This document shows positions 1-47,067 of a stretch of DNA of 47,067 nt, piece by piece; position 1 is the stretch's first letter, and each line of letters begins with the position of its first letter. The position numbers were made by a program, and so were the translations under genes. Under the pieces are notes generated by a model, which saw only the letters and a list, made by a program, of their open reading frames with translations, was not told the DNA's origin and did no database searches. The stretch lies in NCBI GenBank assembly GCA_017631435.1, contig JAGBTG010000037.1, positions 1 through 47,067 on the forward strand. The letters are read 5' to 3'. The DNA is from Bacteroidales bacterium (GTDB lineage: Bacteria > Bacteroidota > Bacteroidia > Bacteroidales > UBA932).

Positions 1-99
1 AAATGTGAATATTTATTATACTGCTTGTCTTTTCAATATTTTCAATGAACTTTTTCCCTTTCATCCTTCCGGGCTGACCGCCCTTCCGTTTTGGGACCG

Positions 100-130
100 C
101 AAAGATACGGACTTTTTCGTTATCTCCAAA
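100..130 (-). promoter_or_regulatory. Promoter, minus strand, proximal of a tandem pair
   Basis: Read on the minus strand there is TTTG (127-130), a 19-nt spacer and TATCTTTG (100-107), a full match to the Bacteroidota sigma-A promoter pattern. An A/T tract (about 145-163) sits just upstream of the TTTG box, like an UP element. It drives transcription off the left edge of the window. Confidence 0.6.
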
Positions 131-213
131 TTTTTTCGCAATTTTTTTGAAAAAATTTTTCGTTTCAAAATTTCGAAGAACTTGTCCCCTACGCCTCTCT
201 CATTTGCGGGCTG

Positions 214-244
214 CAAAGGTAGACATTATTTCTTCAAATCCAAA
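214..244 (-). promoter_or_regulatory. Promoter, minus strand, distal of a tandem pair
   Basis: Minus-strand TTTG (241-244), a 19-nt spacer and TACCTTTG (214-221) form a second full promoter 114 nt upstream of the first and in the same direction. TACCTTTG is also the -7 box of the tRNA-Glu promoter in this window, which fits a stable-RNA promoter. Confidence 0.55.
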
Positions 245-337
245 CTTTTTTAGGAGTATTTTTTAGAATCTTTTTGTGGCTAGAATTTATATGGCTAATT
301 TTCAATATTTTACACTACCAAAAATTAGTTACAATTT

Positions 338-595
338 TTAAGCACTTTCCAATATCTTCTCCAACATCTGCGCAAGTTGGTCTGGACACGAGGTAGTTTT
401 ATTACCGCATGTGATTCCTTTCAGCCTGGAAATCACATCTTCCATTTTCATTCCTTTTACCAAAGAACACACCCCCTGAGTGTTTCCATGGCATCCTCCC
501 ACGAAATATGCCTCAGAAATTCTTCCTTGATCATCAATCTCAACATGAATCTGTCGGGAGCACACTCCTTGTGTATAATATTCGTATGCTTTCAT
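338..595 (-). CDS. TSCPD domain protein (TIGR03905-like)
   Basis: An 85-residue protein that matches the small stand-alone TSCPD family: an N-terminal beta-rich half with GVCSRQI, a central GGCHGNTQGVCSLVKGM segment and the hallmark T-SCPDQL near residue 70. Five cysteines (C12, C35, C43, C63, C70) suggest metal or cofactor binding; the same domain sits at the C-terminus of some B12-dependent ribonucleotide reductases. Biochemical function is unknown. It lies downstream of rplQ in the same direction but beyond a hairpin terminator, so it may be expressed separately or by readthrough. I saw no clear TAnnTTTG box in the short gap before it. Confidence 0.75.
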   Translation of the reverse strand: MKAYEYYTQGVCSRQIHVEIDDQGRISEAYFVGGCHGNTQGVCSLVKGMKMEDVISRLKGITCGNKTTSCPDQLAQMLEKILESA

Positions 596-630
596 TTTGT
601 TATTTTTATATATTGTTTTATTACAATATA

Positions 631-659
631 AAAGAGAGATACCTCAGGTACCTCTCTTT
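631..659 (-). terminator. Terminator of the ribosomal protein operon
   Basis: Inverted repeat of GAGAGGTACC and its complement (one imperfect position) 20 nt after the rplQ stop, followed on the minus strand by TTTTATA. It ends the rplP-rplQ transcription unit and separates it from the TSCPD gene. Confidence 0.75.
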
Positions 660-679
660 CATTTATGTGAGTGATGAAA

Positions 680-1153
680 TTACTCAGCTTTCTCCTCAGC
701 AGCTGGAGCCTCAACAGCAGCAGCTTTCTTAGCACGGCTTCTACGGGTAGTAGCTTTTTTAGCCTCTTTCTTAGGAGCTGAAGCTAGAGCTGCCTCGTTG
801 AAGTCTACCAACTCGATAATTGCCATATCTGCAGCATCACCTACACGGAAACCAGTTTTAAGGATTCTGGTGTATCCGCCTGGACGCTCTGCAATTTTAG
901 GAGCAATTACTCTGAAAAGCTCAGTAACAGCCTCTTTCTGTTTCAAGTAGCTGAATACTGTACGTCTAGAGTGAGTGCTGTCATCTTTAGACTTGGTGAT
1001 AAGCGGCTCAACGTACATACGCAAAGCTTTAGCCTTAGCAACAGTAGTCTCAATGCGTTTGTGTAGCAATAGAGACGATGCCATATTTGCAAGCATAGCT
1101 TTACGATGGCCACTTTTTCTACCCAAATGGTTGATTGCCTTATTGTGTCTCAT
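680..1153 (-). CDS. rplQ: 50S ribosomal protein L17
   Basis: Last gene of the operon. The N-terminus ([20 protein letters not shown]) is the typical L17 start and the core runs to about residue 115. The protein is 157 residues, longer than the roughly 120-130 usual in other phyla, because of an Ala/Lys/Glu-rich tail (from about residue 120). Such extended tails are common in Bacteroidota L17. L17 is a large-subunit protein near the peptide exit region. It follows rpoA by 6 nt, the usual alpha-operon order. Confidence 0.97.
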
Positions 1154-1159
1154 TTTTTA

Positions 1160-2152
1160 TTACTTTTTTTCAATATTATACTTGGTAACGTCCATGCCGA
1201 ATGATAACTTAAGTCTATCAATCAACATATCAATTTCGGTTAGAGATTTCTTTCCAAAGTTTCTGAACTTCATTAGCTCTGATCTCTGGTGTGAAACCAA
1301 GTCTGCGAAAGTTTCAATCTCAGCAGCCTTCAAGCAGTTCAATGCTCTTACCGAAAGCTCCATGTCCGACAATTTTGTTAGAAGAAGGTGACGCATGCGC
1401 AATGACTCCTCGTCAAGCTCATTGCTTACAACCTCTGGAGCTGCCTCCAGGCTGATCTTCTCGTCAGAGAACAGCATGAAGTGGTGAATCAGGATCTTCG
1501 CAGCCTCTTTCAATGCATCTTTTGGATGAATTGAACCGTCTGTTGTAATCTCAAGATTCAATTTCTCATAATCTGTTTTCTGCTCTACACGCCAGTTCTC
1601 AACATTGAACATTACGTTCTTGATAGGTGTGTAGATAGAGTCAACTGGAATAGTTCCGAAAGGTGCTCCCTCTACTTTGTTCTCGTCTGCAGGAACAAAT
1701 CCTCTACCCTTGCCAATTCTCATATCTATAGAAAGCTTCACAGAAGGCTCCATAGAACAGATGTGTAGCTCTGGGTTTAGAACTTTAAATGAAGATAGAT
1801 GCTTAGAAATATCCTCAGCAGTAAAATCTTGCTTACCACTAACAGTTACAGTTATCACTTCGCTATCCTCACCCTCAATCATTCTCTTAAAACGAACCTG
1901 TTTTAGATTAAGGACGATGTCGATAACACTCTCAATTACACCAGGGATGGTTGCAAACTCGTGGTCTACACCGTGGATCTTAATTGAAGTGATAGCAAAA
2001 CCCTCAAGTGAAGATAACAATATTCTACGCAACGCGTTACCAATTGTAATACCATATCCAGGCTCTAGTGGTCTGAACTCGAATTTACCAAAGGTCTCGG
2101 TTGAGTCGAGCATTATTACTTTATCCGGTTTTTGAAATGCTAAAATTGCCAT
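1160..2152 (-). CDS. rpoA: DNA-directed RNA polymerase alpha subunit
   Basis: A 330-residue alpha subunit, normal for the family. The N-terminal domain (about 1-230) has the assembly segment [20 protein letters not shown] that dimerises and binds beta/beta'. The C-terminal domain (about 250-320) has [20 protein letters not shown] and the helix-hairpin-helix FGKKSLTEI, the part that contacts UP elements and activators. It lies between rpsD and rplQ, as in most bacteria. Confidence 0.98.
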
Positions 2153-2192
2153 TTTCTTTAATTTTTATTAGTGTTACGCTATAAGCAAGCTA

Positions 2193-2798
2193 TTACTTAG
2201 AGTACAACTCAACGATAAGCTGCTCGTTAATGGTCTCAGGAACCTCAGTTCTCTCAGGTGCATTCAAGAATTTACCTGACATTGAAGCTGAATCCCACTC
2301 CAACCAAGAGTATTTGTTAGCAGCACCAGCCAAGCTGTTCTGAACAACCTCCAAGCTCTTAGATCTCTCTCTAACGCCGATAACGTCACCTGGTTTTACT
2401 AGAGTTGAAGGGATGTTCATAGTCTCACCGTTCAACACAATGTGGCAGTGTGAAACCAACTGTCTTGCAGCAGCACGTGTAGGTGCAATACCCAATCTGT
2501 AAACCAAGTTATCCAAACGAGACTCCAACAAAATGATAAGGTTCTCACCAGTTTTACCTTTCATCTTAGCTGCTTTCTCGTATAGGTTACGGAACTGTCT
2601 CTCCAACAAACCGTAAGTATATTTTACTTTCTGTTTCTCTTTTAGCTGGATTCCGTACTCAGAAGATTTTTTTCTCTTCTTAGCCAAACCATGCTGTCCT
2701 GGAGGGTAATTTTTCTTCTCAAAACTTCTATCAGGACCAAAGATTGGCTCTCCAAATTTGCGGGCAATTTTTGTAGAAGGCCCAGTATATCTTGCCAT
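2193..2798 (-). CDS. rpsD: 30S ribosomal protein S4
   Basis: 201 residues. It starts [21 protein letters not shown] and lacks the cysteine zinc knuckle found in some S4 proteins (a C-minus form). The S4 RNA-binding domain is about residues 92-155, with [21 protein letters not shown]4 nucleates the 30S body and in many bacteria also represses its own operon by binding a leader. The 27-nt gap upstream is too small for an obvious E. coli type regulatory pseudoknot. Confidence 0.98.
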
Positions 2799-2825
2799 AT
2801 TAAATCTAATTTAAACTGTTATGAA

Positions 2826-3215
2826 TTAAACTCTACGGCGACCTTTTGGTCTACAACCGTTGTGTGGAAGTGGAGTAACGTCAATGATCTCAGTTACCTC
2901 AATACCTGCACCGTGAATAGTACGGATTGCAGACTCACGACCAGCACCAGGACCTTTAACATAAGCCTTAACTTTACGCAATCCCAAATCGAAAGCCACT
3001 TTAGCACAATCTGCTGCCGCTACCTGAGCTGCATACGGAGTGTTCTTTTTAGAACCTCTGAAACCCATCTTACCAGCAGATGACCAACTGATAACCTGAC
3101 CCAAGCTATTAGTTAGAGTCACAATAACGTTGTTAAATGTTGAAGAAATATGAGCCTCGCCATAAGCGTCAACCTTAACAACTCTCTTCTTACTAGATAC
3201 TGTTTTCTTTGCCAT
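2826..3215 (-). CDS. rpsK: 30S ribosomal protein S11
   Basis: 129 residues. The core is recognisable from [17 protein letters not shown] and the C-terminal [15 protein letters not shown] tail, which contacts the mRNA exit region of the platform. It lies between rpsM and rpsD with gaps of 14 and 27 nt. Confidence 0.98.
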
Positions 3216-3229
3216 ATTCTTAGGTTCTA

Positions 3230-3607
3230 TTATTTAGTTGCTTTCTTCTTGTTTGCTACTGTTTTCTTTCTACCCTTTCTGGTACGAGCATTGTTCTTAG
3301 TGCTCTGACCTCTTACAGGAAGACCAAGTCTGTGACGGATACCTCTGTAACATCCGATATCCATAAGACGTTTGATGTTCAATTGAATAGCAGAACGAAG
3401 CTCGCCCTCAATTTTATACTCTTCTGCAATTGTTGCGCGAATTGCAGCGATTTGGTCGTCTGTCCAATCTTGCACCTTAATATTGAAATCAATACCGTTC
3501 TTACTAAGGATTTTTTTGGCAGAACTGTGACCAATTCCAAAGATATAGGTCAAACCTATCTCTCCACGTTTGTTTTTTGGTAAATCTACTCCGGCTATAC
3601 GTGCCAT
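3230..3607 (-). CDS. rpsM: 30S ribosomal protein S13
   Basis: 125 residues, starting [19 protein letters not shown], with the helix-two-turn-helix core and the C-terminal basic tail ([20 protein letters not shown]) that reaches the decoding region. S13 forms the head bridge to the 50S and contacts P-site tRNA. It is followed by rpsK. Confidence 0.98.
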
Positions 3608-3644
3608 AATTATTTATTTTATTCTTTATTGTTTACAATTGGAA

Positions 3645-3761
3645 TTATCCTTGGCGCATTTTGAACTTAGGGTTCTTTTTGCAAATTACATACAAACGAC
3701 CTTTGCGTTTTACGATCTTGCAGTCTTCACTACGCTTTTTAATGGATGCTTTTACTTTCAT
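3645..3761 (-). CDS. rpmJ: 50S ribosomal protein L36
   Basis: A 38-residue gene between infA and rpsM. It starts [19 protein letters not shown] and ends FKMRQG, the L36 pattern. Zinc-type L36 has a C-x2-C...C...H ligand set. Here only two cysteines remain (C14 and one in VICKK); the first Cys is Ser and the His is Phe, so this is a zinc-independent form. Start is the ATG at 3761, stop TAA at 3645. Confidence 0.95.
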
Positions 3762-3774
3762 TGTATTGTATTTT

Positions 3775-3993
3775 TTATTTGTATCTGAAAGAAATCCTTC
3801 CCTTTGTCAAATCGTAAGGGGACATTTCAACTCTTACTTTATCGCCAGGCAAGATTCTGATGTAGTGCATTCTCATCTTTCCTGATATATGAGCGATAAT
3901 TACGTGTCCATTGTCCAATTCTACTCTGAACATTGCGTTGGACAACGCTTCAACAATTGTTCCATCCTTTTCTATAGCAGATTGTTTTGCCAT
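3775..3993 (-). CDS. infA: Translation initiation factor IF-1
   Basis: 72 residues, the exact family length, one OB-fold domain: [20 protein letters not shown], then [20 protein letters not shown] and the [17 protein letters not shown] strand. IF-1 occupies the A site of the 30S during initiation. The order map-infA-rpmJ-rpsM is standard. Confidence 0.98.
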
Positions 3994-4018
3994 ATTGTTT
4001 CCTTACAAATTAACGTTA

Positions 4019-4786
4019 TTAAATTTTATTTTCGATATAATCAAATGTTGTCAAGACATCAGCTTTACCGGCCCTCACCGCAACCATGAACTCAAAATGA
4101 GCCGACAGTTTTTTATCTACAGTGCTGACCTCCCAGCCATTCCTGTGAAGATAGATATCTTTCTTGCCTGCGTTGATCATAGGTTCAACGCAAAGAACCA
4201 TACCTTCTTGCAATTTTTTGCCGTTGCCGGCTTTTCCGTAGTTAGGAACTTCTGGTGATTCATGCATATTCTTTCCAATACCATGTCCAACCATCTCCCT
4301 CACTACTGAAAAACCATGCTTTTCGGCATATTGTTGTACCGTACTGCCTATGTCTCCCAATCTGTTACCGGCTATTGCCTTTTCAGCCCCCAAATATAGG
4401 GATTCTTTTGTAACTTTTAAAAGATTTGCAGCTTCGGCGCTTATTTCTCCAACAGGGAATGTATAGGCCGAGTCTCCATAAAATCCTTTGTAGATGGTTC
4501 CACAATCCACTGACACGATATCTCCTTCCTTAAGTTCATAGTCACTTGGAAAACCATGGACTACAAAATCATTTACTGAGATACACAGAGTGTAAGGGAA
4601 TCCGCCATACCCGAGAAATCCTGGGATTGCTCCATTGTCTCTGATGAAGGTCTCTGCCAATTTGTCGAGAGTTATTGTCTTAACTCCCGGAGCTATTGCC
4701 TTTCCAACCTCAGCCAAAGTCTTTGAAACAAGAATGGCATTTTCTCTAAGGATCTCTATCTCCTCGTCGCTTTTCAGTCTTATCAT
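4019..4786 (-). CDS. map: Methionine aminopeptidase, type I
   Basis: 255 residues. It removes the initiator methionine co-translationally. Metal-ligand motifs are visible in order: VDCGTIYKGFYGDSAYTF (two Asp), GHGIG (His) and VLCVEPMIN (Glu), with a final Glu in AHFEFMVAV. There is no N-terminal zinc-finger extension, so it is the short type Ia form. It is encoded 21 nt after secY. Confidence 0.97.
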   Translation of the reverse strand: MIRLKSDEEIEILRENAILVSKTLAEVGKAIAPGVKTITLDKLAETFIRDNGAIPGFLGYGGFPYTLCISVNDFVVHGFPSDYELKEGDIVSVDCGTIYKGFYGDSAYTFPVGEISAEAANLLKVTKESLYLGAEKAIAGNRLGDIGSTVQQYAEKHGFSVVREMVGHGIGKNMHESPEVPNYGKAGNGKKLQEGMVLCVEPMINAGKKDIYLHRNGWEVSTVDKKLSAHFEFMVAVRAGKADVLTTFDYIENKI

Positions 4787-4807
4787 TTCAAAAGAACTAT
4801 CAAAAAA

Positions 4808-6127
4808 TTACATTCCCGAACGGCCTTTAAGACGTCCTGTCTTCATTAAACCGTCGTAGTGGCGCATTAACAGATAACTCTCTATCTGTTGTAGAGTATC
4901 AAGAACTACTCCTACAAGGATCAACAAGCTTGTTCCACCGTAGAACTGTGCAAACTGGTTGTTGATACCAAGTTTCATAGCGAATACAGGCATGATTGCA
5001 ACCAAAGCCAAGAAAATTGATCCAGGCAATGTGATGCGCGACATAACTGCATCAAGATACTCAGCAGTTTTCTTGCCAGGTTTTACACCAGGGATAAAAC
5101 CGCCGTTTTTCTTCATCTCCTCAGCCATCATTGTAGGGTTTACAGTTACTGCGGTGTAGAAGTAAGTAAACGCCACAACCAACAAACCGAATATGAAGTT
5201 ATACCAGAAGCCTGTATAGTTACCAAGAGTGGCGGCTAATCCACGGGTAGCATCAAAGCTTGAAAGCATAATTGGGAATAGCATCAAAGCCTGAGCAAAG
5301 ATAATAGGCATAACTCCTGCCGCATTAACTTTCAAAGGAATGTACTGACGTACTCCACCATACTGTTTGTTGCCTACAATTCTCTTTGCATACTGTACCG
5401 GAATTCTTCTGGTTCCCTGAACAAGTGCAATAGTTGCAACAAACACAAAGAACAGGATAAGAATCTCAACGATAAGCATTAGCAAACCGCCTGTAGTCTG
5501 GCTGAGTCTTGTACCGATCTCAGCTGTAAGAGCATAAGGTAGTCTTGCAATGATACCCACCATGATGATTAGAGAAATACCGTTTCCTAAGCCGCGGTCA
5601 GTAATTCTCTCACCAAGCCACATGATGAACATGGTACCGCCAATAAGAACTATAGTAGCAAATAGGTTAAAAGAAAATCCTTTAATCAAAAATGCTGTCT
5701 CTGGCAACTGTGTGTGCAAGTTTGTAAGGTAAGCTGGACCCTGCAAAGCCAAAATCACGATTGTCAGATAACGTGTCCACTGATTCATCTTCCTGCGACC
5801 GCTCTCGCCCTCGCGCTGCAATCTCTGGAAGTATGGAATCATAATTCCCAAGAGCTGAATTACGATAGATGCCGAGATGTAAGGCATTACACCAAGGGCA
5901 AAGATCGAAGCATTTCCGAATGCACCACCTGAGAACATATCCAACAAGCCCATTAGGCCGTCAGCAGTCTGTGCCTCCAGATTTGCAAGCTGCGTAGGGT
6001 CGATACCTGGGACAACAACAAAGCTTCCCAATCTATAGACCAAGAGTAGCAACACAGTGTAAACTATTCTGTTGCGCAGCTCTTCAATCTTGAAAATATT
6101 CTTAATAGTTTCAATTAATCTTTTCAT
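4808..6127 (-). CDS. secY: Preprotein translocase subunit SecY
   Basis: 439 residues with about ten hydrophobic spans, the channel of the SecYEG translocon. Seen are the N-terminal cytosolic helix before RIVYTVLLLLVYRLGSFVVVPG, the plug region FSGGAFGNASIFALGVMPYI, and the loop RRIPVQYAKR that contacts SecA or the ribosome. It follows rplO by 7 nt, as in spc operons generally. Confidence 0.98.
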   Translation of the reverse strand: MKRLIETIKNIFKIEELRNRIVYTVLLLLVYRLGSFVVVPGIDPTQLANLEAQTADGLMGLLDMFSGGAFGNASIFALGVMPYISASIVIQLLGIMIPYFQRLQREGESGRRKMNQWTRYLTIVILALQGPAYLTNLHTQLPETAFLIKGFSFNLFATIVLIGGTMFIMWLGERITDRGLGNGISLIIMVGIIARLPYALTAEIGTRLSQTTGGLLMLIVEILILFFVFVATIALVQGTRRIPVQYAKRIVGNKQYGGVRQYIPLKVNAAGVMPIIFAQALMLFPIMLSSFDATRGLAATLGNYTGFWYNFIFGLLVVAFTYFYTAVTVNPTMMAEEMKKNGGFIPGVKPGKKTAEYLDAVMSRITLPGSIFLALVAIMPVFAMKLGINNQFAQFYGGTSLLILVGVVLDTLQQIESYLLMRHYDGLMKTGRLKGRSGM

Positions 6128-6134
6128 CAGTTAA

Positions 6135-6581
6135 TTAGATTAGTGTTGTAGAACCCTGTGCAGCCTCAATCTTAGCTACAGCTGATTTAGAGAAAGCATG
6201 AGCAGTTACATCCAACTTAACGGTAAGCTCACCGTTACCCAATACTTTAACCAAATCCTTTCTTGCTACAAGACCGTTCTCAATCATAGTATCAACAGTG
6301 ATTACTGTTAGACCAGTCTTCTCGCTCAATGCCTGCAATGTTGCAAGATTTACAGCTTTGTATTCTACTTTGTTTGGATTGTTGAATCCAAATTTAGGCA
6401 GACGTCTCTGGATAGGCATCTGACCACCCTCAAAACCAAGTTTACGAGAGTAACCTGAACGTGACTGAGCACCTTTGTGACCACGAGTTGATGTTCCACC
6501 GTGACCTGAACCCTCACCACGACCAATTCTTTTCTCTCTTCCAATAGAACCCTCTGAAGGTTTTAATGTATGTAATTTCAT
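6135..6581 (-). CDS. rplO: 50S ribosomal protein L15
   Basis: 148 residues. The glycine/arginine-rich N-terminal arm (IGRGEGSGHGGTSTRGHKG) threads into 23S rRNA, followed by the GQMPIQRRLPKFGF motif and the L18e/L15 globular domain. It lies between rpmD and secY. Confidence 0.98.
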   Translation of the reverse strand: MKLHTLKPSEGSIGREKRIGRGEGSGHGGTSTRGHKGAQSRSGYSRKLGFEGGQMPIQRRLPKFGFNNPNKVEYKAVNLATLQALSEKTGLTVITVDTMIENGLVARKDLVKVLGNGELTVKLDVTAHAFSKSAVAKIEAAQGSTTLI

Positions 6582-6597
6582 TGCTAAATCCTCTTAA

Positions 6598-6780
6598 TTA
6601 GTTGATTTCTTCTACTTTTACAAGGTGTAGAACTTTCTCGATCATTCCTTTATAAACAGGAGTCATCTCCAATTCTACAGAGTGTCTGATACGGCGGAGT
6701 CCTAGAGACTGCAAACAAGCAATCTGTTTCTGTGAAGCTCCGTTCTTACTTTTAACCTGAGTAACTTTAACTTTTGCCAT
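6598..6780 (-). CDS. rpmD: 50S ribosomal protein L30
   Basis: 60 residues. The start is set at the ATG at 6780 ([11 protein letters not shown]) because the family begins there; an upstream in-frame Met adds seven residues of no family resemblance. The [20 protein letters not shown] helix is diagnostic. L30 is absent from some bacterial lineages but is normal here, between rpsE and rplO. Confidence 0.95.
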
Positions 6781-6793
6781 AATCATTACCTCC

Positions 6794-7312
6794 TTAACCA
6801 TTAAATACTTTGTTCATGTGGATACCTCTCAAACCAGCAACAGTATAAGCATCTCTCAACTCTGCAAGAGCAGCAACTGTAGCTTTTACAAGGTTATGAG
6901 GGTTTGAAGAACCTTTAGATTTAGCCAAAACGTCGTGAACGCCTACTGACTCAAATACTGCACGCATCGCACCACCCGCTTTAACTCCTGTACCGGCAGC
7001 AGCTGGTTTCATGAATACGCTTGCGCCACCAAATTTAGCGGTCTGCTCGTGAGGAATAGTACCTTTGAATACTGGAACTTTAACAAGGTTCTTTTTAGCA
7101 TCCTCAATACCTTTTGAGATAGCTGTAGTTACCTCGTTAGCTTTACCCAAACCGTATCCTACTACTCCATTCTCATCACCTACAACAACTATTGCTGCAA
7201 AACTGAAGTGACGACCACCTTTTGTTACTTTTGTAACTCTTCTTACTGCAACTAGTCTATCTTTAAGCTCTAGCTCGGTAGTTTTTACCTTTTTTACATT
7301 CATATTTGCCAT
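6794..7312 (-). CDS. rpsE: 30S ribosomal protein S5
   Basis: 172 residues. The double-stranded-RNA-binding-like N-terminal domain includes [19 protein letters not shown], followed by [10 protein letters not shown] and the C-terminal domain with [16 protein letters not shown]5 shapes the mRNA entry tunnel and affects decoding accuracy. It is preceded by rplR (6-nt gap) and followed by rpmD. Confidence 0.98.
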
Positions 7313-7318
7313 AGTTTC

Positions 7319-7681
7319 TTAGAATTTAAGACCACCCTCGCGAGCGGCATCAGCCAAACTTTTAACTCTACCATGATAAAGGTTACCTCCACGGTCAAAT
7401 GCAACCTCAGTAATACCTTTAGCAAGAGCGCGCTCTGCAGCAGCTTTACCAACCAAAGCAGCAACCTCTACTTTAGTTTTACCGTTTGCCTGCTCAGCGA
7501 TTGCTTTATCTCTTGATGAAGCAGCAGCAAGTGTAACGCCGTTTACATCATCGATCAACTGCACGTAAATCTGGCAGTTGCTTCTAAATACACACATTCT
7601 TGGTTTCTGAGCTGTACCATTAACCACTTTACGAATGCGATAATGTATTCTTTTCTTTCTTTCAATTTTATTAATAGCCAT
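7319..7681 (-). CDS. rplR: 50S ribosomal protein L18
   Basis: 120 residues, binds 5S rRNA. Typical segments are [20 protein letters not shown], the IYVQLIDD strand and the C-terminal [20 protein letters not shown]. It lies between rplF and rpsE. Confidence 0.98.
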
Positions 7682-7696
7682 AAAACCTTCTCCTTA

Positions 7697-8257
7697 TTAT
7701 TTAGCGCCAGCTGATTTACCAGCCTTACGACGTAGTTGTTCACCAACAAACTTAATACCTTTACCTTTGTATGGCTCAGGTTTGCGCAATGAGCGAATTT
7801 TAGCAGCAACCATACCCAATAGCTGTTTGTCGCAGCTCTTAAGTACTAGGATAGGGTTAGCACCCTTCTTAACTGGCTCTGCCTCACCTTTGATCTCTGC
7901 AGGCAACTCAAAGTGGATGTCATGAGAGAAACCAAGGTTGAACTCTAGGATCTGGCCTTTAACCTCAACACGGAAACCAACACCAACAAGCTCCTGTCTT
8001 GTCTGGAAACCGGTTGAAACTCCAACAACCATGTTGTTGATTAGAGCACGGTACAAACCATGCAATGAACGATGGCGCGGCTGATCTGTAGGTCTTGTTA
8101 CAGTCACTACGCCTCCCTCTACAGCGACTTTGATGTCAGCGTCAACTTTCTGTGACAACTCGCCTAGCGGGCCTTTGACCTTAACCACGTTATCGTTACC
8201 TACAGTAACTGTTACTCCTTGTGGAAGGCTTACAGGTAATTTTCCTATTCTTGACAT
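7697..8257 (-). CDS. rplF: 50S ribosomal protein L6
   Basis: 186 residues with the two tandem L6 domains. The N-terminus is MSRIGKLPVSLPQGVTV, and the C-terminal signature is KPEPYKGKGIKFVGEQLRRK. L6 lies by the sarcin-ricin loop and GTPase centre. It is followed by rplR 15 nt on. Confidence 0.98.
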   Translation of the reverse strand: MSRIGKLPVSLPQGVTVTVGNDNVVKVKGPLGELSQKVDADIKVAVEGGVVTVTRPTDQPRHRSLHGLYRALINNMVVGVSTGFQTRQELVGVGFRVEVKGQILEFNLGFSHDIHFELPAEIKGEAEPVKKGANPILVLKSCDKQLLGMVAAKIRSLRKPEPYKGKGIKFVGEQLRRKAGKSAGAK

Positions 8258-8285
8258 AGTAAAAAATGGTGTTAATTAATAAAGA

Positions 8286-8681
8286 TTAGTAAACATAACA
8301 TAGTACCTCGCCACCTACATTAAGAGTTCTAGCCTCTTTATCAGTGATGATACCTTTGTTAGTTGAAAGAATTGCAATACCCAAACCGTTCAATACTCTA
8401 GGCATAGTAGCTACGCCAGCGTACTGTCTCAAACCAGGTTTACTGATACGGATGATTTTTTTGATTGCTGATTTTTTGCTCTCAGGATGATATTTAAGAG
8501 CGATTTTGATAGTGTTGAAAGGAGTACCCTCAACTACTTTGTAACTTAGGATGTAACCCTTCTCATGTAGAACGCGGGTCATCTCTACTTTCATTTTTGA
8601 CGCAGGAATCTCAACCACCTTGTGGCCAGCAAGCGCTGCATTACGGATTCTTGTCAAAAAGTCTGCTATTGGATCAGTCAT
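8286..8681 (-). CDS. rpsH: 30S ribosomal protein S8
   Basis: 131 residues: MTDPIADFLTRIRNAALAGH at the start and the C-terminal RVLNGLGIAILSTNKGIIT motif that binds the central domain of 16S rRNA. In E. coli S8 is the autogenous repressor of the spc operon. Here its gene is preceded by the only large gap in the operon (123 nt), which contains hairpins (separate entry). Confidence 0.98.
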   Translation of the reverse strand: MTDPIADFLTRIRNAALAGHKVVEIPASKMKVEMTRVLHEKGYILSYKVVEGTPFNTIKIALKYHPESKKSAIKKIIRISKPGLRQYAGVATMPRVLNGLGIAILSTNKGIITDKEARTLNVGGEVLCYVY

Positions 8682-8705
8682 TTTTAAATGGTTTTTTTAG
8701 AAATC

Positions 8706-8791
8706 GACTCCCGTGGGAGCCCGATATCCAACGTTAATACTTTTTTTATTTTATATAACAGAAGGTGGCATCGCATTTATAATGCAATGCT
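8706..8791 (-). promoter_or_regulatory. Structured gap between rpsN and rpsH
   Basis: Genes in this operon are mostly 3-30 nt apart, but 8682-8804 is 123 nt with no small gene that I can support. It holds a strong inverted repeat of GCATCGCATT and its near-complement around 8768-8791 and a shorter one, CTCC...GGAG, at 8708-8719. Between them lies an A/T-rich stretch. It could be an RNA control site, an internal promoter region or a processing site; nothing decides this. Confidence 0.4.
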
Positions 8792-8804
8792 CACCTGTAT
8801 GTTC

Positions 8805-9074
8805 TTACCAGCTAGCCTTGTGAACGCCAGGGATAAGTCCTTTGCTGGCCATCTCACGGAACTGAATACGGCTGATACCGAAAATACGCATGTATCCTTT
8901 TGGTCTACCAGTAAGTGAGCAACGGTTGTGCTGACGAACTGGGCTAGAGTTTTTAGGAAGTTTGTCAAGAGCAGCGTAATCGCCAGCCTCTTTCAACTGT
9001 TTGCGTTTCTCAGCATATTTGGCACATAGTTTTGCACGTTTTACCTCACGTGCCTTCATTGATTCTTTTGCCAT
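8805..9074 (-). CDS. rpsN: 30S ribosomal protein S14
   Basis: 89 residues, the longer zinc-independent form. The signature [13 protein letters not shown]-like block is present (residues about 55-67, [19 protein letters not shown]) without the CxxC pairs of the short zinc form. The C-terminal end [11 protein letters not shown] is typical. It follows rplE by 25 nt. Confidence 0.98.
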
Positions 9075-9099
9075 TATCTTTCCTCTTTAGTTATTCGTA

Positions 9100-9672
9100 C
9101 TATTTTTTAAAAGGCAAACCAAACTCGCGTAGAAGTGCAAAAGCCTCCTCGTCTTTCTCGGTAGAAGTAGTGAAAGTGATCTCCATACCTAGAACTTTGG
9201 TAATCTTGTCAATGTCAATCTCAGGGAAGATGATCTGCTCTTTGATACCTAGAGTATAGTTACCTCTACCGTCAAGTTTCTGGTTGATACCTTTGAAATC
9301 TCTGATTCGTGGAAGAGATACAGCAATAAGTCTCTCAAGGAACTCATACATTCTTGCACCACGCAAAGTAACTTTAACACCAATTGGCATACCTTTACGA
9401 AGTTTGAAGTTTGAGATATCTTTTTTAGAGTAAGTCAACACTGCTTTCTGACCAGTGATCATTGTAAGCTCCTGCTGAGCAACCTCGATAAGTTTTTTAT
9501 CAGCTACAGCCTGGCCCATACCCTGGTTGATGGTGATCTTCTCCAAAACAGGAACCTGCATAACTGTTTTGTAACCGAAGTCCTTCATCAATTTTGCAAC
9601 GATCTCCTCTTTGTATTTCTTCTGTAGAGAAGGAACATAACCCTCTACAGTAACATTCTTAATCTCTGCCAT
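9100..9672 (-). CDS. rplE: 50S ribosomal protein L5
   Basis: 190 residues. It binds 5S rRNA and forms bridge B1b with S13. Recognised by [20 protein letters not shown], the [15 protein letters not shown] motif and the C-terminal GMEITFTTS segment. Its start codon shares one base with the end of rplX (9672), a coupled arrangement. Confidence 0.98.
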
Positions 9673-9995
9673 TATTTTATTTCCTCCCCAGATTTTTTAG
9701 CATAGCGAACCAGCTTACCGTTCTCGTTAAGTCTACGGCCAATTTTAGTAGCACCGCCTTTAACTGGATCTACAACCTGCAAATTAGAAATATGAATACC
9801 AGCCTCTTGCTTAACGATTCCACCCTGTGGATTCTGAGCATTTGGTTTAGTATGTTTGCTTACCATGTTGAGACCCTCAACAATGGCGCGATTGTTATCT
9901 TTATCAACGCTAAGAACTTTACCGGTTTTACCCTTCTCGTTACCTGCGTTTACATAAACCATATCGCCTTTCTTAATATGTAACTTCTTATTCAT
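9672..9995 (-). CDS. rplX: 50S ribosomal protein L24
   Basis: 107 residues with an N-terminal KOW motif ([20 protein letters not shown]) that binds the 5' domain of 23S rRNA and initiates large-subunit assembly. It overlaps rplE by one base and lies 16 nt after rplN. Confidence 0.98.
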
Positions 9996-10011
9996 AATAG
10001 TGTCGTTATTA

Positions 10012-10377
10012 TTATAGCACCTCTGGAGCTAGTGAAACAATCTTCATATAATTGTCACGCAACTCTCTGGCAACTGGTCCAAAAATACGGGTACCGCGAA
10101 CCTCACCCTGGTTGTTCAAAAGAACGCAAGCGTTCTCGTCAAATCTGATATAAGAGCCATCTGCACGACGAATCTCTTTTTTTGTACGAACTACAACAGC
10201 TTTGGAAACTGAACCCTTCTTTGCATCTGCACCAGGGATAGCGCTTTTTACAGCAACTACAATCTTGTCACCAACGCTAGCGTAGCGACGGCGAGTACCG
10301 CCTAGCACACGAATACAAAGAACCTCCTTTGCACCGCTGTTATCTGCTACCAATAATCTTGATTCTTGTTGTATCAT
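10012..10377 (-). CDS. rplN: 50S ribosomal protein L14
   Basis: 121 residues, one of the most conserved r-proteins: [20 protein letters not shown], then [14 protein letters not shown] and the C-terminal [19 protein letters not shown]. It sits at the subunit interface. First gene of the classical spc section, here joined directly to rpsQ (3-nt gap). Confidence 0.98.
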
Positions 10378-10380
10378 GGC

Positions 10381-10635
10381 TTATTTAACTTTTTCTACGA
10401 TTTCTACTAATCTCCAGCATTTTGACTTGCTCAATGGACGAGTCTCCATAATTCTTACAGTATCGCCCTCGCTGCACTCATTCTTCTCATCATGAGCAAC
10501 AAACTTAGTGGTTTTATTTACGAACTTTCCGTAAATAGGGTGTTTCTCTTTTGTTTTTACTGCAACTACGATAGATTTCTCCATTTTGTTGCTAACCACT
10601 ACACCAATTCTTTCTTTACGAAGTTTTCTTTCCAT
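10381..10635 (-). CDS. rpsQ: 30S ribosomal protein S17
   Basis: 84 residues, OB-fold. [19 protein letters not shown] and [19 protein letters not shown] are the S17 signature regions. Last gene of the classical S10 section. Confidence 0.98.
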
Positions 10636-10645
10636 GAATCCTCAA

Positions 10646-10849
10646 TTATTTGTCCAACTGGCTCAACACTGTAAGCATTCTGGCAATATTTTTTCTTGCT
10701 TTCTTAATTTTAGATGAATCCTCTAATGGAGAGATTGCATGATTCATCTTTAGTGTGTCAAGATTTGCTCTCTCTGCGTCAATGCGCTCTTGCAAATCTT
10801 TTGCAGACAATTCACGTATTTCAGCTATTTTCATCTTCTTGATCTCCAT
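10646..10849 (-). CDS. rpmC: 50S ribosomal protein L29
   Basis: 67 residues, an all-helical hairpin near the tunnel exit: MKIAEIRELSAKDLQERIDA, with the second helix KKARKNIARMLTVLSQ. Start could be Met1 or the MKIAEIRE Met six residues in; both lie in the same short gap after rplP. Confidence 0.96.
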   Translation of the reverse strand: MEIKKMKIAEIRELSAKDLQERIDAERANLDTLKMNHAISPLEDSSKIKKARKNIARMLTVLSQLDK

Positions 10850-10855
10850 TAAATA

Positions 10856-11275
10856 TTATTCAACATAATCTCTGCGAACTACGAATTTTGTAGTAACAGG
10901 CAATTTCTGTGCGCCAAGGCGTAGAGCCTCTTTTGCAACCTCCATTGGAACGCCCTCAATCTCGATTAGCATTCTACCTGGAGTAACAGGTGCAACGAAT
11001 CCCTCTGGAGCACCCTTACCTTTACCCATACGTACCTCTGCAGGTTTTTTGGTGAATGGTTTGTCAGGGAAAATACGGATCCAAATTTTACCCTCACGTT
11101 TCATATAACGAACTACGGCCTGACGTGCAGCCTCAATCTGTTGTCCGGTCATCCAGCAGCTCTCCAAGGTTTTGATACCGAATGATCCAAAAGCCAACTG
11201 ATTACCTCTCTGGGCGATGCCCTTCATACGGCCTTTCTGCTGTCTTCTAAATTTGGTTTTCTTAGGTTGTAACAT
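10856..11275 (-). CDS. rplP: 50S ribosomal protein L16
   Basis: 139 residues. [19 protein letters not shown] at the N-terminus, then [20 protein letters not shown], and the [20 protein letters not shown] loop that carries the 50S hydroxylation site in E. coli. L16 shapes the A-site tRNA corridor. In nearly all bacteria rpsC precedes rplP; here rplP is the first gene of the transcription unit, behind its own promoter. Confidence 0.98.
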
Positions 11276-11339
11276 AACTCTTAATATAAATTATTGATTC
11301 TCAGCAACTTGGCTGTAACGGAGCCGAATTACCGGGTTG

Positions 11340-11369
11340 CAAAGATACACATTTATTTTAATATGCAAA
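11340..11369 (-). promoter_or_regulatory. Promoter of the rplP-rplQ operon
   Basis: Minus-strand TTTG (11366-11369), an 18-nt A/T-rich spacer and TATCTTTG (11340-11347): a complete Bacteroidota promoter. The start of transcription would be near 11334, giving a leader of about 60 nt before the rplP ATG at 11275. Because no ribosomal gene lies upstream, this must be the head promoter of the entire 10.6-kb operon. Confidence 0.8.
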
Positions 11370-11449
11370 TCTTTTTTTGAAAATTTCATCACTTTTGGTC
11401 AAAAAATTCCAACACCCAACATCTGCATTCTCACGCAGTTACACGAATC

Positions 11450-11498
11450 AAAAAAAATTCCGCACCCCCAATTTGGTCAGAATTGGAAAGTGCGGAAT
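11450..11498 (-). terminator. Terminator after the M19 dipeptidase gene
   Basis: Minus-strand stem ATTCCGCAC / GTGCGGAAT (11457-11498, with further pairing of CCAATT and AATTGG inside) followed by a run of seven or eight T. It stops transcripts from the dipeptidase gene before the ribosomal operon promoter, so the two units are insulated. Confidence 0.85.
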
Positions 11499-11528
11499 CC
11501 TCTGTACAAATATTGTCTTCCCGACAAA

Positions 11529-12632
11529 TTATTTCTTCTCTTTTGCCATCTCCTGTGCAACTTTAATGGTCTGCTCCCAAACTCTCATGAAGTTGCCGCC
11601 CCAGAACATCTCAAGCTCCTTCTCTGTATAACCCCTTCTGAGAAGCTCCACAGTAAGGTCCTTCATCTTGGAACAATCCTGGAAATCCACCATACCGCCG
11701 CCACCGTCGAAATCTGTACCCAAACCTATATGCTCAGGGCCTACGAGGTTCTTGATATGGTCTATATGGTCTGCAAGATGCACTATTTTGGTCTCACTTT
11801 TAGGAACGTTTGTAAGACACCATCTTCCTGTGGCAATCTGAATCACTCCACCAGTAGCTGCAATATCCTTGATCTCCTGGTCTGTAAGGTTTCTTGGATG
11901 ATCCTTGATAGCCCTTACAGAAGAGTGTGATGCAAAAATAGGAGCCTTGCTGAGCTTAATGATGTCATAAAGCGTAGAAGTGCTCGCATGGGACACATCA
12001 ATGAGCATTCCCAATTCATTCATCCTCTTTACAACCTGCTCGCCAAATTCGGAAAGTCCGCCATGCCCGTTGGGGTTCTCATATCTTGAGGCATCACAGA
12101 TGTCATTTGTATAGTTGTGGCACAAAGTGATATATCTGCAGCCGGCGTTATAGAAAGAATCCACTTTTGCCAAATCCTGTCCAACTCCGTAACCGTTCTC
12201 AAGGGCAAAAACCACAATACTCTTCTTTCCCTCCTTTTTCAGTTTGCGCAAATCCTTTGGAGAATATGCAATTGCAGCCTCATCGCTGTGCTTTGCCACA
12301 TACTCCTTGAACAGCCTTATCTCCTCCATCGCATACTGGTAAACAGAATCCCTTGAAGAATCCCTTAACGGTCCCTGATCAAGGAAGATGGCAAAGAAAG
12401 CGGCATCCAGCCCACCTTTCTTCATCAATGGAAAACTCACCTGTCCCTTTGATACACTCCAATCCTCACTGTCGGGATGATTCAGATACATTGCTGTATC
12501 ATTGTGGGTGTCTATTGTAAGATACTTCCTGTGTATCTTTTCAGCCTTCTTCATCAAGGCTTCATCTGAATTCTGCGCCCAGGCTCCCACAAAAAGGAAC
12601 TGCGCAGCCAAAATCAACGCTATCTTTTTCAT
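11529..12632 (-). CDS. Membrane dipeptidase, peptidase family M19
   Basis: 367 residues with a cleavable signal peptide (about 1-19, ending GAWAQ), so secreted to the periplasm. M19 enzymes are binuclear zinc dipeptidases of the amidohydrolase fold. Visible motifs are the HxD pair THNDTAMYL (H43, D45), LGLGTDFDGGG near the C-terminus, the metal His in LIDVSHAS and APIFASHSSVRA. It cleaves dipeptides, possibly including D-amino-acid containing ones. It is the last gene of a unit with the symporter gene upstream (10-nt gap), suggesting peptide breakdown coupled to glutamate uptake. A C-terminal KEKK end leaves no sorting domain. Confidence 0.9.
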   Translation of the reverse strand: MKKIALILAAQFLFVGAWAQNSDEALMKKAEKIHRKYLTIDTHNDTAMYLNHPDSEDWSVSKGQVSFPLMKKGGLDAAFFAIFLDQGPLRDSSRDSVYQYAMEEIRLFKEYVAKHSDEAAIAYSPKDLRKLKKEGKKSIVVFALENGYGVGQDLAKVDSFYNAGCRYITLCHNYTNDICDASRYENPNGHGGLSEFGEQVVKRMNELGMLIDVSHASTSTLYDIIKLSKAPIFASHSSVRAIKDHPRNLTDQEIKDIAATGGVIQIATGRWCLTNVPKSETKIVHLADHIDHIKNLVGPEHIGLGTDFDGGGGMVDFQDCSKMKDLTVELLRRGYTEKELEMFWGGNFMRVWEQTIKVAQEMAKEKK

Positions 12633-12642
12633 TTTAAAATTA

Positions 12643-13989
12643 TTATTTCTTTTTTATCCACCAGCCCATCTTTATGGCAAGCAATATAAGTAATCCCGAC
12701 AAAACCAGGCATCCAAGAGAAAGCCACAATCCCATTCCGTTCATGAACATGATTGGAACAAATGTGATGAGCAGAATCTCAATAGGGGCAATTGGAAGAT
12801 ATGCAAGAGCATAATCATCCATAGCCTTGCTTGAAAGCTTAGGGTCTACAATTCGTATAAGCGCAATGCCCATTGCCATGGTACCTGTCCACCAGCCCCA
12901 TGCAAAAATTGTACGCTCAAACCAGTAGGTCTTTGAAAGCCTTCTTCCAAAGTAGAATGTGATTGCATATACCATAACTGCACCCACAATTATGAGTACA
13001 ACAAGCGGAACAGCGTATTTTACAACTACACCAAGCTTGATTGACGCAACTCCAAATGCCACAAGCAAGTCTGTAGCCATACTGCCTATACGCTGGGTTG
13101 TCTGGGGGCATATATAATCAGTTACATTTGTAGCATCAAATATTTTCTTGAGTATAAGACCAACAATAAAAGCGCAACTGAATACAGGAAGCTCAAGCTG
13201 CGGTTGCCACTGCTTGACTCCAACACTCATTGAGTAGCCCAAGAATGCCACCAACAGTACAAGTGCAAGATGGAATGTAAGGGGCTCTATTGAAATTGAT
13301 GATGTAGTTGCACTTCCCATGGTATCCCTTTTCTCCTGAGGGACAAGTCCGCTGCGGAGCTCCTGGGGAAGATCTGCAAAATCTGAAATGAATGCTGTCT
13401 GTTTGTTCTTTGCAGCCCATTTTATACAGATAAGGCCACCAATTATTGCGCAAATTACGCCTACTGTTGCAGTTGTCATACCAAGTGATGCCGCCTCATC
13501 CCATCCAAGACCATTGAATGCCTCACCTATTGCAGCAGCAGTACCGTGGCCGCCGTAGAATCCGGTTGAAAGCATCACACCAAAGGCATCATTGAGTTCT
13601 GGCCATATAAGTTTCATCACAAACAATCCGAACAGGCCTGCCAAAGCCCACTGAAGCAGCATTCCCAGCTGGGCATATACCCACATTGGGCCAACCCTAC
13701 CTGCGACCTCCTTTACTGTAAATTTAGGAGAAGACAACGGAAGGGCACCAAATACCAGCGCAATCAGCACCGCCGCATAGGTTCCCATGCTTCCCGACAG
13801 CGGAAGCCAGCCAAGTCCGTTAGGGCCCAACGCAAGGCCGAGCACTCCGGCAAGAAGGCTAGGTGGAATGAACAGTTTCTGGATAAGCTTCACCTTTACT
13901 CTGATGAATTTTCCCACCAAAAGCAAGGCCGATATGATTCCAAGGTCTGAAAGCAGCACCCATGGAGTGAATACATCTGTATTGAACAT
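12643..13989 (-). CDS. gltS: Sodium/glutamate symporter (GltS/ESS family)
   Basis: 448 residues, polytopic inner-membrane protein with about ten to twelve hydrophobic spans. The family is recognised from two inverted halves each with a glycine-rich re-entrant segment, here FYGGHGTAAAIGEAF in the first half and WGWWTGTMAMGIALIRI in the second. GltS proteins take up glutamate with sodium. It lies directly upstream of the M19 dipeptidase gene in the same direction. The exact substrate cannot be told from sequence alone. Confidence 0.8.
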   Translation of the reverse strand: MFNTDVFTPWVLLSDLGIISALLLVGKFIRVKVKLIQKLFIPPSLLAGVLGLALGPNGLGWLPLSGSMGTYAAVLIALVFGALPLSSPKFTVKEVAGRVGPMWVYAQLGMLLQWALAGLFGLFVMKLIWPELNDAFGVMLSTGFYGGHGTAAAIGEAFNGLGWDEAASLGMTTATVGVICAIIGGLICIKWAAKNKQTAFISDFADLPQELRSGLVPQEKRDTMGSATTSSISIEPLTFHLALVLLVAFLGYSMSVGVKQWQPQLELPVFSCAFIVGLILKKIFDATNVTDYICPQTTQRIGSMATDLLVAFGVASIKLGVVVKYAVPLVVLIIVGAVMVYAITFYFGRRLSKTYWFERTIFAWGWWTGTMAMGIALIRIVDPKLSSKAMDDYALAYLPIAPIEILLITFVPIMFMNGMGLWLSLGCLVLSGLLILLAIKMGWWIKKK

Positions 13990-14029
13990 ATTTTATCAGT
14001 TTTAGTTTCAACAATGTTTGTAAAGTTAG

Positions 14030-14037
14030 TATTTTTG
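14030..14037 (+). promoter_or_regulatory. -7 promoter box for the DUF4294 gene
   Basis: TATTTTTG matches TAnnTTTG and lies only 8 nt before the ATG at 14046, so the transcript would be nearly leaderless. No good TTTG box is seen at the right distance upstream, so this is a partial match only. Confidence 0.4.
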
Positions 14038-14045
14038 TAAGACAT

Positions 14046-14678
14046 ATGGCCAAATATTTTCCAAAATATCTCTTTTTCTCCCTTCTTGCCGTCTTCTGCA
14101 GCATCTTTTTGCAGGGTCAGGACAAGAAGAAACTGTACTTGGGCTACACCATTGAGCATGGAGACACCGTATATATGGAAAAAATAAAGCCAATATACGT
14201 TTTCAACCGTCCGGCAAGCTGGAAGCAGAGCCGTGAATGGCGCAAATACTACCGCACGGTATACAACTTTGCAAAGACATATCCTTATGCACTCAAGGCA
14301 TGCGAGATAATGAGAGACGCAGACAGCACAATCGCCAACTCCAATTTTACCAGAAGGGAGAAGGAGAAATACATAAAGTCATATGAAAAGCGGCTCTTCA
14401 AGGAATTTGAAAAGCCGCTTAGAAAACTCTCTATAAACCAAGGGAAAATGTTGCTCAAACTTATAGACCGAGAAGCCGGTATGTCTTCCTACCAGGCCAT
14501 AAGGAACTACAAGGGCGGCGCCGCTGCAGGTTTCTGGCAGGGAGTTGCAAGGCTGTTCGGGTCTGACCTTAAGAAGAAGTACGACAAGGAGGGCGAAGAC
14601 AGGATGCTGGAAGACCTGGTACAAATGTACCACGAAGGGAGCTTCTGGTACCTGTACTACTCCATGTTCAGAGAGTGA
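14046..14678 (+). CDS. DUF4294 domain protein, secreted
   Basis: 210 residues. The signal peptide covers about 1-25 (hydrophobic FFSLLAVFCSIFLQGQ). The DUF4294 domain follows: GYTIEHGDTVYMEKIKPIYVF, then a helical middle with KYYRTVYNFAKTYPYA and the basic TRREKEKYIKSYEKRLFKEF. It ends with FWYLYYSMFRE. The family is Bacteroidota-specific and of unknown function, probably periplasmic or outer-membrane associated. Its 3' end overlaps the convergent LpxH-like gene by 22 nt. Confidence 0.8.
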   Translation: MAKYFPKYLFFSLLAVFCSIFLQGQDKKKLYLGYTIEHGDTVYMEKIKPIYVFNRPASWKQSREWRKYYRTVYNFAKTYPYALKACEIMRDADSTIANSNFTRREKEKYIKSYEKRLFKEFEKPLRKLSINQGKMLLKLIDREAGMSSYQAIRNYKGGAAAGFWQGVARLFGSDLKKKYDKEGEDRMLEDLVQMYHEGSFWYLYYSMFRE

Positions 14679-15403
14679 AGCTCCTGTCCGTCAAACATAA
14701 GGTAATCGCTCCCGTTCACCCACTCTCCAAGGAGATACATCTGTCCACCTTCCCGCAGTTCCATTTGCGTCCTGTAATGGAAGTGGCCGAAAATGAAGTA
14801 ATCCACGCTGCCGCCATGCTCCTTCTGGAACTCATTGGCAAACTTCACAATCCTCTCATCTTCCCCTCTCCATTGCCATGGATTGTCTTCATGGGCAAGC
14901 CTGTTGTGCCTGCTCCACTTATGTGCCATCCAGAAAGCCCAACGGGGATGAATTCCACTGAATATCCATTGCAGGAACCTGTTCTTGAAACCCCAGTTGA
15001 GAAGTTTGTACCCAAAATCGCCCTTACCCAAACCGTCTCCGTGTCCCAAACAGAATTTCTTACCCTCAATCTCCACAACATACGGTTGGGCAAGCATCTT
15101 CAGCCCCAATTCCTGCGCAAAATAACTGTATGTCCAGATATCGTGGTTCCCATTGAAGAAATACACCTCAACGCCCCTGTCAACCAGTGAGGCAAGCGCC
15201 CCAAGGGTTCGGGTATAGCCTCGCGGAATGACATTCCGGTACTCATACCAGAAATCAAAGATATCCCCCAACAGATATAGAGCCTTTGTATTTTGAGGCA
15301 AACCTGCAAGGAAAGAGGCAAATTTCCTCTCTCTGGCTACAGGATCCTTATAATCCAGCCCCAGATGCACATCCGACACAAAATAATACAGACTCTTCTC
15401 CAT
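14657..15403 (-). CDS. lpxH: UDP-2,3-diacylglucosamine diphosphatase (LpxH-like)
   Basis: 248 residues, calcineurin-like metallophosphoesterase. All metal motifs are present: FVSDVHLG (D11, H13), LLGDIFDFW, FNGNHDIW, LGHGDG and IFGHFHYR. The protein is about the length of LpxH and carries the extra helical insert (KLLNWGFKNRFLQWIF) typical of it. LpxH removes UMP from UDP-2,3-diacyl-glucosamine to make lipid X in lipid A synthesis on the inner membrane. It is 15 nt downstream of uppP in the same direction, an envelope cluster. A broader metallophosphoesterase role cannot be excluded. Confidence 0.82.
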   Translation of the reverse strand: MEKSLYYFVSDVHLGLDYKDPVARERKFASFLAGLPQNTKALYLLGDIFDFWYEYRNVIPRGYTRTLGALASLVDRGVEVYFFNGNHDIWTYSYFAQELGLKMLAQPYVVEIEGKKFCLGHGDGLGKGDFGYKLLNWGFKNRFLQWIFSGIHPRWAFWMAHKWSRHNRLAHEDNPWQWRGEDERIVKFANEFQKEHGGSVDYFIFGHFHYRTQMELREGGQMYLLGEWVNGSDYLMFDGQELHSLNME

Positions 15404-15418
15404 TACACAAACAACCCG

Positions 15419-16219
15419 TTAAACAAGACCGCTTATAATGCAAGCCACACCTACAATTACACAATAAAGTGCAAAAACCCAAAGTTTGGCTTTATTTACA
15501 ATGTTTATCATAAGCTTGCAGGCGAACAGACCTGAAAGGAATGCCGCAACAAAGCCAAGCGCAAGCGACAGGGCCGGAATTCCGGACTCCGCACCACTCA
15601 ACTCACCTCCTATTAGCTCCAGGAACGCCTCTCCCAAAATTGGGACAAGCACCATAAGGAACGAGAACTGTGCCACATCCGCCTTCTTTACACCAAGAAG
15701 AAGACCGGTAGATATTGTAGAACCAGAACGCGAAAGGCCCGGCAATACGGCACAAGCCTGTGCTATTCCTATAATGATGGCATCTTTCCAGCCCACAGGG
15801 TGCCCCACACCATTCTGTTTCTTTGAAAGATATTCGCTCAATGTCAGAAGCACTGCTGTAATCAGGAGCATGCATCCCACAACCATGAGACCGCTGCCGA
15901 ATACAGCCTCAACCTGCTCTTTAAAGAACACTCCTACAATGAAAATTGGGATCATTGAAACCGCTATTTTAAAGATATACTCCTTCTGCGGATTCATCTG
16001 AAGATTGAAAAAACCCTTTAGAAGGTCCCATATCTGCTTGCGGAAAGCCACTATGGTACTGCACACTGTTGCCGCATGCACCATCACCTCAAAACTCAAG
16101 TTGCTGGACTCTATTCCAAAAAGTTCCTTTGCAATTGTAAGATGACCGCTGCTGCTCACCGGCAGGAACTCAGTAAGGCCCTGTACCAGACCAAGTACTA
16201 TTGCTTCAAACCAATTCAT
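15419..16219 (-). CDS. uppP: Undecaprenyl-diphosphate phosphatase
   Basis: 266 residues, integral membrane, BacA/UppP family. It recycles undecaprenyl pyrophosphate, the lipid carrier for peptidoglycan and O-antigen. Both catalytic signatures are present: [14 protein letters not shown] (about 14-27) and [18 protein letters not shown] (about 155-175). The gene is followed by lpxH and preceded by DUF3098 (3-nt gap), as in many Bacteroidota. Confidence 0.95.
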
Positions 16220-16222
16220 ATT

Positions 16223-16471
16223 TTACTGTTTTTTAGATTTTCCAATATGCATTATAGCCCATATCTCCACAACCATCCCTAACAGAATCACAACAGGAGC
16301 CAAGGTAATTCTCCTGAAACTGAACATCTCATGGTTGAATACGTTGGGATCGTCACTGCCGCCTCCACTCATAAGCACATAACCCACAACCATGATTGCA
16401 AAGCCTGCAATAATATAAAGGATATTTTTCTTTGGCAACGCAAAGCCCCCTTCTTCAACATTTTCTTTCAT
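16223..16471 (-). CDS. DUF3098 membrane protein
   Basis: 82 residues with two transmembrane helices (about 18-35 and 55-75) and the GGGSDDPNVFN-x-EMFSFRR loop between them, the hallmark of DUF3098. The function is unknown. Its invariable place between ftsX and uppP in Bacteroidota suggests a role in division or envelope synthesis. Confidence 0.85.
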   Translation of the reverse strand: MKENVEEGGFALPKKNILYIIAGFAIMVVGYVLMSGGGSDDPNVFNHEMFSFRRITLAPVVILLGMVVEIWAIMHIGKSKKQ

Positions 16472-16483
16472 ATCTATATCTTA

Positions 16484-17362
16484 TTAATAATACAAATCAT
16501 TGTTTGTAAATGAAATAATCCTCCCCACTACAAAAAACGTGCATATCCAGCAAATGAACGCCCCCAACAGCACCACTCCAACCAAAACGGCACCCACAAG
16601 CTCCATCTGGAAAATTGAGAACATCTGGGCAAAACTGTCCCTCAACATATAAAGGATTCCAATCAGGGCCAAAGCTGCCAGCAATCCCGACAATATCCCC
16701 TGGAAAAATGCCTTTACCAGGAACGGACCCCTTATGAAACTCTTCTTTGCCCCCACAAGCTTCATGGTATATATAGAGAATCTCTTTGAATACACATTGA
16801 GTCTTACCGTATTGTTTATCAGCACAAACGAGATAAACATAAGAAGTGAGACCAATACCATGAAAGCCAATGCAATCTTCTCCAGATTCCTGTTAAGAAT
16901 CTCCATCAGAGACCTTTCATATGCCACCTCCTCAACAGCCTTATCCTTTTCCAGCTGACTGGAGAAGAGTCTGAGACTGTCGGGATTGAAATATTCCCCC
17001 TTGAGGTTTATCTCTATTGATGCGGGTATGGGATTATGCTCAAACGCCTGCAGAAAATCCTCACCCAACATTTTCTTCATCTCCTCTGTCCCCTGCTCCC
17101 TGGAGATGAACGCTGTCCTTTTCACCGCCGGATGGACGTCAAGCGTATGCTGGAGCTTCTTGGCCTGCAGATCCGGCACATTCTCCTTGAGAATTGCGGT
17201 AATCTTCACATTCTCCCTGAAGTAGTTCTGTACAGCTCCCGCATTTACAGCCAGCATGCCGAACATTCCAACAAGCAGAAGCACAAGCGCTATGCTTATG
17301 ATTGATGAAAGGTACGAGTGCACCAGCCTCCTGTATATTATATTTTTCTCTTTCCTGCCCAT
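16484..17362 (-). CDS. ftsX: Cell division protein FtsX
   Basis: 292 residues. One N-terminal transmembrane helix (about 20-42), a periplasmic domain (about 43-165; FRENVKITAILKENVP, then AFISREQGTEEM) and three C-terminal helices make the FtsX permease fold. With the ATPase FtsE it activates cell-wall amidases at the septum. ftsE is not adjacent, which is usual in this phylum. It is the first gene of the ftsX-DUF3098-uppP-lpxH unit; a -7 box TATCTTTG lies 14 nt upstream at 17376-17383. Confidence 0.9.
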   Translation of the reverse strand: MGRKEKNIIYRRLVHSYLSSIISIALVLLLVGMFGMLAVNAGAVQNYFRENVKITAILKENVPDLQAKKLQHTLDVHPAVKRTAFISREQGTEEMKKMLGEDFLQAFEHNPIPASIEINLKGEYFNPDSLRLFSSQLEKDKAVEEVAYERSLMEILNRNLEKIALAFMVLVSLLMFISFVLINNTVRLNVYSKRFSIYTMKLVGAKKSFIRGPFLVKAFFQGILSGLLAALALIGILYMLRDSFAQMFSIFQMELVGAVLVGVVLLGAFICWICTFFVVGRIISFTNNDLYY

Positions 17363-17375
17363 ATGAATTAACCTT

Positions 17376-17432
17376 CAAAGATAAACACAAAATGTTTATT
17401 TAAAAATGTTTGATTATTTTTTATTATCTTTG
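17376..17432. promoter_or_regulatory. Divergent -7 boxes, ftsX and starch-synthase-like gene
   Basis: Minus-strand TATCTTTG (17376-17383) precedes ftsX, and plus-strand TATCTTTG (17425-17432) precedes the gene at 17453. Both match TAnnTTTG exactly. TTTG boxes are not at the ideal 18-20 nt spacing on either strand, so only the -7 parts are supported. Confidence 0.5.
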
Positions 17433-17452
17433 TGCCTTAAAATTCCATTTTT

Positions 17453-18280
17453 ATGAAGGAGACTAAAAAAATACTGTTCGTTAACTCAGAGATGACTCCG
17501 TATCTTCCTGAAAGCACAATTTCCAATATCGGCCGCCACTTGCCGCAGGGAATTCAGGAAAGCGGTAGGGAAATCCGTTCATTCATGCCAAGATACGGCA
17601 ATATCAATGAAAGGAGAAACCAGTTGCACGAGGTCATAAGGCTCTCGGGTATGAACCTGGTAGTAAATGACATAGACAGGCCGCTAATCATTAAGGTAGC
17701 CTCTATATCTTCTGCCAGAATGCAGGTATACTTCATTGACAATGAGGATTATTTCCACAGAAAATTTGTATTCTCGGGAGAGGACGGCAAATTCTTTGAG
17801 GACAATGACGAGCGTGCAATTTTCTTTGCCAGAGGTGTTCTTGAAACAGTGAAGAAGCTCAGATGGAAACCGGATGTAATCCATTGCCAGGGCTGGATTT
17901 CACATATTCTCCCACTATATCTCAAAAAAGCCTACAAGGATGATCCTATCTTTACAGACTGCAAAGTTGTGCTTTCCCTATATGACGAGATTGCACAGGA
18001 AAGCTTTGCGGAGGACATGAAAGCAAAAATGGTCATTCCCGGTATAAAGAGCAAGGATGTGGATATCCTCAAGACTGCAAATGGCATAAATCTTGCAAAA
18101 CTCGCAATCCAGAATTCAGACGGCATCATCATTGGCAGCCCAAAATTGTGCGATGAGGTTACAGAAGCCGTTACCGCTTCAAAATTGCCGGTGCTACCAT
18201 ATGTAGACCAGTCTGATTCTGCATATATTAAAGAGTATAACCAGTTTTACGACAAAATTTTAGGAGAAGATGCAGTTTAG
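17453..18280 (+). CDS. Half-length starch-synthase-like protein (GT5 N-domain)
   Basis: 275 residues covering only the N-terminal Rossmann domain of GT5 glycogen/starch synthases: KKILFVNSEMTPYLPEST, then FMPRYGNINERRN and VIHCQGWISHILPLYLKK (the DWxT region analogue). The second GT-B domain is missing, and the usual KxGGL ADP-glucose motif is replaced by ESTISNIG, so normal glycogen synthase activity is doubtful. The stop overlaps the DUF4270 gene by 11 nt, an arrangement seen in other Bacteroidota and implying translational coupling. Function is open: a regulatory or structural derivative is as likely as an enzyme. Confidence 0.75.
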   Translation: MKETKKILFVNSEMTPYLPESTISNIGRHLPQGIQESGREIRSFMPRYGNINERRNQLHEVIRLSGMNLVVNDIDRPLIIKVASISSARMQVYFIDNEDYFHRKFVFSGEDGKFFEDNDERAIFFARGVLETVKKLRWKPDVIHCQGWISHILPLYLKKAYKDDPIFTDCKVVLSLYDEIAQESFAEDMKAKMVIPGIKSKDVDILKTANGINLAKLAIQNSDGIIIGSPKLCDEVTEAVTASKLPVLPYVDQSDSAYIKEYNQFYDKILGEDAV

Positions 18281-19640
18281 ACATACAGTTGTCCTTGCTT
18301 TGGCAGCCATATTCATGGCTGTTTCATGCGTATCAGTAGACAAGACAATGGGTGAGAATATGGTTCCCGGCAACCAGGAGCTTGCTGTAAGCATGGCTGA
18401 GATTGAGGTACCGGTACAGTTGAAATCATCCCAGCCGCTCCAGACACTCTCTACCGAAGAGGGTACATTCGGAGCAATAAGGACCCGTGAATACGGACTT
18501 GTGGAGTTTGCCACAGCGGCAGACATATACCCTACCGTTTCGGGATGGGACTTTGGAAAAGATGCTGTTGTAAAAGGAATCTACCTGCTTGCAAACATCT
18601 CTGCAGTGTATTCAACCCACGACCAGCAGGAAGGAATCCCTCAGCAGGTATTTGTACACAGGACATACAGGAACATAGATTCCACTACCGTATACAACAA
18701 CTCGTTTACATCAGCAGACTACGATCCCACACCGCTCAATTCCGGCGAGGTGGTATATTTCGGTACCGATTCATTGAAAATCCATCTGAACCTGGATTAT
18801 GCCAAGGAACTCCTTAGTGCCACAAAAGCAGAAAGGGACACTGCAAAATTGTTTGCACAGAGGTTCAAAGGTCTGCTTATAAAATCCAACACTCCCGACG
18901 AGGGTACATATGGAGGAAGGGAGAACCTTATGAATTTTGGCATGGGAGCCCTTTATATCACCATCAACTTCCAACCTACCTGGAAAGAGGGTCTAAGCAG
19001 AAAAGATACCATTTTCTCTTTGAACTATGGCAGGGACTATTGCCTCAACATATCATCATATGAAAGCAATAAGCTACAGGATACTGCTCCCGACGGAGAC
19101 CTGGCATTTGAGGGCGCCGCAGGCTTGAAGCCATATATAGACAAAGATGACCTTAAACAGGCAATTGAGAACTGGAAAGCAAGCCAGGGACTGCAAAACA
19201 AAGAGATTCTTGTAGCCAAGGCAGCACTGGTATTTCCATTTGAAATACCTGAAAACCTTGATATGTCAACATATCCTGGCAATCTGTACCCTTGCATAAG
19301 GGAGTTTGACACAACCTTCAATGCAAACCTGTTCTTTACAGCTCCCGACATCAATGCAGACGGAATGGAACTTGGCACCATGAACAGGTCGCTTTGCGAG
19401 TACAGGATGGACATCCCTTCACTTATCCAGGATTTTATAAGCAAGGATGCATCTGAGCTTGATGAGTTGAAACACAATATATGGATTATGCCTACCAAAT
19501 CAGAGATAGACTCATACTATGGTGCCGAGACTCACAGCATAGAGAATACCACTTATTTCACAGGTAAACTCAACGGCAACAACACAAAATCTGAGAAAGG
19601 GGGCCCAAGACTGCATCTTGTATACACAGTTATGCAGTAA
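18270..19640 (+). CDS. DUF4270 family lipoprotein
   Basis: 456 residues. A lipoprotein signal ends at the Cys of AIFMAVSCVS (C20), so it is membrane anchored. The family pattern appears in GTFGAIRTREYGLVEFATAADIY, a beta-rich body, and the C-terminal NTTYFTGKLNGNNTK...LHLVYTVMQ. DUF4270 proteins are Bacteroidota outer-membrane lipoproteins of unknown role that regularly follow a glycogen-synthase-like gene. The ATG lies inside the end of the preceding gene. It ends 28 nt before a bidirectional terminator. Confidence 0.8.
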   Translation: MQFRHTVVLALAAIFMAVSCVSVDKTMGENMVPGNQELAVSMAEIEVPVQLKSSQPLQTLSTEEGTFGAIRTREYGLVEFATAADIYPTVSGWDFGKDAVVKGIYLLANISAVYSTHDQQEGIPQQVFVHRTYRNIDSTTVYNNSFTSADYDPTPLNSGEVVYFGTDSLKIHLNLDYAKELLSATKAERDTAKLFAQRFKGLLIKSNTPDEGTYGGRENLMNFGMGALYITINFQPTWKEGLSRKDTIFSLNYGRDYCLNISSYESNKLQDTAPDGDLAFEGAAGLKPYIDKDDLKQAIENWKASQGLQNKEILVAKAALVFPFEIPENLDMSTYPGNLYPCIREFDTTFNANLFFTAPDINADGMELGTMNRSLCEYRMDIPSLIQDFISKDASELDELKHNIWIMPTKSEIDSYYGAETHSIENTTYFTGKLNGNNTKSEKGGPRLHLVYTVMQ

Positions 19641-19668
19641 TGGAAGCCCACGGTTCTCGTGGATAAAT

Positions 19669-19706
19669 AAAAAAACAGGTTGGCAAATTTGCCAACCTGT
19701 TTTTTC
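19669..19706. terminator. Bidirectional terminator
   Basis: Perfect 17-18 bp inverted repeat (A6-CAGGTTGGCAAA and its complement) with A and T tracts on both sides. It serves the DUF4270 gene on the plus strand and the small lipoprotein gene ending at 19721 on the minus strand. Confidence 0.92.
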
Positions 19707-19720
19707 ATCTGCCTGATGGA

Positions 19721-20122
19721 CTATCTGTTCAGCGCATCAACCTTGCCATCTACAATCCTCAACACACTCTCCACCAGTTCCTGCTGTCTGAAAGCTGCAG
19801 TATCAACTTCCGCTCTTCTGATATTGTACTCCACTATAAAGGTGTCGCTCTTGTTGATTCTTTCTACCAGCGATATCTCATATTCCAATGCAGAACACTG
19901 CTCCTGCACCATCTCCTTTACCTGCTGCGGCAGATTTCTGAAATCTTCTACCGAACGGCTGAACTCAGGCTTGAAACTCTCTGAGCACAACTGGGCTGCC
20001 CCCTCCAAATCATTTTTCAGAAACGCATCAAGGAATTTGTCTGCACATCCCTGAGCCTGGCTGGCCTTGTCTGCACAACCTGCAAGTAGACATACAGCCA
20101 AAATTGAAAACACTTTTTTCAT
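19721..20122 (-). CDS. Small lipoprotein, DUF4878/NTF2-like
   Basis: 133 residues. Lipobox LLAGC (C16) after a short hydrophobic signal. The mature part begins with a helix CADKFLDAFLKNDLEGAAQLC, then a beta-rich half ending LRIVDGKVDALNR, a layout like the NTF2-like DUF4878 lipoproteins. Function unknown. It starts 5 nt after the mutS2 stop, so it is probably the second gene of a mutS2 unit. Confidence 0.55.
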   Translation of the reverse strand: MKKVFSILAVCLLAGCADKASQAQGCADKFLDAFLKNDLEGAAQLCSESFKPEFSRSVEDFRNLPQQVKEMVQEQCSALEYEISLVERINKSDTFIVEYNIRRAEVDTAAFRQQELVESVLRIVDGKVDALNR

Positions 20123-20127
20123 ATTCT

Positions 20128-22638
20128 CTAATCTAATTTTACTACTGTTATACCGGAGCCTCCAAACTGTATATCCTCATCCTTGCAGCTGACAACTCCC
20201 GGAACCGTACGGAGATATTTTCTTATCTCCTCCTTTAATATGCCGTTCCCTTTACCATGAAGTATCTTAACCTCACCAATTCCAACCATAAGGGCATCAT
20301 CAATGAAACGGCTCACAATCTCCAGCGCCTCCATCAGCCTCTCTCCCCTGATATCTATATTTGGCTTAAAGTTGAGCTTACGCTCAGAAAGGCTCTCGGA
20401 ATGTGAACTCATTGTCTTTGGAAGGCTCTTCACCGCATTGCTGAACTCCTTGTTTGAAATATGCTCCACATTGGCTTTCTGCACCTTGCTTATGATGCTT
20501 CCAACCGCAACATTTACCCAATTGCCGCCAACCTGCATCACCTCTCCAATGAGATCTCCTCCCTTAATCTTAACTTTGTCTCCAACCTTCAGTTCCTTTG
20601 GAGACTGCACCTGAGCCGCAATTGCCTGAACCGGATCTGCTACTGCGCCCCCCTTGCGGGCTTCACGCTGCTGCCTCTCCTCCTTTTTCTTCTTGCGTTC
20701 AAGGAGCTTGTTCATCTTGGCCTCAATCTTACGGTCGCTCTCAGAAAGGTTCTCCTGTTCAAGGGTACTGTTGAACTCCTCCAGTTCCCTACGGGCAGCC
20801 TTTGTACGCTCCTTCTCTGCCTGAGCCTCCTTAATTTCCTTGATTGTAGCCTCCACCTTCTTGTTGGCCTGCTCAATGATAGCCTGAGCCTCCCTTTTGG
20901 CCTCAGCCAAAAGCTGTTTCTTCACAGCCTGTATATCGGTAAGCTCCTTCTCATATTTTTCCGCAATGTTCTCAAGGGTCCTGTCTGTGTTCTTAATTCT
21001 GGCAAGCTTCTCATCAAGGGCTCTTCGGTTGCGGGATATCTTCCTGAGCTGCTTCTCCATATCAACATAGCCGCTTCCGGCATTCTCCTCAGCAACCCTT
21101 ATGATATGGTCTGGCAAACCTATCTTTCGGGCCAGTTCAAATGCAAATGAATTGCCCGGAAGTCCTACCTCAAGCTTGTATAGAGGCTGGATATTTGCCA
21201 CATCAAACAGCATTGCTCCATTAATGGCCCCGTTCACCTTCTCTGCATAGAACTTGAGGTTGGTATAGTGGGTGGTAATTACACCAAACACCCCTTTCAG
21301 CTCTATATTCTCAAGTATTGCCAATGCAATGGCACCTCCTGCTGTAGGCTCAGTACCTGTTCCAAACTCATCTATAAGTACCAGCGAGCTGTCTGTTGCC
21401 CTCTGGAGCACCTCTTTCATGTTGGTAAGGTGAGAACTGTATGTACTCAGGTCATTCTCAATTGACTGCTCGTCTCCAATATCAATGAATATGTCATCAA
21501 AAATCCTGAACTCGCTCACTTCGCTCGCCGGAACCAGCAAACCCCACTGGAACATATATTTCAGCATACCCACGGTTTTCAGGCATACCGATTTTCCACC
21601 CGCATTGGGGCCGGAAATCACCAGGATATGTTTGTCGGGAGTAAGAGTAAGGGTAAGTGGGACAATCTGTTTCTTCTCCTTCTTGAGGGTTGCCTCAAGG
21701 ATGGGGTGCCTTCCCTTCACTATCTTGAGGGTTTCGTCTTCCGAGATGATTGGCTTGCCGGCCTCCATCTGCATTGCCACCTGCGCCTTGGCCCTTATGA
21801 AATCAATCTCCCCTATGAATCTTGCACCATCTATAAGTTCGGGAAGGTAAGGTCGCAAGAAATCCGAGAACTCCCTCAGGATGCGGAGAATCTCCCTCTG
21901 CTGTGCAAACATGAGTTCCCTCACCTGATTGTTCAGTTCAACCACCTCCATAGGCTCAATGAATACCGTCTTGCCTGTTGCAGACTCATCATAAACGAAT
22001 CCAGGCAGCTTGCGCTTGTTTGAGGCGCTTACGGGGATAAGAAGACGCCCGTCCCTCACTGAGACACTTGCCTCCTCATCGGCAAGCCCCTCCTCCTGCG
22101 CCTTGCGGAGGATTGCCTGTATCTTTCGGGAAATTGAGCCTTCCTTTTCCCTCAGTGATTTTCTGATATTGAACAGCTCCATGCTGGCATTGTCCCTCAC
22201 CTCTCCAAACCGGTCTACAATGGATTCTATCCTGCGCGAAATCTCCGGAAAGAACGTTATGGGTTCCGCCATGGCCTTAAGGTTGGGATACGCCCCCTCC
22301 TTACAGCCGCGGAAAAAATTTATTACACCCTTGAGGTTCTCCACAAAAGTATACAGGCGGTTCATGTTCTCAAGGGTAATGGAAGAGTACTCAACCTCAA
22401 GAGGCTTGAGGAACTCTATGCTGTCTATGAAGCCACTCTGTGGAAAACTGCTCTCAAACATGCAGATCACACGCATCTCATCCGTAAGGGAGAGCCTTTT
22501 CTCTATGGTCCGGGGATTGTGCGACACTTTTTCACTGCACACCCTCTCCTTGGCGTAATTGGTTGAACAACGCCCTGCAAGCTGCTCCTTTATCTTTTCA
22601 AAACCCAGTTTCTGCTCTATCTTTACCCAGTTCTCCAT
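20128..22638 (-). CDS. mutS2: Endonuclease MutS2
   Basis: 836 residues. The MutS-type ATPase has Walker A GPNAGGKS (343-350), LIDEFGTGTEPTAGGA (Walker B region) and the THYTNLK switch. A long coiled coil (about 500-640) follows, and the C-terminal Smr nuclease domain (about 760-836) shows IDIRGERLMEALE and KILHGKGNGILKE. There is no N-terminal mismatch-recognition domain, as in all MutS2. It acts on branched DNA or on collided ribosomes, depending on species. The start is placed at ATG 22638; the upstream TTG extension is unlikely. Confidence 0.95.
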   Translation of the reverse strand: MENWVKIEQKLGFEKIKEQLAGRCSTNYAKERVCSEKVSHNPRTIEKRLSLTDEMRVICMFESSFPQSGFIDSIEFLKPLEVEYSSITLENMNRLYTFVENLKGVINFFRGCKEGAYPNLKAMAEPITFFPEISRRIESIVDRFGEVRDNASMELFNIRKSLREKEGSISRKIQAILRKAQEEGLADEEASVSVRDGRLLIPVSASNKRKLPGFVYDESATGKTVFIEPMEVVELNNQVRELMFAQQREILRILREFSDFLRPYLPELIDGARFIGEIDFIRAKAQVAMQMEAGKPIISEDETLKIVKGRHPILEATLKKEKKQIVPLTLTLTPDKHILVISGPNAGGKSVCLKTVGMLKYMFQWGLLVPASEVSEFRIFDDIFIDIGDEQSIENDLSTYSSHLTNMKEVLQRATDSSLVLIDEFGTGTEPTAGGAIALAILENIELKGVFGVITTHYTNLKFYAEKVNGAINGAMLFDVANIQPLYKLEVGLPGNSFAFELARKIGLPDHIIRVAEENAGSGYVDMEKQLRKISRNRRALDEKLARIKNTDRTLENIAEKYEKELTDIQAVKKQLLAEAKREAQAIIEQANKKVEATIKEIKEAQAEKERTKAARRELEEFNSTLEQENLSESDRKIEAKMNKLLERKKKKEERQQREARKGGAVADPVQAIAAQVQSPKELKVGDKVKIKGGDLIGEVMQVGGNWVNVAVGSIISKVQKANVEHISNKEFSNAVKSLPKTMSSHSESLSERKLNFKPNIDIRGERLMEALEIVSRFIDDALMVGIGEVKILHGKGNGILKEEIRKYLRTVPGVVSCKDEDIQFGGSGITVVKLD

Positions 22639-22657
22639 TTGCAATTATTTTTCCTTG

Positions 22658-22679
22658 CAAAGATAATATTATATATTTG
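22658..22679. promoter_or_regulatory. Divergent -7 boxes, mutS2 and plsY
   Basis: Minus-strand TATCTTTG (22658-22665) lies 19 nt before the mutS2 ATG, and plus-strand TATATTTG (22672-22679) lies 19 nt before the plsY ATG. The two boxes are only 6 nt apart, so the two promoters overlap and should compete for polymerase. Confidence 0.55.
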
Positions 22680-22698
22680 CAAACTCTAAATTTACTTT

Positions 22699-23397
22699 AT
22701 GACCCTACCACTTGGGATTACATTATATGTACTGTTCATAGTACTGGCCTACCTTATGGGTTCCATTTCCAGTTCAATCATACTGGGAAAGCATTTCTAT
22801 GGAATTGACGTAAGGGAGTACGGCAGCAAGAACCCGGGGGCCAACAACACACAAAGGGTGCTTGGATGGAAGATAGGGTTGCTTGTGCTGGCATTTGACA
22901 TTCTCAAAGGGGTTGCAGCTACCTCTCTGGTATTTTTTCTCCCTTTTCCTAAAGAGACAAACGGATTTGTCGGGACCCAGATAGTCTTTGGCTTTGCGGC
23001 CATTATGGGACATGTGTTTCCTGTATTCCACAATTTCAAGGGAGGCAAGGGGGTTGCCACAATGTGCGGGGTTCTGTTGGCCATCCATCCTTTTGCAGTA
23101 CTTATATGTGCCACAATCTTCTGTATCATGCTGCTTATTACCAGATATGTATCAGTGAGTGTGATTACAGCGGTAACATGCTTTCCGTTCCTTGTAAACA
23201 CACTTTTTGCCCTTTGGCTCGATCCTCAGGAGACTTTGGTAATAAAGATATTCAGCATAGTGGCAGGATGTACAATCTGGCTCTGCCACATAAGCAACCT
23301 CAAAAGGCTTTACCACGGAAAAGAGGAGAAGTTCATAATAAAGAAACCACTAAGGGAAAAATCATGTCCTCTTCCCGACAAGAAAAAAGAGTCCTAA
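22699..23397 (+). CDS. plsY: Acyl-phosphate glycerol-3-phosphate acyltransferase
   Basis: 232 residues, inner-membrane enzyme that makes lysophosphatidic acid from acyl-phosphate and glycerol 3-phosphate. Three PlsY motifs are seen: MGSISSSIILGK, GSKNPGANNTQRVLGWK and HVFPVFHNFKGGKGVATM. About six hydrophobic spans. The length is slightly above the usual roughly 200, due to a basic tail after residue 205 that ends SCPLPDKKKES. It overlaps the convergent cdaA gene by 4 nt. Confidence 0.95.
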   Translation: MTLPLGITLYVLFIVLAYLMGSISSSIILGKHFYGIDVREYGSKNPGANNTQRVLGWKIGLLVLAFDILKGVAATSLVFFLPFPKETNGFVGTQIVFGFAAIMGHVFPVFHNFKGGKGVATMCGVLLAIHPFAVLICATIFCIMLLITRYVSVSVITAVTCFPFLVNTLFALWLDPQETLVIKIFSIVAGCTIWLCHISNLKRLYHGKEEKFIIKKPLREKSCPLPDKKKES

Positions 23398-24194
23398 CTC
23401 TTATAAGAATTCTCAATAGCAAGCCTCAACTCTGTTATTGAGCCCATTGTCTTTATCTTCCCATCCTTTACAAAAGAGATGTTTCCCGTCTCCTCAGAGA
23501 CTACAATCACACTGGCATCAGTCTCTTCAGACAAACCTGTAGCAGCCCTGTGCCTCATACCGTAATGGGCAGGAATATTTGGATTCTCAGTAATTGGCAG
23601 TGTGCATCTGGCAGCCACAATCCTGTCATTGGCTATTACCATTGCCCCATCGTGCAAAGGGGAGTTCTTGAAGAAGAGATTTTCAATCAGCCTCCTGTTT
23701 ATCCTTGCATCAATGACATCGCCGGTCTCAATTACAAACTCCATTGAGGATGTATGGGCAAGCACTATAAGGGCTCCGGTTTTTGTTTCACTCATTTTCC
23801 TGCATGCCTGGGTAATTTCGTCGAGGGCACGCAATTCCATACCTCCACCCTTGTTTCCGAACATCTTGCTGAACAGCTTCAACTTCTCGTTGTTAAGGAT
23901 ATAGTTGTTTCCAAGGCTGAGAAGAAACTTCCTTATCTCCTGCTGGAAAAGCACTATGATTGCTATGACACCCACACCGAGCACTTGCCCCATAATCTCT
24001 GAAAGGAGACTCATATTGAGAGCCTTCACTACAGCCCATACTATGTATAATATAATGATTCCCAAGAATATGCTGATTGCAGCTGTACCTCTTATGAGTT
24101 TATACACATAATACACCAGAAGGCCTACGAGAAGGATGTCAACGACATCCATAATATGGATATTTATAATGTCAAACATATCAATCAAATACAA
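23394..24194 (-). CDS. cdaA: Diadenylate cyclase CdaA (c-di-AMP synthase)
   Basis: 266 residues. Three N-terminal transmembrane helices (about 15-85) are followed by the DAC domain (about 100-250) with the catalytic HDGAMVIAND and GMRHRAATG motifs (DGA and RHR). It converts two ATP to c-di-AMP. The start may be Met1 or the Met at 24179; the latter is nearer the usual N-terminus. A minus-strand TAACTTTG box at 24202-24209 fits a -7 element. No cdaR-type regulator gene is adjacent. Confidence 0.93.
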   Translation of the reverse strand: MYLIDMFDIINIHIMDVVDILLVGLLVYYVYKLIRGTAAISIFLGIIILYIVWAVVKALNMSLLSEIMGQVLGVGVIAIIVLFQQEIRKFLLSLGNNYILNNEKLKLFSKMFGNKGGGMELRALDEITQACRKMSETKTGALIVLAHTSSMEFVIETGDVIDARINRRLIENLFFKNSPLHDGAMVIANDRIVAARCTLPITENPNIPAHYGMRHRAATGLSEETDASVIVVSEETGNISFVKDGKIKTMGSITELRLAIENSYKS

Positions 24195-24241
24195 TGAGTT
24201 CCAAAGTTAAAAAAATAATAGCATCGTTAGTGTAAAAAACT

Positions 24242-24249
24242 TATATTTG
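24242..24249 (+). promoter_or_regulatory. -7 box for the secreted protease operon
   Basis: TATATTTG matches TAnnTTTG and lies 23 nt before the ATG at 24273. No TTTG box is found 18-20 nt upstream, so support is partial. Confidence 0.45.
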
Positions 24250-24272
24250 TAAAAAACTTAAATGTACATCAT

Positions 24273-26966
24273 ATGAAATTAAGAGCTTTATTTTCACTAC
24301 TGGCTGCAGTTGTTATCCTTGCAGGCTGTGAGAAAGAAAATTACTCCCCACAACAGGATAATAACACCACAACCGTGATGAATGCGGGCCCGGTTATAAA
24401 AGGAAGTGTTATTGTAAAATTTTCGGAAGTGCCGCAAACCAAATCGGTAGCGGCAAAGCTGCCTGAAATTGGAATTACCCATATTGAAAGGCTCATTCCG
24501 GAGAATCCCAAATATGCCGCAAGACATAAGGAACATGGTCTTGACCGCTGGTACAAGATAAACTTCAATCCTGACGTTTCAGTTTCTTCAGCTTACGGAG
24601 CCTTGAAATCCATGGAAATAGTGGAAACCGTAGATTTTGTGCCGGTAACAAAAAGAGCTTCTGAATCTGTTCCGTTCAACGATCCATACCTTTCGCACCA
24701 ATGGCACTACCACAACACCGGCCAGCAGGACGGATATGTGGCAGGTATGGACATCAACCTTTTCAAGGCATGGGAGGTTGAAAAGGGCAATCAGGACGTA
24801 ATTGTTGCAATAATGGATGAAGGTGTGATGTACAATCACCAGGACCTTGCCAAAAACATGTGGGTAAACGAGGCTGAAAAGAATGGAGCCAAAGGTGTTG
24901 ACGATGACAACAACGGATACATAGATGACATTCATGGTTACAACTTCTGCTCTTCAGACGGTGTGACATTAATCGGAACAATCCAGCCGGGAGACCACGG
25001 TACACATGTTGCAGGTACAATTGCAGCAGTAAATGGCAACGGTATTTTGGGTTGTGGAGTTGCAGGTGGAGACGGAACCGACCCGGGAGTACGCATAATG
25101 GTCTGTCAGAAGTTAAATGCCGCTGGCGACTACTCAGATAACGCTTCAGCATATGTATATGCTGCAGACAACGGAGCTGTAATCTCACAGAACAGCTGGG
25201 GTTATCTTGAGCCTGTTGATGTCCCAGCCTATCTGGTGGCTGCCATTGAATACTTCAATAAATACGCAGGAATGGACCCAAGCGGAAAAACCCAGGTTGG
25301 ACCGATGGCTGGAGGTATCACCATTTTTGCTGCAGGAAACGACAATAGGGAAGTCAGTTCCCCTGCAATGATAGACCAGGTATTGGCAGTGGCTGCAACA
25401 GGACCTACAGGCAGAAGGGGAACATACTCATGCTATGGTAAATGGGTTGACATATCAGCTCCTGGAGGAGAAGGCAGCGTCGCTCCTGCTGGATACATAT
25501 ACAGCACAGTAACAGAGAATAAATTTGGAGGAATGGTAGGAACCTCAATGGCTTGCCCTCATGTATCCGGCGTTGCAGCCCTTGTAGTTTCAAGATACGG
25601 CGGGCAAGGCTTCACAAACACACACTTGAAAGAGAGTCTGCTCAAATCTGCAGACTACAACAAACTGTATGACGTGAATCCGGATTTCAAAGGCAACAAG
25701 ACTTCATCACTTATTTCTACTCCCGACAAACTTGGAGCTGGCGCCCTTGATGCATACAAGGCTGTGACTTACCTAGGAGACGTGGAAGATGACGGTGATG
25801 ACGATGAGCCTACCGATGCTATTCCAGATCCTGTAACAAAAGTTGAGGCAACTGCCACACCAAATTCCATTACTGTTACATGGGAGGCAACAGAAACTGC
25901 AGGCAAACCTACGTTCGAATATAATCTGTACATTAGCGAGAAGGACATGTCCGGCATGGATCTGAATCCTAATGATTACATTGAAGGAGTATCATTCGAC
26001 AAAGTACACGGTGACGGTAAAAAAGCAGGAGAGAAGATTTCTTACACTTTCAACAATACGAAACATTCCACAACATACTACCTTGCTGTACAGTCGGAAA
26101 GTGTAACTTTTAAATATTCCGAGGTTTCCCCTCAGATAAGCATAACTACGCCTGCCAACCTTCCTCCAGCAATTTCTCCGGATGAAAATATTGCTGTTAC
26201 ACTGAAGGCAACACAGAAACAGAGTTTTGAATTCAACATTTCAGACCCTGAGAATGATGACCTTACAATATGGCTTGAAGAGGAATCTGAAGTGGTAAGC
26301 CTGAAAAGGGCCGGAAACACCGCCACCATTACAATTGATGCCAGCAAGGGTAAGCCTGGTACATATAGTACAACCCTTAATGTAAGGGATATAGCATACA
26401 ATTCCGCAAGTGTGAATATTGAATACACCATCCTGCCAAACAGCAAGCCTGAAAGAACTAAAGAATTCGGCAACCTTGTTCTGGGCAAAGGTGAAAGCAC
26501 TACATTCAACCTTGAAGAGTACTTCTCTGATGCAGACGGCGACAAGCTTTCATATGCGCTTTCAACAACAGAGAGTTCAGTTGCAGACTGCAGCATACAG
26601 GGCAATACCCTGACTATATATGCGACATCGTATGGAACAACAAAAGTTGACATTGCAGCTAAAGACGGCAAAAATGCGCTATCTCCAACAAGCAGCATCC
26701 AGATATTGGTAAGAAACACCAAAGAGGCAGCAGATGTATACCCAACCAGTGTACAGAGCACATTGAATATCCGAACTGCTACCGACGGCAACGCTGATAT
26801 TCTCATCACAGGTGCTTCCGGAGCTGCAGTATACACAAAAACATCCGTTGCTACAGGACCTTTCAACCCTCATACCATCAACGCATCAGAATGGGGTGCG
26901 GGTGTATACTCTGTTGAGGTTACCGTCAACGGTAAAAAATGCAAGAAAACTGTTGTTAAACTGTAA
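24273..26966 (+). CDS. Subtilisin-like (S8) protease with T9SS sorting domain
   Basis: 897 residues. The N-terminus has a lipobox-like LAGC (C19). A prodomain covers about 40-130. The S8 catalytic domain (about 150-510) has D182 (IMDEGV, where DTG is usual), H242 (DHGTHVAGT) and S425 (GTSMACPH), with the oxyanion Asn in FAAGNDN. A fibronectin-III-like domain (about 520-630) and two cadherin-like beta domains follow; then residues about 815-897 have the T9SS type A pattern: VYPTSVQSTLNI, ADILITGASG and GAGVYSVEVTVNGKK. It is likely exported through the outer membrane and cell-surface anchored or released. It is followed after 11 nt by a PorV-like gene. Confidence 0.9.
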   Translation: MKLRALFSLLAAVVILAGCEKENYSPQQDNNTTTVMNAGPVIKGSVIVKFSEVPQTKSVAAKLPEIGITHIERLIPENPKYAARHKEHGLDRWYKINFNPDVSVSSAYGALKSMEIVETVDFVPVTKRASESVPFNDPYLSHQWHYHNTGQQDGYVAGMDINLFKAWEVEKGNQDVIVAIMDEGVMYNHQDLAKNMWVNEAEKNGAKGVDDDNNGYIDDIHGYNFCSSDGVTLIGTIQPGDHGTHVAGTIAAVNGNGILGCGVAGGDGTDPGVRIMVCQKLNAAGDYSDNASAYVYAADNGAVISQNSWGYLEPVDVPAYLVAAIEYFNKYAGMDPSGKTQVGPMAGGITIFAAGNDNREVSSPAMIDQVLAVAATGPTGRRGTYSCYGKWVDISAPGGEGSVAPAGYIYSTVTENKFGGMVGTSMACPHVSGVAALVVSRYGGQGFTNTHLKESLLKSADYNKLYDVNPDFKGNKTSSLISTPDKLGAGALDAYKAVTYLGDVEDDGDDDEPTDAIPDPVTKVEATATPNSITVTWEATETAGKPTFEYNLYISEKDMSGMDLNPNDYIEGVSFDKVHGDGKKAGEKISYTFNNTKHSTTYYLAVQSESVTFKYSEVSPQISITTPANLPPAISPDENIAVTLKATQKQSFEFNISDPENDDLTIWLEEESEVVSLKRAGNTATITIDASKGKPGTYSTTLNVRDIAYNSASVNIEYTILPNSKPERTKEFGNLVLGKGESTTFNLEEYFSDADGDKLSYALSTTESSVADCSIQGNTLTIYATSYGTTKVDIAAKDGKNALSPTSSIQILVRNTKEAADVYPTSVQSTLNIRTATDGNADILITGASGAAVYTKTSVATGPFNPHTINASEWGAGVYSVEVTVNGKKCKKTVVKL

Positions 26967-26977
26967 ACAATAAGAAG

Positions 26978-27895
26978 ATGAAAAAATTGTCAATATTTGC
27001 AGCACTGCTGTTTGCTGCAACCCAGATATCAGCCCAAAGCGTTCCGTTTCTGAACGTAAATTCAGATCCGCACGCAGCAGCGATGGGAGGAAATACCCTC
27101 ACAATTGGAGAGAATGCATTTACTGCAACCAACAATGCATCTGCAATGGCGTTCTCACAGAACAAGTTCCGTGTTGGAGGATCATACAACTCATGGCAGC
27201 CGGATTATATGGACAACAGCATCATAGGATTTGCAGGCTTTGCAACAATTGGTGAAAAATGGGCCGTAGGTATTGGAGGCAAGATGTTCGGCTACCAGTC
27301 ATACGAGGTAACTGATGCCAACGGTGCACCAAAAGGAGACTTCACACCAAAAGAGAATGCAATTGAAGGCGCTGTTGCATACAGGATTTCAGAAAAACTG
27401 GCTGTTGGTGCAAACATAAGAAGCATCAGCTCAAAACTGGCAAAAGACGGATCTGCTTCAACAATAGGTGCAGACATTTCGCTTACATATAAAGCTGAGA
27501 ACTTCACTTTGGCGGCAGCTGCAACCAATCTTGGCGGCAGCATTGACTACGGCACAAAAACCAAATATGACCTTCCGTCAATGGTTAAATTTGGAGGTGC
27601 ATATATGTTCAACATTGCAGATGAGCAGAACCTAAGCGTAAACCTTGAGGGTGATATCCTTATGAACGATTCTGCATTCATGGGAAGCGCAGCCGTTGAA
27701 TACTCGTTGAAAAACACCTTTAACTTAAGGGCCGGTTACCATATGGGCAACGAAGAGGCTATTCCTTCATATGCCAGCTTTGGTTTTGGAGTAAACTTCA
27801 AGGCATTCAACATAGATGCAGCATACCTTATGGGCGGCGGAGAGAACTCTGTCCTCAACGGCTCATTCGGTGTGGCTCTTGGATTGAAATTCTAA
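26978..27895 (+). CDS. PorV/PorQ family outer membrane protein
   Basis: 305 residues with a signal peptide (cut near ISAQ, residue 19). The start of the mature protein, PFLNVNSDPHAAAMGGN, followed by NNASAMAFSQNKFRVGGSYNSW, is the typical N-terminus of PorV/PorQ-type barrels, and the rest alternates as amphipathic strands ending in LGLKF. PorV is the outer-membrane shuttle of the type IX secretion system that carries CTD-proteins to the attachment complex. Co-transcription with a CTD-bearing protease suggests a partner dedicated to it. Being a general PorV for the cell is the alternative. Confidence 0.75.
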   Translation: MKKLSIFAALLFAATQISAQSVPFLNVNSDPHAAAMGGNTLTIGENAFTATNNASAMAFSQNKFRVGGSYNSWQPDYMDNSIIGFAGFATIGEKWAVGIGGKMFGYQSYEVTDANGAPKGDFTPKENAIEGAVAYRISEKLAVGANIRSISSKLAKDGSASTIGADISLTYKAENFTLAAAATNLGGSIDYGTKTKYDLPSMVKFGGAYMFNIADEQNLSVNLEGDILMNDSAFMGSAAVEYSLKNTFNLRAGYHMGNEEAIPSYASFGFGVNFKAFNIDAAYLMGGGENSVLNGSFGVALGLKF

Positions 27896-27912
27896 AGAGT
27901 GTCTATACAGAA

Positions 27913-27949
27913 AATGCCCTTTGGGACGTTGTCCTAAAGGGCATTTTCA
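27913..27949. terminator. Bidirectional terminator
   Basis: Near-perfect hairpin AAAATGCCCTTT-GGGAC with GTT loop and its complement, flanked by A and T tracts. It ends the protease/PorV unit on the plus strand and metK (stop at 27979) on the minus strand. Confidence 0.92.
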
Positions 27950-27978
27950 TATTCTGTCGGGAAGAGGAAAGCGGTTTC

Positions 27979-29235
27979 TTACAGACCAAATACCTCTTTA
28001 ACTTTCTCTACTGAATCAAGTTTCTCCCATCCGAAGAACTGGACCTCTTTCTTAACCCACTGGCCGTTCTGTTTTACCTCAACCTCCTTGGTGTAAGGTT
28101 TTCTTCCAAAGTGGCCGTAAGCTGCGGTCTCCTCAAAGATTGGGTTGGTAAGCTGGAACTTCTCAATGATCTTTGCAGGACGAAGGTCAAACATCTCTCC
28201 TATTTTGCGTGCAATCTCACCATCGGTTACACCGTTAAGGTTGCAGGTTCCGCGGGTGTTTACAAAGATACTTACTGGCTGTGCAACACCAATAGCGTAA
28301 GCCAACTGTACCAGAATCTCCTTGGCAACTCCTGCTGCAACAAGGTTCTTTGCAATGTAACGTGCTGCATAAGCTGCTGAGCGGTCTACCTTGCTTGAAT
28401 CCTTACCTGAGAATGCTCCACCACCGTGAGCGCCTCTTCCGCCGTATGTATCTACAATGATTTTACGGCCGGTAAGACCTGTATCACCGTGAGGACCTCC
28501 AATCACAAACTTTCCGGTAGGGTTCACGTGAAGGATGTAATCATCCTTGAACAATGCTGCTGTCTCAGCAGGAAGTTTCTCAAGCATTCTTGGAAGAAGG
28601 ATGTTCTTGATATCGCTCTTGATGCGCTGCTGCATGGCTGAATCCTCATCAAACTCGTCGTGCTGGGTTGAGAGCACAATGGTATGGATTCTTACAGGCT
28701 CATCATTGTCGTTGTACTCAATTGTAAACTGCGATTTTGCATCAGGTCTCAAGTACGGCATTAGAGTTGTATTCTTTCTGATATCTGCCAACTCTGTAAG
28801 AGCAAGATGGGAAAGGTAAATTGCAAGTGGCATATACTCCTCAGTATCAGTACATGCATAACCGAACATCATACCCTGGTCACCAGCGCCCTGCTCGTCC
28901 TTCTCCTCTACCACAACACCACGGTTGATATCTGGAGACTGCTCATGAAGTGCAGAAAGGATACCGCAAGAATTGCCGTCGAACATATACTCTGCCTTGG
29001 TATAGCCAATCTTGTTGATCACACGGCGAGCCACCTGCTGGATATCTACATAAGCATCCTCGCTTCTAACCTCACCTCCAATTACAACAAGACCTGTGCT
29101 CACAAAAGTCTCGCAAGCAACTTTACTGTCTGCGTCCTGACGAAGGAACTCATCAAGGATTGCATCTGAAATCTGGTCTGCCACTTTATCTGGATGACCC
29201 TCTGAAACAGACTCTGAAGTAAACAAATAAGACAT
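27979..29235 (-). CDS. metK: S-adenosylmethionine synthase
   Basis: 418 residues. It makes S-adenosylmethionine from methionine and ATP. Signatures present: [19 protein letters not shown] (ATP/metal binding), [12 protein letters not shown] and [19 protein letters not shown]. The length is typical for Bacteroidota, which are somewhat longer than E. coli MetK. A SAM-II-like riboswitch lies in its 5' leader, so it is probably repressed by its own product. Confidence 0.97.
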
Positions 29236-29344
29236 AATTCTAAAAACTAAATTAAATTAATACTCCCGATAACTCCCTGTACCACAAGAAGTATACCGAT
29301 TAACAAAATTTAGTGCAAGATTTTGACTTTGTGCTGAAATGATT

Positions 29345-29397
29345 GGAATCGTTTTAGCATTTTTTAATGTGGTTGCAAGCAGTCAAATCCTTCCACT
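29345..29397 (-). ncRNA. SAM-II-type riboswitch in the metK leader
   Basis: On the minus strand, GTGG pairs with CCAC across a loop that contains GATTTGACTGCTTGCAA, followed 3' by ATTAAAAAATGCTAAAA. I recall the SAM-II (metA) consensus as a stem whose loop reads GAUUUAA...UUGCAA, then an A-rich run and GCUAAAA; all these appear in order and spacing. It sits between a promoter (29415-29444) and metK, a SAM-producing enzyme. No U-tract terminator follows; control is probably by access to the start region 110 nt downstream or by an intermediate structure. The match is by eye, not by covariance model. Confidence 0.72.
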
Positions 29398-29414
29398 ATC
29401 GCCCTAAGCGGCTG

Positions 29415-29444
29415 CAAAGGTAATATAAATTGTTAATATCCAAT
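29415..29444 (-). promoter_or_regulatory. Promoter of metK
   Basis: Minus-strand TACCTTTG (29415-29422) with ATTG (29441-29444) 18 nt upstream. Transcription would begin near 29410, so the SAM-II-like element lies at the 5' end of the mRNA and the leader is about 175 nt long. Confidence 0.6.
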
Positions 29445-29489
29445 GCATATTACACAAATTTTGGCTAGATTTGTAGAAAATGCAGGTCT

Positions 29490-30203
29490 ATGAAGATGAA
29501 GTGGTGGAGATTGCTGTTTGACCTTTGCTTCCCCAAGTGTTGCGCGGTTTGTGGTGTTCAGCTGAATTATCACGAGGGGCATCTTTGCCTTGAATGTTAC
29601 GCCGACCTCCCCCTCACCCACTTCTGGAGCGTGGAGGACAACCCCGCCCAAAAGATCTTCTGGGGCCGCTGCCCTGTAGAACGTGTCTACTCCCTTTTCT
29701 ATTACACCAACAACTACCGCAAGCCGGTTCACATGCTCAAATACGATGGCAATGTGCCTGTAGGAATGTACCTCTCCAGGATGCTTGGGGAAAAGATTGC
29801 CTCCTCACCCGATGTGCCGGCTTTTGACTACATAGTCCCCATCCCCCTCCACTGGCGCAAGAAACTCAAAAGGGGATTCAACCAGTCTGAAACAATTGCC
29901 CGCGGTATAGCTACCGGGCTTAAATCCGCCGGTGCCGGCAACCCTCCCGTCCTGGACAATCTGCTCCAAAGGGTCCAGTTTACCAACACCCAAACCGCCA
30001 AAGACCGCCTTGAGCGCTGGCACAACGTTGCCTCCGCCTTCCGCCTCAACACAAAGAACAAGGTCATTCCTCCTCCCGACAGCCACCTTCTGCTTGTGGA
30101 TGATGTCTTGACCACCGGCGCAACGCTGGAGGCCAGTGCGGCAATTCTAGTGGAGGAATTGGGGTGCAGGGTTAGTGTTGCTACGTTGGCGTATGTGGAG
30201 TGA
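29490..30203 (+). CDS. comF: ComF family phosphoribosyltransferase-like protein
   Basis: 237 residues. An N-terminal zinc-binding segment has paired cysteines (LCFPKCCAVCG, then HLCLECYADLP, residues about 11-45). A type I PRTase domain follows with YIVPIPLHWRKKLKRGFNQS and the PRPP loop LLLVDDVLTTGATL. ComF proteins are linked to natural transformation in several bacteria but are widespread also in non-competent ones. A -7 box TAGATTTG (29466-29473) precedes the gene. The 3' end is partially duplicated 1.3 kb downstream. Confidence 0.93.
   Translation: MKMKWWRLLFDLCFPKCCAVCGVQLNYHEGHLCLECYADLPLTHFWSVEDNPAQKIFWGRCPVERVYSLFYYTNNYRKPVHMLKYDGNVPVGMYLSRMLGEKIASSPDVPAFDYIVPIPLHWRKKLKRGFNQSETIARGIATGLKSAGAGNPPVLDNLLQRVQFTNTQTAKDRLERWHNVASAFRLNTKNKVIPPPDSHLLLVDDVLTTGATLEASAAILVEELGCRVSVATLAYVE
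30187..30201 (+). repeat. Left copy of the comF-end direct repeat
   Basis: TGGCGTATGTGGAGT, the last codons of comF, recurs exactly at 31534-31548. The two copies bracket the RelB-like gene, a remnant and one unknown gene. Together they look like attachment-site-like or duplication ends of an inserted segment of about 1.3 kb. Confidence 0.7.
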
Positions 30204-30250
30204 AATAGATGCTTCTTCTTAATAGTTTAAGTATATTTGATGGCATATAT

Positions 30251-30282
30251 ATTGCATTATGACATCACTTTGTATATCTTTG
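30251..30282 (+). promoter_or_regulatory. Promoter of the RelB/DinJ-like gene
   Basis: ATTG (30251-30254), a 20-nt spacer and TATCTTTG (30275-30282), 17 nt before the ATG at 30300. It shows the island gene is expressed from inside the inserted segment. Confidence 0.55.
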
Positions 30283-30299
30283 TAAAAAAGAATAAAATT

Positions 30300-30593
30300 A
30301 TGGGACAAATAGCAACAACCATCAGAATGGATGCAAAATTGAAGGCAGAGTTTGATAAACTGTGCGAAGAATTTGGCATGAGTGCCAATACAGCATTCAA
30401 TATATATGTTAAGACAGTTATACGTCAGAGAAGGATTCCTTTTGCAATAGAGGCTGATCCTATTGATGACGTGATGGAGAGAGGAAGAAGGGCATTCTAT
30501 GAAATGCGCAGAATTGCTGCAGAAAATGGAACTGCAGGCATGAGCCTTGATGAGATTAATGAGGAGATAAGATTGGCCAGAAGGGGAGAGTAA
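30300..30593 (+). CDS. RelB/DinJ family antitoxin, apparently orphan
   Basis: 97 residues from the ATG at 30300, chosen because family members start with a short strand (TTIRMDAKLKAEFDKLCEEF) at the N-terminus; the longer reading frame has no family resemblance. The ribbon-helix-helix part is about residues 4-50 (GMSANTAFNIYVKTVIRQRRIPF is typical of DinJ). Such antitoxins bind their own promoter and neutralise a RelE/YafQ ribosome-dependent mRNA endonuclease. No toxin gene follows; only a short remnant is found. It may be solitary, act against a toxin elsewhere, or have lost its partner. Confidence 0.8.
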   Translation: MGQIATTIRMDAKLKAEFDKLCEEFGMSANTAFNIYVKTVIRQRRIPFAIEADPIDDVMERGRRAFYEMRRIAAENGTAGMSLDEINEEIRLARRGE

Positions 30594-30598
30594 TATAA

Positions 30599-30718
30599 AG
30601 CACTTCCAAAAAGCCGTTTGTGGTTACACCTGCAGAGATGCTTCAGATTATCCAAGAGATGGATTCGCCTAAGCACGGTATGTTTTCTGAGCCTACTGTG
30701 CGCTATGGCAAGAAGTAG
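30599..30718 (+). pseudogene. Short coding remnant after the antitoxin gene
   Basis: An open stretch of 39 codons without a usable start at its beginning reads ...KPFVVTPAEMLQIIQEMD and ends SEPTVRYGKK before TAG. The composition looks like real protein (soluble, balanced, helix-forming), but I cannot name the family. It has the position expected of a toxin gene yet is far too short. A degraded C-terminal piece is the simplest reading; a tiny gene starting at the internal ATG (about 30638) is possible. Confidence 0.3.
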
Positions 30719-30764
30719 GGCACTACTTAATTTGTCTATCAACTTCAATAATATTCAATGAGGT

Positions 30765-31415
30765 TTAATGATTATGGCACCAATCCAAAAAATAGTCATA
30801 AGCATCCTTTTCCCCCTTTGTGGAACTGGATTTGCAAAAACCGCTTGACACCCCTCTACTCCTATAATCCTTTATTCTTTCTTCAACCTGGGTGTACTTG
30901 CCGGCATGCAGATCCATAGTCAATGTATATATGGGACTTATTCGGCCATATTCCCCGCCATTTTCCGGACAGAAATTATCGGGATTGGGATGTTTTGCAA
31001 GAAAAGTCTGTATATCTTTATCTATTCTCTGAAACACGTCGTTAAGGGTACTCTCAATCTCCTCCGGTGAATAGTCAAGAGCATGATTACTGTCAAGAAC
31101 ACTATATTTTGCAATCAACGGAGCGCTAACTGCGAAAACCCCCAACCCACGCAGACTTTTTCGTTCGTTTTTATTGCTTGGCATATCAAAAACATCCCAC
31201 CATAAGTCATCAATAAAGAGAGGTTTGATACTAAGACTTATTTCGCTCAGAACATAACCGACTATGTCAATATCCAGACAAATAAAGTATCCGGATTCAA
31301 TTTTCCATCCAATATAACTGCTCAGCCTCCAGCCATACTGCCGGGCTACACTCTTCAAAATTGTCTTTTCTTTCTTTTCAAGTTCCCTATATAACGGAAG
31401 TTCCAACCTTTTCAT
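30765..31415 (-). CDS. Hypothetical protein, 216 residues
   Basis: Not recognised. No signal peptide or membrane span, so cytoplasmic. Begins MKRLELPLYRELEKKEKTIL, with aromatic-rich strands (WRLSSYIGWKIESGYFICLD), and has acidic helices around DYSPEEIESTLNDVFQRIDK. The size, lone orientation opposite to its neighbours and position between the comF repeats make it accessory cargo. It resembles in general make-up proteins of the DUF4304 or Imm-immunity kind, but that is only an impression. A -7 box TATCTTTG (31437-31444, minus) lies 21 nt upstream. Confidence 0.6.
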   Translation of the reverse strand: MKRLELPLYRELEKKEKTILKSVARQYGWRLSSYIGWKIESGYFICLDIDIVGYVLSEISLSIKPLFIDDLWWDVFDMPSNKNERKSLRGLGVFAVSAPLIAKYSVLDSNHALDYSPEEIESTLNDVFQRIDKDIQTFLAKHPNPDNFCPENGGEYGRISPIYTLTMDLHAGKYTQVEERIKDYRSRGVSSGFCKSSSTKGEKDAYDYFLDWCHNH

Positions 31416-31514
31416 AACTCAATAGTGCATTATTTTCAAAGATAGCAATTATTAACATATGCAGATAGGGCTGTTTATTTGATTTATATACTTATATCAC
31501 TCTAATGTTAGGTT

Positions 31515-31552
31515 CTTACCACCGGAGCCACGCTGGCGTATGTGGAGTAAAA
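31515..31552 (+). repeat. Partial duplicate of the comF 3' end
   Basis: CTTACCACCGG-GCCACGCTGG continues straight into TGGCGTATGTGGAGTAAAA. The first half matches comF 30107-30129 (the TTGATL codons, a few mismatches), the second half matches comF 30187-30205. The 57 nt between are deleted at the repeated (A)CGYTGG. It has no coding role now. It marks where a second comF copy, or the far end of an inserted element, once joined. Confidence 0.7.
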
Positions 31553-31615
31553 GCCTATAAAATTGGTTGAAATTCATTATATTTGCTTTAACAGCAACTG
31601 AAACCACCCATTACT

Positions 31616-32008
31616 ATGAAAAGACTCATCATAGGGATTATCATACTGAGCCTCCTTACTTCCTGCGACTCTTACCATAAGAATTTGAAAGGGACAAACT
31701 TCAACGTGGGATGGATAAATCTGCCGGAACTCACAACCATCAACTACAATGACCCCAACGGTGGATGGCTAGGTGTTACCGAGCAACGCATTACCGATGT
31801 ATACTGGAATGAGGAGTATATCCTGGCGAAAAGATGCGAGAACCGGACTGATTCCATATTAGGATATTATATCATCAAAATCTTGCCGGATACCACACGC
31901 CCTGTTCCATGGAAAAGATACGGTCTGCTAACCTGGGAGCAATACACCTGGAAAAGGGACTCCCTCGGACTTGAGGAGTCCAATATGAGGCACATCAATC
32001 TTTTCTGA
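31616..32008 (+). CDS. Small lipoprotein, DUF3997-like
   Basis: 130 residues. Lipobox LLTSC (C17) after MKRLIIGIIILS. The mature part has WLGVTEQRITDVYWNEEYILAKR followed by YYIIKILPD, a pattern like the DUF3997 lipoproteins (a short beta-sandwich reporting unknown ligands). A TATATTTG box at 31578-31585 precedes it by 30 nt. It ends with TGA at 32006-32008 and is followed by a copy of TCCCGACA and a hairpin. Function unknown. Confidence 0.6.
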   Translation: MKRLIIGIIILSLLTSCDSYHKNLKGTNFNVGWINLPELTTINYNDPNGGWLGVTEQRITDVYWNEEYILAKRCENRTDSILGYYIIKILPDTTRPVPWKRYGLLTWEQYTWKRDSLGLEESNMRHINLF

Positions 32009-32025
32009 TTATTCTTCCCGACAGA

Positions 32026-32063
32026 AACTTTGTGCACATGAGAGTGCTTTCATGCACAAAGTT
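32026..32063. terminator. Hairpin after the lipoprotein gene
   Basis: Stem AACTTTGTGCA / TGCACAAAGTT (11 bp, perfect) with a 16-nt loop. There is no T tract after it, so as a terminator it would be weak; it may instead protect the mRNA end. Confidence 0.5.
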
Positions 32064-32127
32064 GATTCCAACGAAGATGTTTGCGCATAGAAAGGCCGTT
32101 TGGTGCGCAGAGTTTGGCAGGAGATAC

Positions 32128-32163
32128 AATAAGGGCCGCCATCAAACTTTGGCAGCCCTTATT
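32128..32163. terminator. Terminator of the C69 dipeptidase gene
   Basis: Stem AATAAGGGC-GCC with its complement (one bulged position) around ATCAAACTTT, directly downstream of the minus-strand stop at 32165. Both flanks are A/T rich, so it may also back up the hairpin for the lipoprotein gene. Confidence 0.75.
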
Positions 32164-32164
32164 G

Positions 32165-34213
32165 CTAGTCAATTATTGTTATTATCGTATTGAGTTCATC
32201 CGGGTTCTGCACAAGCAGTATGTCCAACTCCGTTGTTTCTGTTACGGTCACTTTCTTTTCGTAGTAGCCAATATACTTGAAACTGAGTACTGAATTCTGG
32301 GGAACGGTAATATTATATTTGCCTGAAGCGTCTGATTTCCCTGAATACAGGATCACCTCCTTCCCTTCTTCAGAAACACCTCTTACAGATACAAAGGCAC
32401 CAATCAGTGGAACTGCTTCAGTTGAATCCCTCACTACTCCTGTTATTGTAACCATCTCAATCTGAGGCTCAGGCTGGGGCTGCTCTTTCTTGAGGGCATT
32501 CTGCTGCATCTCCTCTGTGCTCAACACCCTCAGCCTCTCACCGGCATCTTCTGCCACTTTGCGTTTCCAGTGCTCGCTGTAGCCTGGCTGGATTGGGTTG
32601 GCAGGGATATTTTTGCCGGCGCCGTTGTCCTGGAAGGAGCCGTCGGGATTCTGGCGCTTCACATTGCCGTCTATGTATTTTACAAGGAGGTACTGGTCAA
32701 GTTCAGTCCACTTTTTGAACATCCTGTCTGCAAACTTGTTGCTCCACTCTGTAAGATATTTCTTCACCTCTTTAGGCTTTGTATTGTAGATTCTCAATGC
32801 CTCTGCGTCTACTGTAGGGATGATTTTCATAGCCCCGAGTTCGTGCTCCGCTGCAGCTTTCTGAATCTCGGGAGCAAGGAGGTTGTACCTCAAGTATGCA
32901 AACTGTGCTACCCTGTTGAAGAGCCAGAATGCAGAGGTTGGGGAGTACTGTGTCATATTTCCATTGCCCACTGCAAAGCAGTTTGGAGTCTTGAGGCCAC
33001 TTGAGTAGATTGGGGTAAGGCAAGAGGTTGCCGCATCGTCAACGCCAAACCACAAGATACCGCCAATTTCATCTGGCAGCCAGTTGCGGGCCTGGCCAAG
33101 GAGCCAGAAACCGGTCTGCTGGGTGGCAATGGCACGTTCGTTGGTGTAACGGACGCTGTCTACCTCAAATGATGAAGGTCTCCAGCGGTAAGGGAGTTCA
33201 AATCCACCGGCACCAATGTCTTTTCTCATATCAAGCGGGGTGTTCTCGTAGTGGTCGCGCATTACATCTGCCACCTCCTTTACTGTAAGCTTGTGGGCAG
33301 GTTTTATGTAAAGGGGCATTTTGTTTGCAGGGTTTGCACCGCTTGCAAAGTCAAAGTAGTCCATTGCAGGCCTCTCGCCAATCATTCCTCCACCAAGGAT
33401 GTTGAATGCAGCCCACACTCGTGCCTCACAGGCACGCAAAGCGCTGAAATCTGCAGGGGCATAGGTATCACAGAAACTGAAATCCTCATCAGTTCCCTCA
33501 TACAGGCCGGCCTCACGGGCAAATGAAACAACATCTTTTGAGTAAAGGCAGTTTTCTGTGTCTGAAAAAGGTATCTTGTCTATTCTCGACTGGTTTGCGT
33601 GGGCTGAGATATATCCGTCGGGAATACGGATGGCTACCCATACTGCACCTTTGTTCTCGTTTTCCCCTTTTGCGTTGAGGCGGGTTCCCTTGCCAATCAT
33701 CTCAAGGATCCAAGCCTCGTTCTTGTCGGCAATGGAGAAACTTTCTCCGCTGGAGCAGTAGCCGTATTCCGCCACAAGAGAGGTCATTACCTGTATTGCC
33801 TCACGGGCACTCTTTGCACGCTGGAGGGTGATGTAGATGAGCGAGCCGTAATCAATGATTCCGGTGGTATCTACAAGTTCTTCCCTTCCGCCAAAGGTGG
33901 TTTCGGTTATGATGAGCTGGTGCTCGTTCATATTGCCCATAGTGGAGTATGTTTTTGGCACCTGTGCTATCTCACCCAAGAAATGTCCGCCGTCCCACTC
34001 AAAAACCTTGAGCTTGCTCCCTTTTGGGAATACTCCGGCAGGGGTGAAATAAAGTTCTCCGTAAAGGACATGTGAATCTGCAGAGTAGGTTACCATCACC
34101 GAGCCGTCTTTAGTGGCCCCTTTTGTTATGATAAGGTTGCTGCATGCGTCCGATTCAACAACTGCTGCCAACATCATTACTATTGCGGCAAATGTTCCAA
34201 TCAATCTTTTCAT
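32165..34213 (-). CDS. Secreted C69 dipeptidase with SusC-like C-terminal domain
   Basis: 682 residues. After the signal peptide the mature chain starts at Cys24 (ACSNLIITKGATKDGSV), the N-terminal nucleophile of Ntn-hydrolase dipeptidases of family C69/U34; the body includes NMNEHQLIITETTFGGREE and EAWILEMIGKGTR. Residues 587-682 form an extra domain: TGVVRDSTEAVPLIGAFVSV, SDASGKYNITV and LSFKYIGYYEKKVTV. This is the carboxypeptidase-regulatory-like fold found at the N-terminus of SusC receptors, even to a LLVQNPDELNTI end that mimics the SusC hinge. A -7 box TATATTTG (34256-34263, minus) precedes it. Confidence 0.88.
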   Translation of the reverse strand: MKRLIGTFAAIVMMLAAVVESDACSNLIITKGATKDGSVMVTYSADSHVLYGELYFTPAGVFPKGSKLKVFEWDGGHFLGEIAQVPKTYSTMGNMNEHQLIITETTFGGREELVDTTGIIDYGSLIYITLQRAKSAREAIQVMTSLVAEYGYCSSGESFSIADKNEAWILEMIGKGTRLNAKGENENKGAVWVAIRIPDGYISAHANQSRIDKIPFSDTENCLYSKDVVSFAREAGLYEGTDEDFSFCDTYAPADFSALRACEARVWAAFNILGGGMIGERPAMDYFDFASGANPANKMPLYIKPAHKLTVKEVADVMRDHYENTPLDMRKDIGAGGFELPYRWRPSSFEVDSVRYTNERAIATQQTGFWLLGQARNWLPDEIGGILWFGVDDAATSCLTPIYSSGLKTPNCFAVGNGNMTQYSPTSAFWLFNRVAQFAYLRYNLLAPEIQKAAAEHELGAMKIIPTVDAEALRIYNTKPKEVKKYLTEWSNKFADRMFKKWTELDQYLLVKYIDGNVKRQNPDGSFQDNGAGKNIPANPIQPGYSEHWKRKVAEDAGERLRVLSTEEMQQNALKKEQPQPEPQIEMVTITGVVRDSTEAVPLIGAFVSVRGVSEEGKEVILYSGKSDASGKYNITVPQNSVLSFKYIGYYEKKVTVTETTELDILLVQNPDELNTIITIID

Positions 34214-34271
34214 ATTCTATATTTTATCCGTTTTTACTATCTTAGCGCCGAATTACAAATATAAGAATTTT

Positions 34272-34694
34272 ATGAGATACACTATCTTATGTTTCCTTAC
34301 TGCAGCGGCACTGCTGTGTTGCAATTTGGCAAATGCACAGGATCCCCAGCAGAAGTCTCCGGAGGAGATGGCCATTGAGCAGGCCAATAAACTGGAGAAA
34401 GAGCTCAACCTCAACAGCACCCAGCTGTTCTATCTTGATTCAATCCTTAGGCAGAACTATACCGGACTCTATGAGGACATTGAAAATGCCAGAGCAAGGG
34501 GCAGCCAGGACCAGCAGACCTACAAAACCCTGAGCGAGAAGTGGATGCAGAAAACATTCAATGCCCTTAAAGGGGTTCTCGACGAGCAGCAGTATATCCG
34601 CTACCTGAAGATGATGGGCAAAGGAAAAGAGTACAAGAAAGGGAAAGACGGCCTGTACTACCTTAAGGAAGACCTTAAAAAGAAAAAGAAGTAA
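34272..34694 (+). CDS. Small secreted protein, DUF4890/Spy-like
   Basis: 140 residues. The start at 34272 (MRYTILCFLTAAALLCC) gives a good signal peptide; a longer upstream frame is not credible. The mature protein is helical and charged: EEMAIEQANKLEKELNLNST, then LDEQQYIRYLKMMGKGKEYK, ending in a lysine-rich tail. The pattern (helices with LxxEQ...YLxxM) resembles periplasmic Spy/CpxP or DUF4890 helical proteins, which bind or sense misfolded proteins or metals. Low sequence complexity limits the call. Confidence 0.6.
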   Translation: MRYTILCFLTAAALLCCNLANAQDPQQKSPEEMAIEQANKLEKELNLNSTQLFYLDSILRQNYTGLYEDIENARARGSQDQQTYKTLSEKWMQKTFNALKGVLDEQQYIRYLKMMGKGKEYKKGKDGLYYLKEDLKKKKK

Positions 34695-34710
34695 GGGATT
34701 GCCTTACTTC

Positions 34711-35544
34711 TTAAAGATCAATTTTATAGTATTGCGGTTTCCGCTCCTTGAAGTATACAAGGTAACGGAAGCCGCATTCTTTTGCCACGGCGGCATATTT
34801 TGCAAATTCGTCACCTATGCGGTCGGGGTTATGGGCATCCGAACCAAGGCTCAGCGCATCACCTCCAAACTCCCTGAAACGTTTCAGCACAGCAGTATCC
34901 AGCACCGGCACATACCCCTTGTGGTTCTTGTAGGTCTTGGTGTTTATCTCCATTGTCTTGCCCTCATGAGCCAGAAACTGGAGGATAGGCTCCAGCCAGT
35001 CGCCAAACTCTGCCATGGTAATATCCCTGCAACCCGGCCCGTAAGGGGAGTATCGGGCCACGTAATCATAGTGTCCCAAAATATCAAAATCCCTGTATTC
35101 CAGCGCCGTGCTGTACATCACCTCCAGAGTATTGCTGAACGCTTTCCTATAATCCTTATCTGTATAATAGGTACCCATATACGGGTCTGCTCCGTCTACA
35201 AAATGAATTGATGCAATTACAGTATCAAAACTGTATTGCGAGGTAAATGTCTTTATCTTCTCCATACTGGCAGGCTGCAGCCCCACCTCAATTCCCTTCA
35301 TCACCTGAAAGCCGCTCTGCTGTATCTGCGGAGCCAGTTCAAGGGTAACCCTGTCTATCTCTGCCTGCTGCTTTGCAGGATCAAAGAAAAACTCCTGATC
35401 CCGCGAGGGAGCATCAATATCATAATGGTCTGTAATGGCTATTCCCCTCATCCCCTTTGCAATTGCGCTGGCAATGAGGCTCTGCACAGATGCAGAGCTG
35501 TCGGGAGAAAAAGTGCTGTGATTATGGTTGTCGAAAAATTTCAT
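34711..35544 (-). CDS. PHP-domain phosphatase (histidinol phosphatase HisK-like)
   Basis: 277 residues from the ATG at 35544, where the family N-terminus MKFFDNHNHSTFS begins; the longer frame adds 27 unrelated residues. PHP metal motifs: H-x-H (HNHS), ITDHYD, IASIHFVDG, HYDYVARY and SLGSDAHNPDRIG. These fit HisK-type histidinol-phosphate phosphatase for histidine synthesis. No other his gene is adjacent, so a different phosphoester substrate is possible. A -7 box TATATTTG (35549-35556, minus) is only 4 nt from the ATG, suggesting a leaderless mRNA. Confidence 0.82.
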   Translation of the reverse strand: MKFFDNHNHSTFSPDSSASVQSLIASAIAKGMRGIAITDHYDIDAPSRDQEFFFDPAKQQAEIDRVTLELAPQIQQSGFQVMKGIEVGLQPASMEKIKTFTSQYSFDTVIASIHFVDGADPYMGTYYTDKDYRKAFSNTLEVMYSTALEYRDFDILGHYDYVARYSPYGPGCRDITMAEFGDWLEPILQFLAHEGKTMEINTKTYKNHKGYVPVLDTAVLKRFREFGGDALSLGSDAHNPDRIGDEFAKYAAVAKECGFRYLVYFKERKPQYYKIDL

Positions 35545-35584
35545 GGCGCAAATATAGAAAATTTGTAATTTTGTAAGGAAGCAT

Positions 35585-36448
35585 ATGTTTATGAAAAGTT
35601 CTATTCCCGACAGATTGAGGGACACCCTGCAACTGTGTTCCCTCTGTGCACTCCTCTACCTTGCATTCACCCGCGGAGCCCTTTACAATGCCGGCACACT
35701 GAAGGTTCTGGCAATATGGCTCATTGGGGTGGGAGGCATTCTATTTGGGAAACTTTTCTGCAGCAACCTCTGCCCTTTGGGGCTTGTTCAGGAATGGATT
35801 GCAGACCGCCGCAAAAGGGAGTATGAAATTTTCAGCAGGTGGTCTCTTCCCGACAAATCCTTGCGCAGCATAAAGTATATCCTCCTTGTACTGATGTTTA
35901 TAGATTACGGCATCTTTCTGGCCAATGCAGTTGCAGCAGTAATACTCCTCTCCGTACTGATTTTGGGAAACATGTCCTTCTGCAAATATCTCTGTCCGGT
36001 AAATGCTGCCAGCAACATTTTCCGACTCACAGTAATGTTCATGCTTGTACTTATGGCACATTGGGGACTTGCCATGGGAGGCATTGAAGTTCCGTTATGG
36101 GGAGTTGTGGCAGCCATGTCGGCTGCAGGATATTTCCTTGAAATCTATACAAAGAAAGCTGAGTTCAACATCTCCCTACTCCACATACACAGGGATATCC
36201 ACAAATGCAAGGAGTGCGGCAAGTGCGTGGGGGCCTGCCCGTATAAAGTAGACATCACAGCCGTAAAGAGGGTTGTGGATATAGACTGCAACCTTTGCGG
36301 AGAGTGTGTGAGGGAGTGCGGCAACGATGCCCTTAAGGTTGGAATCTGCAACACCCGCCCGGGTCAGAACAGAATAAGGGGAGTGTGGTTCGCCCCCCTT
36401 GTTACTCTTGTCCTTATCTGTATTGCCTTGTGGCTCCTGCTCAGATAG
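35585..36448 (+). CDS. NapH-like membrane polyferredoxin
   Basis: 287 residues with about five transmembrane helices. Two membrane-side CxxxCP motifs (FCSNLCPLG, C59/C63; FCKYLCPVNAA) and two C-terminal 4Fe-4S ferredoxin motifs (CKECGKCVGACPYKVD and CNLCGECVRECGND) define the NapH/YccM/NosR-type electron-transfer membrane protein family. It probably passes electrons from quinol to a periplasmic or membrane acceptor. It meets the hemerythrin-LuxR gene tail-to-tail with no spare base, and a TAATTTTG box (35566-35573) precedes it. The acceptor is unknown. Confidence 0.82.
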   Translation: MFMKSSIPDRLRDTLQLCSLCALLYLAFTRGALYNAGTLKVLAIWLIGVGGILFGKLFCSNLCPLGLVQEWIADRRKREYEIFSRWSLPDKSLRSIKYILLVLMFIDYGIFLANAVAAVILLSVLILGNMSFCKYLCPVNAASNIFRLTVMFMLVLMAHWGLAMGGIEVPLWGVVAAMSAAGYFLEIYTKKAEFNISLLHIHRDIHKCKECGKCVGACPYKVDITAVKRVVDIDCNLCGECVRECGNDALKVGICNTRPGQNRIRGVWFAPLVTLVLICIALWLLLR

Positions 36449-37390
36449 TTATTTGATATCCAAGTCTTCCAGCTGTACCAGCTTGTTTACAATCGCATAG
36501 ATTGTGAGGCCGGCAGGGCTGTGTATCTTCAACTTGTTCATAATGTTCTTCCTGTGGGTATTTACAGTGTGCACAGAAAGGAACATCTTGGCTGCAATCT
36601 CCTTGTTGGTAAGGCCGCGTACAATATGCACCAGCACATCAATCTCCCTCTCACTCAAGGACTCCTCCTCCACTTTCTTTACGGAAGTCTGAGCAAGGGT
36701 CTCTTCCATCTGCCTGATCTTGGGCTCAAGCAGTGTATCCTCAATGAGGTTATGGCTCTCAAGGTCCTGCTGGCAGACAAAAATATCGTACAATACGGTA
36801 TTGAGTTCATTGGTTGCTCCCCCGGGATAATATTTTACTATTATGTCTATCAGCTCTCCCAGACGCACGTCAATTGAGTTGTGCTGCTCACTGAAGATAT
36901 GCTGGTTCTTTCCAGGAAGGGGCTCCCCTTTCTTGTATGCCTCAATGAGCCTGCTCATATAAGGGAAGATCTCCTCATTCTCCTGGTTCATGTGGCGCTC
37001 CACCTCAGCTGCATAGTCATCAAAGTAATTGAGTATAAGATACTGCATCTGCTTCCCTCCCCCCTCAACGGCTTTCTCCAATGCTCCCCTCAATGCAGGG
37101 AGCCTGTAATCTGTGTAGTAAGTGTGGGATTTCTGGAGATACAGGATAAGTTCCTCTACAGAGAACTCCACATCATCCTGCTTGCTGTCGGGATTATTGA
37201 AAAGGTTTACCACTGCCAGAAAGGTTTTGCAGTCTACCCCACTCAGGCGGCAGACCTCCTCAATGCTTTTGTCACCTACACCCAAGGAGATTCCAAACCT
37301 GCTGAGCATGTTTAGCAGACGGTAGTTGGTGGTAATGAGGGACTCCATCTTGTCCCTTGCTGTAAATATTCTCTGATCCCTGTATTCCAT
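36449..37390 (-). CDS. RIC/hemerythrin-domain LuxR family regulator
   Basis: 313 residues. Three parts: residues about 15-75 resemble the ScdA/YtfE (RIC) N-terminal domain (NMLSRFGISLGVGDKSIEEV, Cys positions replaced); about 95-225 is a hemerythrin HHE four-helix bundle with metal-type residues in HMNQENEEIFPYM, SEQHNSIDVRLGEL and LESHNLIEDTLLEP; about 245-305 is a LuxR helix-turn-helix (LSEREIDVLVHIVRGLTNKE). Such a di-iron sensor would report oxygen, nitric oxide or iron status. A 20-bp palindrome overlaps its promoter. Confidence 0.88.
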   Translation of the reverse strand: MEYRDQRIFTARDKMESLITTNYRLLNMLSRFGISLGVGDKSIEEVCRLSGVDCKTFLAVVNLFNNPDSKQDDVEFSVEELILYLQKSHTYYTDYRLPALRGALEKAVEGGGKQMQYLILNYFDDYAAEVERHMNQENEEIFPYMSRLIEAYKKGEPLPGKNQHIFSEQHNSIDVRLGELIDIIVKYYPGGATNELNTVLYDIFVCQQDLESHNLIEDTLLEPKIRQMEETLAQTSVKKVEEESLSEREIDVLVHIVRGLTNKEIAAKMFLSVHTVNTHRKNIMNKLKIHSPAGLTIYAIVNKLVQLEDLDIK

Positions 37391-37421
37391 ATGCTTGTCC
37401 TTAACTTTTTACAAATGCAAC

Positions 37422-37448
37422 GCAGACCGCCTTGGCGTGACGGTCTGC
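37422..37448 (-). other. Hairpin in the 5' leader of the RIC-LuxR gene
   Basis: Perfect 8-bp stem GCAGACCG / CGGTCTGC with an 11-nt loop, between the promoter (37494-37524) and ATG (37390) on the minus strand. No U-tract follows. It may be a leader structure, or the 3' end for the DMT transporter transcript that enters from the right. Confidence 0.5.
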
Positions 37449-37480
37449 TATTAAAAAACAATAAAAATGGCTTTACATCT

Positions 37481-37500
37481 ATCTTTACATATGCAAAGAT
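37481..37500. promoter_or_regulatory. Palindromic operator candidate
   Basis: ATCTTTACATATGCAAAGAT is a 20-bp palindrome with one mismatched pair. It covers the TATCTTTG -7 box of the RIC-LuxR promoter, so a protein bound here would block transcription. Autoregulation by the LuxR-type product is the natural guess. Confidence 0.5.
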
Positions 37501-37524
37501 AACAACCGCCTTGCAAGCCCCAAA
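37494..37524 (-). promoter_or_regulatory. Promoter of the RIC-LuxR gene
   Basis: Minus-strand TTTG (37521-37524), a 19-nt spacer and TATCTTTG (37494-37501). A full match; the leader is about 100 nt and includes the hairpin at 37422-37448. Confidence 0.65.
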
Positions 37525-37542
37525 TACCTGAAATATGGTATT

Positions 37543-38412
37543 TTATTGTTTTTTGGTCACTACAGCCGTAACTGAAATTACTATAAGCAACAATCCGGCC
37601 ACACTTCTTGCCGTAAGGCTCTCCCCAAACAGTGTCACCCCAAAGAAAACTGCAGTAAGCGGCTCCAAAGCGCCCAATATTGCAGTTGCCGTTGATCCAA
37701 CGTATACAATGGCTTTTGTTGCGCACAACATTGATATTACAGTAGGCAGAAGGGCAAACGCCAGCAGATCTCCCCACAGGTACCATTTTGTAGGGGTGTG
37801 CAACTCACCTTGGCATACAACCGCTGCGGCAAAAACCAGGAGTCCGGTAAGTATGACATAAAAGGTAACCTTTACGGAAGGTGCATCTTTAAGCACTGTC
37901 TTGTTTATAGTTATAATGTACAGCGTATATGCAAGTGCTGATCCCAATACCAGCAGCACCCCAACCACGCTTAGGGTAGCTCCACTTGGTGCTTTGTAAA
38001 GAAGTCCTATTCCGGCAGTTGCCATTGCTATGCAGAGCCATGTACCCAACTTTATCTTCTCCTTAAAGAAGAGGGCCATTATGAGGGCAACCATTACCGG
38101 ATATATGAACAGTATGGTTGAGGCAATGCCTGAATCCATATAATGGTAACTTCTGAACAGGGTTATGGATGAAAGTACAAAGAAAATGCCCACCATCATC
38201 ATTGGAAGAATCTCCTTTTTCCCAACTGCAAAACACTGCTTCCTGCTGCGTACCAGCAAAGCCACCATAGGAAGGGCAAAAAGATACCTGAAGAAAAGGA
38301 CAGAATCTACAGCCATACCGTCTGCATACAACGGGAGGGCAAAAAGGGGGTTCATGCCATAAGTTGCTGCAGATATTGCCGCCAAAATGTATCCTTTAGT
38401 TCTGTTTGTCAT
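37543..38412 (-). CDS. EamA/DMT superfamily transporter
   Basis: 289 residues with ten predicted transmembrane helices in two EamA repeats (about 5-135 and 145-287). Second-repeat signature KAIVYVGSTATAILGALEPL, and the end of the first half MDSGIASTILFIYPVMVALI, are typical. DMT carriers export or import amino acids, purines or other metabolites; the substrate is not readable. TAATTTTG (38435-38442, minus) is a -7 box 22 nt upstream. It lies upstream of, and in line with, the RIC-LuxR gene, but that gene has its own promoter. Confidence 0.88.
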   Translation of the reverse strand: MTNRTKGYILAAISAATYGMNPLFALPLYADGMAVDSVLFFRYLFALPMVALLVRSRKQCFAVGKKEILPMMMVGIFFVLSSITLFRSYHYMDSGIASTILFIYPVMVALIMALFFKEKIKLGTWLCIAMATAGIGLLYKAPSGATLSVVGVLLVLGSALAYTLYIITINKTVLKDAPSVKVTFYVILTGLLVFAAAVVCQGELHTPTKWYLWGDLLAFALLPTVISMLCATKAIVYVGSTATAILGALEPLTAVFFGVTLFGESLTARSVAGLLLIVISVTAVVTKKQ

Positions 38413-38525
38413 CTTTTTTCCTGTATTATCCGTACAAAATTAATAGGATTATTCCATATTCCAGGGGCCTGGAGGGCACTTTTTTCAAAAAAACTGAAAT
38501 TTTTTGAAAAAATTTTAAAGAAAAA

Positions 38526-38556
38526 TTTGGCAGTTTAAAAATTTTGCGTACCTTTG
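38526..38556 (+). promoter_or_regulatory. Promoter of tRNA-Glu
   Basis: TTTG (38526-38529), a 19-nt spacer and TACCTTTG (38549-38556), 21 nt before the tRNA. Just upstream, at about 38498-38515, is an A/T tract of T6-G-A6-T4 also found next to the tandem promoters at the left end of the window. Confidence 0.75.
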
Positions 38557-38577
38557 CAACCGCAAACGAGATAAGAC

Positions 38578-38649
38578 GCGGGATTCGTCTAACGGTTAGG
38601 ACGGAAGATTCTCATTCTTCAAATAGGAGTTCGATTCTCCTATCCCGTA
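38578..38649 (+). tRNA. tRNA-Glu (CTC)
   Basis: Cloverleaf by eye: acceptor GCGGGAT / ATCCCGT (first pair G-U), D arm GTCT...GGAC, anticodon stem GAAGA / TCTTC with loop TTCTCAT giving anticodon CTC, T arm AGGAG / CTCCT with loop TTCGATT, discriminator A. CCA is not encoded. It reads GAG codons and precedes a terminator. Confidence 0.93.
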
Positions 38650-38650
38650 C

Positions 38651-38680
38651 AAAGGCTTCCAAATTTGGAAGCCTTTTTTT
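38651..38680 (+). terminator. Terminator of tRNA-Glu
   Basis: Perfect hairpin AAAGGCTTCCAAA-TTTGGAAGCC followed by seven T. It ends one base before the GTG and six before the ATG of the next gene, which leaves no room for a separate promoter. Confidence 0.9.
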
Positions 38681-38686
38681 GTGAAT

Positions 38687-39091
38687 ATGAAACAGCATAT
38701 TGCCAACGACATCATCTTGCAGTCGCACCCTATGGTAGACGAGCTCCGGAGCACATCTGCAAACGGAGCCAAGGGACGCTTGCTCGTAAAGCAGGAGAAT
38801 CCGTACCATTCCCATAACCATATTTGCGAAATTGGACTTATGGAGCACATGGTCCAGTGTGCCGTTGCCAAAGTAAAGCAGAAGGCTTTACTGAAAGACA
38901 AGGGCTACACATCGGCCACAGTGAGCGAAATAAGCAGATTCAGTCTCAATTTCCTTCCCAAAACAAACGAGACAATAGAATCGGCCGTAAAGGTAACAAG
39001 CATGCAGGGGGGAAAGGCAACTGCAGTTGCAGCCGTATATGTAGAGGGGGAGGTTGCTGCAATATGCCGGATAAACATAACTCTCAGATAA
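38687..39091 (+). CDS. Possible FabZ-like hotdog dehydratase
   Basis: 134 residues from ATG 38687 (GTG at 38681 is a possible alternative). The body fits a FabA/FabZ-like hotdog protein: substrate-loop-like HPMVDELRSTSANGAKGRLL, NPYHSHNHICEIGLMEHMVQ (the E-x-x-x-Q helix of dehydratases) and strands to the end (VYVEGEVAAICRINITL). If active it would dehydrate 3-hydroxyacyl-ACP. The gene overlaps the next by the TAATG junction. It directly abuts the tRNA-Glu terminator, so transcription must rely on readthrough. Confidence 0.5.
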   Translation: MKQHIANDIILQSHPMVDELRSTSANGAKGRLLVKQENPYHSHNHICEIGLMEHMVQCAVAKVKQKALLKDKGYTSATVSEISRFSLNFLPKTNETIESAVKVTSMQGGKATAVAAVYVEGEVAAICRINITLR

Positions 39092-39495
39092 TGATGAAAC
39101 TGCAGGATACACTATTCACCGTAAGGAAGATTTCCTACCCCAATTCAAACACCCGCCATGGAAAGTGCAAGATAAATCTCATTGCACAGCATCACGGGGA
39201 GGAATCTGCAGCCTCACATCAAATCATTTCTGAGACATCATTGCTGCAGATGACTAAAGAGTGTGCCCAGCACATGTCGCATGAGAGATACCTGATAAGC
39301 TCCATCCGCCAGTTCAGGCTCTTCCACCCGCTAAGTCCCGACAATATCCCCGCCATCATGATAGAGATCCATATTACCCCTACAGAAAAGGAGGGAACCG
39401 GCCTTGTGCACAGGATGAAGGCTGTGTGCACCAGATTGGGCGGTGACGGCAGAAAATTCTTTGAAATAGCAGCAGAACTCTCTCCAATCAAATAA
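39091..39495 (+). CDS. Small protein, possible second hotdog-fold subunit
   Basis: 134 residues starting at the ATG in TAATG that overlaps the stop of the previous gene; translational coupling is likely. The length equals its neighbour. Strand-rich segments (FRLFHPLSPDNIPAIMIEIHIT and VCTRLGGDGRKFFEIAAELS) match the C-terminal half of hotdog proteins, but the catalytic helix is unclear: the middle is HQIISETSLLQMTKECAQHM. A paired, possibly non-catalytic, subunit is one reading; otherwise function is unknown. It ends 29 nt before the promoter of the DUF5686 gene. Confidence 0.45.
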   Translation: MMKLQDTLFTVRKISYPNSNTRHGKCKINLIAQHHGEESAASHQIISETSLLQMTKECAQHMSHERYLISSIRQFRLFHPLSPDNIPAIMIEIHITPTEKEGTGLVHRMKAVCTRLGGDGRKFFEIAAELSPIK

Positions 39496-39524
39496 TTGGA
39501 CTAGTTTTTTTCAATTTAAGACTA

Positions 39525-39554
39525 TTTGAAATTGCAGAAAATGGGATACTTTTG
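39525..39554 (+). promoter_or_regulatory. Promoter of the DUF5686 gene
   Basis: TTTG (39525-39528), an 18-nt spacer and TACTTTTG (39547-39554), 20 nt before the ATG at 39575. A full match, so the gene is transcribed separately from the pair upstream. Confidence 0.7.
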
Positions 39555-39574
39555 CACCCTGTTTGAAAAGAGGG

Positions 39575-42115
39575 ATGAAAAGGTATCTGATTTATATTTT
39601 TGCAATGCTCATTGCAGCCACATCTGCAATTGCCCAGACCACCAAGGTCAAGGGCACTGTAAAGGACGCATACAACGGCGAGCCTCTCCCTTTTGTAAAC
39701 ATCTGGTTCCCCGGTACCACCATTGGTGTAACCACAGATTTTGACGGCAATTACTCCATAGAGACCCGCCAGAGTGTTCCTGACATCCTCAGAGCCGAGA
39801 TTCTGGGTTATGAACCCCAGGAACAGAAAATCACCCCAGGAGGTTTTACCTCTGCAGACTTTTCCCTCAAACCTCAATCCATCTCACTTGAGGGAATTAC
39901 AGTAAAGGCAGACAACAGCAAGATAAGGGCATTCATAAAGAGGGTCAATGAGAGAAAAAAATACAATAATCCCGACAACCATGAGACCGCCCAGGGCAAT
40001 ATATACAGCAAGATGGAACTGGATATTGCCAACATCGACCCATTCCTCAAAAACAGGCTCATCAAAAAGAATTTTGGCTTTGTGGAGCAGTATATGGATA
40101 CTTCTGCCCTCTCAGGAGAAGCATACCTTCCCATAATGATAAGTGAGTCAACCGCAAAATTCTATAAGGGAAAAAATCCGCCTGTTTCCAGGGAGGTGCT
40201 GGAGGCAAGCAGGATATCGGGAGTGGAGGAGGACTACTCTTTGGCCCAGTTTACAGGACACATGCATGCAAATGTGAACCTTTACGACAATTTCATAGAT
40301 ATTTTTGCCGTAAAGTTCGTCTCTCCCCTCAATGACCACGGCTTTGTATACTACAACTATTACCTTATAGACAGTCTGGATATTGACGGAAGGAAAACTT
40401 ACAAGCTCAGATTCCACCCAAAGATGAAATCCACCCCTGTCCTCGATGGAGAGTTTACCATAGACTCTACCACAATGGCTTTGAGAGATGCCCGCATAAA
40501 GATGGTGAAAGGGCTGAATGTGAACTGGATAAAGGATTTGGCCATTGAGGCAGACAACCAGCTGGTGAACGATACAACCTGGTTCAAAAAGAGGGACAAG
40601 CTGTATGTTGACTTTTCCATCACCACAAATGATGCCCTCAAGACAGCTTCATTCTTGGCCCATAGGGAGGTGAACTACACCAATGTGGTACTAAATGAAC
40701 CTATTCCACACGAAATCCTCAAACACAGCACCAACGTGGTGTTTGATGAAAATATCCTTAACAACAGCAATACCTACTGGGAAGCCGAGCGCCCATATGC
40801 CCTCACCCAAAAGGAGCAGAATATCTACAACATGGTGGATTCAATAAAGAATGTACCTGTATACAACACATTGTACAATATTGTCTCCACTTTGTTTGGG
40901 GGGTATTATGATGCGGGGAACATTGAAATTGGTCCATACTACAAACTTTTCAGTTTCAACAACCTTGAGGGGGCAAGATTCCAGTTTGGCATGCGTACAA
41001 CCGAAAGTTGGAGCAAGAACGTGCGCTACAGCGGATATGCCGCATACGGCACCAAAGACCGGGCCTTGAAGGGTGGAGGATCTGTTGAATACATGTTTGA
41101 CAGACAGCCTACCAGAAAGTTCTCTGCAGGCTACAGGCGTGACGCCCTCCAGTTGGGTGCTTCCGACGATGCCTTTACAGAGGGCAATATCATGGGATCC
41201 CTTCTCTCCAAAGGAGACAGCCAGCGTCTGGGCATGGTAAACCGGGGAACAGTCTCATATGAACATGAATGGAGGGAAGGCCTTACCACAATCCTCACAG
41301 CAGAGACCAACCGCATAGGGAGCAATGAATATGTTCCCATGTTTACTCCCGACAGCATTCCGGTTGGGGCCGTAAGAAGTGCCACAGTGGGACTCGGTAT
41401 GCGTCTGAGCTGGAATGAGATGACAAACCGAGATCACTTTGACAAACTGTATCTTTCTACAGACTACCCGATCATAACGGCAGATTTCAGGATGGGAATA
41501 AAGGATGCGCTGCGTGAGAGTCCGGAATTTTACAGGGCCGAACTGGGGATAGACTATGACTTGGCCATGCCTCCATTCGGAACTTCATACTTCAGGGTAA
41601 AAGCCGGAAAGATATGGGGAAAAGTACCTTATCCTATGCTCAAGCTTCACGAAGGCAACGGAACATACTTTTTTTCTCCACAGGCTTTTGCTTGTCTTGA
41701 TTTCTACGAATTTGCGTCCGATGCCTGGGTACAGTTCTTCTATGAACACAATTTCAAGGGATTCTTTCTTGGAAAAATTCCTTTACTCAAAAGGCTCAAC
41801 TTCAGGGAGGTAATATCGTTCAGAGGAGTAGTGGGTACCATTTCAGACAAGAACAACGGAAGTGCCGGACATATCGCCTCAATTACAGATACTGCAACAG
41901 GGAAAATCATTACAGAAGCCGATTCCCCTTATTTGCTGTTTCCAACAGGTATGACCGGGGTTAAAAAGCCTTATTTTGAGGCAGGTGCGGGCATAACAAA
42001 TATCTTCAGAATATTCAGGGTGGATGCTTTCTGGCGCCTGAACCACAAGGAGAATTACCTTGGCGAGAAAAACACAGCTTGGGTAATAAACGTTGGGGTG
42101 GAACTCAAATTCTAG
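39575..42115 (+). CDS. DUF5686 outer-membrane protein with CarboxypepD_reg domain
   Basis: About 846 residues from Met at 39575, preferred over 39563 for its signal peptide (MKRYLIYIFAMLIAATSAIA). Then a carboxypeptidase-regulatory-like domain (about 25-110; VKGTVKDAYNGEPLPFVNIW, FDGNYSI), the DUF5686 region with FIKRVNERKKYNNPDNHETA and LDGEFTIDSTTMALRDARI, and a C-terminal barrel of amphipathic strands ending WVINVGVELKF. Such proteins sit in the outer membrane of Bacteroidota; the role is unknown. The stop TAG shares the CTAG with the convergent HAD gene. Confidence 0.85.
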   Translation: MKRYLIYIFAMLIAATSAIAQTTKVKGTVKDAYNGEPLPFVNIWFPGTTIGVTTDFDGNYSIETRQSVPDILRAEILGYEPQEQKITPGGFTSADFSLKPQSISLEGITVKADNSKIRAFIKRVNERKKYNNPDNHETAQGNIYSKMELDIANIDPFLKNRLIKKNFGFVEQYMDTSALSGEAYLPIMISESTAKFYKGKNPPVSREVLEASRISGVEEDYSLAQFTGHMHANVNLYDNFIDIFAVKFVSPLNDHGFVYYNYYLIDSLDIDGRKTYKLRFHPKMKSTPVLDGEFTIDSTTMALRDARIKMVKGLNVNWIKDLAIEADNQLVNDTTWFKKRDKLYVDFSITTNDALKTASFLAHREVNYTNVVLNEPIPHEILKHSTNVVFDENILNNSNTYWEAERPYALTQKEQNIYNMVDSIKNVPVYNTLYNIVSTLFGGYYDAGNIEIGPYYKLFSFNNLEGARFQFGMRTTESWSKNVRYSGYAAYGTKDRALKGGGSVEYMFDRQPTRKFSAGYRRDALQLGASDDAFTEGNIMGSLLSKGDSQRLGMVNRGTVSYEHEWREGLTTILTAETNRIGSNEYVPMFTPDSIPVGAVRSATVGLGMRLSWNEMTNRDHFDKLYLSTDYPIITADFRMGIKDALRESPEFYRAELGIDYDLAMPPFGTSYFRVKAGKIWGKVPYPMLKLHEGNGTYFFSPQAFACLDFYEFASDAWVQFFYEHNFKGFFLGKIPLLKRLNFREVISFRGVVGTISDKNNGSAGHIASITDTATGKIITEADSPYLLFPTGMTGVKKPYFEAGAGITNIFRIFRVDAFWRLNHKENYLGEKNTAWVINVGVELKF

Positions 42116-42837
42116 AACATACCCAGAAGGTCCTCACAACTGCCGCACGAGCGGAGATTGGGATGGACTACCACCCCCTCCACCTTTTCATGTTCCCAGG
42201 TGGAATGGAAAGGGATATAGATTGCATAGCCACCAATATTGAGCACAGGCAAGATGTCTGATTTCATTGAGTTGCCTATCATAAGGAATTCCTCCGGTTT
42301 GCATCCCAACCTGCCAAGAAGAGCCCTGTAGGTCTCCTCGTTCTTGTCATACATCACCTCCACCTTATTGAAATGCCCAGCCAGTGCCGAACGCTGAAGT
42401 TTGCGGTTCTGGTCAAGAAGATCCCCTTTTGTTGCCACTACAAGCTGATACTTGCCGCTCTTGTGGAGTTTCTCCAGCAGATGCTTCACCCCCGGAAGCA
42501 CCTCCATGGGTACATTTATAAGCGAAGTTCCTATCCGTATCACCTCCGCCATTTCTGGAGGTGTAAGAGGCTTTATCCCTTCCTGTTCCCCTCTGTTGCT
42601 GAAACCTATTGCCGTTTCCATCAATGAAATGGTGAACGCCTTGGCACCATAACCGTACGGTGCCAGGTTTTTCAGTTCTGTCTGATACAAAGTGTCTATT
42701 ATCTCCCGTGGAGCAGCAAACCGTTCCAAAACGCGGCAATATTCCGCCTCCGCCTGACGGAAGTAAGGTTCATTTACCCACAAGGTATCATCTGCATCAA
42801 ATGCTATATATTTTACTCTTTCCAGCAACTGCTTCAT
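42112..42837 (-). CDS. HAD-superfamily hydrolase
   Basis: 241 residues. Motif I FDADDTLWVNEP (nucleophile and acid Asp), motif II in LVVATKGDL, and motif III/IV in MIGNSMKSDILPVLNIGGYA; a helical cap of about 90 residues follows motif I (type C1). Phosphatase, probably for a small metabolite; substrate unknown. It begins 18 nt after the BACON/LRR gene ends, in the same direction, and shares four bases with the DUF5686 gene. Confidence 0.88.
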   Translation of the reverse strand: MKQLLERVKYIAFDADDTLWVNEPYFRQAEAEYCRVLERFAAPREIIDTLYQTELKNLAPYGYGAKAFTISLMETAIGFSNRGEQEGIKPLTPPEMAEVIRIGTSLINVPMEVLPGVKHLLEKLHKSGKYQLVVATKGDLLDQNRKLQRSALAGHFNKVEVMYDKNEETYRALLGRLGCKPEEFLMIGNSMKSDILPVLNIGGYAIYIPFHSTWEHEKVEGVVVHPNLRSCGSCEDLLGMF

Positions 42838-42855
42838 ATACCAGCCATATTCTGT

Positions 42856-44685
42856 CTATAGAGACTCTATAGTTGAAAAATAATCTGCAAACTTTGATCT
42901 TTTATATGCATCCACACTCTTTCCAGGCACTTTAAGGATCTTATCCCCTTGTTTTTCAAATGCGCCATTTTCAAGTGCAGGTGGAACATCAGCATATAGT
43001 TCAATCACTTTAAGGGCACCGCAACCATTGAACGCCCCTTCCCATATATGAGTTAACGGAGCTCTAATTATAACCTCCTCAAGTTTGTCACACCCGTTGA
43101 ACACATAATCACCCAAAAAAGTTACGGATTCCGGCACTTCAACTTTTACCAGTCCGTCGCACCCTTGGAATGCACCACTATATATCTTCTGCACAGTGTT
43201 GGGCATATATATCCGTTCCAGTTTTTTACAACTGTTAAATACATAATCATTGATAATCTTTACTCCCTCCGATACTGTAAACTCTTCAAAAGCAGTTCCC
43301 TCAAAAGCGGATGCACCATATGCCTCAATACTTTCCGGAAGATAAAGCTCCTTAAGAGACTCACATCCACTGAACATTACATCCGGCACTTCTTTTATTC
43401 CATTCTGCAATGCAGCTTTTTCCAATGAAACACAGCGTCCAAAAACCAAGCGCCCAAAATCTGCGATCCCAGATGGCACAGACACCTCTTTTATTGAAGA
43501 ACATTCCGCAAAGGCACTGTACCCAAGACTTTTAAGTGTAGACGGAAACTCAACACCAATTAATAAAGCACATCCTTGGAATGCTGTCTCACCAATTTTT
43601 TCCATGCCATATGGAAGATCTATGCTCTTTAACGACGTACATCTGTAGAAGGCCCTTTCCCCTATCTCCATCACATCCGGATGCATTTCTACATTCTTTA
43701 ACATTGAACACTGATTACAGAAATCTTTAGGCACCTTCACCAACCCCTTTGGCATCCGCACTGATTCCAAATTTTCACATAATGCAAACACACCCTCCTC
43801 CATTTCTGTGATATTGTCGGGAAGAACTGCAACCTTTAAGGATTTGTCCTTATAAAAAGCATCTGCTCCAATTTTCTCAACGGAGCAAGGTATAAAAATC
43901 TCCTCCAGCGCTTCACATCCTTCAAATGCTCTACGGCCAATTGATACAACTCCATAAGGAATTTTCACACTCTTTATCTTCTGGTTATCTCTCATGAAAC
44001 TATTCTTCAATTCCGGATGCTCCAACTCCATCAAAAATTCTTCCCCATCTGTTGTAGTATAGGTTAACACGTATTTACTTGCACCTTGGATTATCTTCAC
44101 AAAAGATTCACTCATGCCATTATCGCCCACAAGCTTCACTTCTACGCTACGGACTTCCTCTGAATTGTTTGGCTCCAACTTGAACAAAAGCTCCTTTCCA
44201 TTCGTATTTTCACCTGACACTATTGATATCCAGCCACTAGCAGATTCTGGAACCTGCACTGTACACGATCCACCGCCAATAATCTTTACAGGCACTATCA
44301 GTTCTACAGCATCCCACTGTGCATAATATTCAGAATATGGCGTATAAACTACCTCTTTTACATCTTGACGGATCTGAACCTTTTCAGTTATACCGGATGC
44401 CTCAAATGAAAGAAACCCCAACCTCTCTTTGTCTGACTCATTTTCCTGCACAGTAACTGTGACTGTTGTTTCATCACCTTTCTTCTGACACTTCAACTCC
44501 ATCCAACTGTCTGCAAAAACAGTCCAGGCAACATTGGACATTACTGATACGGAAACTTTTTCACCGTATGCTGAAACTTCAAATACACTTTCAGTCACTG
44601 AAATATACGGAGCCGCAACTTCATTATTCTTTGAGCAAGATATTATTGCAAGTATACATATCAAAACCAAAATTACCTTTTTCAT
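42856..44685 (-). CDS. BACON and leucine-rich-repeat (BspA-like) lipoprotein
   Basis: 609 residues. Lipobox in AIISC (C17). Two BACON-like beta domains (about 28-112 and 113-205), the first with SVSVMSNVAWTVFADSWMEL. From about 220 the chain is LRR_5 repeats of the BspA type with the period ...YxCxSLKxIDLPYGMEKIGE..., about 15 copies. A -7 box TAACTTTG (44709-44716, minus) precedes it. Surface or periplasmic, with likely adhesion or protein-binding function; no catalytic motif. Confidence 0.85.
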   Translation of the reverse strand: MKKVILVLICILAIISCSKNNEVAAPYISVTESVFEVSAYGEKVSVSVMSNVAWTVFADSWMELKCQKKGDETTVTVTVQENESDKERLGFLSFEASGITEKVQIRQDVKEVVYTPYSEYYAQWDAVELIVPVKIIGGGSCTVQVPESASGWISIVSGENTNGKELLFKLEPNNSEEVRSVEVKLVGDNGMSESFVKIIQGASKYVLTYTTTDGEEFLMELEHPELKNSFMRDNQKIKSVKIPYGVVSIGRRAFEGCEALEEIFIPCSVEKIGADAFYKDKSLKVAVLPDNITEMEEGVFALCENLESVRMPKGLVKVPKDFCNQCSMLKNVEMHPDVMEIGERAFYRCTSLKSIDLPYGMEKIGETAFQGCALLIGVEFPSTLKSLGYSAFAECSSIKEVSVPSGIADFGRLVFGRCVSLEKAALQNGIKEVPDVMFSGCESLKELYLPESIEAYGASAFEGTAFEEFTVSEGVKIINDYVFNSCKKLERIYMPNTVQKIYSGAFQGCDGLVKVEVPESVTFLGDYVFNGCDKLEEVIIRAPLTHIWEGAFNGCGALKVIELYADVPPALENGAFEKQGDKILKVPGKSVDAYKRSKFADYFSTIESL

Positions 44686-44729
44686 AAACTTTCATTTTAA
44701 AATATTCTCAAAGTTAGAAAATTTAGCAT

Positions 44730-45815
44730 TCAATAGACTATCTTCACTTGGGTATTGCAAAAAAATGGCGTTGGGAAGACTTCATACACAGCATTGTCGG
44801 GAAAAAGGAATTCTCTCCGGAAAGATTCAGACTGCCGGCTGCCGTGGGGCATCATTATTACACAGACAGGGATTGTGGTGTATACCGCTCCGCCGTTGGC
44901 CCTGGCATCCTCGGGATTCCACCGGCTCTCTACGGCAAGTTCACCATCTCTGCCAAGATGTATCATCGAATAAGTGTACTGCATCCCTTTTTCCGTCAGA
45001 AGAGGATTTTCCATCATATCCTTATAGGCCCGCTCCACCGCATCTCCGTTGAGGGGGTTGAACCTCATTGTGGCATTCCCTTTTACCCATTCGTACTGTG
45101 TGAATTCTTCAGGTGCGTTTACAAGTTTCTGAAGGAATATTGTATCACCGGGCGAGATCTCTATCACCCCATCCTGCAAATTCATAATCTGGACACTGTT
45201 CTCCAGTTCGTAAAACGGCAGGGAAAAGACCTTTCTCTCCGGTTCTCCCCTCCGGTTCACCCCCTGCACAGTCACCTCAATCCTATACAACCTGTCCTTT
45301 CCAATTGAGCTCCACCTCACCGTTTCCAGCCCACTGCCCCGGTCTATTGTTGTTTCATCATAACTGCGGTTCACATAGTTATAGAACCTTACGGCAGGGG
45401 GAATCTTCTTCCCGACAAACACTTCAAAGCCATCCCCCACCGGTGAGATATAGTGGTTCCTGGGCAGTGCGGAACTGCCTCCAAGAATATAGACTGAATC
45501 TCCTGAATAATTGAAAGAATATACATCTCTGTAAAAATTTACCGCTTCTATTGTTGGAGGAGATGCATCTGCCGGTTCATACCCCACAATCTCAAGCGTT
45601 CTCAGCCCCTCCTCGCGCAGTTTTAGAGTATCTGAAGGATTTGCCCCACCACTGACATAAAGTTCTCCATTCAGTGCAAAAACGAGCTTTTCTACGGGGA
45701 CATGCTGCACTTGCTCCTCTTGAGGCGGAACTGGCGGAGTATCCAACGGCTTCTGGTCACTGCAGCCTGATATTATCCCACTCAACAAAACACAGATTAA
45801 CCTTACTTTCCACAT
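44730..45815 (-). CDS. Hypothetical lipoprotein, 361 residues
   Basis: Starts at ATG 45815: MWKVRLICVLLSGIISGCSD gives a lipoprotein signal (C18); the longer frame has no such signal. Proline-rich linker (LDTPPVPPQEEQV), then a strand-rich body with FALNGELYVSGGANPSDTLK and GRDGELAVESRWNPEDARAN, and a C-terminal VYEVFPTPFFCNTQVKIVY. I do not recognise the family; it looks like a beta-sandwich surface lipoprotein. The downstream BACON/LRR gene has its own promoter in the 44-nt gap, so co-transcription is partial at most. Confidence 0.6.
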   Translation of the reverse strand: MWKVRLICVLLSGIISGCSDQKPLDTPPVPPQEEQVQHVPVEKLVFALNGELYVSGGANPSDTLKLREEGLRTLEIVGYEPADASPPTIEAVNFYRDVYSFNYSGDSVYILGGSSALPRNHYISPVGDGFEVFVGKKIPPAVRFYNYVNRSYDETTIDRGSGLETVRWSSIGKDRLYRIEVTVQGVNRRGEPERKVFSLPFYELENSVQIMNLQDGVIEISPGDTIFLQKLVNAPEEFTQYEWVKGNATMRFNPLNGDAVERAYKDMMENPLLTEKGMQYTYSMIHLGRDGELAVESRWNPEDARANGGAVYTTIPVCVIMMPHGSRQSESFRREFLFPDNAVYEVFPTPFFCNTQVKIVY

Positions 45816-45888
45816 AACTTTTTCTTGCCAAAGTATAAAACGGCAATGACTTTTTGTATAAATAGAGTAAAATCTCACCTTACAGGTG

Positions 45889-45910
45889 GAGTAAATTTTG
45901 GAATTTACTC
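45889..45910. promoter_or_regulatory. Palindromic operator candidate before the DoxX gene
   Basis: GAGTAAATT-TTGG-AATTTACTC is a perfect 9-bp inverted repeat with a 4-nt spacer. A GAGTAAAA half-site at 45865-45872 and a CACCT-TAC-AGGTG repeat (45876-45888) lie beside it. It is centred in the gap between the divergent lipoprotein and DoxX genes; a MarR-type protein is encoded two genes on and is a candidate binder. Confidence 0.55.
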
Positions 45911-45969
45911 TGTTATGGCCTTGGATAGGGCTGTCGGGAAGAAAACAAATGGGCATCCAATCTTGTTAT

Positions 45970-46401
45970 ATGGAAAAATTTCACACTATGTTACAGAATT
46001 TCCTTTTCCCAACTTATCACAACATGTGGTTTTCAACCCTGTTGCTTTTTTGCAGGATTGCATTCGGATCCATGTTCATAACCCACGGATTGCAGAAACT
46101 TGCAGGGTTCAGCATCCTCTCGCATTCATTTCCAGGTGTAATGGGAATGGGCAGCAAATTATCATTATGTCTGGCAATTTTTGCAGAAGTATTCTGCACC
46201 ATGGGATTCATAACCGGCTTCCTGTACAGGCTATCCATGATCCCTATGATTTTCACAATGTGCATGGCTGCTTTTGTGATTCATGCCAAAGACCCATTCT
46301 CTGCAAAGGAGCTTGCATTGCTGTACCTTTTTGTCTTCATTGTCATGTACATACTTGGACCGGGCTCATTTGCTGCTGACTGGTTCTTTACCAAAAGATA
46401 G
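45970..46401 (+). CDS. DoxX family membrane protein
   Basis: 143 residues from the ATG at 45970 (45988 is equally possible; the longer frame from 45898 would run through the operator). Four transmembrane helices; the DoxX pattern is clear in LLLFCRIAFGSMFITHGLQKLAG and the following SHSFPGVMGMGSKLSLCLA. DoxX-like proteins are membrane proteins tied to quinone or thiosulfate oxidation and redox stress; the exact reaction is unknown. It is followed by a marR gene 66 nt on, a frequent pairing for oxidative-stress or phenolics response. Confidence 0.85.
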   Translation: MEKFHTMLQNFLFPTYHNMWFSTLLLFCRIAFGSMFITHGLQKLAGFSILSHSFPGVMGMGSKLSLCLAIFAEVFCTMGFITGFLYRLSMIPMIFTMCMAAFVIHAKDPFSAKELALLYLFVFIVMYILGPGSFAADWFFTKR

Positions 46402-46436
46402 TTTGCAACATATGTAGCGCGAATTGTATTTTTTGC

Positions 46437-46444
46437 TATTTTTG
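46437..46444 (+). promoter_or_regulatory. -7 box for the MarR gene
   Basis: TATTTTTG matches TAnnTTTG, 23 nt before the ATG at 46468. A TTTG at 46402-46405 is too far upstream (31 nt), so only the -7 box is supported. Confidence 0.45.
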
Positions 46445-46467
46445 TATCAAGACAATACTGTATACCT

Positions 46468-46911
46468 ATGTTACTATCTAAACGAATCGCCGTAGACATC
46501 AATATTGCAGGTTGCAAACTCAAGCAGTACACCGCTACAATGCTCAAGCAGCAGAACATTGACCTTACACCGGAGCAGTTTCTTCTGATAGACCTTCTTT
46601 GGAACCAGGGCCCGCTTTCCCAGCAGGACCTTGCAGACCAGATGCAGAAAGACAAGAATTCCATTACCAAGCTTGTTGATGCAATTGAGCGCAAGGGCTT
46701 TGTTGTAAGACAACAGAACCCGAACGACCGAAGGTCAAATACGATTATCCTTACAGACTTGGCGTACAGCCTTAGGGATGATGCCAAAACAAAGGGGATT
46801 TCAATCCTCAACAGAATGCTTGACGGAATTCCAGAAGATGAACTGCACAGTTTTTTGCAGACACTGGAAAAATTGTGTTCAAATATGACTGTAACAGATT
46901 CCAACCGCTAG
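46468..46911 (+). CDS. MarR family transcriptional regulator
   Basis: 147 residues. Winged helix-turn-helix core about 35-105: LTPEQFLLIDLLWNQGPLSQ, then KDKNSITKLVDAIERKGFVV (recognition helix) and the wing QNPNDRRSNTIILT. The DxRS wing motif is intact. MarR proteins dimerise and release DNA on binding phenolics or oxidants. It follows the DoxX gene in the same direction, with its own -7 box; it could repress doxX through the palindrome at 45889-45910. It ends before a terminator. Confidence 0.9.
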   Translation: MLLSKRIAVDINIAGCKLKQYTATMLKQQNIDLTPEQFLLIDLLWNQGPLSQQDLADQMQKDKNSITKLVDAIERKGFVVRQQNPNDRRSNTIILTDLAYSLRDDAKTKGISILNRMLDGIPEDELHSFLQTLEKLCSNMTVTDSNR

Positions 46912-46950
46912 AACAGATAACAGAAAGACTTGTATGACAATAAACAAAAA

Positions 46951-46980
46951 AGCACCTGCATTGCTGCAAGTGCTTTTTTT
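46951..46980 (+). terminator. Terminator after the MarR gene
   Basis: Stem AGCAC-TGCA / TGCA-GTGCT with one mismatch and TTGC loop, A tract before and seven T after. It serves the marR unit on the plus strand and, through its A tract, the tRNA on the minus strand. Confidence 0.85.
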
Positions 46981-46991
46981 GTTCAATTGAG

Positions 46992-47066
46992 TGGGCCCAA
47001 CTGGGCTTGAACCAGTGACCCCCTGATTATGAGTCAGGTGCTACTAACCAACTGAGCTATAGGCCC
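46992..47066 (-). tRNA. tRNA with CAT anticodon (Met or Ile2)
   Basis: Minus-strand cloverleaf: acceptor GGGCCTA / TGGGCCC, D arm GCTC...GAGC-like, anticodon stem CCTGA / TCAGG with loop CTCATAA (anticodon CAT), T arm ACTGG / CCAGT with loop TTCAAGC, discriminator A. CCA is not encoded. The C4-G69 and C5-G68 pairs resemble the acceptor of tRNA-Ile2, whose C34 becomes lysidine, but elongator Met cannot be excluded. Confidence 0.85.
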
Positions 47067-47067
47067 C

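Follow-up and report, generated by a model that had tools for sequence, protein, structure and literature searches.

Uptake Sequences in Other Bacteria

To our knowledge, DNA-uptake words have been described only from the Neisseriaceae and the Pasteurellaceae. According to the available text of PMC3630211, the uptake words (DUS) of the Neisseriaceae are asymmetric, occur in about 1000 or more copies per genome of about 2 Mb and form dialects that are conserved within species and follow phylogeny. For the word of the Pasteurellaceae (USS), the accessible part of PMC1626085 reports a nine-base core arising by mutation rather than by copying, and two types with AT-rich flanks marking two subclades, while the accessible part of PMC2346458 describes no general orientation bias, although within genes one orientation is used more than the other. 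Within the Bacteroidota, transformation of Riemerella anatipestifer requires ComEC, DprA, ComF, RecA and an HHH protein, and also adjacent DUF5689 and carboxypeptidase-regulatory outer-membrane proteins; an uptake word is not mentioned in the text available from this source (PMC8459023).

The octamer TCCCGACA, observed in the window (the whole stretch of DNA analyzed, 47,067 nt), resembles the DUS in copy number, asymmetry and phylogeny-following dialects, but it is another word in another phylum, no type IV pilus ATPase was found (one family searched) and close inverted pairs are rare here. With the USS it shares AT-rich flanks, clade types, the lack of a general orientation bias and uneven orientation within genes (here 139 sense and 93 antisense sites in the genome sample), whereas the word is unrelated, pilus-type machinery was not found and a bias towards gene termini was not seen. 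As in R. anatipestifer, ComEC, DprA and HHH proteins are encoded in the genus, and 15 of 39 genomes carry the adjacent pair with the same domain make-up; unlike in that species, the pair is missing in genomes of one dialect (A, see below). Judging from sequence, TCCCGACR with its T-rich flanks is proposed to represent a DNA-uptake (self-recognition) sequence, with a probability of roughly 0.58.

Enrichment of the Word in the Window and in the Genome

In the window, 26 exact copies of TCCCGACA were counted (15 on the plus and 11 on the minus strand), compared to 0.64 expected and a maximum of 4 in 100 shuffles, which confirms the over-representation claimed in the original prediction. That prediction had listed 25 copies, with 15 correctly placed on the plus strand and only 10 on the minus strand, since the copy at 552-559 (-) had been missed. 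As it had stated for nearly all copies, a purine directly follows the word (25 of 26). The sites are listed below together with one candidate competence gene; lines refer to TCCCGACA unless stated otherwise, and "kept" denotes conservation in the relatives named.

552..559, minus: intergenic, downstream of ribosomal operon
11519..11526, plus: intergenic, 2 bases from stop codon
12470..12477, minus: peptidase M19 gene, sense
12694..12701, plus: Glt symporter gene, antisense
13792..13799, plus: Glt symporter gene, antisense; kept in L001 and L002
16685..16692, plus: ftsX, antisense; kept in L002, not L001
16978..16985, minus: ftsX, sense; kept in L001 and L002
18893..18900, plus: TCCCGACG, DUF4270 gene
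19088..19095, plus: TCCCGACG, DUF4270 gene
19343..19350, plus: DUF4270 gene; next base T, the sole non-purine
21633..21640, minus: mutS2, sense; kept in 8 of 8 relatives aligned there
22968..22975, minus: glycerol-3-phosphate acyltransferase gene, antisense
23373..23380, plus: glycerol-3-phosphate acyltransferase gene, 3' end
25721..25728, plus: secreted S8 peptidase gene
27955..27962, minus: between convergent porV-like and metK genes
29490..30203, plus: ComF-like phosphoribosyltransferase gene, candidate competence gene; PF00156 26.7 bits (cut-off 26.3), DZR_2 below cut-off
30074..30081, plus: inside comF-like gene
32016..32023, plus: between convergent reading frames, 7 bases from stop codon
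32641..32648, minus: TCCCGACG, peptidase C69 gene
33616..33623, minus: TCCCGACG, peptidase C69 gene; kept in L002 and L003
35499..35506, minus: PHP-domain gene; kept in L002
35605..35612, plus: overlap of PHP and Fer4 reading frames
35848..35855, plus: Fer4 gene
37186..37193, minus: LuxR/hemerythrin-type regulator gene
39336..39343, plus: unnamed reading frame
39970..39977, plus: DUF5686 gene
41347..41354, plus: DUF5686 gene
43815..43822, minus: LRR_5/BACON gene
44795..44802, minus: unnamed reading frame
45410..45417, plus: unnamed reading frame, antisense
45932..45939, minus: unnamed reading frame

As predicted, the word is missing from the ribosomal operon (680-11275, identified by gene order and by matches to L17, RpoA, SecY and L16), where 5.9 copies were expected at the mean density of the window. 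Four copies are intergenic (552, 11519, 27955 and 32016). The first of these is found 120 bases downstream of L17, the last gene of the operon, and the other three lie 2, 16 and 7 bases, respectively, from the nearest stop codon; the original prediction had given 2-14 nt for three of the four.

Genome-wide (2.17 Mb), 915 copies were counted, balanced between strands (447/468) and corresponding to about one per two thousand bases; the reversed word, a control without matching composition, occurred 89 times. In a 393-kb genome sample, 187 copies compared to 3.75 expected. TCCCGACG had originally been regarded as a near-miss suggesting a decaying or variable word; its positions 18893 and 19088 were exact, while 32642 and 33617 were one base off (32641 and 33616, minus strand). 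Decay is not supported, since TCCCGACG itself is enriched about 62- to 63-fold in the genome sample (82 vs. 1.3 expected), and the word is therefore given as TCCCGACR. Among the other one-mismatch relatives in this sample, TCCCGATA and TCTCGACA were enriched 8- and 5-fold, respectively; most others were near or below expectation, so that a cloud of such relatives is largely missing, a point against the uptake reading.

Furthermore, TCCCGACA forms the central part of an extended non-palindromic motif (approximately TnnTCCCGACRR), which has a purine at +8 and is flanked by T-rich positions. Outside called genes, 84% of the sites carry T at position -3, and each of the six gene frames reached at least 60%, although four of these frames hold just 4-15 sites. 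Thus, a single non-palindromic word with AT-rich flanks is over-represented genome-wide, as in uptake sequences.

Dialects among Related Species

Of the 39 species of the genus, 13 show a high content of TCCCGACA (dialect A) and 11 others of CTCRGCGAT (dialect B), with none rich in both: the strong-A genomes contain 2-34 B words and the strong-B genomes 25-77 A words. By eye, both words appear to belong to one motif family. A weaker TCNCGATAG set represents another dialect among sister species, and the weaker palindrome ATCGCGAT was found in B and C relatives. The threshold for strong A (229) is arbitrary: G021 (245 vs. 113 for the reversed word) was labelled strong A and is by ratio weaker than G002 (154 vs. 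38), which was left unlabelled. All genomes are drafts except one closed genome (G034).

The dialects follow the phylogeny of MutS2. In a MutS2 tree of 30 of the 39 genomes, the A/B/C labels need two changes, which is the least possible, with 7 of the 30 rows unlabelled. The extended word occurred in 1-39 copies in each of 79 genomes of other genera, compared to 393 in G000. In the three close relatives L001 to L003, 11 of 25 aligned sites were kept, compared to 11-16% of comparable octamers, and the lack of gaps at aligned sites suggests change by substitution. A strong word was absent from the stretches inspected in G002 (100 kb) and G019 (80 kb). Locally strong words were also seen in the first stretch of G014 and in G050 and G062, but were rejected as dialects, as they represent tandem or clustered repeats; likewise rejected was the word of G056, a dinucleotide run.

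Placement Relative to Genes and Replication

Synonymous shuffling within genes left 4.9 sense and 2.8 antisense copies, compared to 89 and 62 observed; codon usage is no explanation for the excess, as the original prediction had held in dismissing a mere codon-pair habit. Genes in the 393-kb sample, called by a simple custom script, hold 231 of 269 sites (86%) in both orientations and all frames; the script leaves 38 sites outside genes, at least 8 of which sit in missed reading frames (5 in the window, 3 in comEC). The strict intergenic count, covering gaps up to 400 bases, gave a density of 1.53/kb compared to 0.65/kb in genes. Convergent gaps contained 8 sites in 2739 bases and tandem gaps 11 in 6870, while the divergent (promoter) gaps sampled contained none in 2769 bases. 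Inside genes, quintile counts revealed no bias towards gene ends. The frequent inverted pairs at terminators known from DUS were not observed: 4 of 258 neighbouring spacings were below 30 bp, all inverted, with 5.5 expected by chance. For the control word ACAGCCCT, antisense copies exceeded their shuffles (7 vs. 2.7, largest 5).

Replication-strand skew was absent in the closed genome G034 (87 vs. 102, p=0.31) and in G000 (124 vs. 132, p=0.66), as had been predicted for an uptake signal. This result also bears on a Chi-type hotspot, at which an AddAB/RecBCD-type enzyme would read the word on one strand during break repair, with dialects reflecting enzyme changes. Chi words are typically short, asymmetric, frequent and lineage-specific, and so are TCCCGACA and the dialect words; in E. 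coli and others, however, Chi is strongly co-oriented with replication, a polarity not seen for the word in the two genomes, and T-rich flanks and a higher intergenic density are not known to us as Chi features. Such a hotspot is considered unlikely. Slightly less likely still is a signal for chromosome organization or segregation, to which a nucleoid-type protein co-evolving with the word would bind. The wide distribution of sites would suit this role, with 20 of 21 sampled G034 blocks occupied (0-18 sites per 20 kb) and near-random spacing in G000, but neither replication orientation nor, in the sampled G034 blocks, a macrodomain pattern was visible, and a nucleoid or segregation protein would not usually have more than a thousand asymmetric sites in one genome. 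The only site-free block sampled in G034 is a surface-polysaccharide locus; both the uptake and the chromosome-organizing reading would predict this of imported DNA.

The word could also have arisen as a side effect of DNA modification or biased repair (asymmetric methylase, short-patch repair), as has been suggested for the cyanobacterial palindrome HIP1; TCCCGACR itself is asymmetric. In the genome sample, TCCTGACA, one C-to-T change from the word, is depleted (2 vs. 15.8 expected), which fits a T-to-C repair bias. Nevertheless, with about 20 copies expected for the two words together, this depletion cannot account for the 187 observed, and the T-rich flanks, the empty divergent gaps and the clade dialects would be left unexplained, so that this origin appears improbable. 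A transcription or RNA signal, e.g., a terminator or mRNA element, would agree with the four close inverted pairs and with the occurrence of sites in convergent and tandem gaps only, but is very improbable given that the large majority of sites lie inside genes, irrespective of orientation and frame.

Proposed Role, Competence Genes and Receptor Candidates

Among the three options originally left open (uptake sequence, Chi-like signal, segregation site), uptake is favoured based on the lack of replication skew, the absence of sites from the divergent gaps sampled, the T-rich flanks, the clade dialects and the competence genes. We infer an uptake role for the word, its reading by a protein and dialects acting as barriers. 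In this model, the bacterium would be naturally competent, and a DNA-binding protein on its surface or in its periplasm would prefer word-bearing DNA, which would mostly originate from the own species, enter through ComEC and then recombine. Biased uptake would spread the word, and dialects of sister species would channel recombination within dialect groups.

In the open-licence literature, no title was found reporting an uptake-type or over-represented word in Bacteroidetes, Bacteroidales or Bacteroidota, or Chi in Bacteroides. If the uptake reading is true, the word would represent a third, independent case, located in the Bacteroidota and with two dialects in one genus. Gut bacteria may then swap genes via self-selective transformation, the species able to recombine could be predicted, and genes following the dialect would offer a handle on the outer-membrane DNA receptor of the phylum. 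Moreover, the word could be of use for laboratory transformation of gut Bacteroidales that are so far intractable.

The host genus keeps ComEC (38 of 39 genomes), DprA (38 of 39) and a ComEA-like protein (HHH_3, 39 of 39). Of the competence genes that the original prediction had named for uptake, comEC and, in the window, a comF-like gene were found, the name ComF being our reading of a candidate, while a type IV pilus was not: PF00437 (type IV pilus/type II ATPase), the one family tried, exceeded its cut-off in 0 of 39 genomes and in 13 of 14 controls, with weak, short matches below cut-off in 31 of the 39. The known DUS/USS machine accordingly seems absent, and the word is not expected to be read by a ComP-type pilin. 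ComEC, DprA and the HHH protein are also encoded in genomes lacking a strong word, and the presence of these genes is therefore no indicator of word status. Decay of comEC in word-less lineages ("stops inside") was rejected, as full open frames were present in all four genomes read (G008, G014, G019 and G030).

The adjacent carboxypeptidase-regulatory outer-membrane protein and DUF5689 protein are absent from all 13 strong-A genomes; the pair can therefore not be the A-dialect receptor. Its match with the B/C dialects represents one clade, in which the outer-membrane protein adjoining the DUF5689 lipoprotein is a candidate receptor. Tentatively, at somewhat less than even odds, a whole gut Bacteroidales genus could perform sequence-specific DNA uptake independently of type IV pili. 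Its ancestral dialect would have been switched once to a second one and lost several times, and the word would be read by an outer-membrane receptor of a new kind, for B/C possibly the carboxypeptidase-regulatory protein with the DUF5689 OB-fold-like lipoprotein. The DUF5689 profile gave no match to solved structures up to E 1; larger DUF5689 proteins are present in six genomes. A profile search for an equivalent of this outer-membrane protein in dialect A yielded, beyond the 15 pair-bearing genomes, only weak partial matches in G005, G006, G009, G015 and G017. In the four A-genome stretches read on both sides (G006, G009, G015 and G017), these matches fall into another protein of about 815-870 residues located, by eye, beside apparent aromatic-amino-acid genes. 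A second weak partial match to the outer-membrane profile was obtained in G038.

Abundance of the TCCCGACR word

In the genome holding the window (G000; 2,166,856 bases in 59 contigs, 88% complete), the octamer TCCCGACA was found 915 times (447 and 468 copies on the two strands as stored) compared with 89 copies of the same word read backwards, confirming that the over-representation is genome-wide. For the window itself, 25 copies had originally been reported; the 15 on the plus strand were right, whereas the minus strand carries 11 rather than 10, the copy at 552–559 having been overlooked. These 26 copies compare with 0.64 expected from dinucleotide shuffles. Within a sample of 392,832 readable bases including the window (approximately 18% of the genome), 187 copies of TCCCGACA and 82 of its close variant TCCCGACG were observed, compared with 3.75 and 1.3 expected, the former under a second-order Markov model. 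Scaling 269/187 to the 915 copies, TCCCGACR sites would total approximately 1300 per genome, or one per 1.6–1.7 kb. The ribosomal protein operon (680–11275, 10.6 kb) was indeed site-free, with 5.9 sites expected at the mean density of the window. The word TCCTGACA, one transition off TCCCGACA, was approximately eightfold depleted in the sample (2 vs. 15.8).

Extended motif and position relative to genes

Among the 275 TCCCGAC sites of the G000 sample, purines were found at both bases 3' of the word, T at position -3 in 79% and T at position -6 in 50%. The consensus of the 38 sites located outside called genes, at least eight of which sit in frames overlooked by the gene caller, is approximately TTYTTCCCGACAG plus a T at +14. 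The remaining 231 of the 269 TCCCGACR sites lie inside called genes: one sense frame holds 122 of them and one antisense frame 74, and the other four share 35 (15, 11, 5 and 4). Since T at -3 reaches at least 60% in each of these six frames, it does not represent a codon effect. Codon usage, named in the original prediction as a possible source of the enrichment, was evaluated by synonymous shuffling within genes (60 shuffles, amino acids kept) and did not account for it: TCCCGACA occurred 89 times in sense and 62 times in antisense orientation compared with 4.9 and 2.8 after shuffling, and TCCCGACG 50 and 31 times compared with 3.1 and 0.9, while the reversed control word gave 6 and 7 compared with 6.4 and 2.7.

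Site density amounted to 1.53 per kb in gaps no longer than 400 bases (19 sites) vs. 0.65 per kb in genes. Among these gaps, convergent ones contained 8 sites in 2739 bases, tandem ones 11 in 6870 bases and divergent ones none in 2769 bases (divergent vs. convergent, p = 0.004). Spacing was near random (coefficient of variation 0.96 for 258 spacings), and four pairs less than 30 bp apart were found vs. 5.5 expected, all of them inverted and one forming a perfect stem. No gene-end bias was seen across gene quintiles (sense 25, 37, 36, 20 and 21; antisense 21, 18, 20, 19 and 15).

Orientation relative to replication

Chi sites in Escherichia coli show strong polarity relative to replication. In G034, a relative assembled in one contig of 2,229,011 bases and using the word form TCSCGACAG, 21 stretches of 20 kb were sampled all round the contig, and replication arms were placed by eye from skew. 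No strand bias was found: the G-rich (leading) strand carried 87 sites and the opposite strand 102 (p = 0.31), or 75 and 92 when assigned by local skew. The 95% limits of 0.39–0.53 therefore exclude a Chi-like polarity in G034 as strong as that familiar from E. coli. Likewise, local skew divided the G000 sites into 124 and 132 (p = 0.66), in line with the lack of skew predicted for an uptake signal. The 20-kb blocks of G034 held 0–18 sites each, and the only site-free block is a surface-polysaccharide locus, as expected if recently imported DNA is without the word.

Dialects and conservation of sites

Across 39 genomes of the genus (one per species, 1.3–2.4 Mb), TCCCGACA counts ranged from 11 to 985. 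In the genomes G003, G016, G026 and G032, poor in this word (dialect A), CTCRGCGAT (dialect B) was found in its place, e.g., 51 copies vs. 0.7 expected in 104 kb of G032. Applying an arbitrary cut, 13 genomes were strong in A (A counts 229–985, B counts 2–34), and 11 in B (B counts 274–817, A counts 25–77); no genome was strong in both words, and 15 were strong in neither of them. G021, with 245 copies compared with 113 of the reversed word, counts as a weak A case, and G002, with 154 compared with 38, as a possible one. Several of these 15 genomes showed a modest B excess, e.g., 83 vs. 2 in G012, and G018, G029 and G037 carry a weaker, looser word set, TCNCGATAG and CTCCGCGAT (dialect C). Written on one strand, the words of A (CTGTCGGGAAG), C (CTATCGNGA and ATCGCGGAG) and B (ATCGCYGAG) have approximately RTCGNNRAG in common and, in our reading, may constitute one motif family. 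The palindrome ATCGCGAT was also over-represented in B and C relatives (15 vs. 0.46 in 140 kb of G003), possibly as a separate HIP1-like word or as a member of the same family.

Thirty of the 39 genomes, seven of the 11 strong-B ones among them, were placed in a MutS2 tree (nine genomes were without the locus). In this tree, B formed one clade and C another, the latter together with the unlabelled G025, while A appeared on either side of a midpoint root placed for drawing only. If that root is right, A would be the ancestral dialect, switched once and lost several times (G014, G019 and G030; G008 and G035; perhaps G002). The extended word TNNTCCCGACAG occurred 393 times in G000 (reversed, 5). 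Across 79 genomes representing 71 other genera, its count was 1–39, with the highest value in G056 (39 vs. 7) and small excesses in G057 (18/3), G095 (19/5), G097 (14/1) and G090 (14/2). Its scarcity in some A genomes (17 copies in G005, 50 in G021) suggests sub-dialects within A. Clustered short repeats of regular spacing were noted in L068, L077 and L082; in L068, inverted copies of CATCTGAAC recur every ~110–190 bases.

The window's gene content is of the Bacteroidota type (T9SS PorV, Por secretion tail, DUF4270, DUF5686), and the nearest named relatives found with its CdaA-type protein (L001–L003) are metagenome-assembled Bacteroidales genomes recovered from the guts of deer and cattle. 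In these three, at a DNA identity of approximately 78%, 3 of 7, 6 of 12 and 2 of 6 aligned window sites were still sites (11 of 25 in total, comparisons not independent), while 11–16% of comparable CpG-bearing octamers were unchanged; no gaps occurred at the aligned sites. In the mutS2 stretch of five further relatives, 5 of 22 non-independent comparisons were kept, all of them representing site 21633, vs. 7–13% of comparable octamers.

Competence genes and comparison with known uptake sequences

Of the competence genes, ComEC and DprA were found in 38 of the 39 genomes each, and HHH_3 in all 39. The best HHH_3 match is mostly a protein of ~715 residues, presumably Tex. All 39 genomes also encode another HHH protein, which is shorter, with open frames of 191–450; in G000 it comprises 358 codons with two HHH_3 stretches and an apparent membrane anchor, and we read it as ComEA-like. 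The anticipated comF is represented in the window by a predicted ComF-like gene (29490–30203), with PF00156 just above and a double zinc ribbon below the cut-off. This gene carries one site, and the G000 comEC frame carries three. The predicted type IV pilus was not found with the one family searched: PF00437 (type IV pilus/type II secretion ATPase) exceeded the cut-off in none of the 39 genomes, with weaker matches in 31 and 13 of 14 controls positive. Moreover, word status does not track ComEC, DprA or HHH genes. Transformation of Riemerella anatipestifer, likewise a member of the Bacteroidota, requires ComEC, DprA, ComF, RecA and an HHH protein (PMC8459023).

Most of the properties measured for the word agree with the uptake sequences of Neisseriaceae and Pasteurellaceae (PMC3630211, PMC1626085 and PMC2346458), namely its copy number, its asymmetry and flanks, its neutrality with respect to strand, its absence from divergent gaps, gapless changed sites and dialects following the tree; the frequent inverted pairs and gene-end bias described for those systems were not seen here. 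We infer that TCCCGACR works like an uptake sequence, as a putative member of this class; the step from the word to DNA uptake itself is inferential. The wording is confined to 'works like' because no type IV pilus ATPase was found and word status does not follow ComEC, DprA or HHH. Chi, a segregation signal, a terminator or a methylation word would each fit worse.

A candidate reader of dialects B and C

R. anatipestifer transformation also requires a DUF5689 protein together with an adjoining outer-membrane protein of the carboxypeptidase-regulatory type (PMC8459023). An adjoining pair of this domain make-up was found in 15 of the 39 genomes, i.e., the 11 strong-B genomes, G018, G029, G037 and G038. 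Frames were read in four genomes; in G031 and G038, the first protein is cut by contig ends. This protein comprises ~985 residues, starts with a CarboxypepD_reg domain and appears barrel-like by eye; it is followed by a DUF5689 lipoprotein of ~340 residues, whose sub-threshold OB-fold match (E 0.002–0.006) would fit nucleic-acid binding. Since all 13 strong-A genomes lack the pair, it could at most be a reader of B and C, and its match with these dialects represents one clade and not independent evidence. In the B/C relatives L161, L163, L168 and L171, the gene order is CarboxypepD_reg outer-membrane-type protein, DUF5689 lipoprotein and M3 peptidase. Furthermore, G014, G019 and G030, which have no strong word, encode frames of 921–922 residues with two DUF5689 stretches each.
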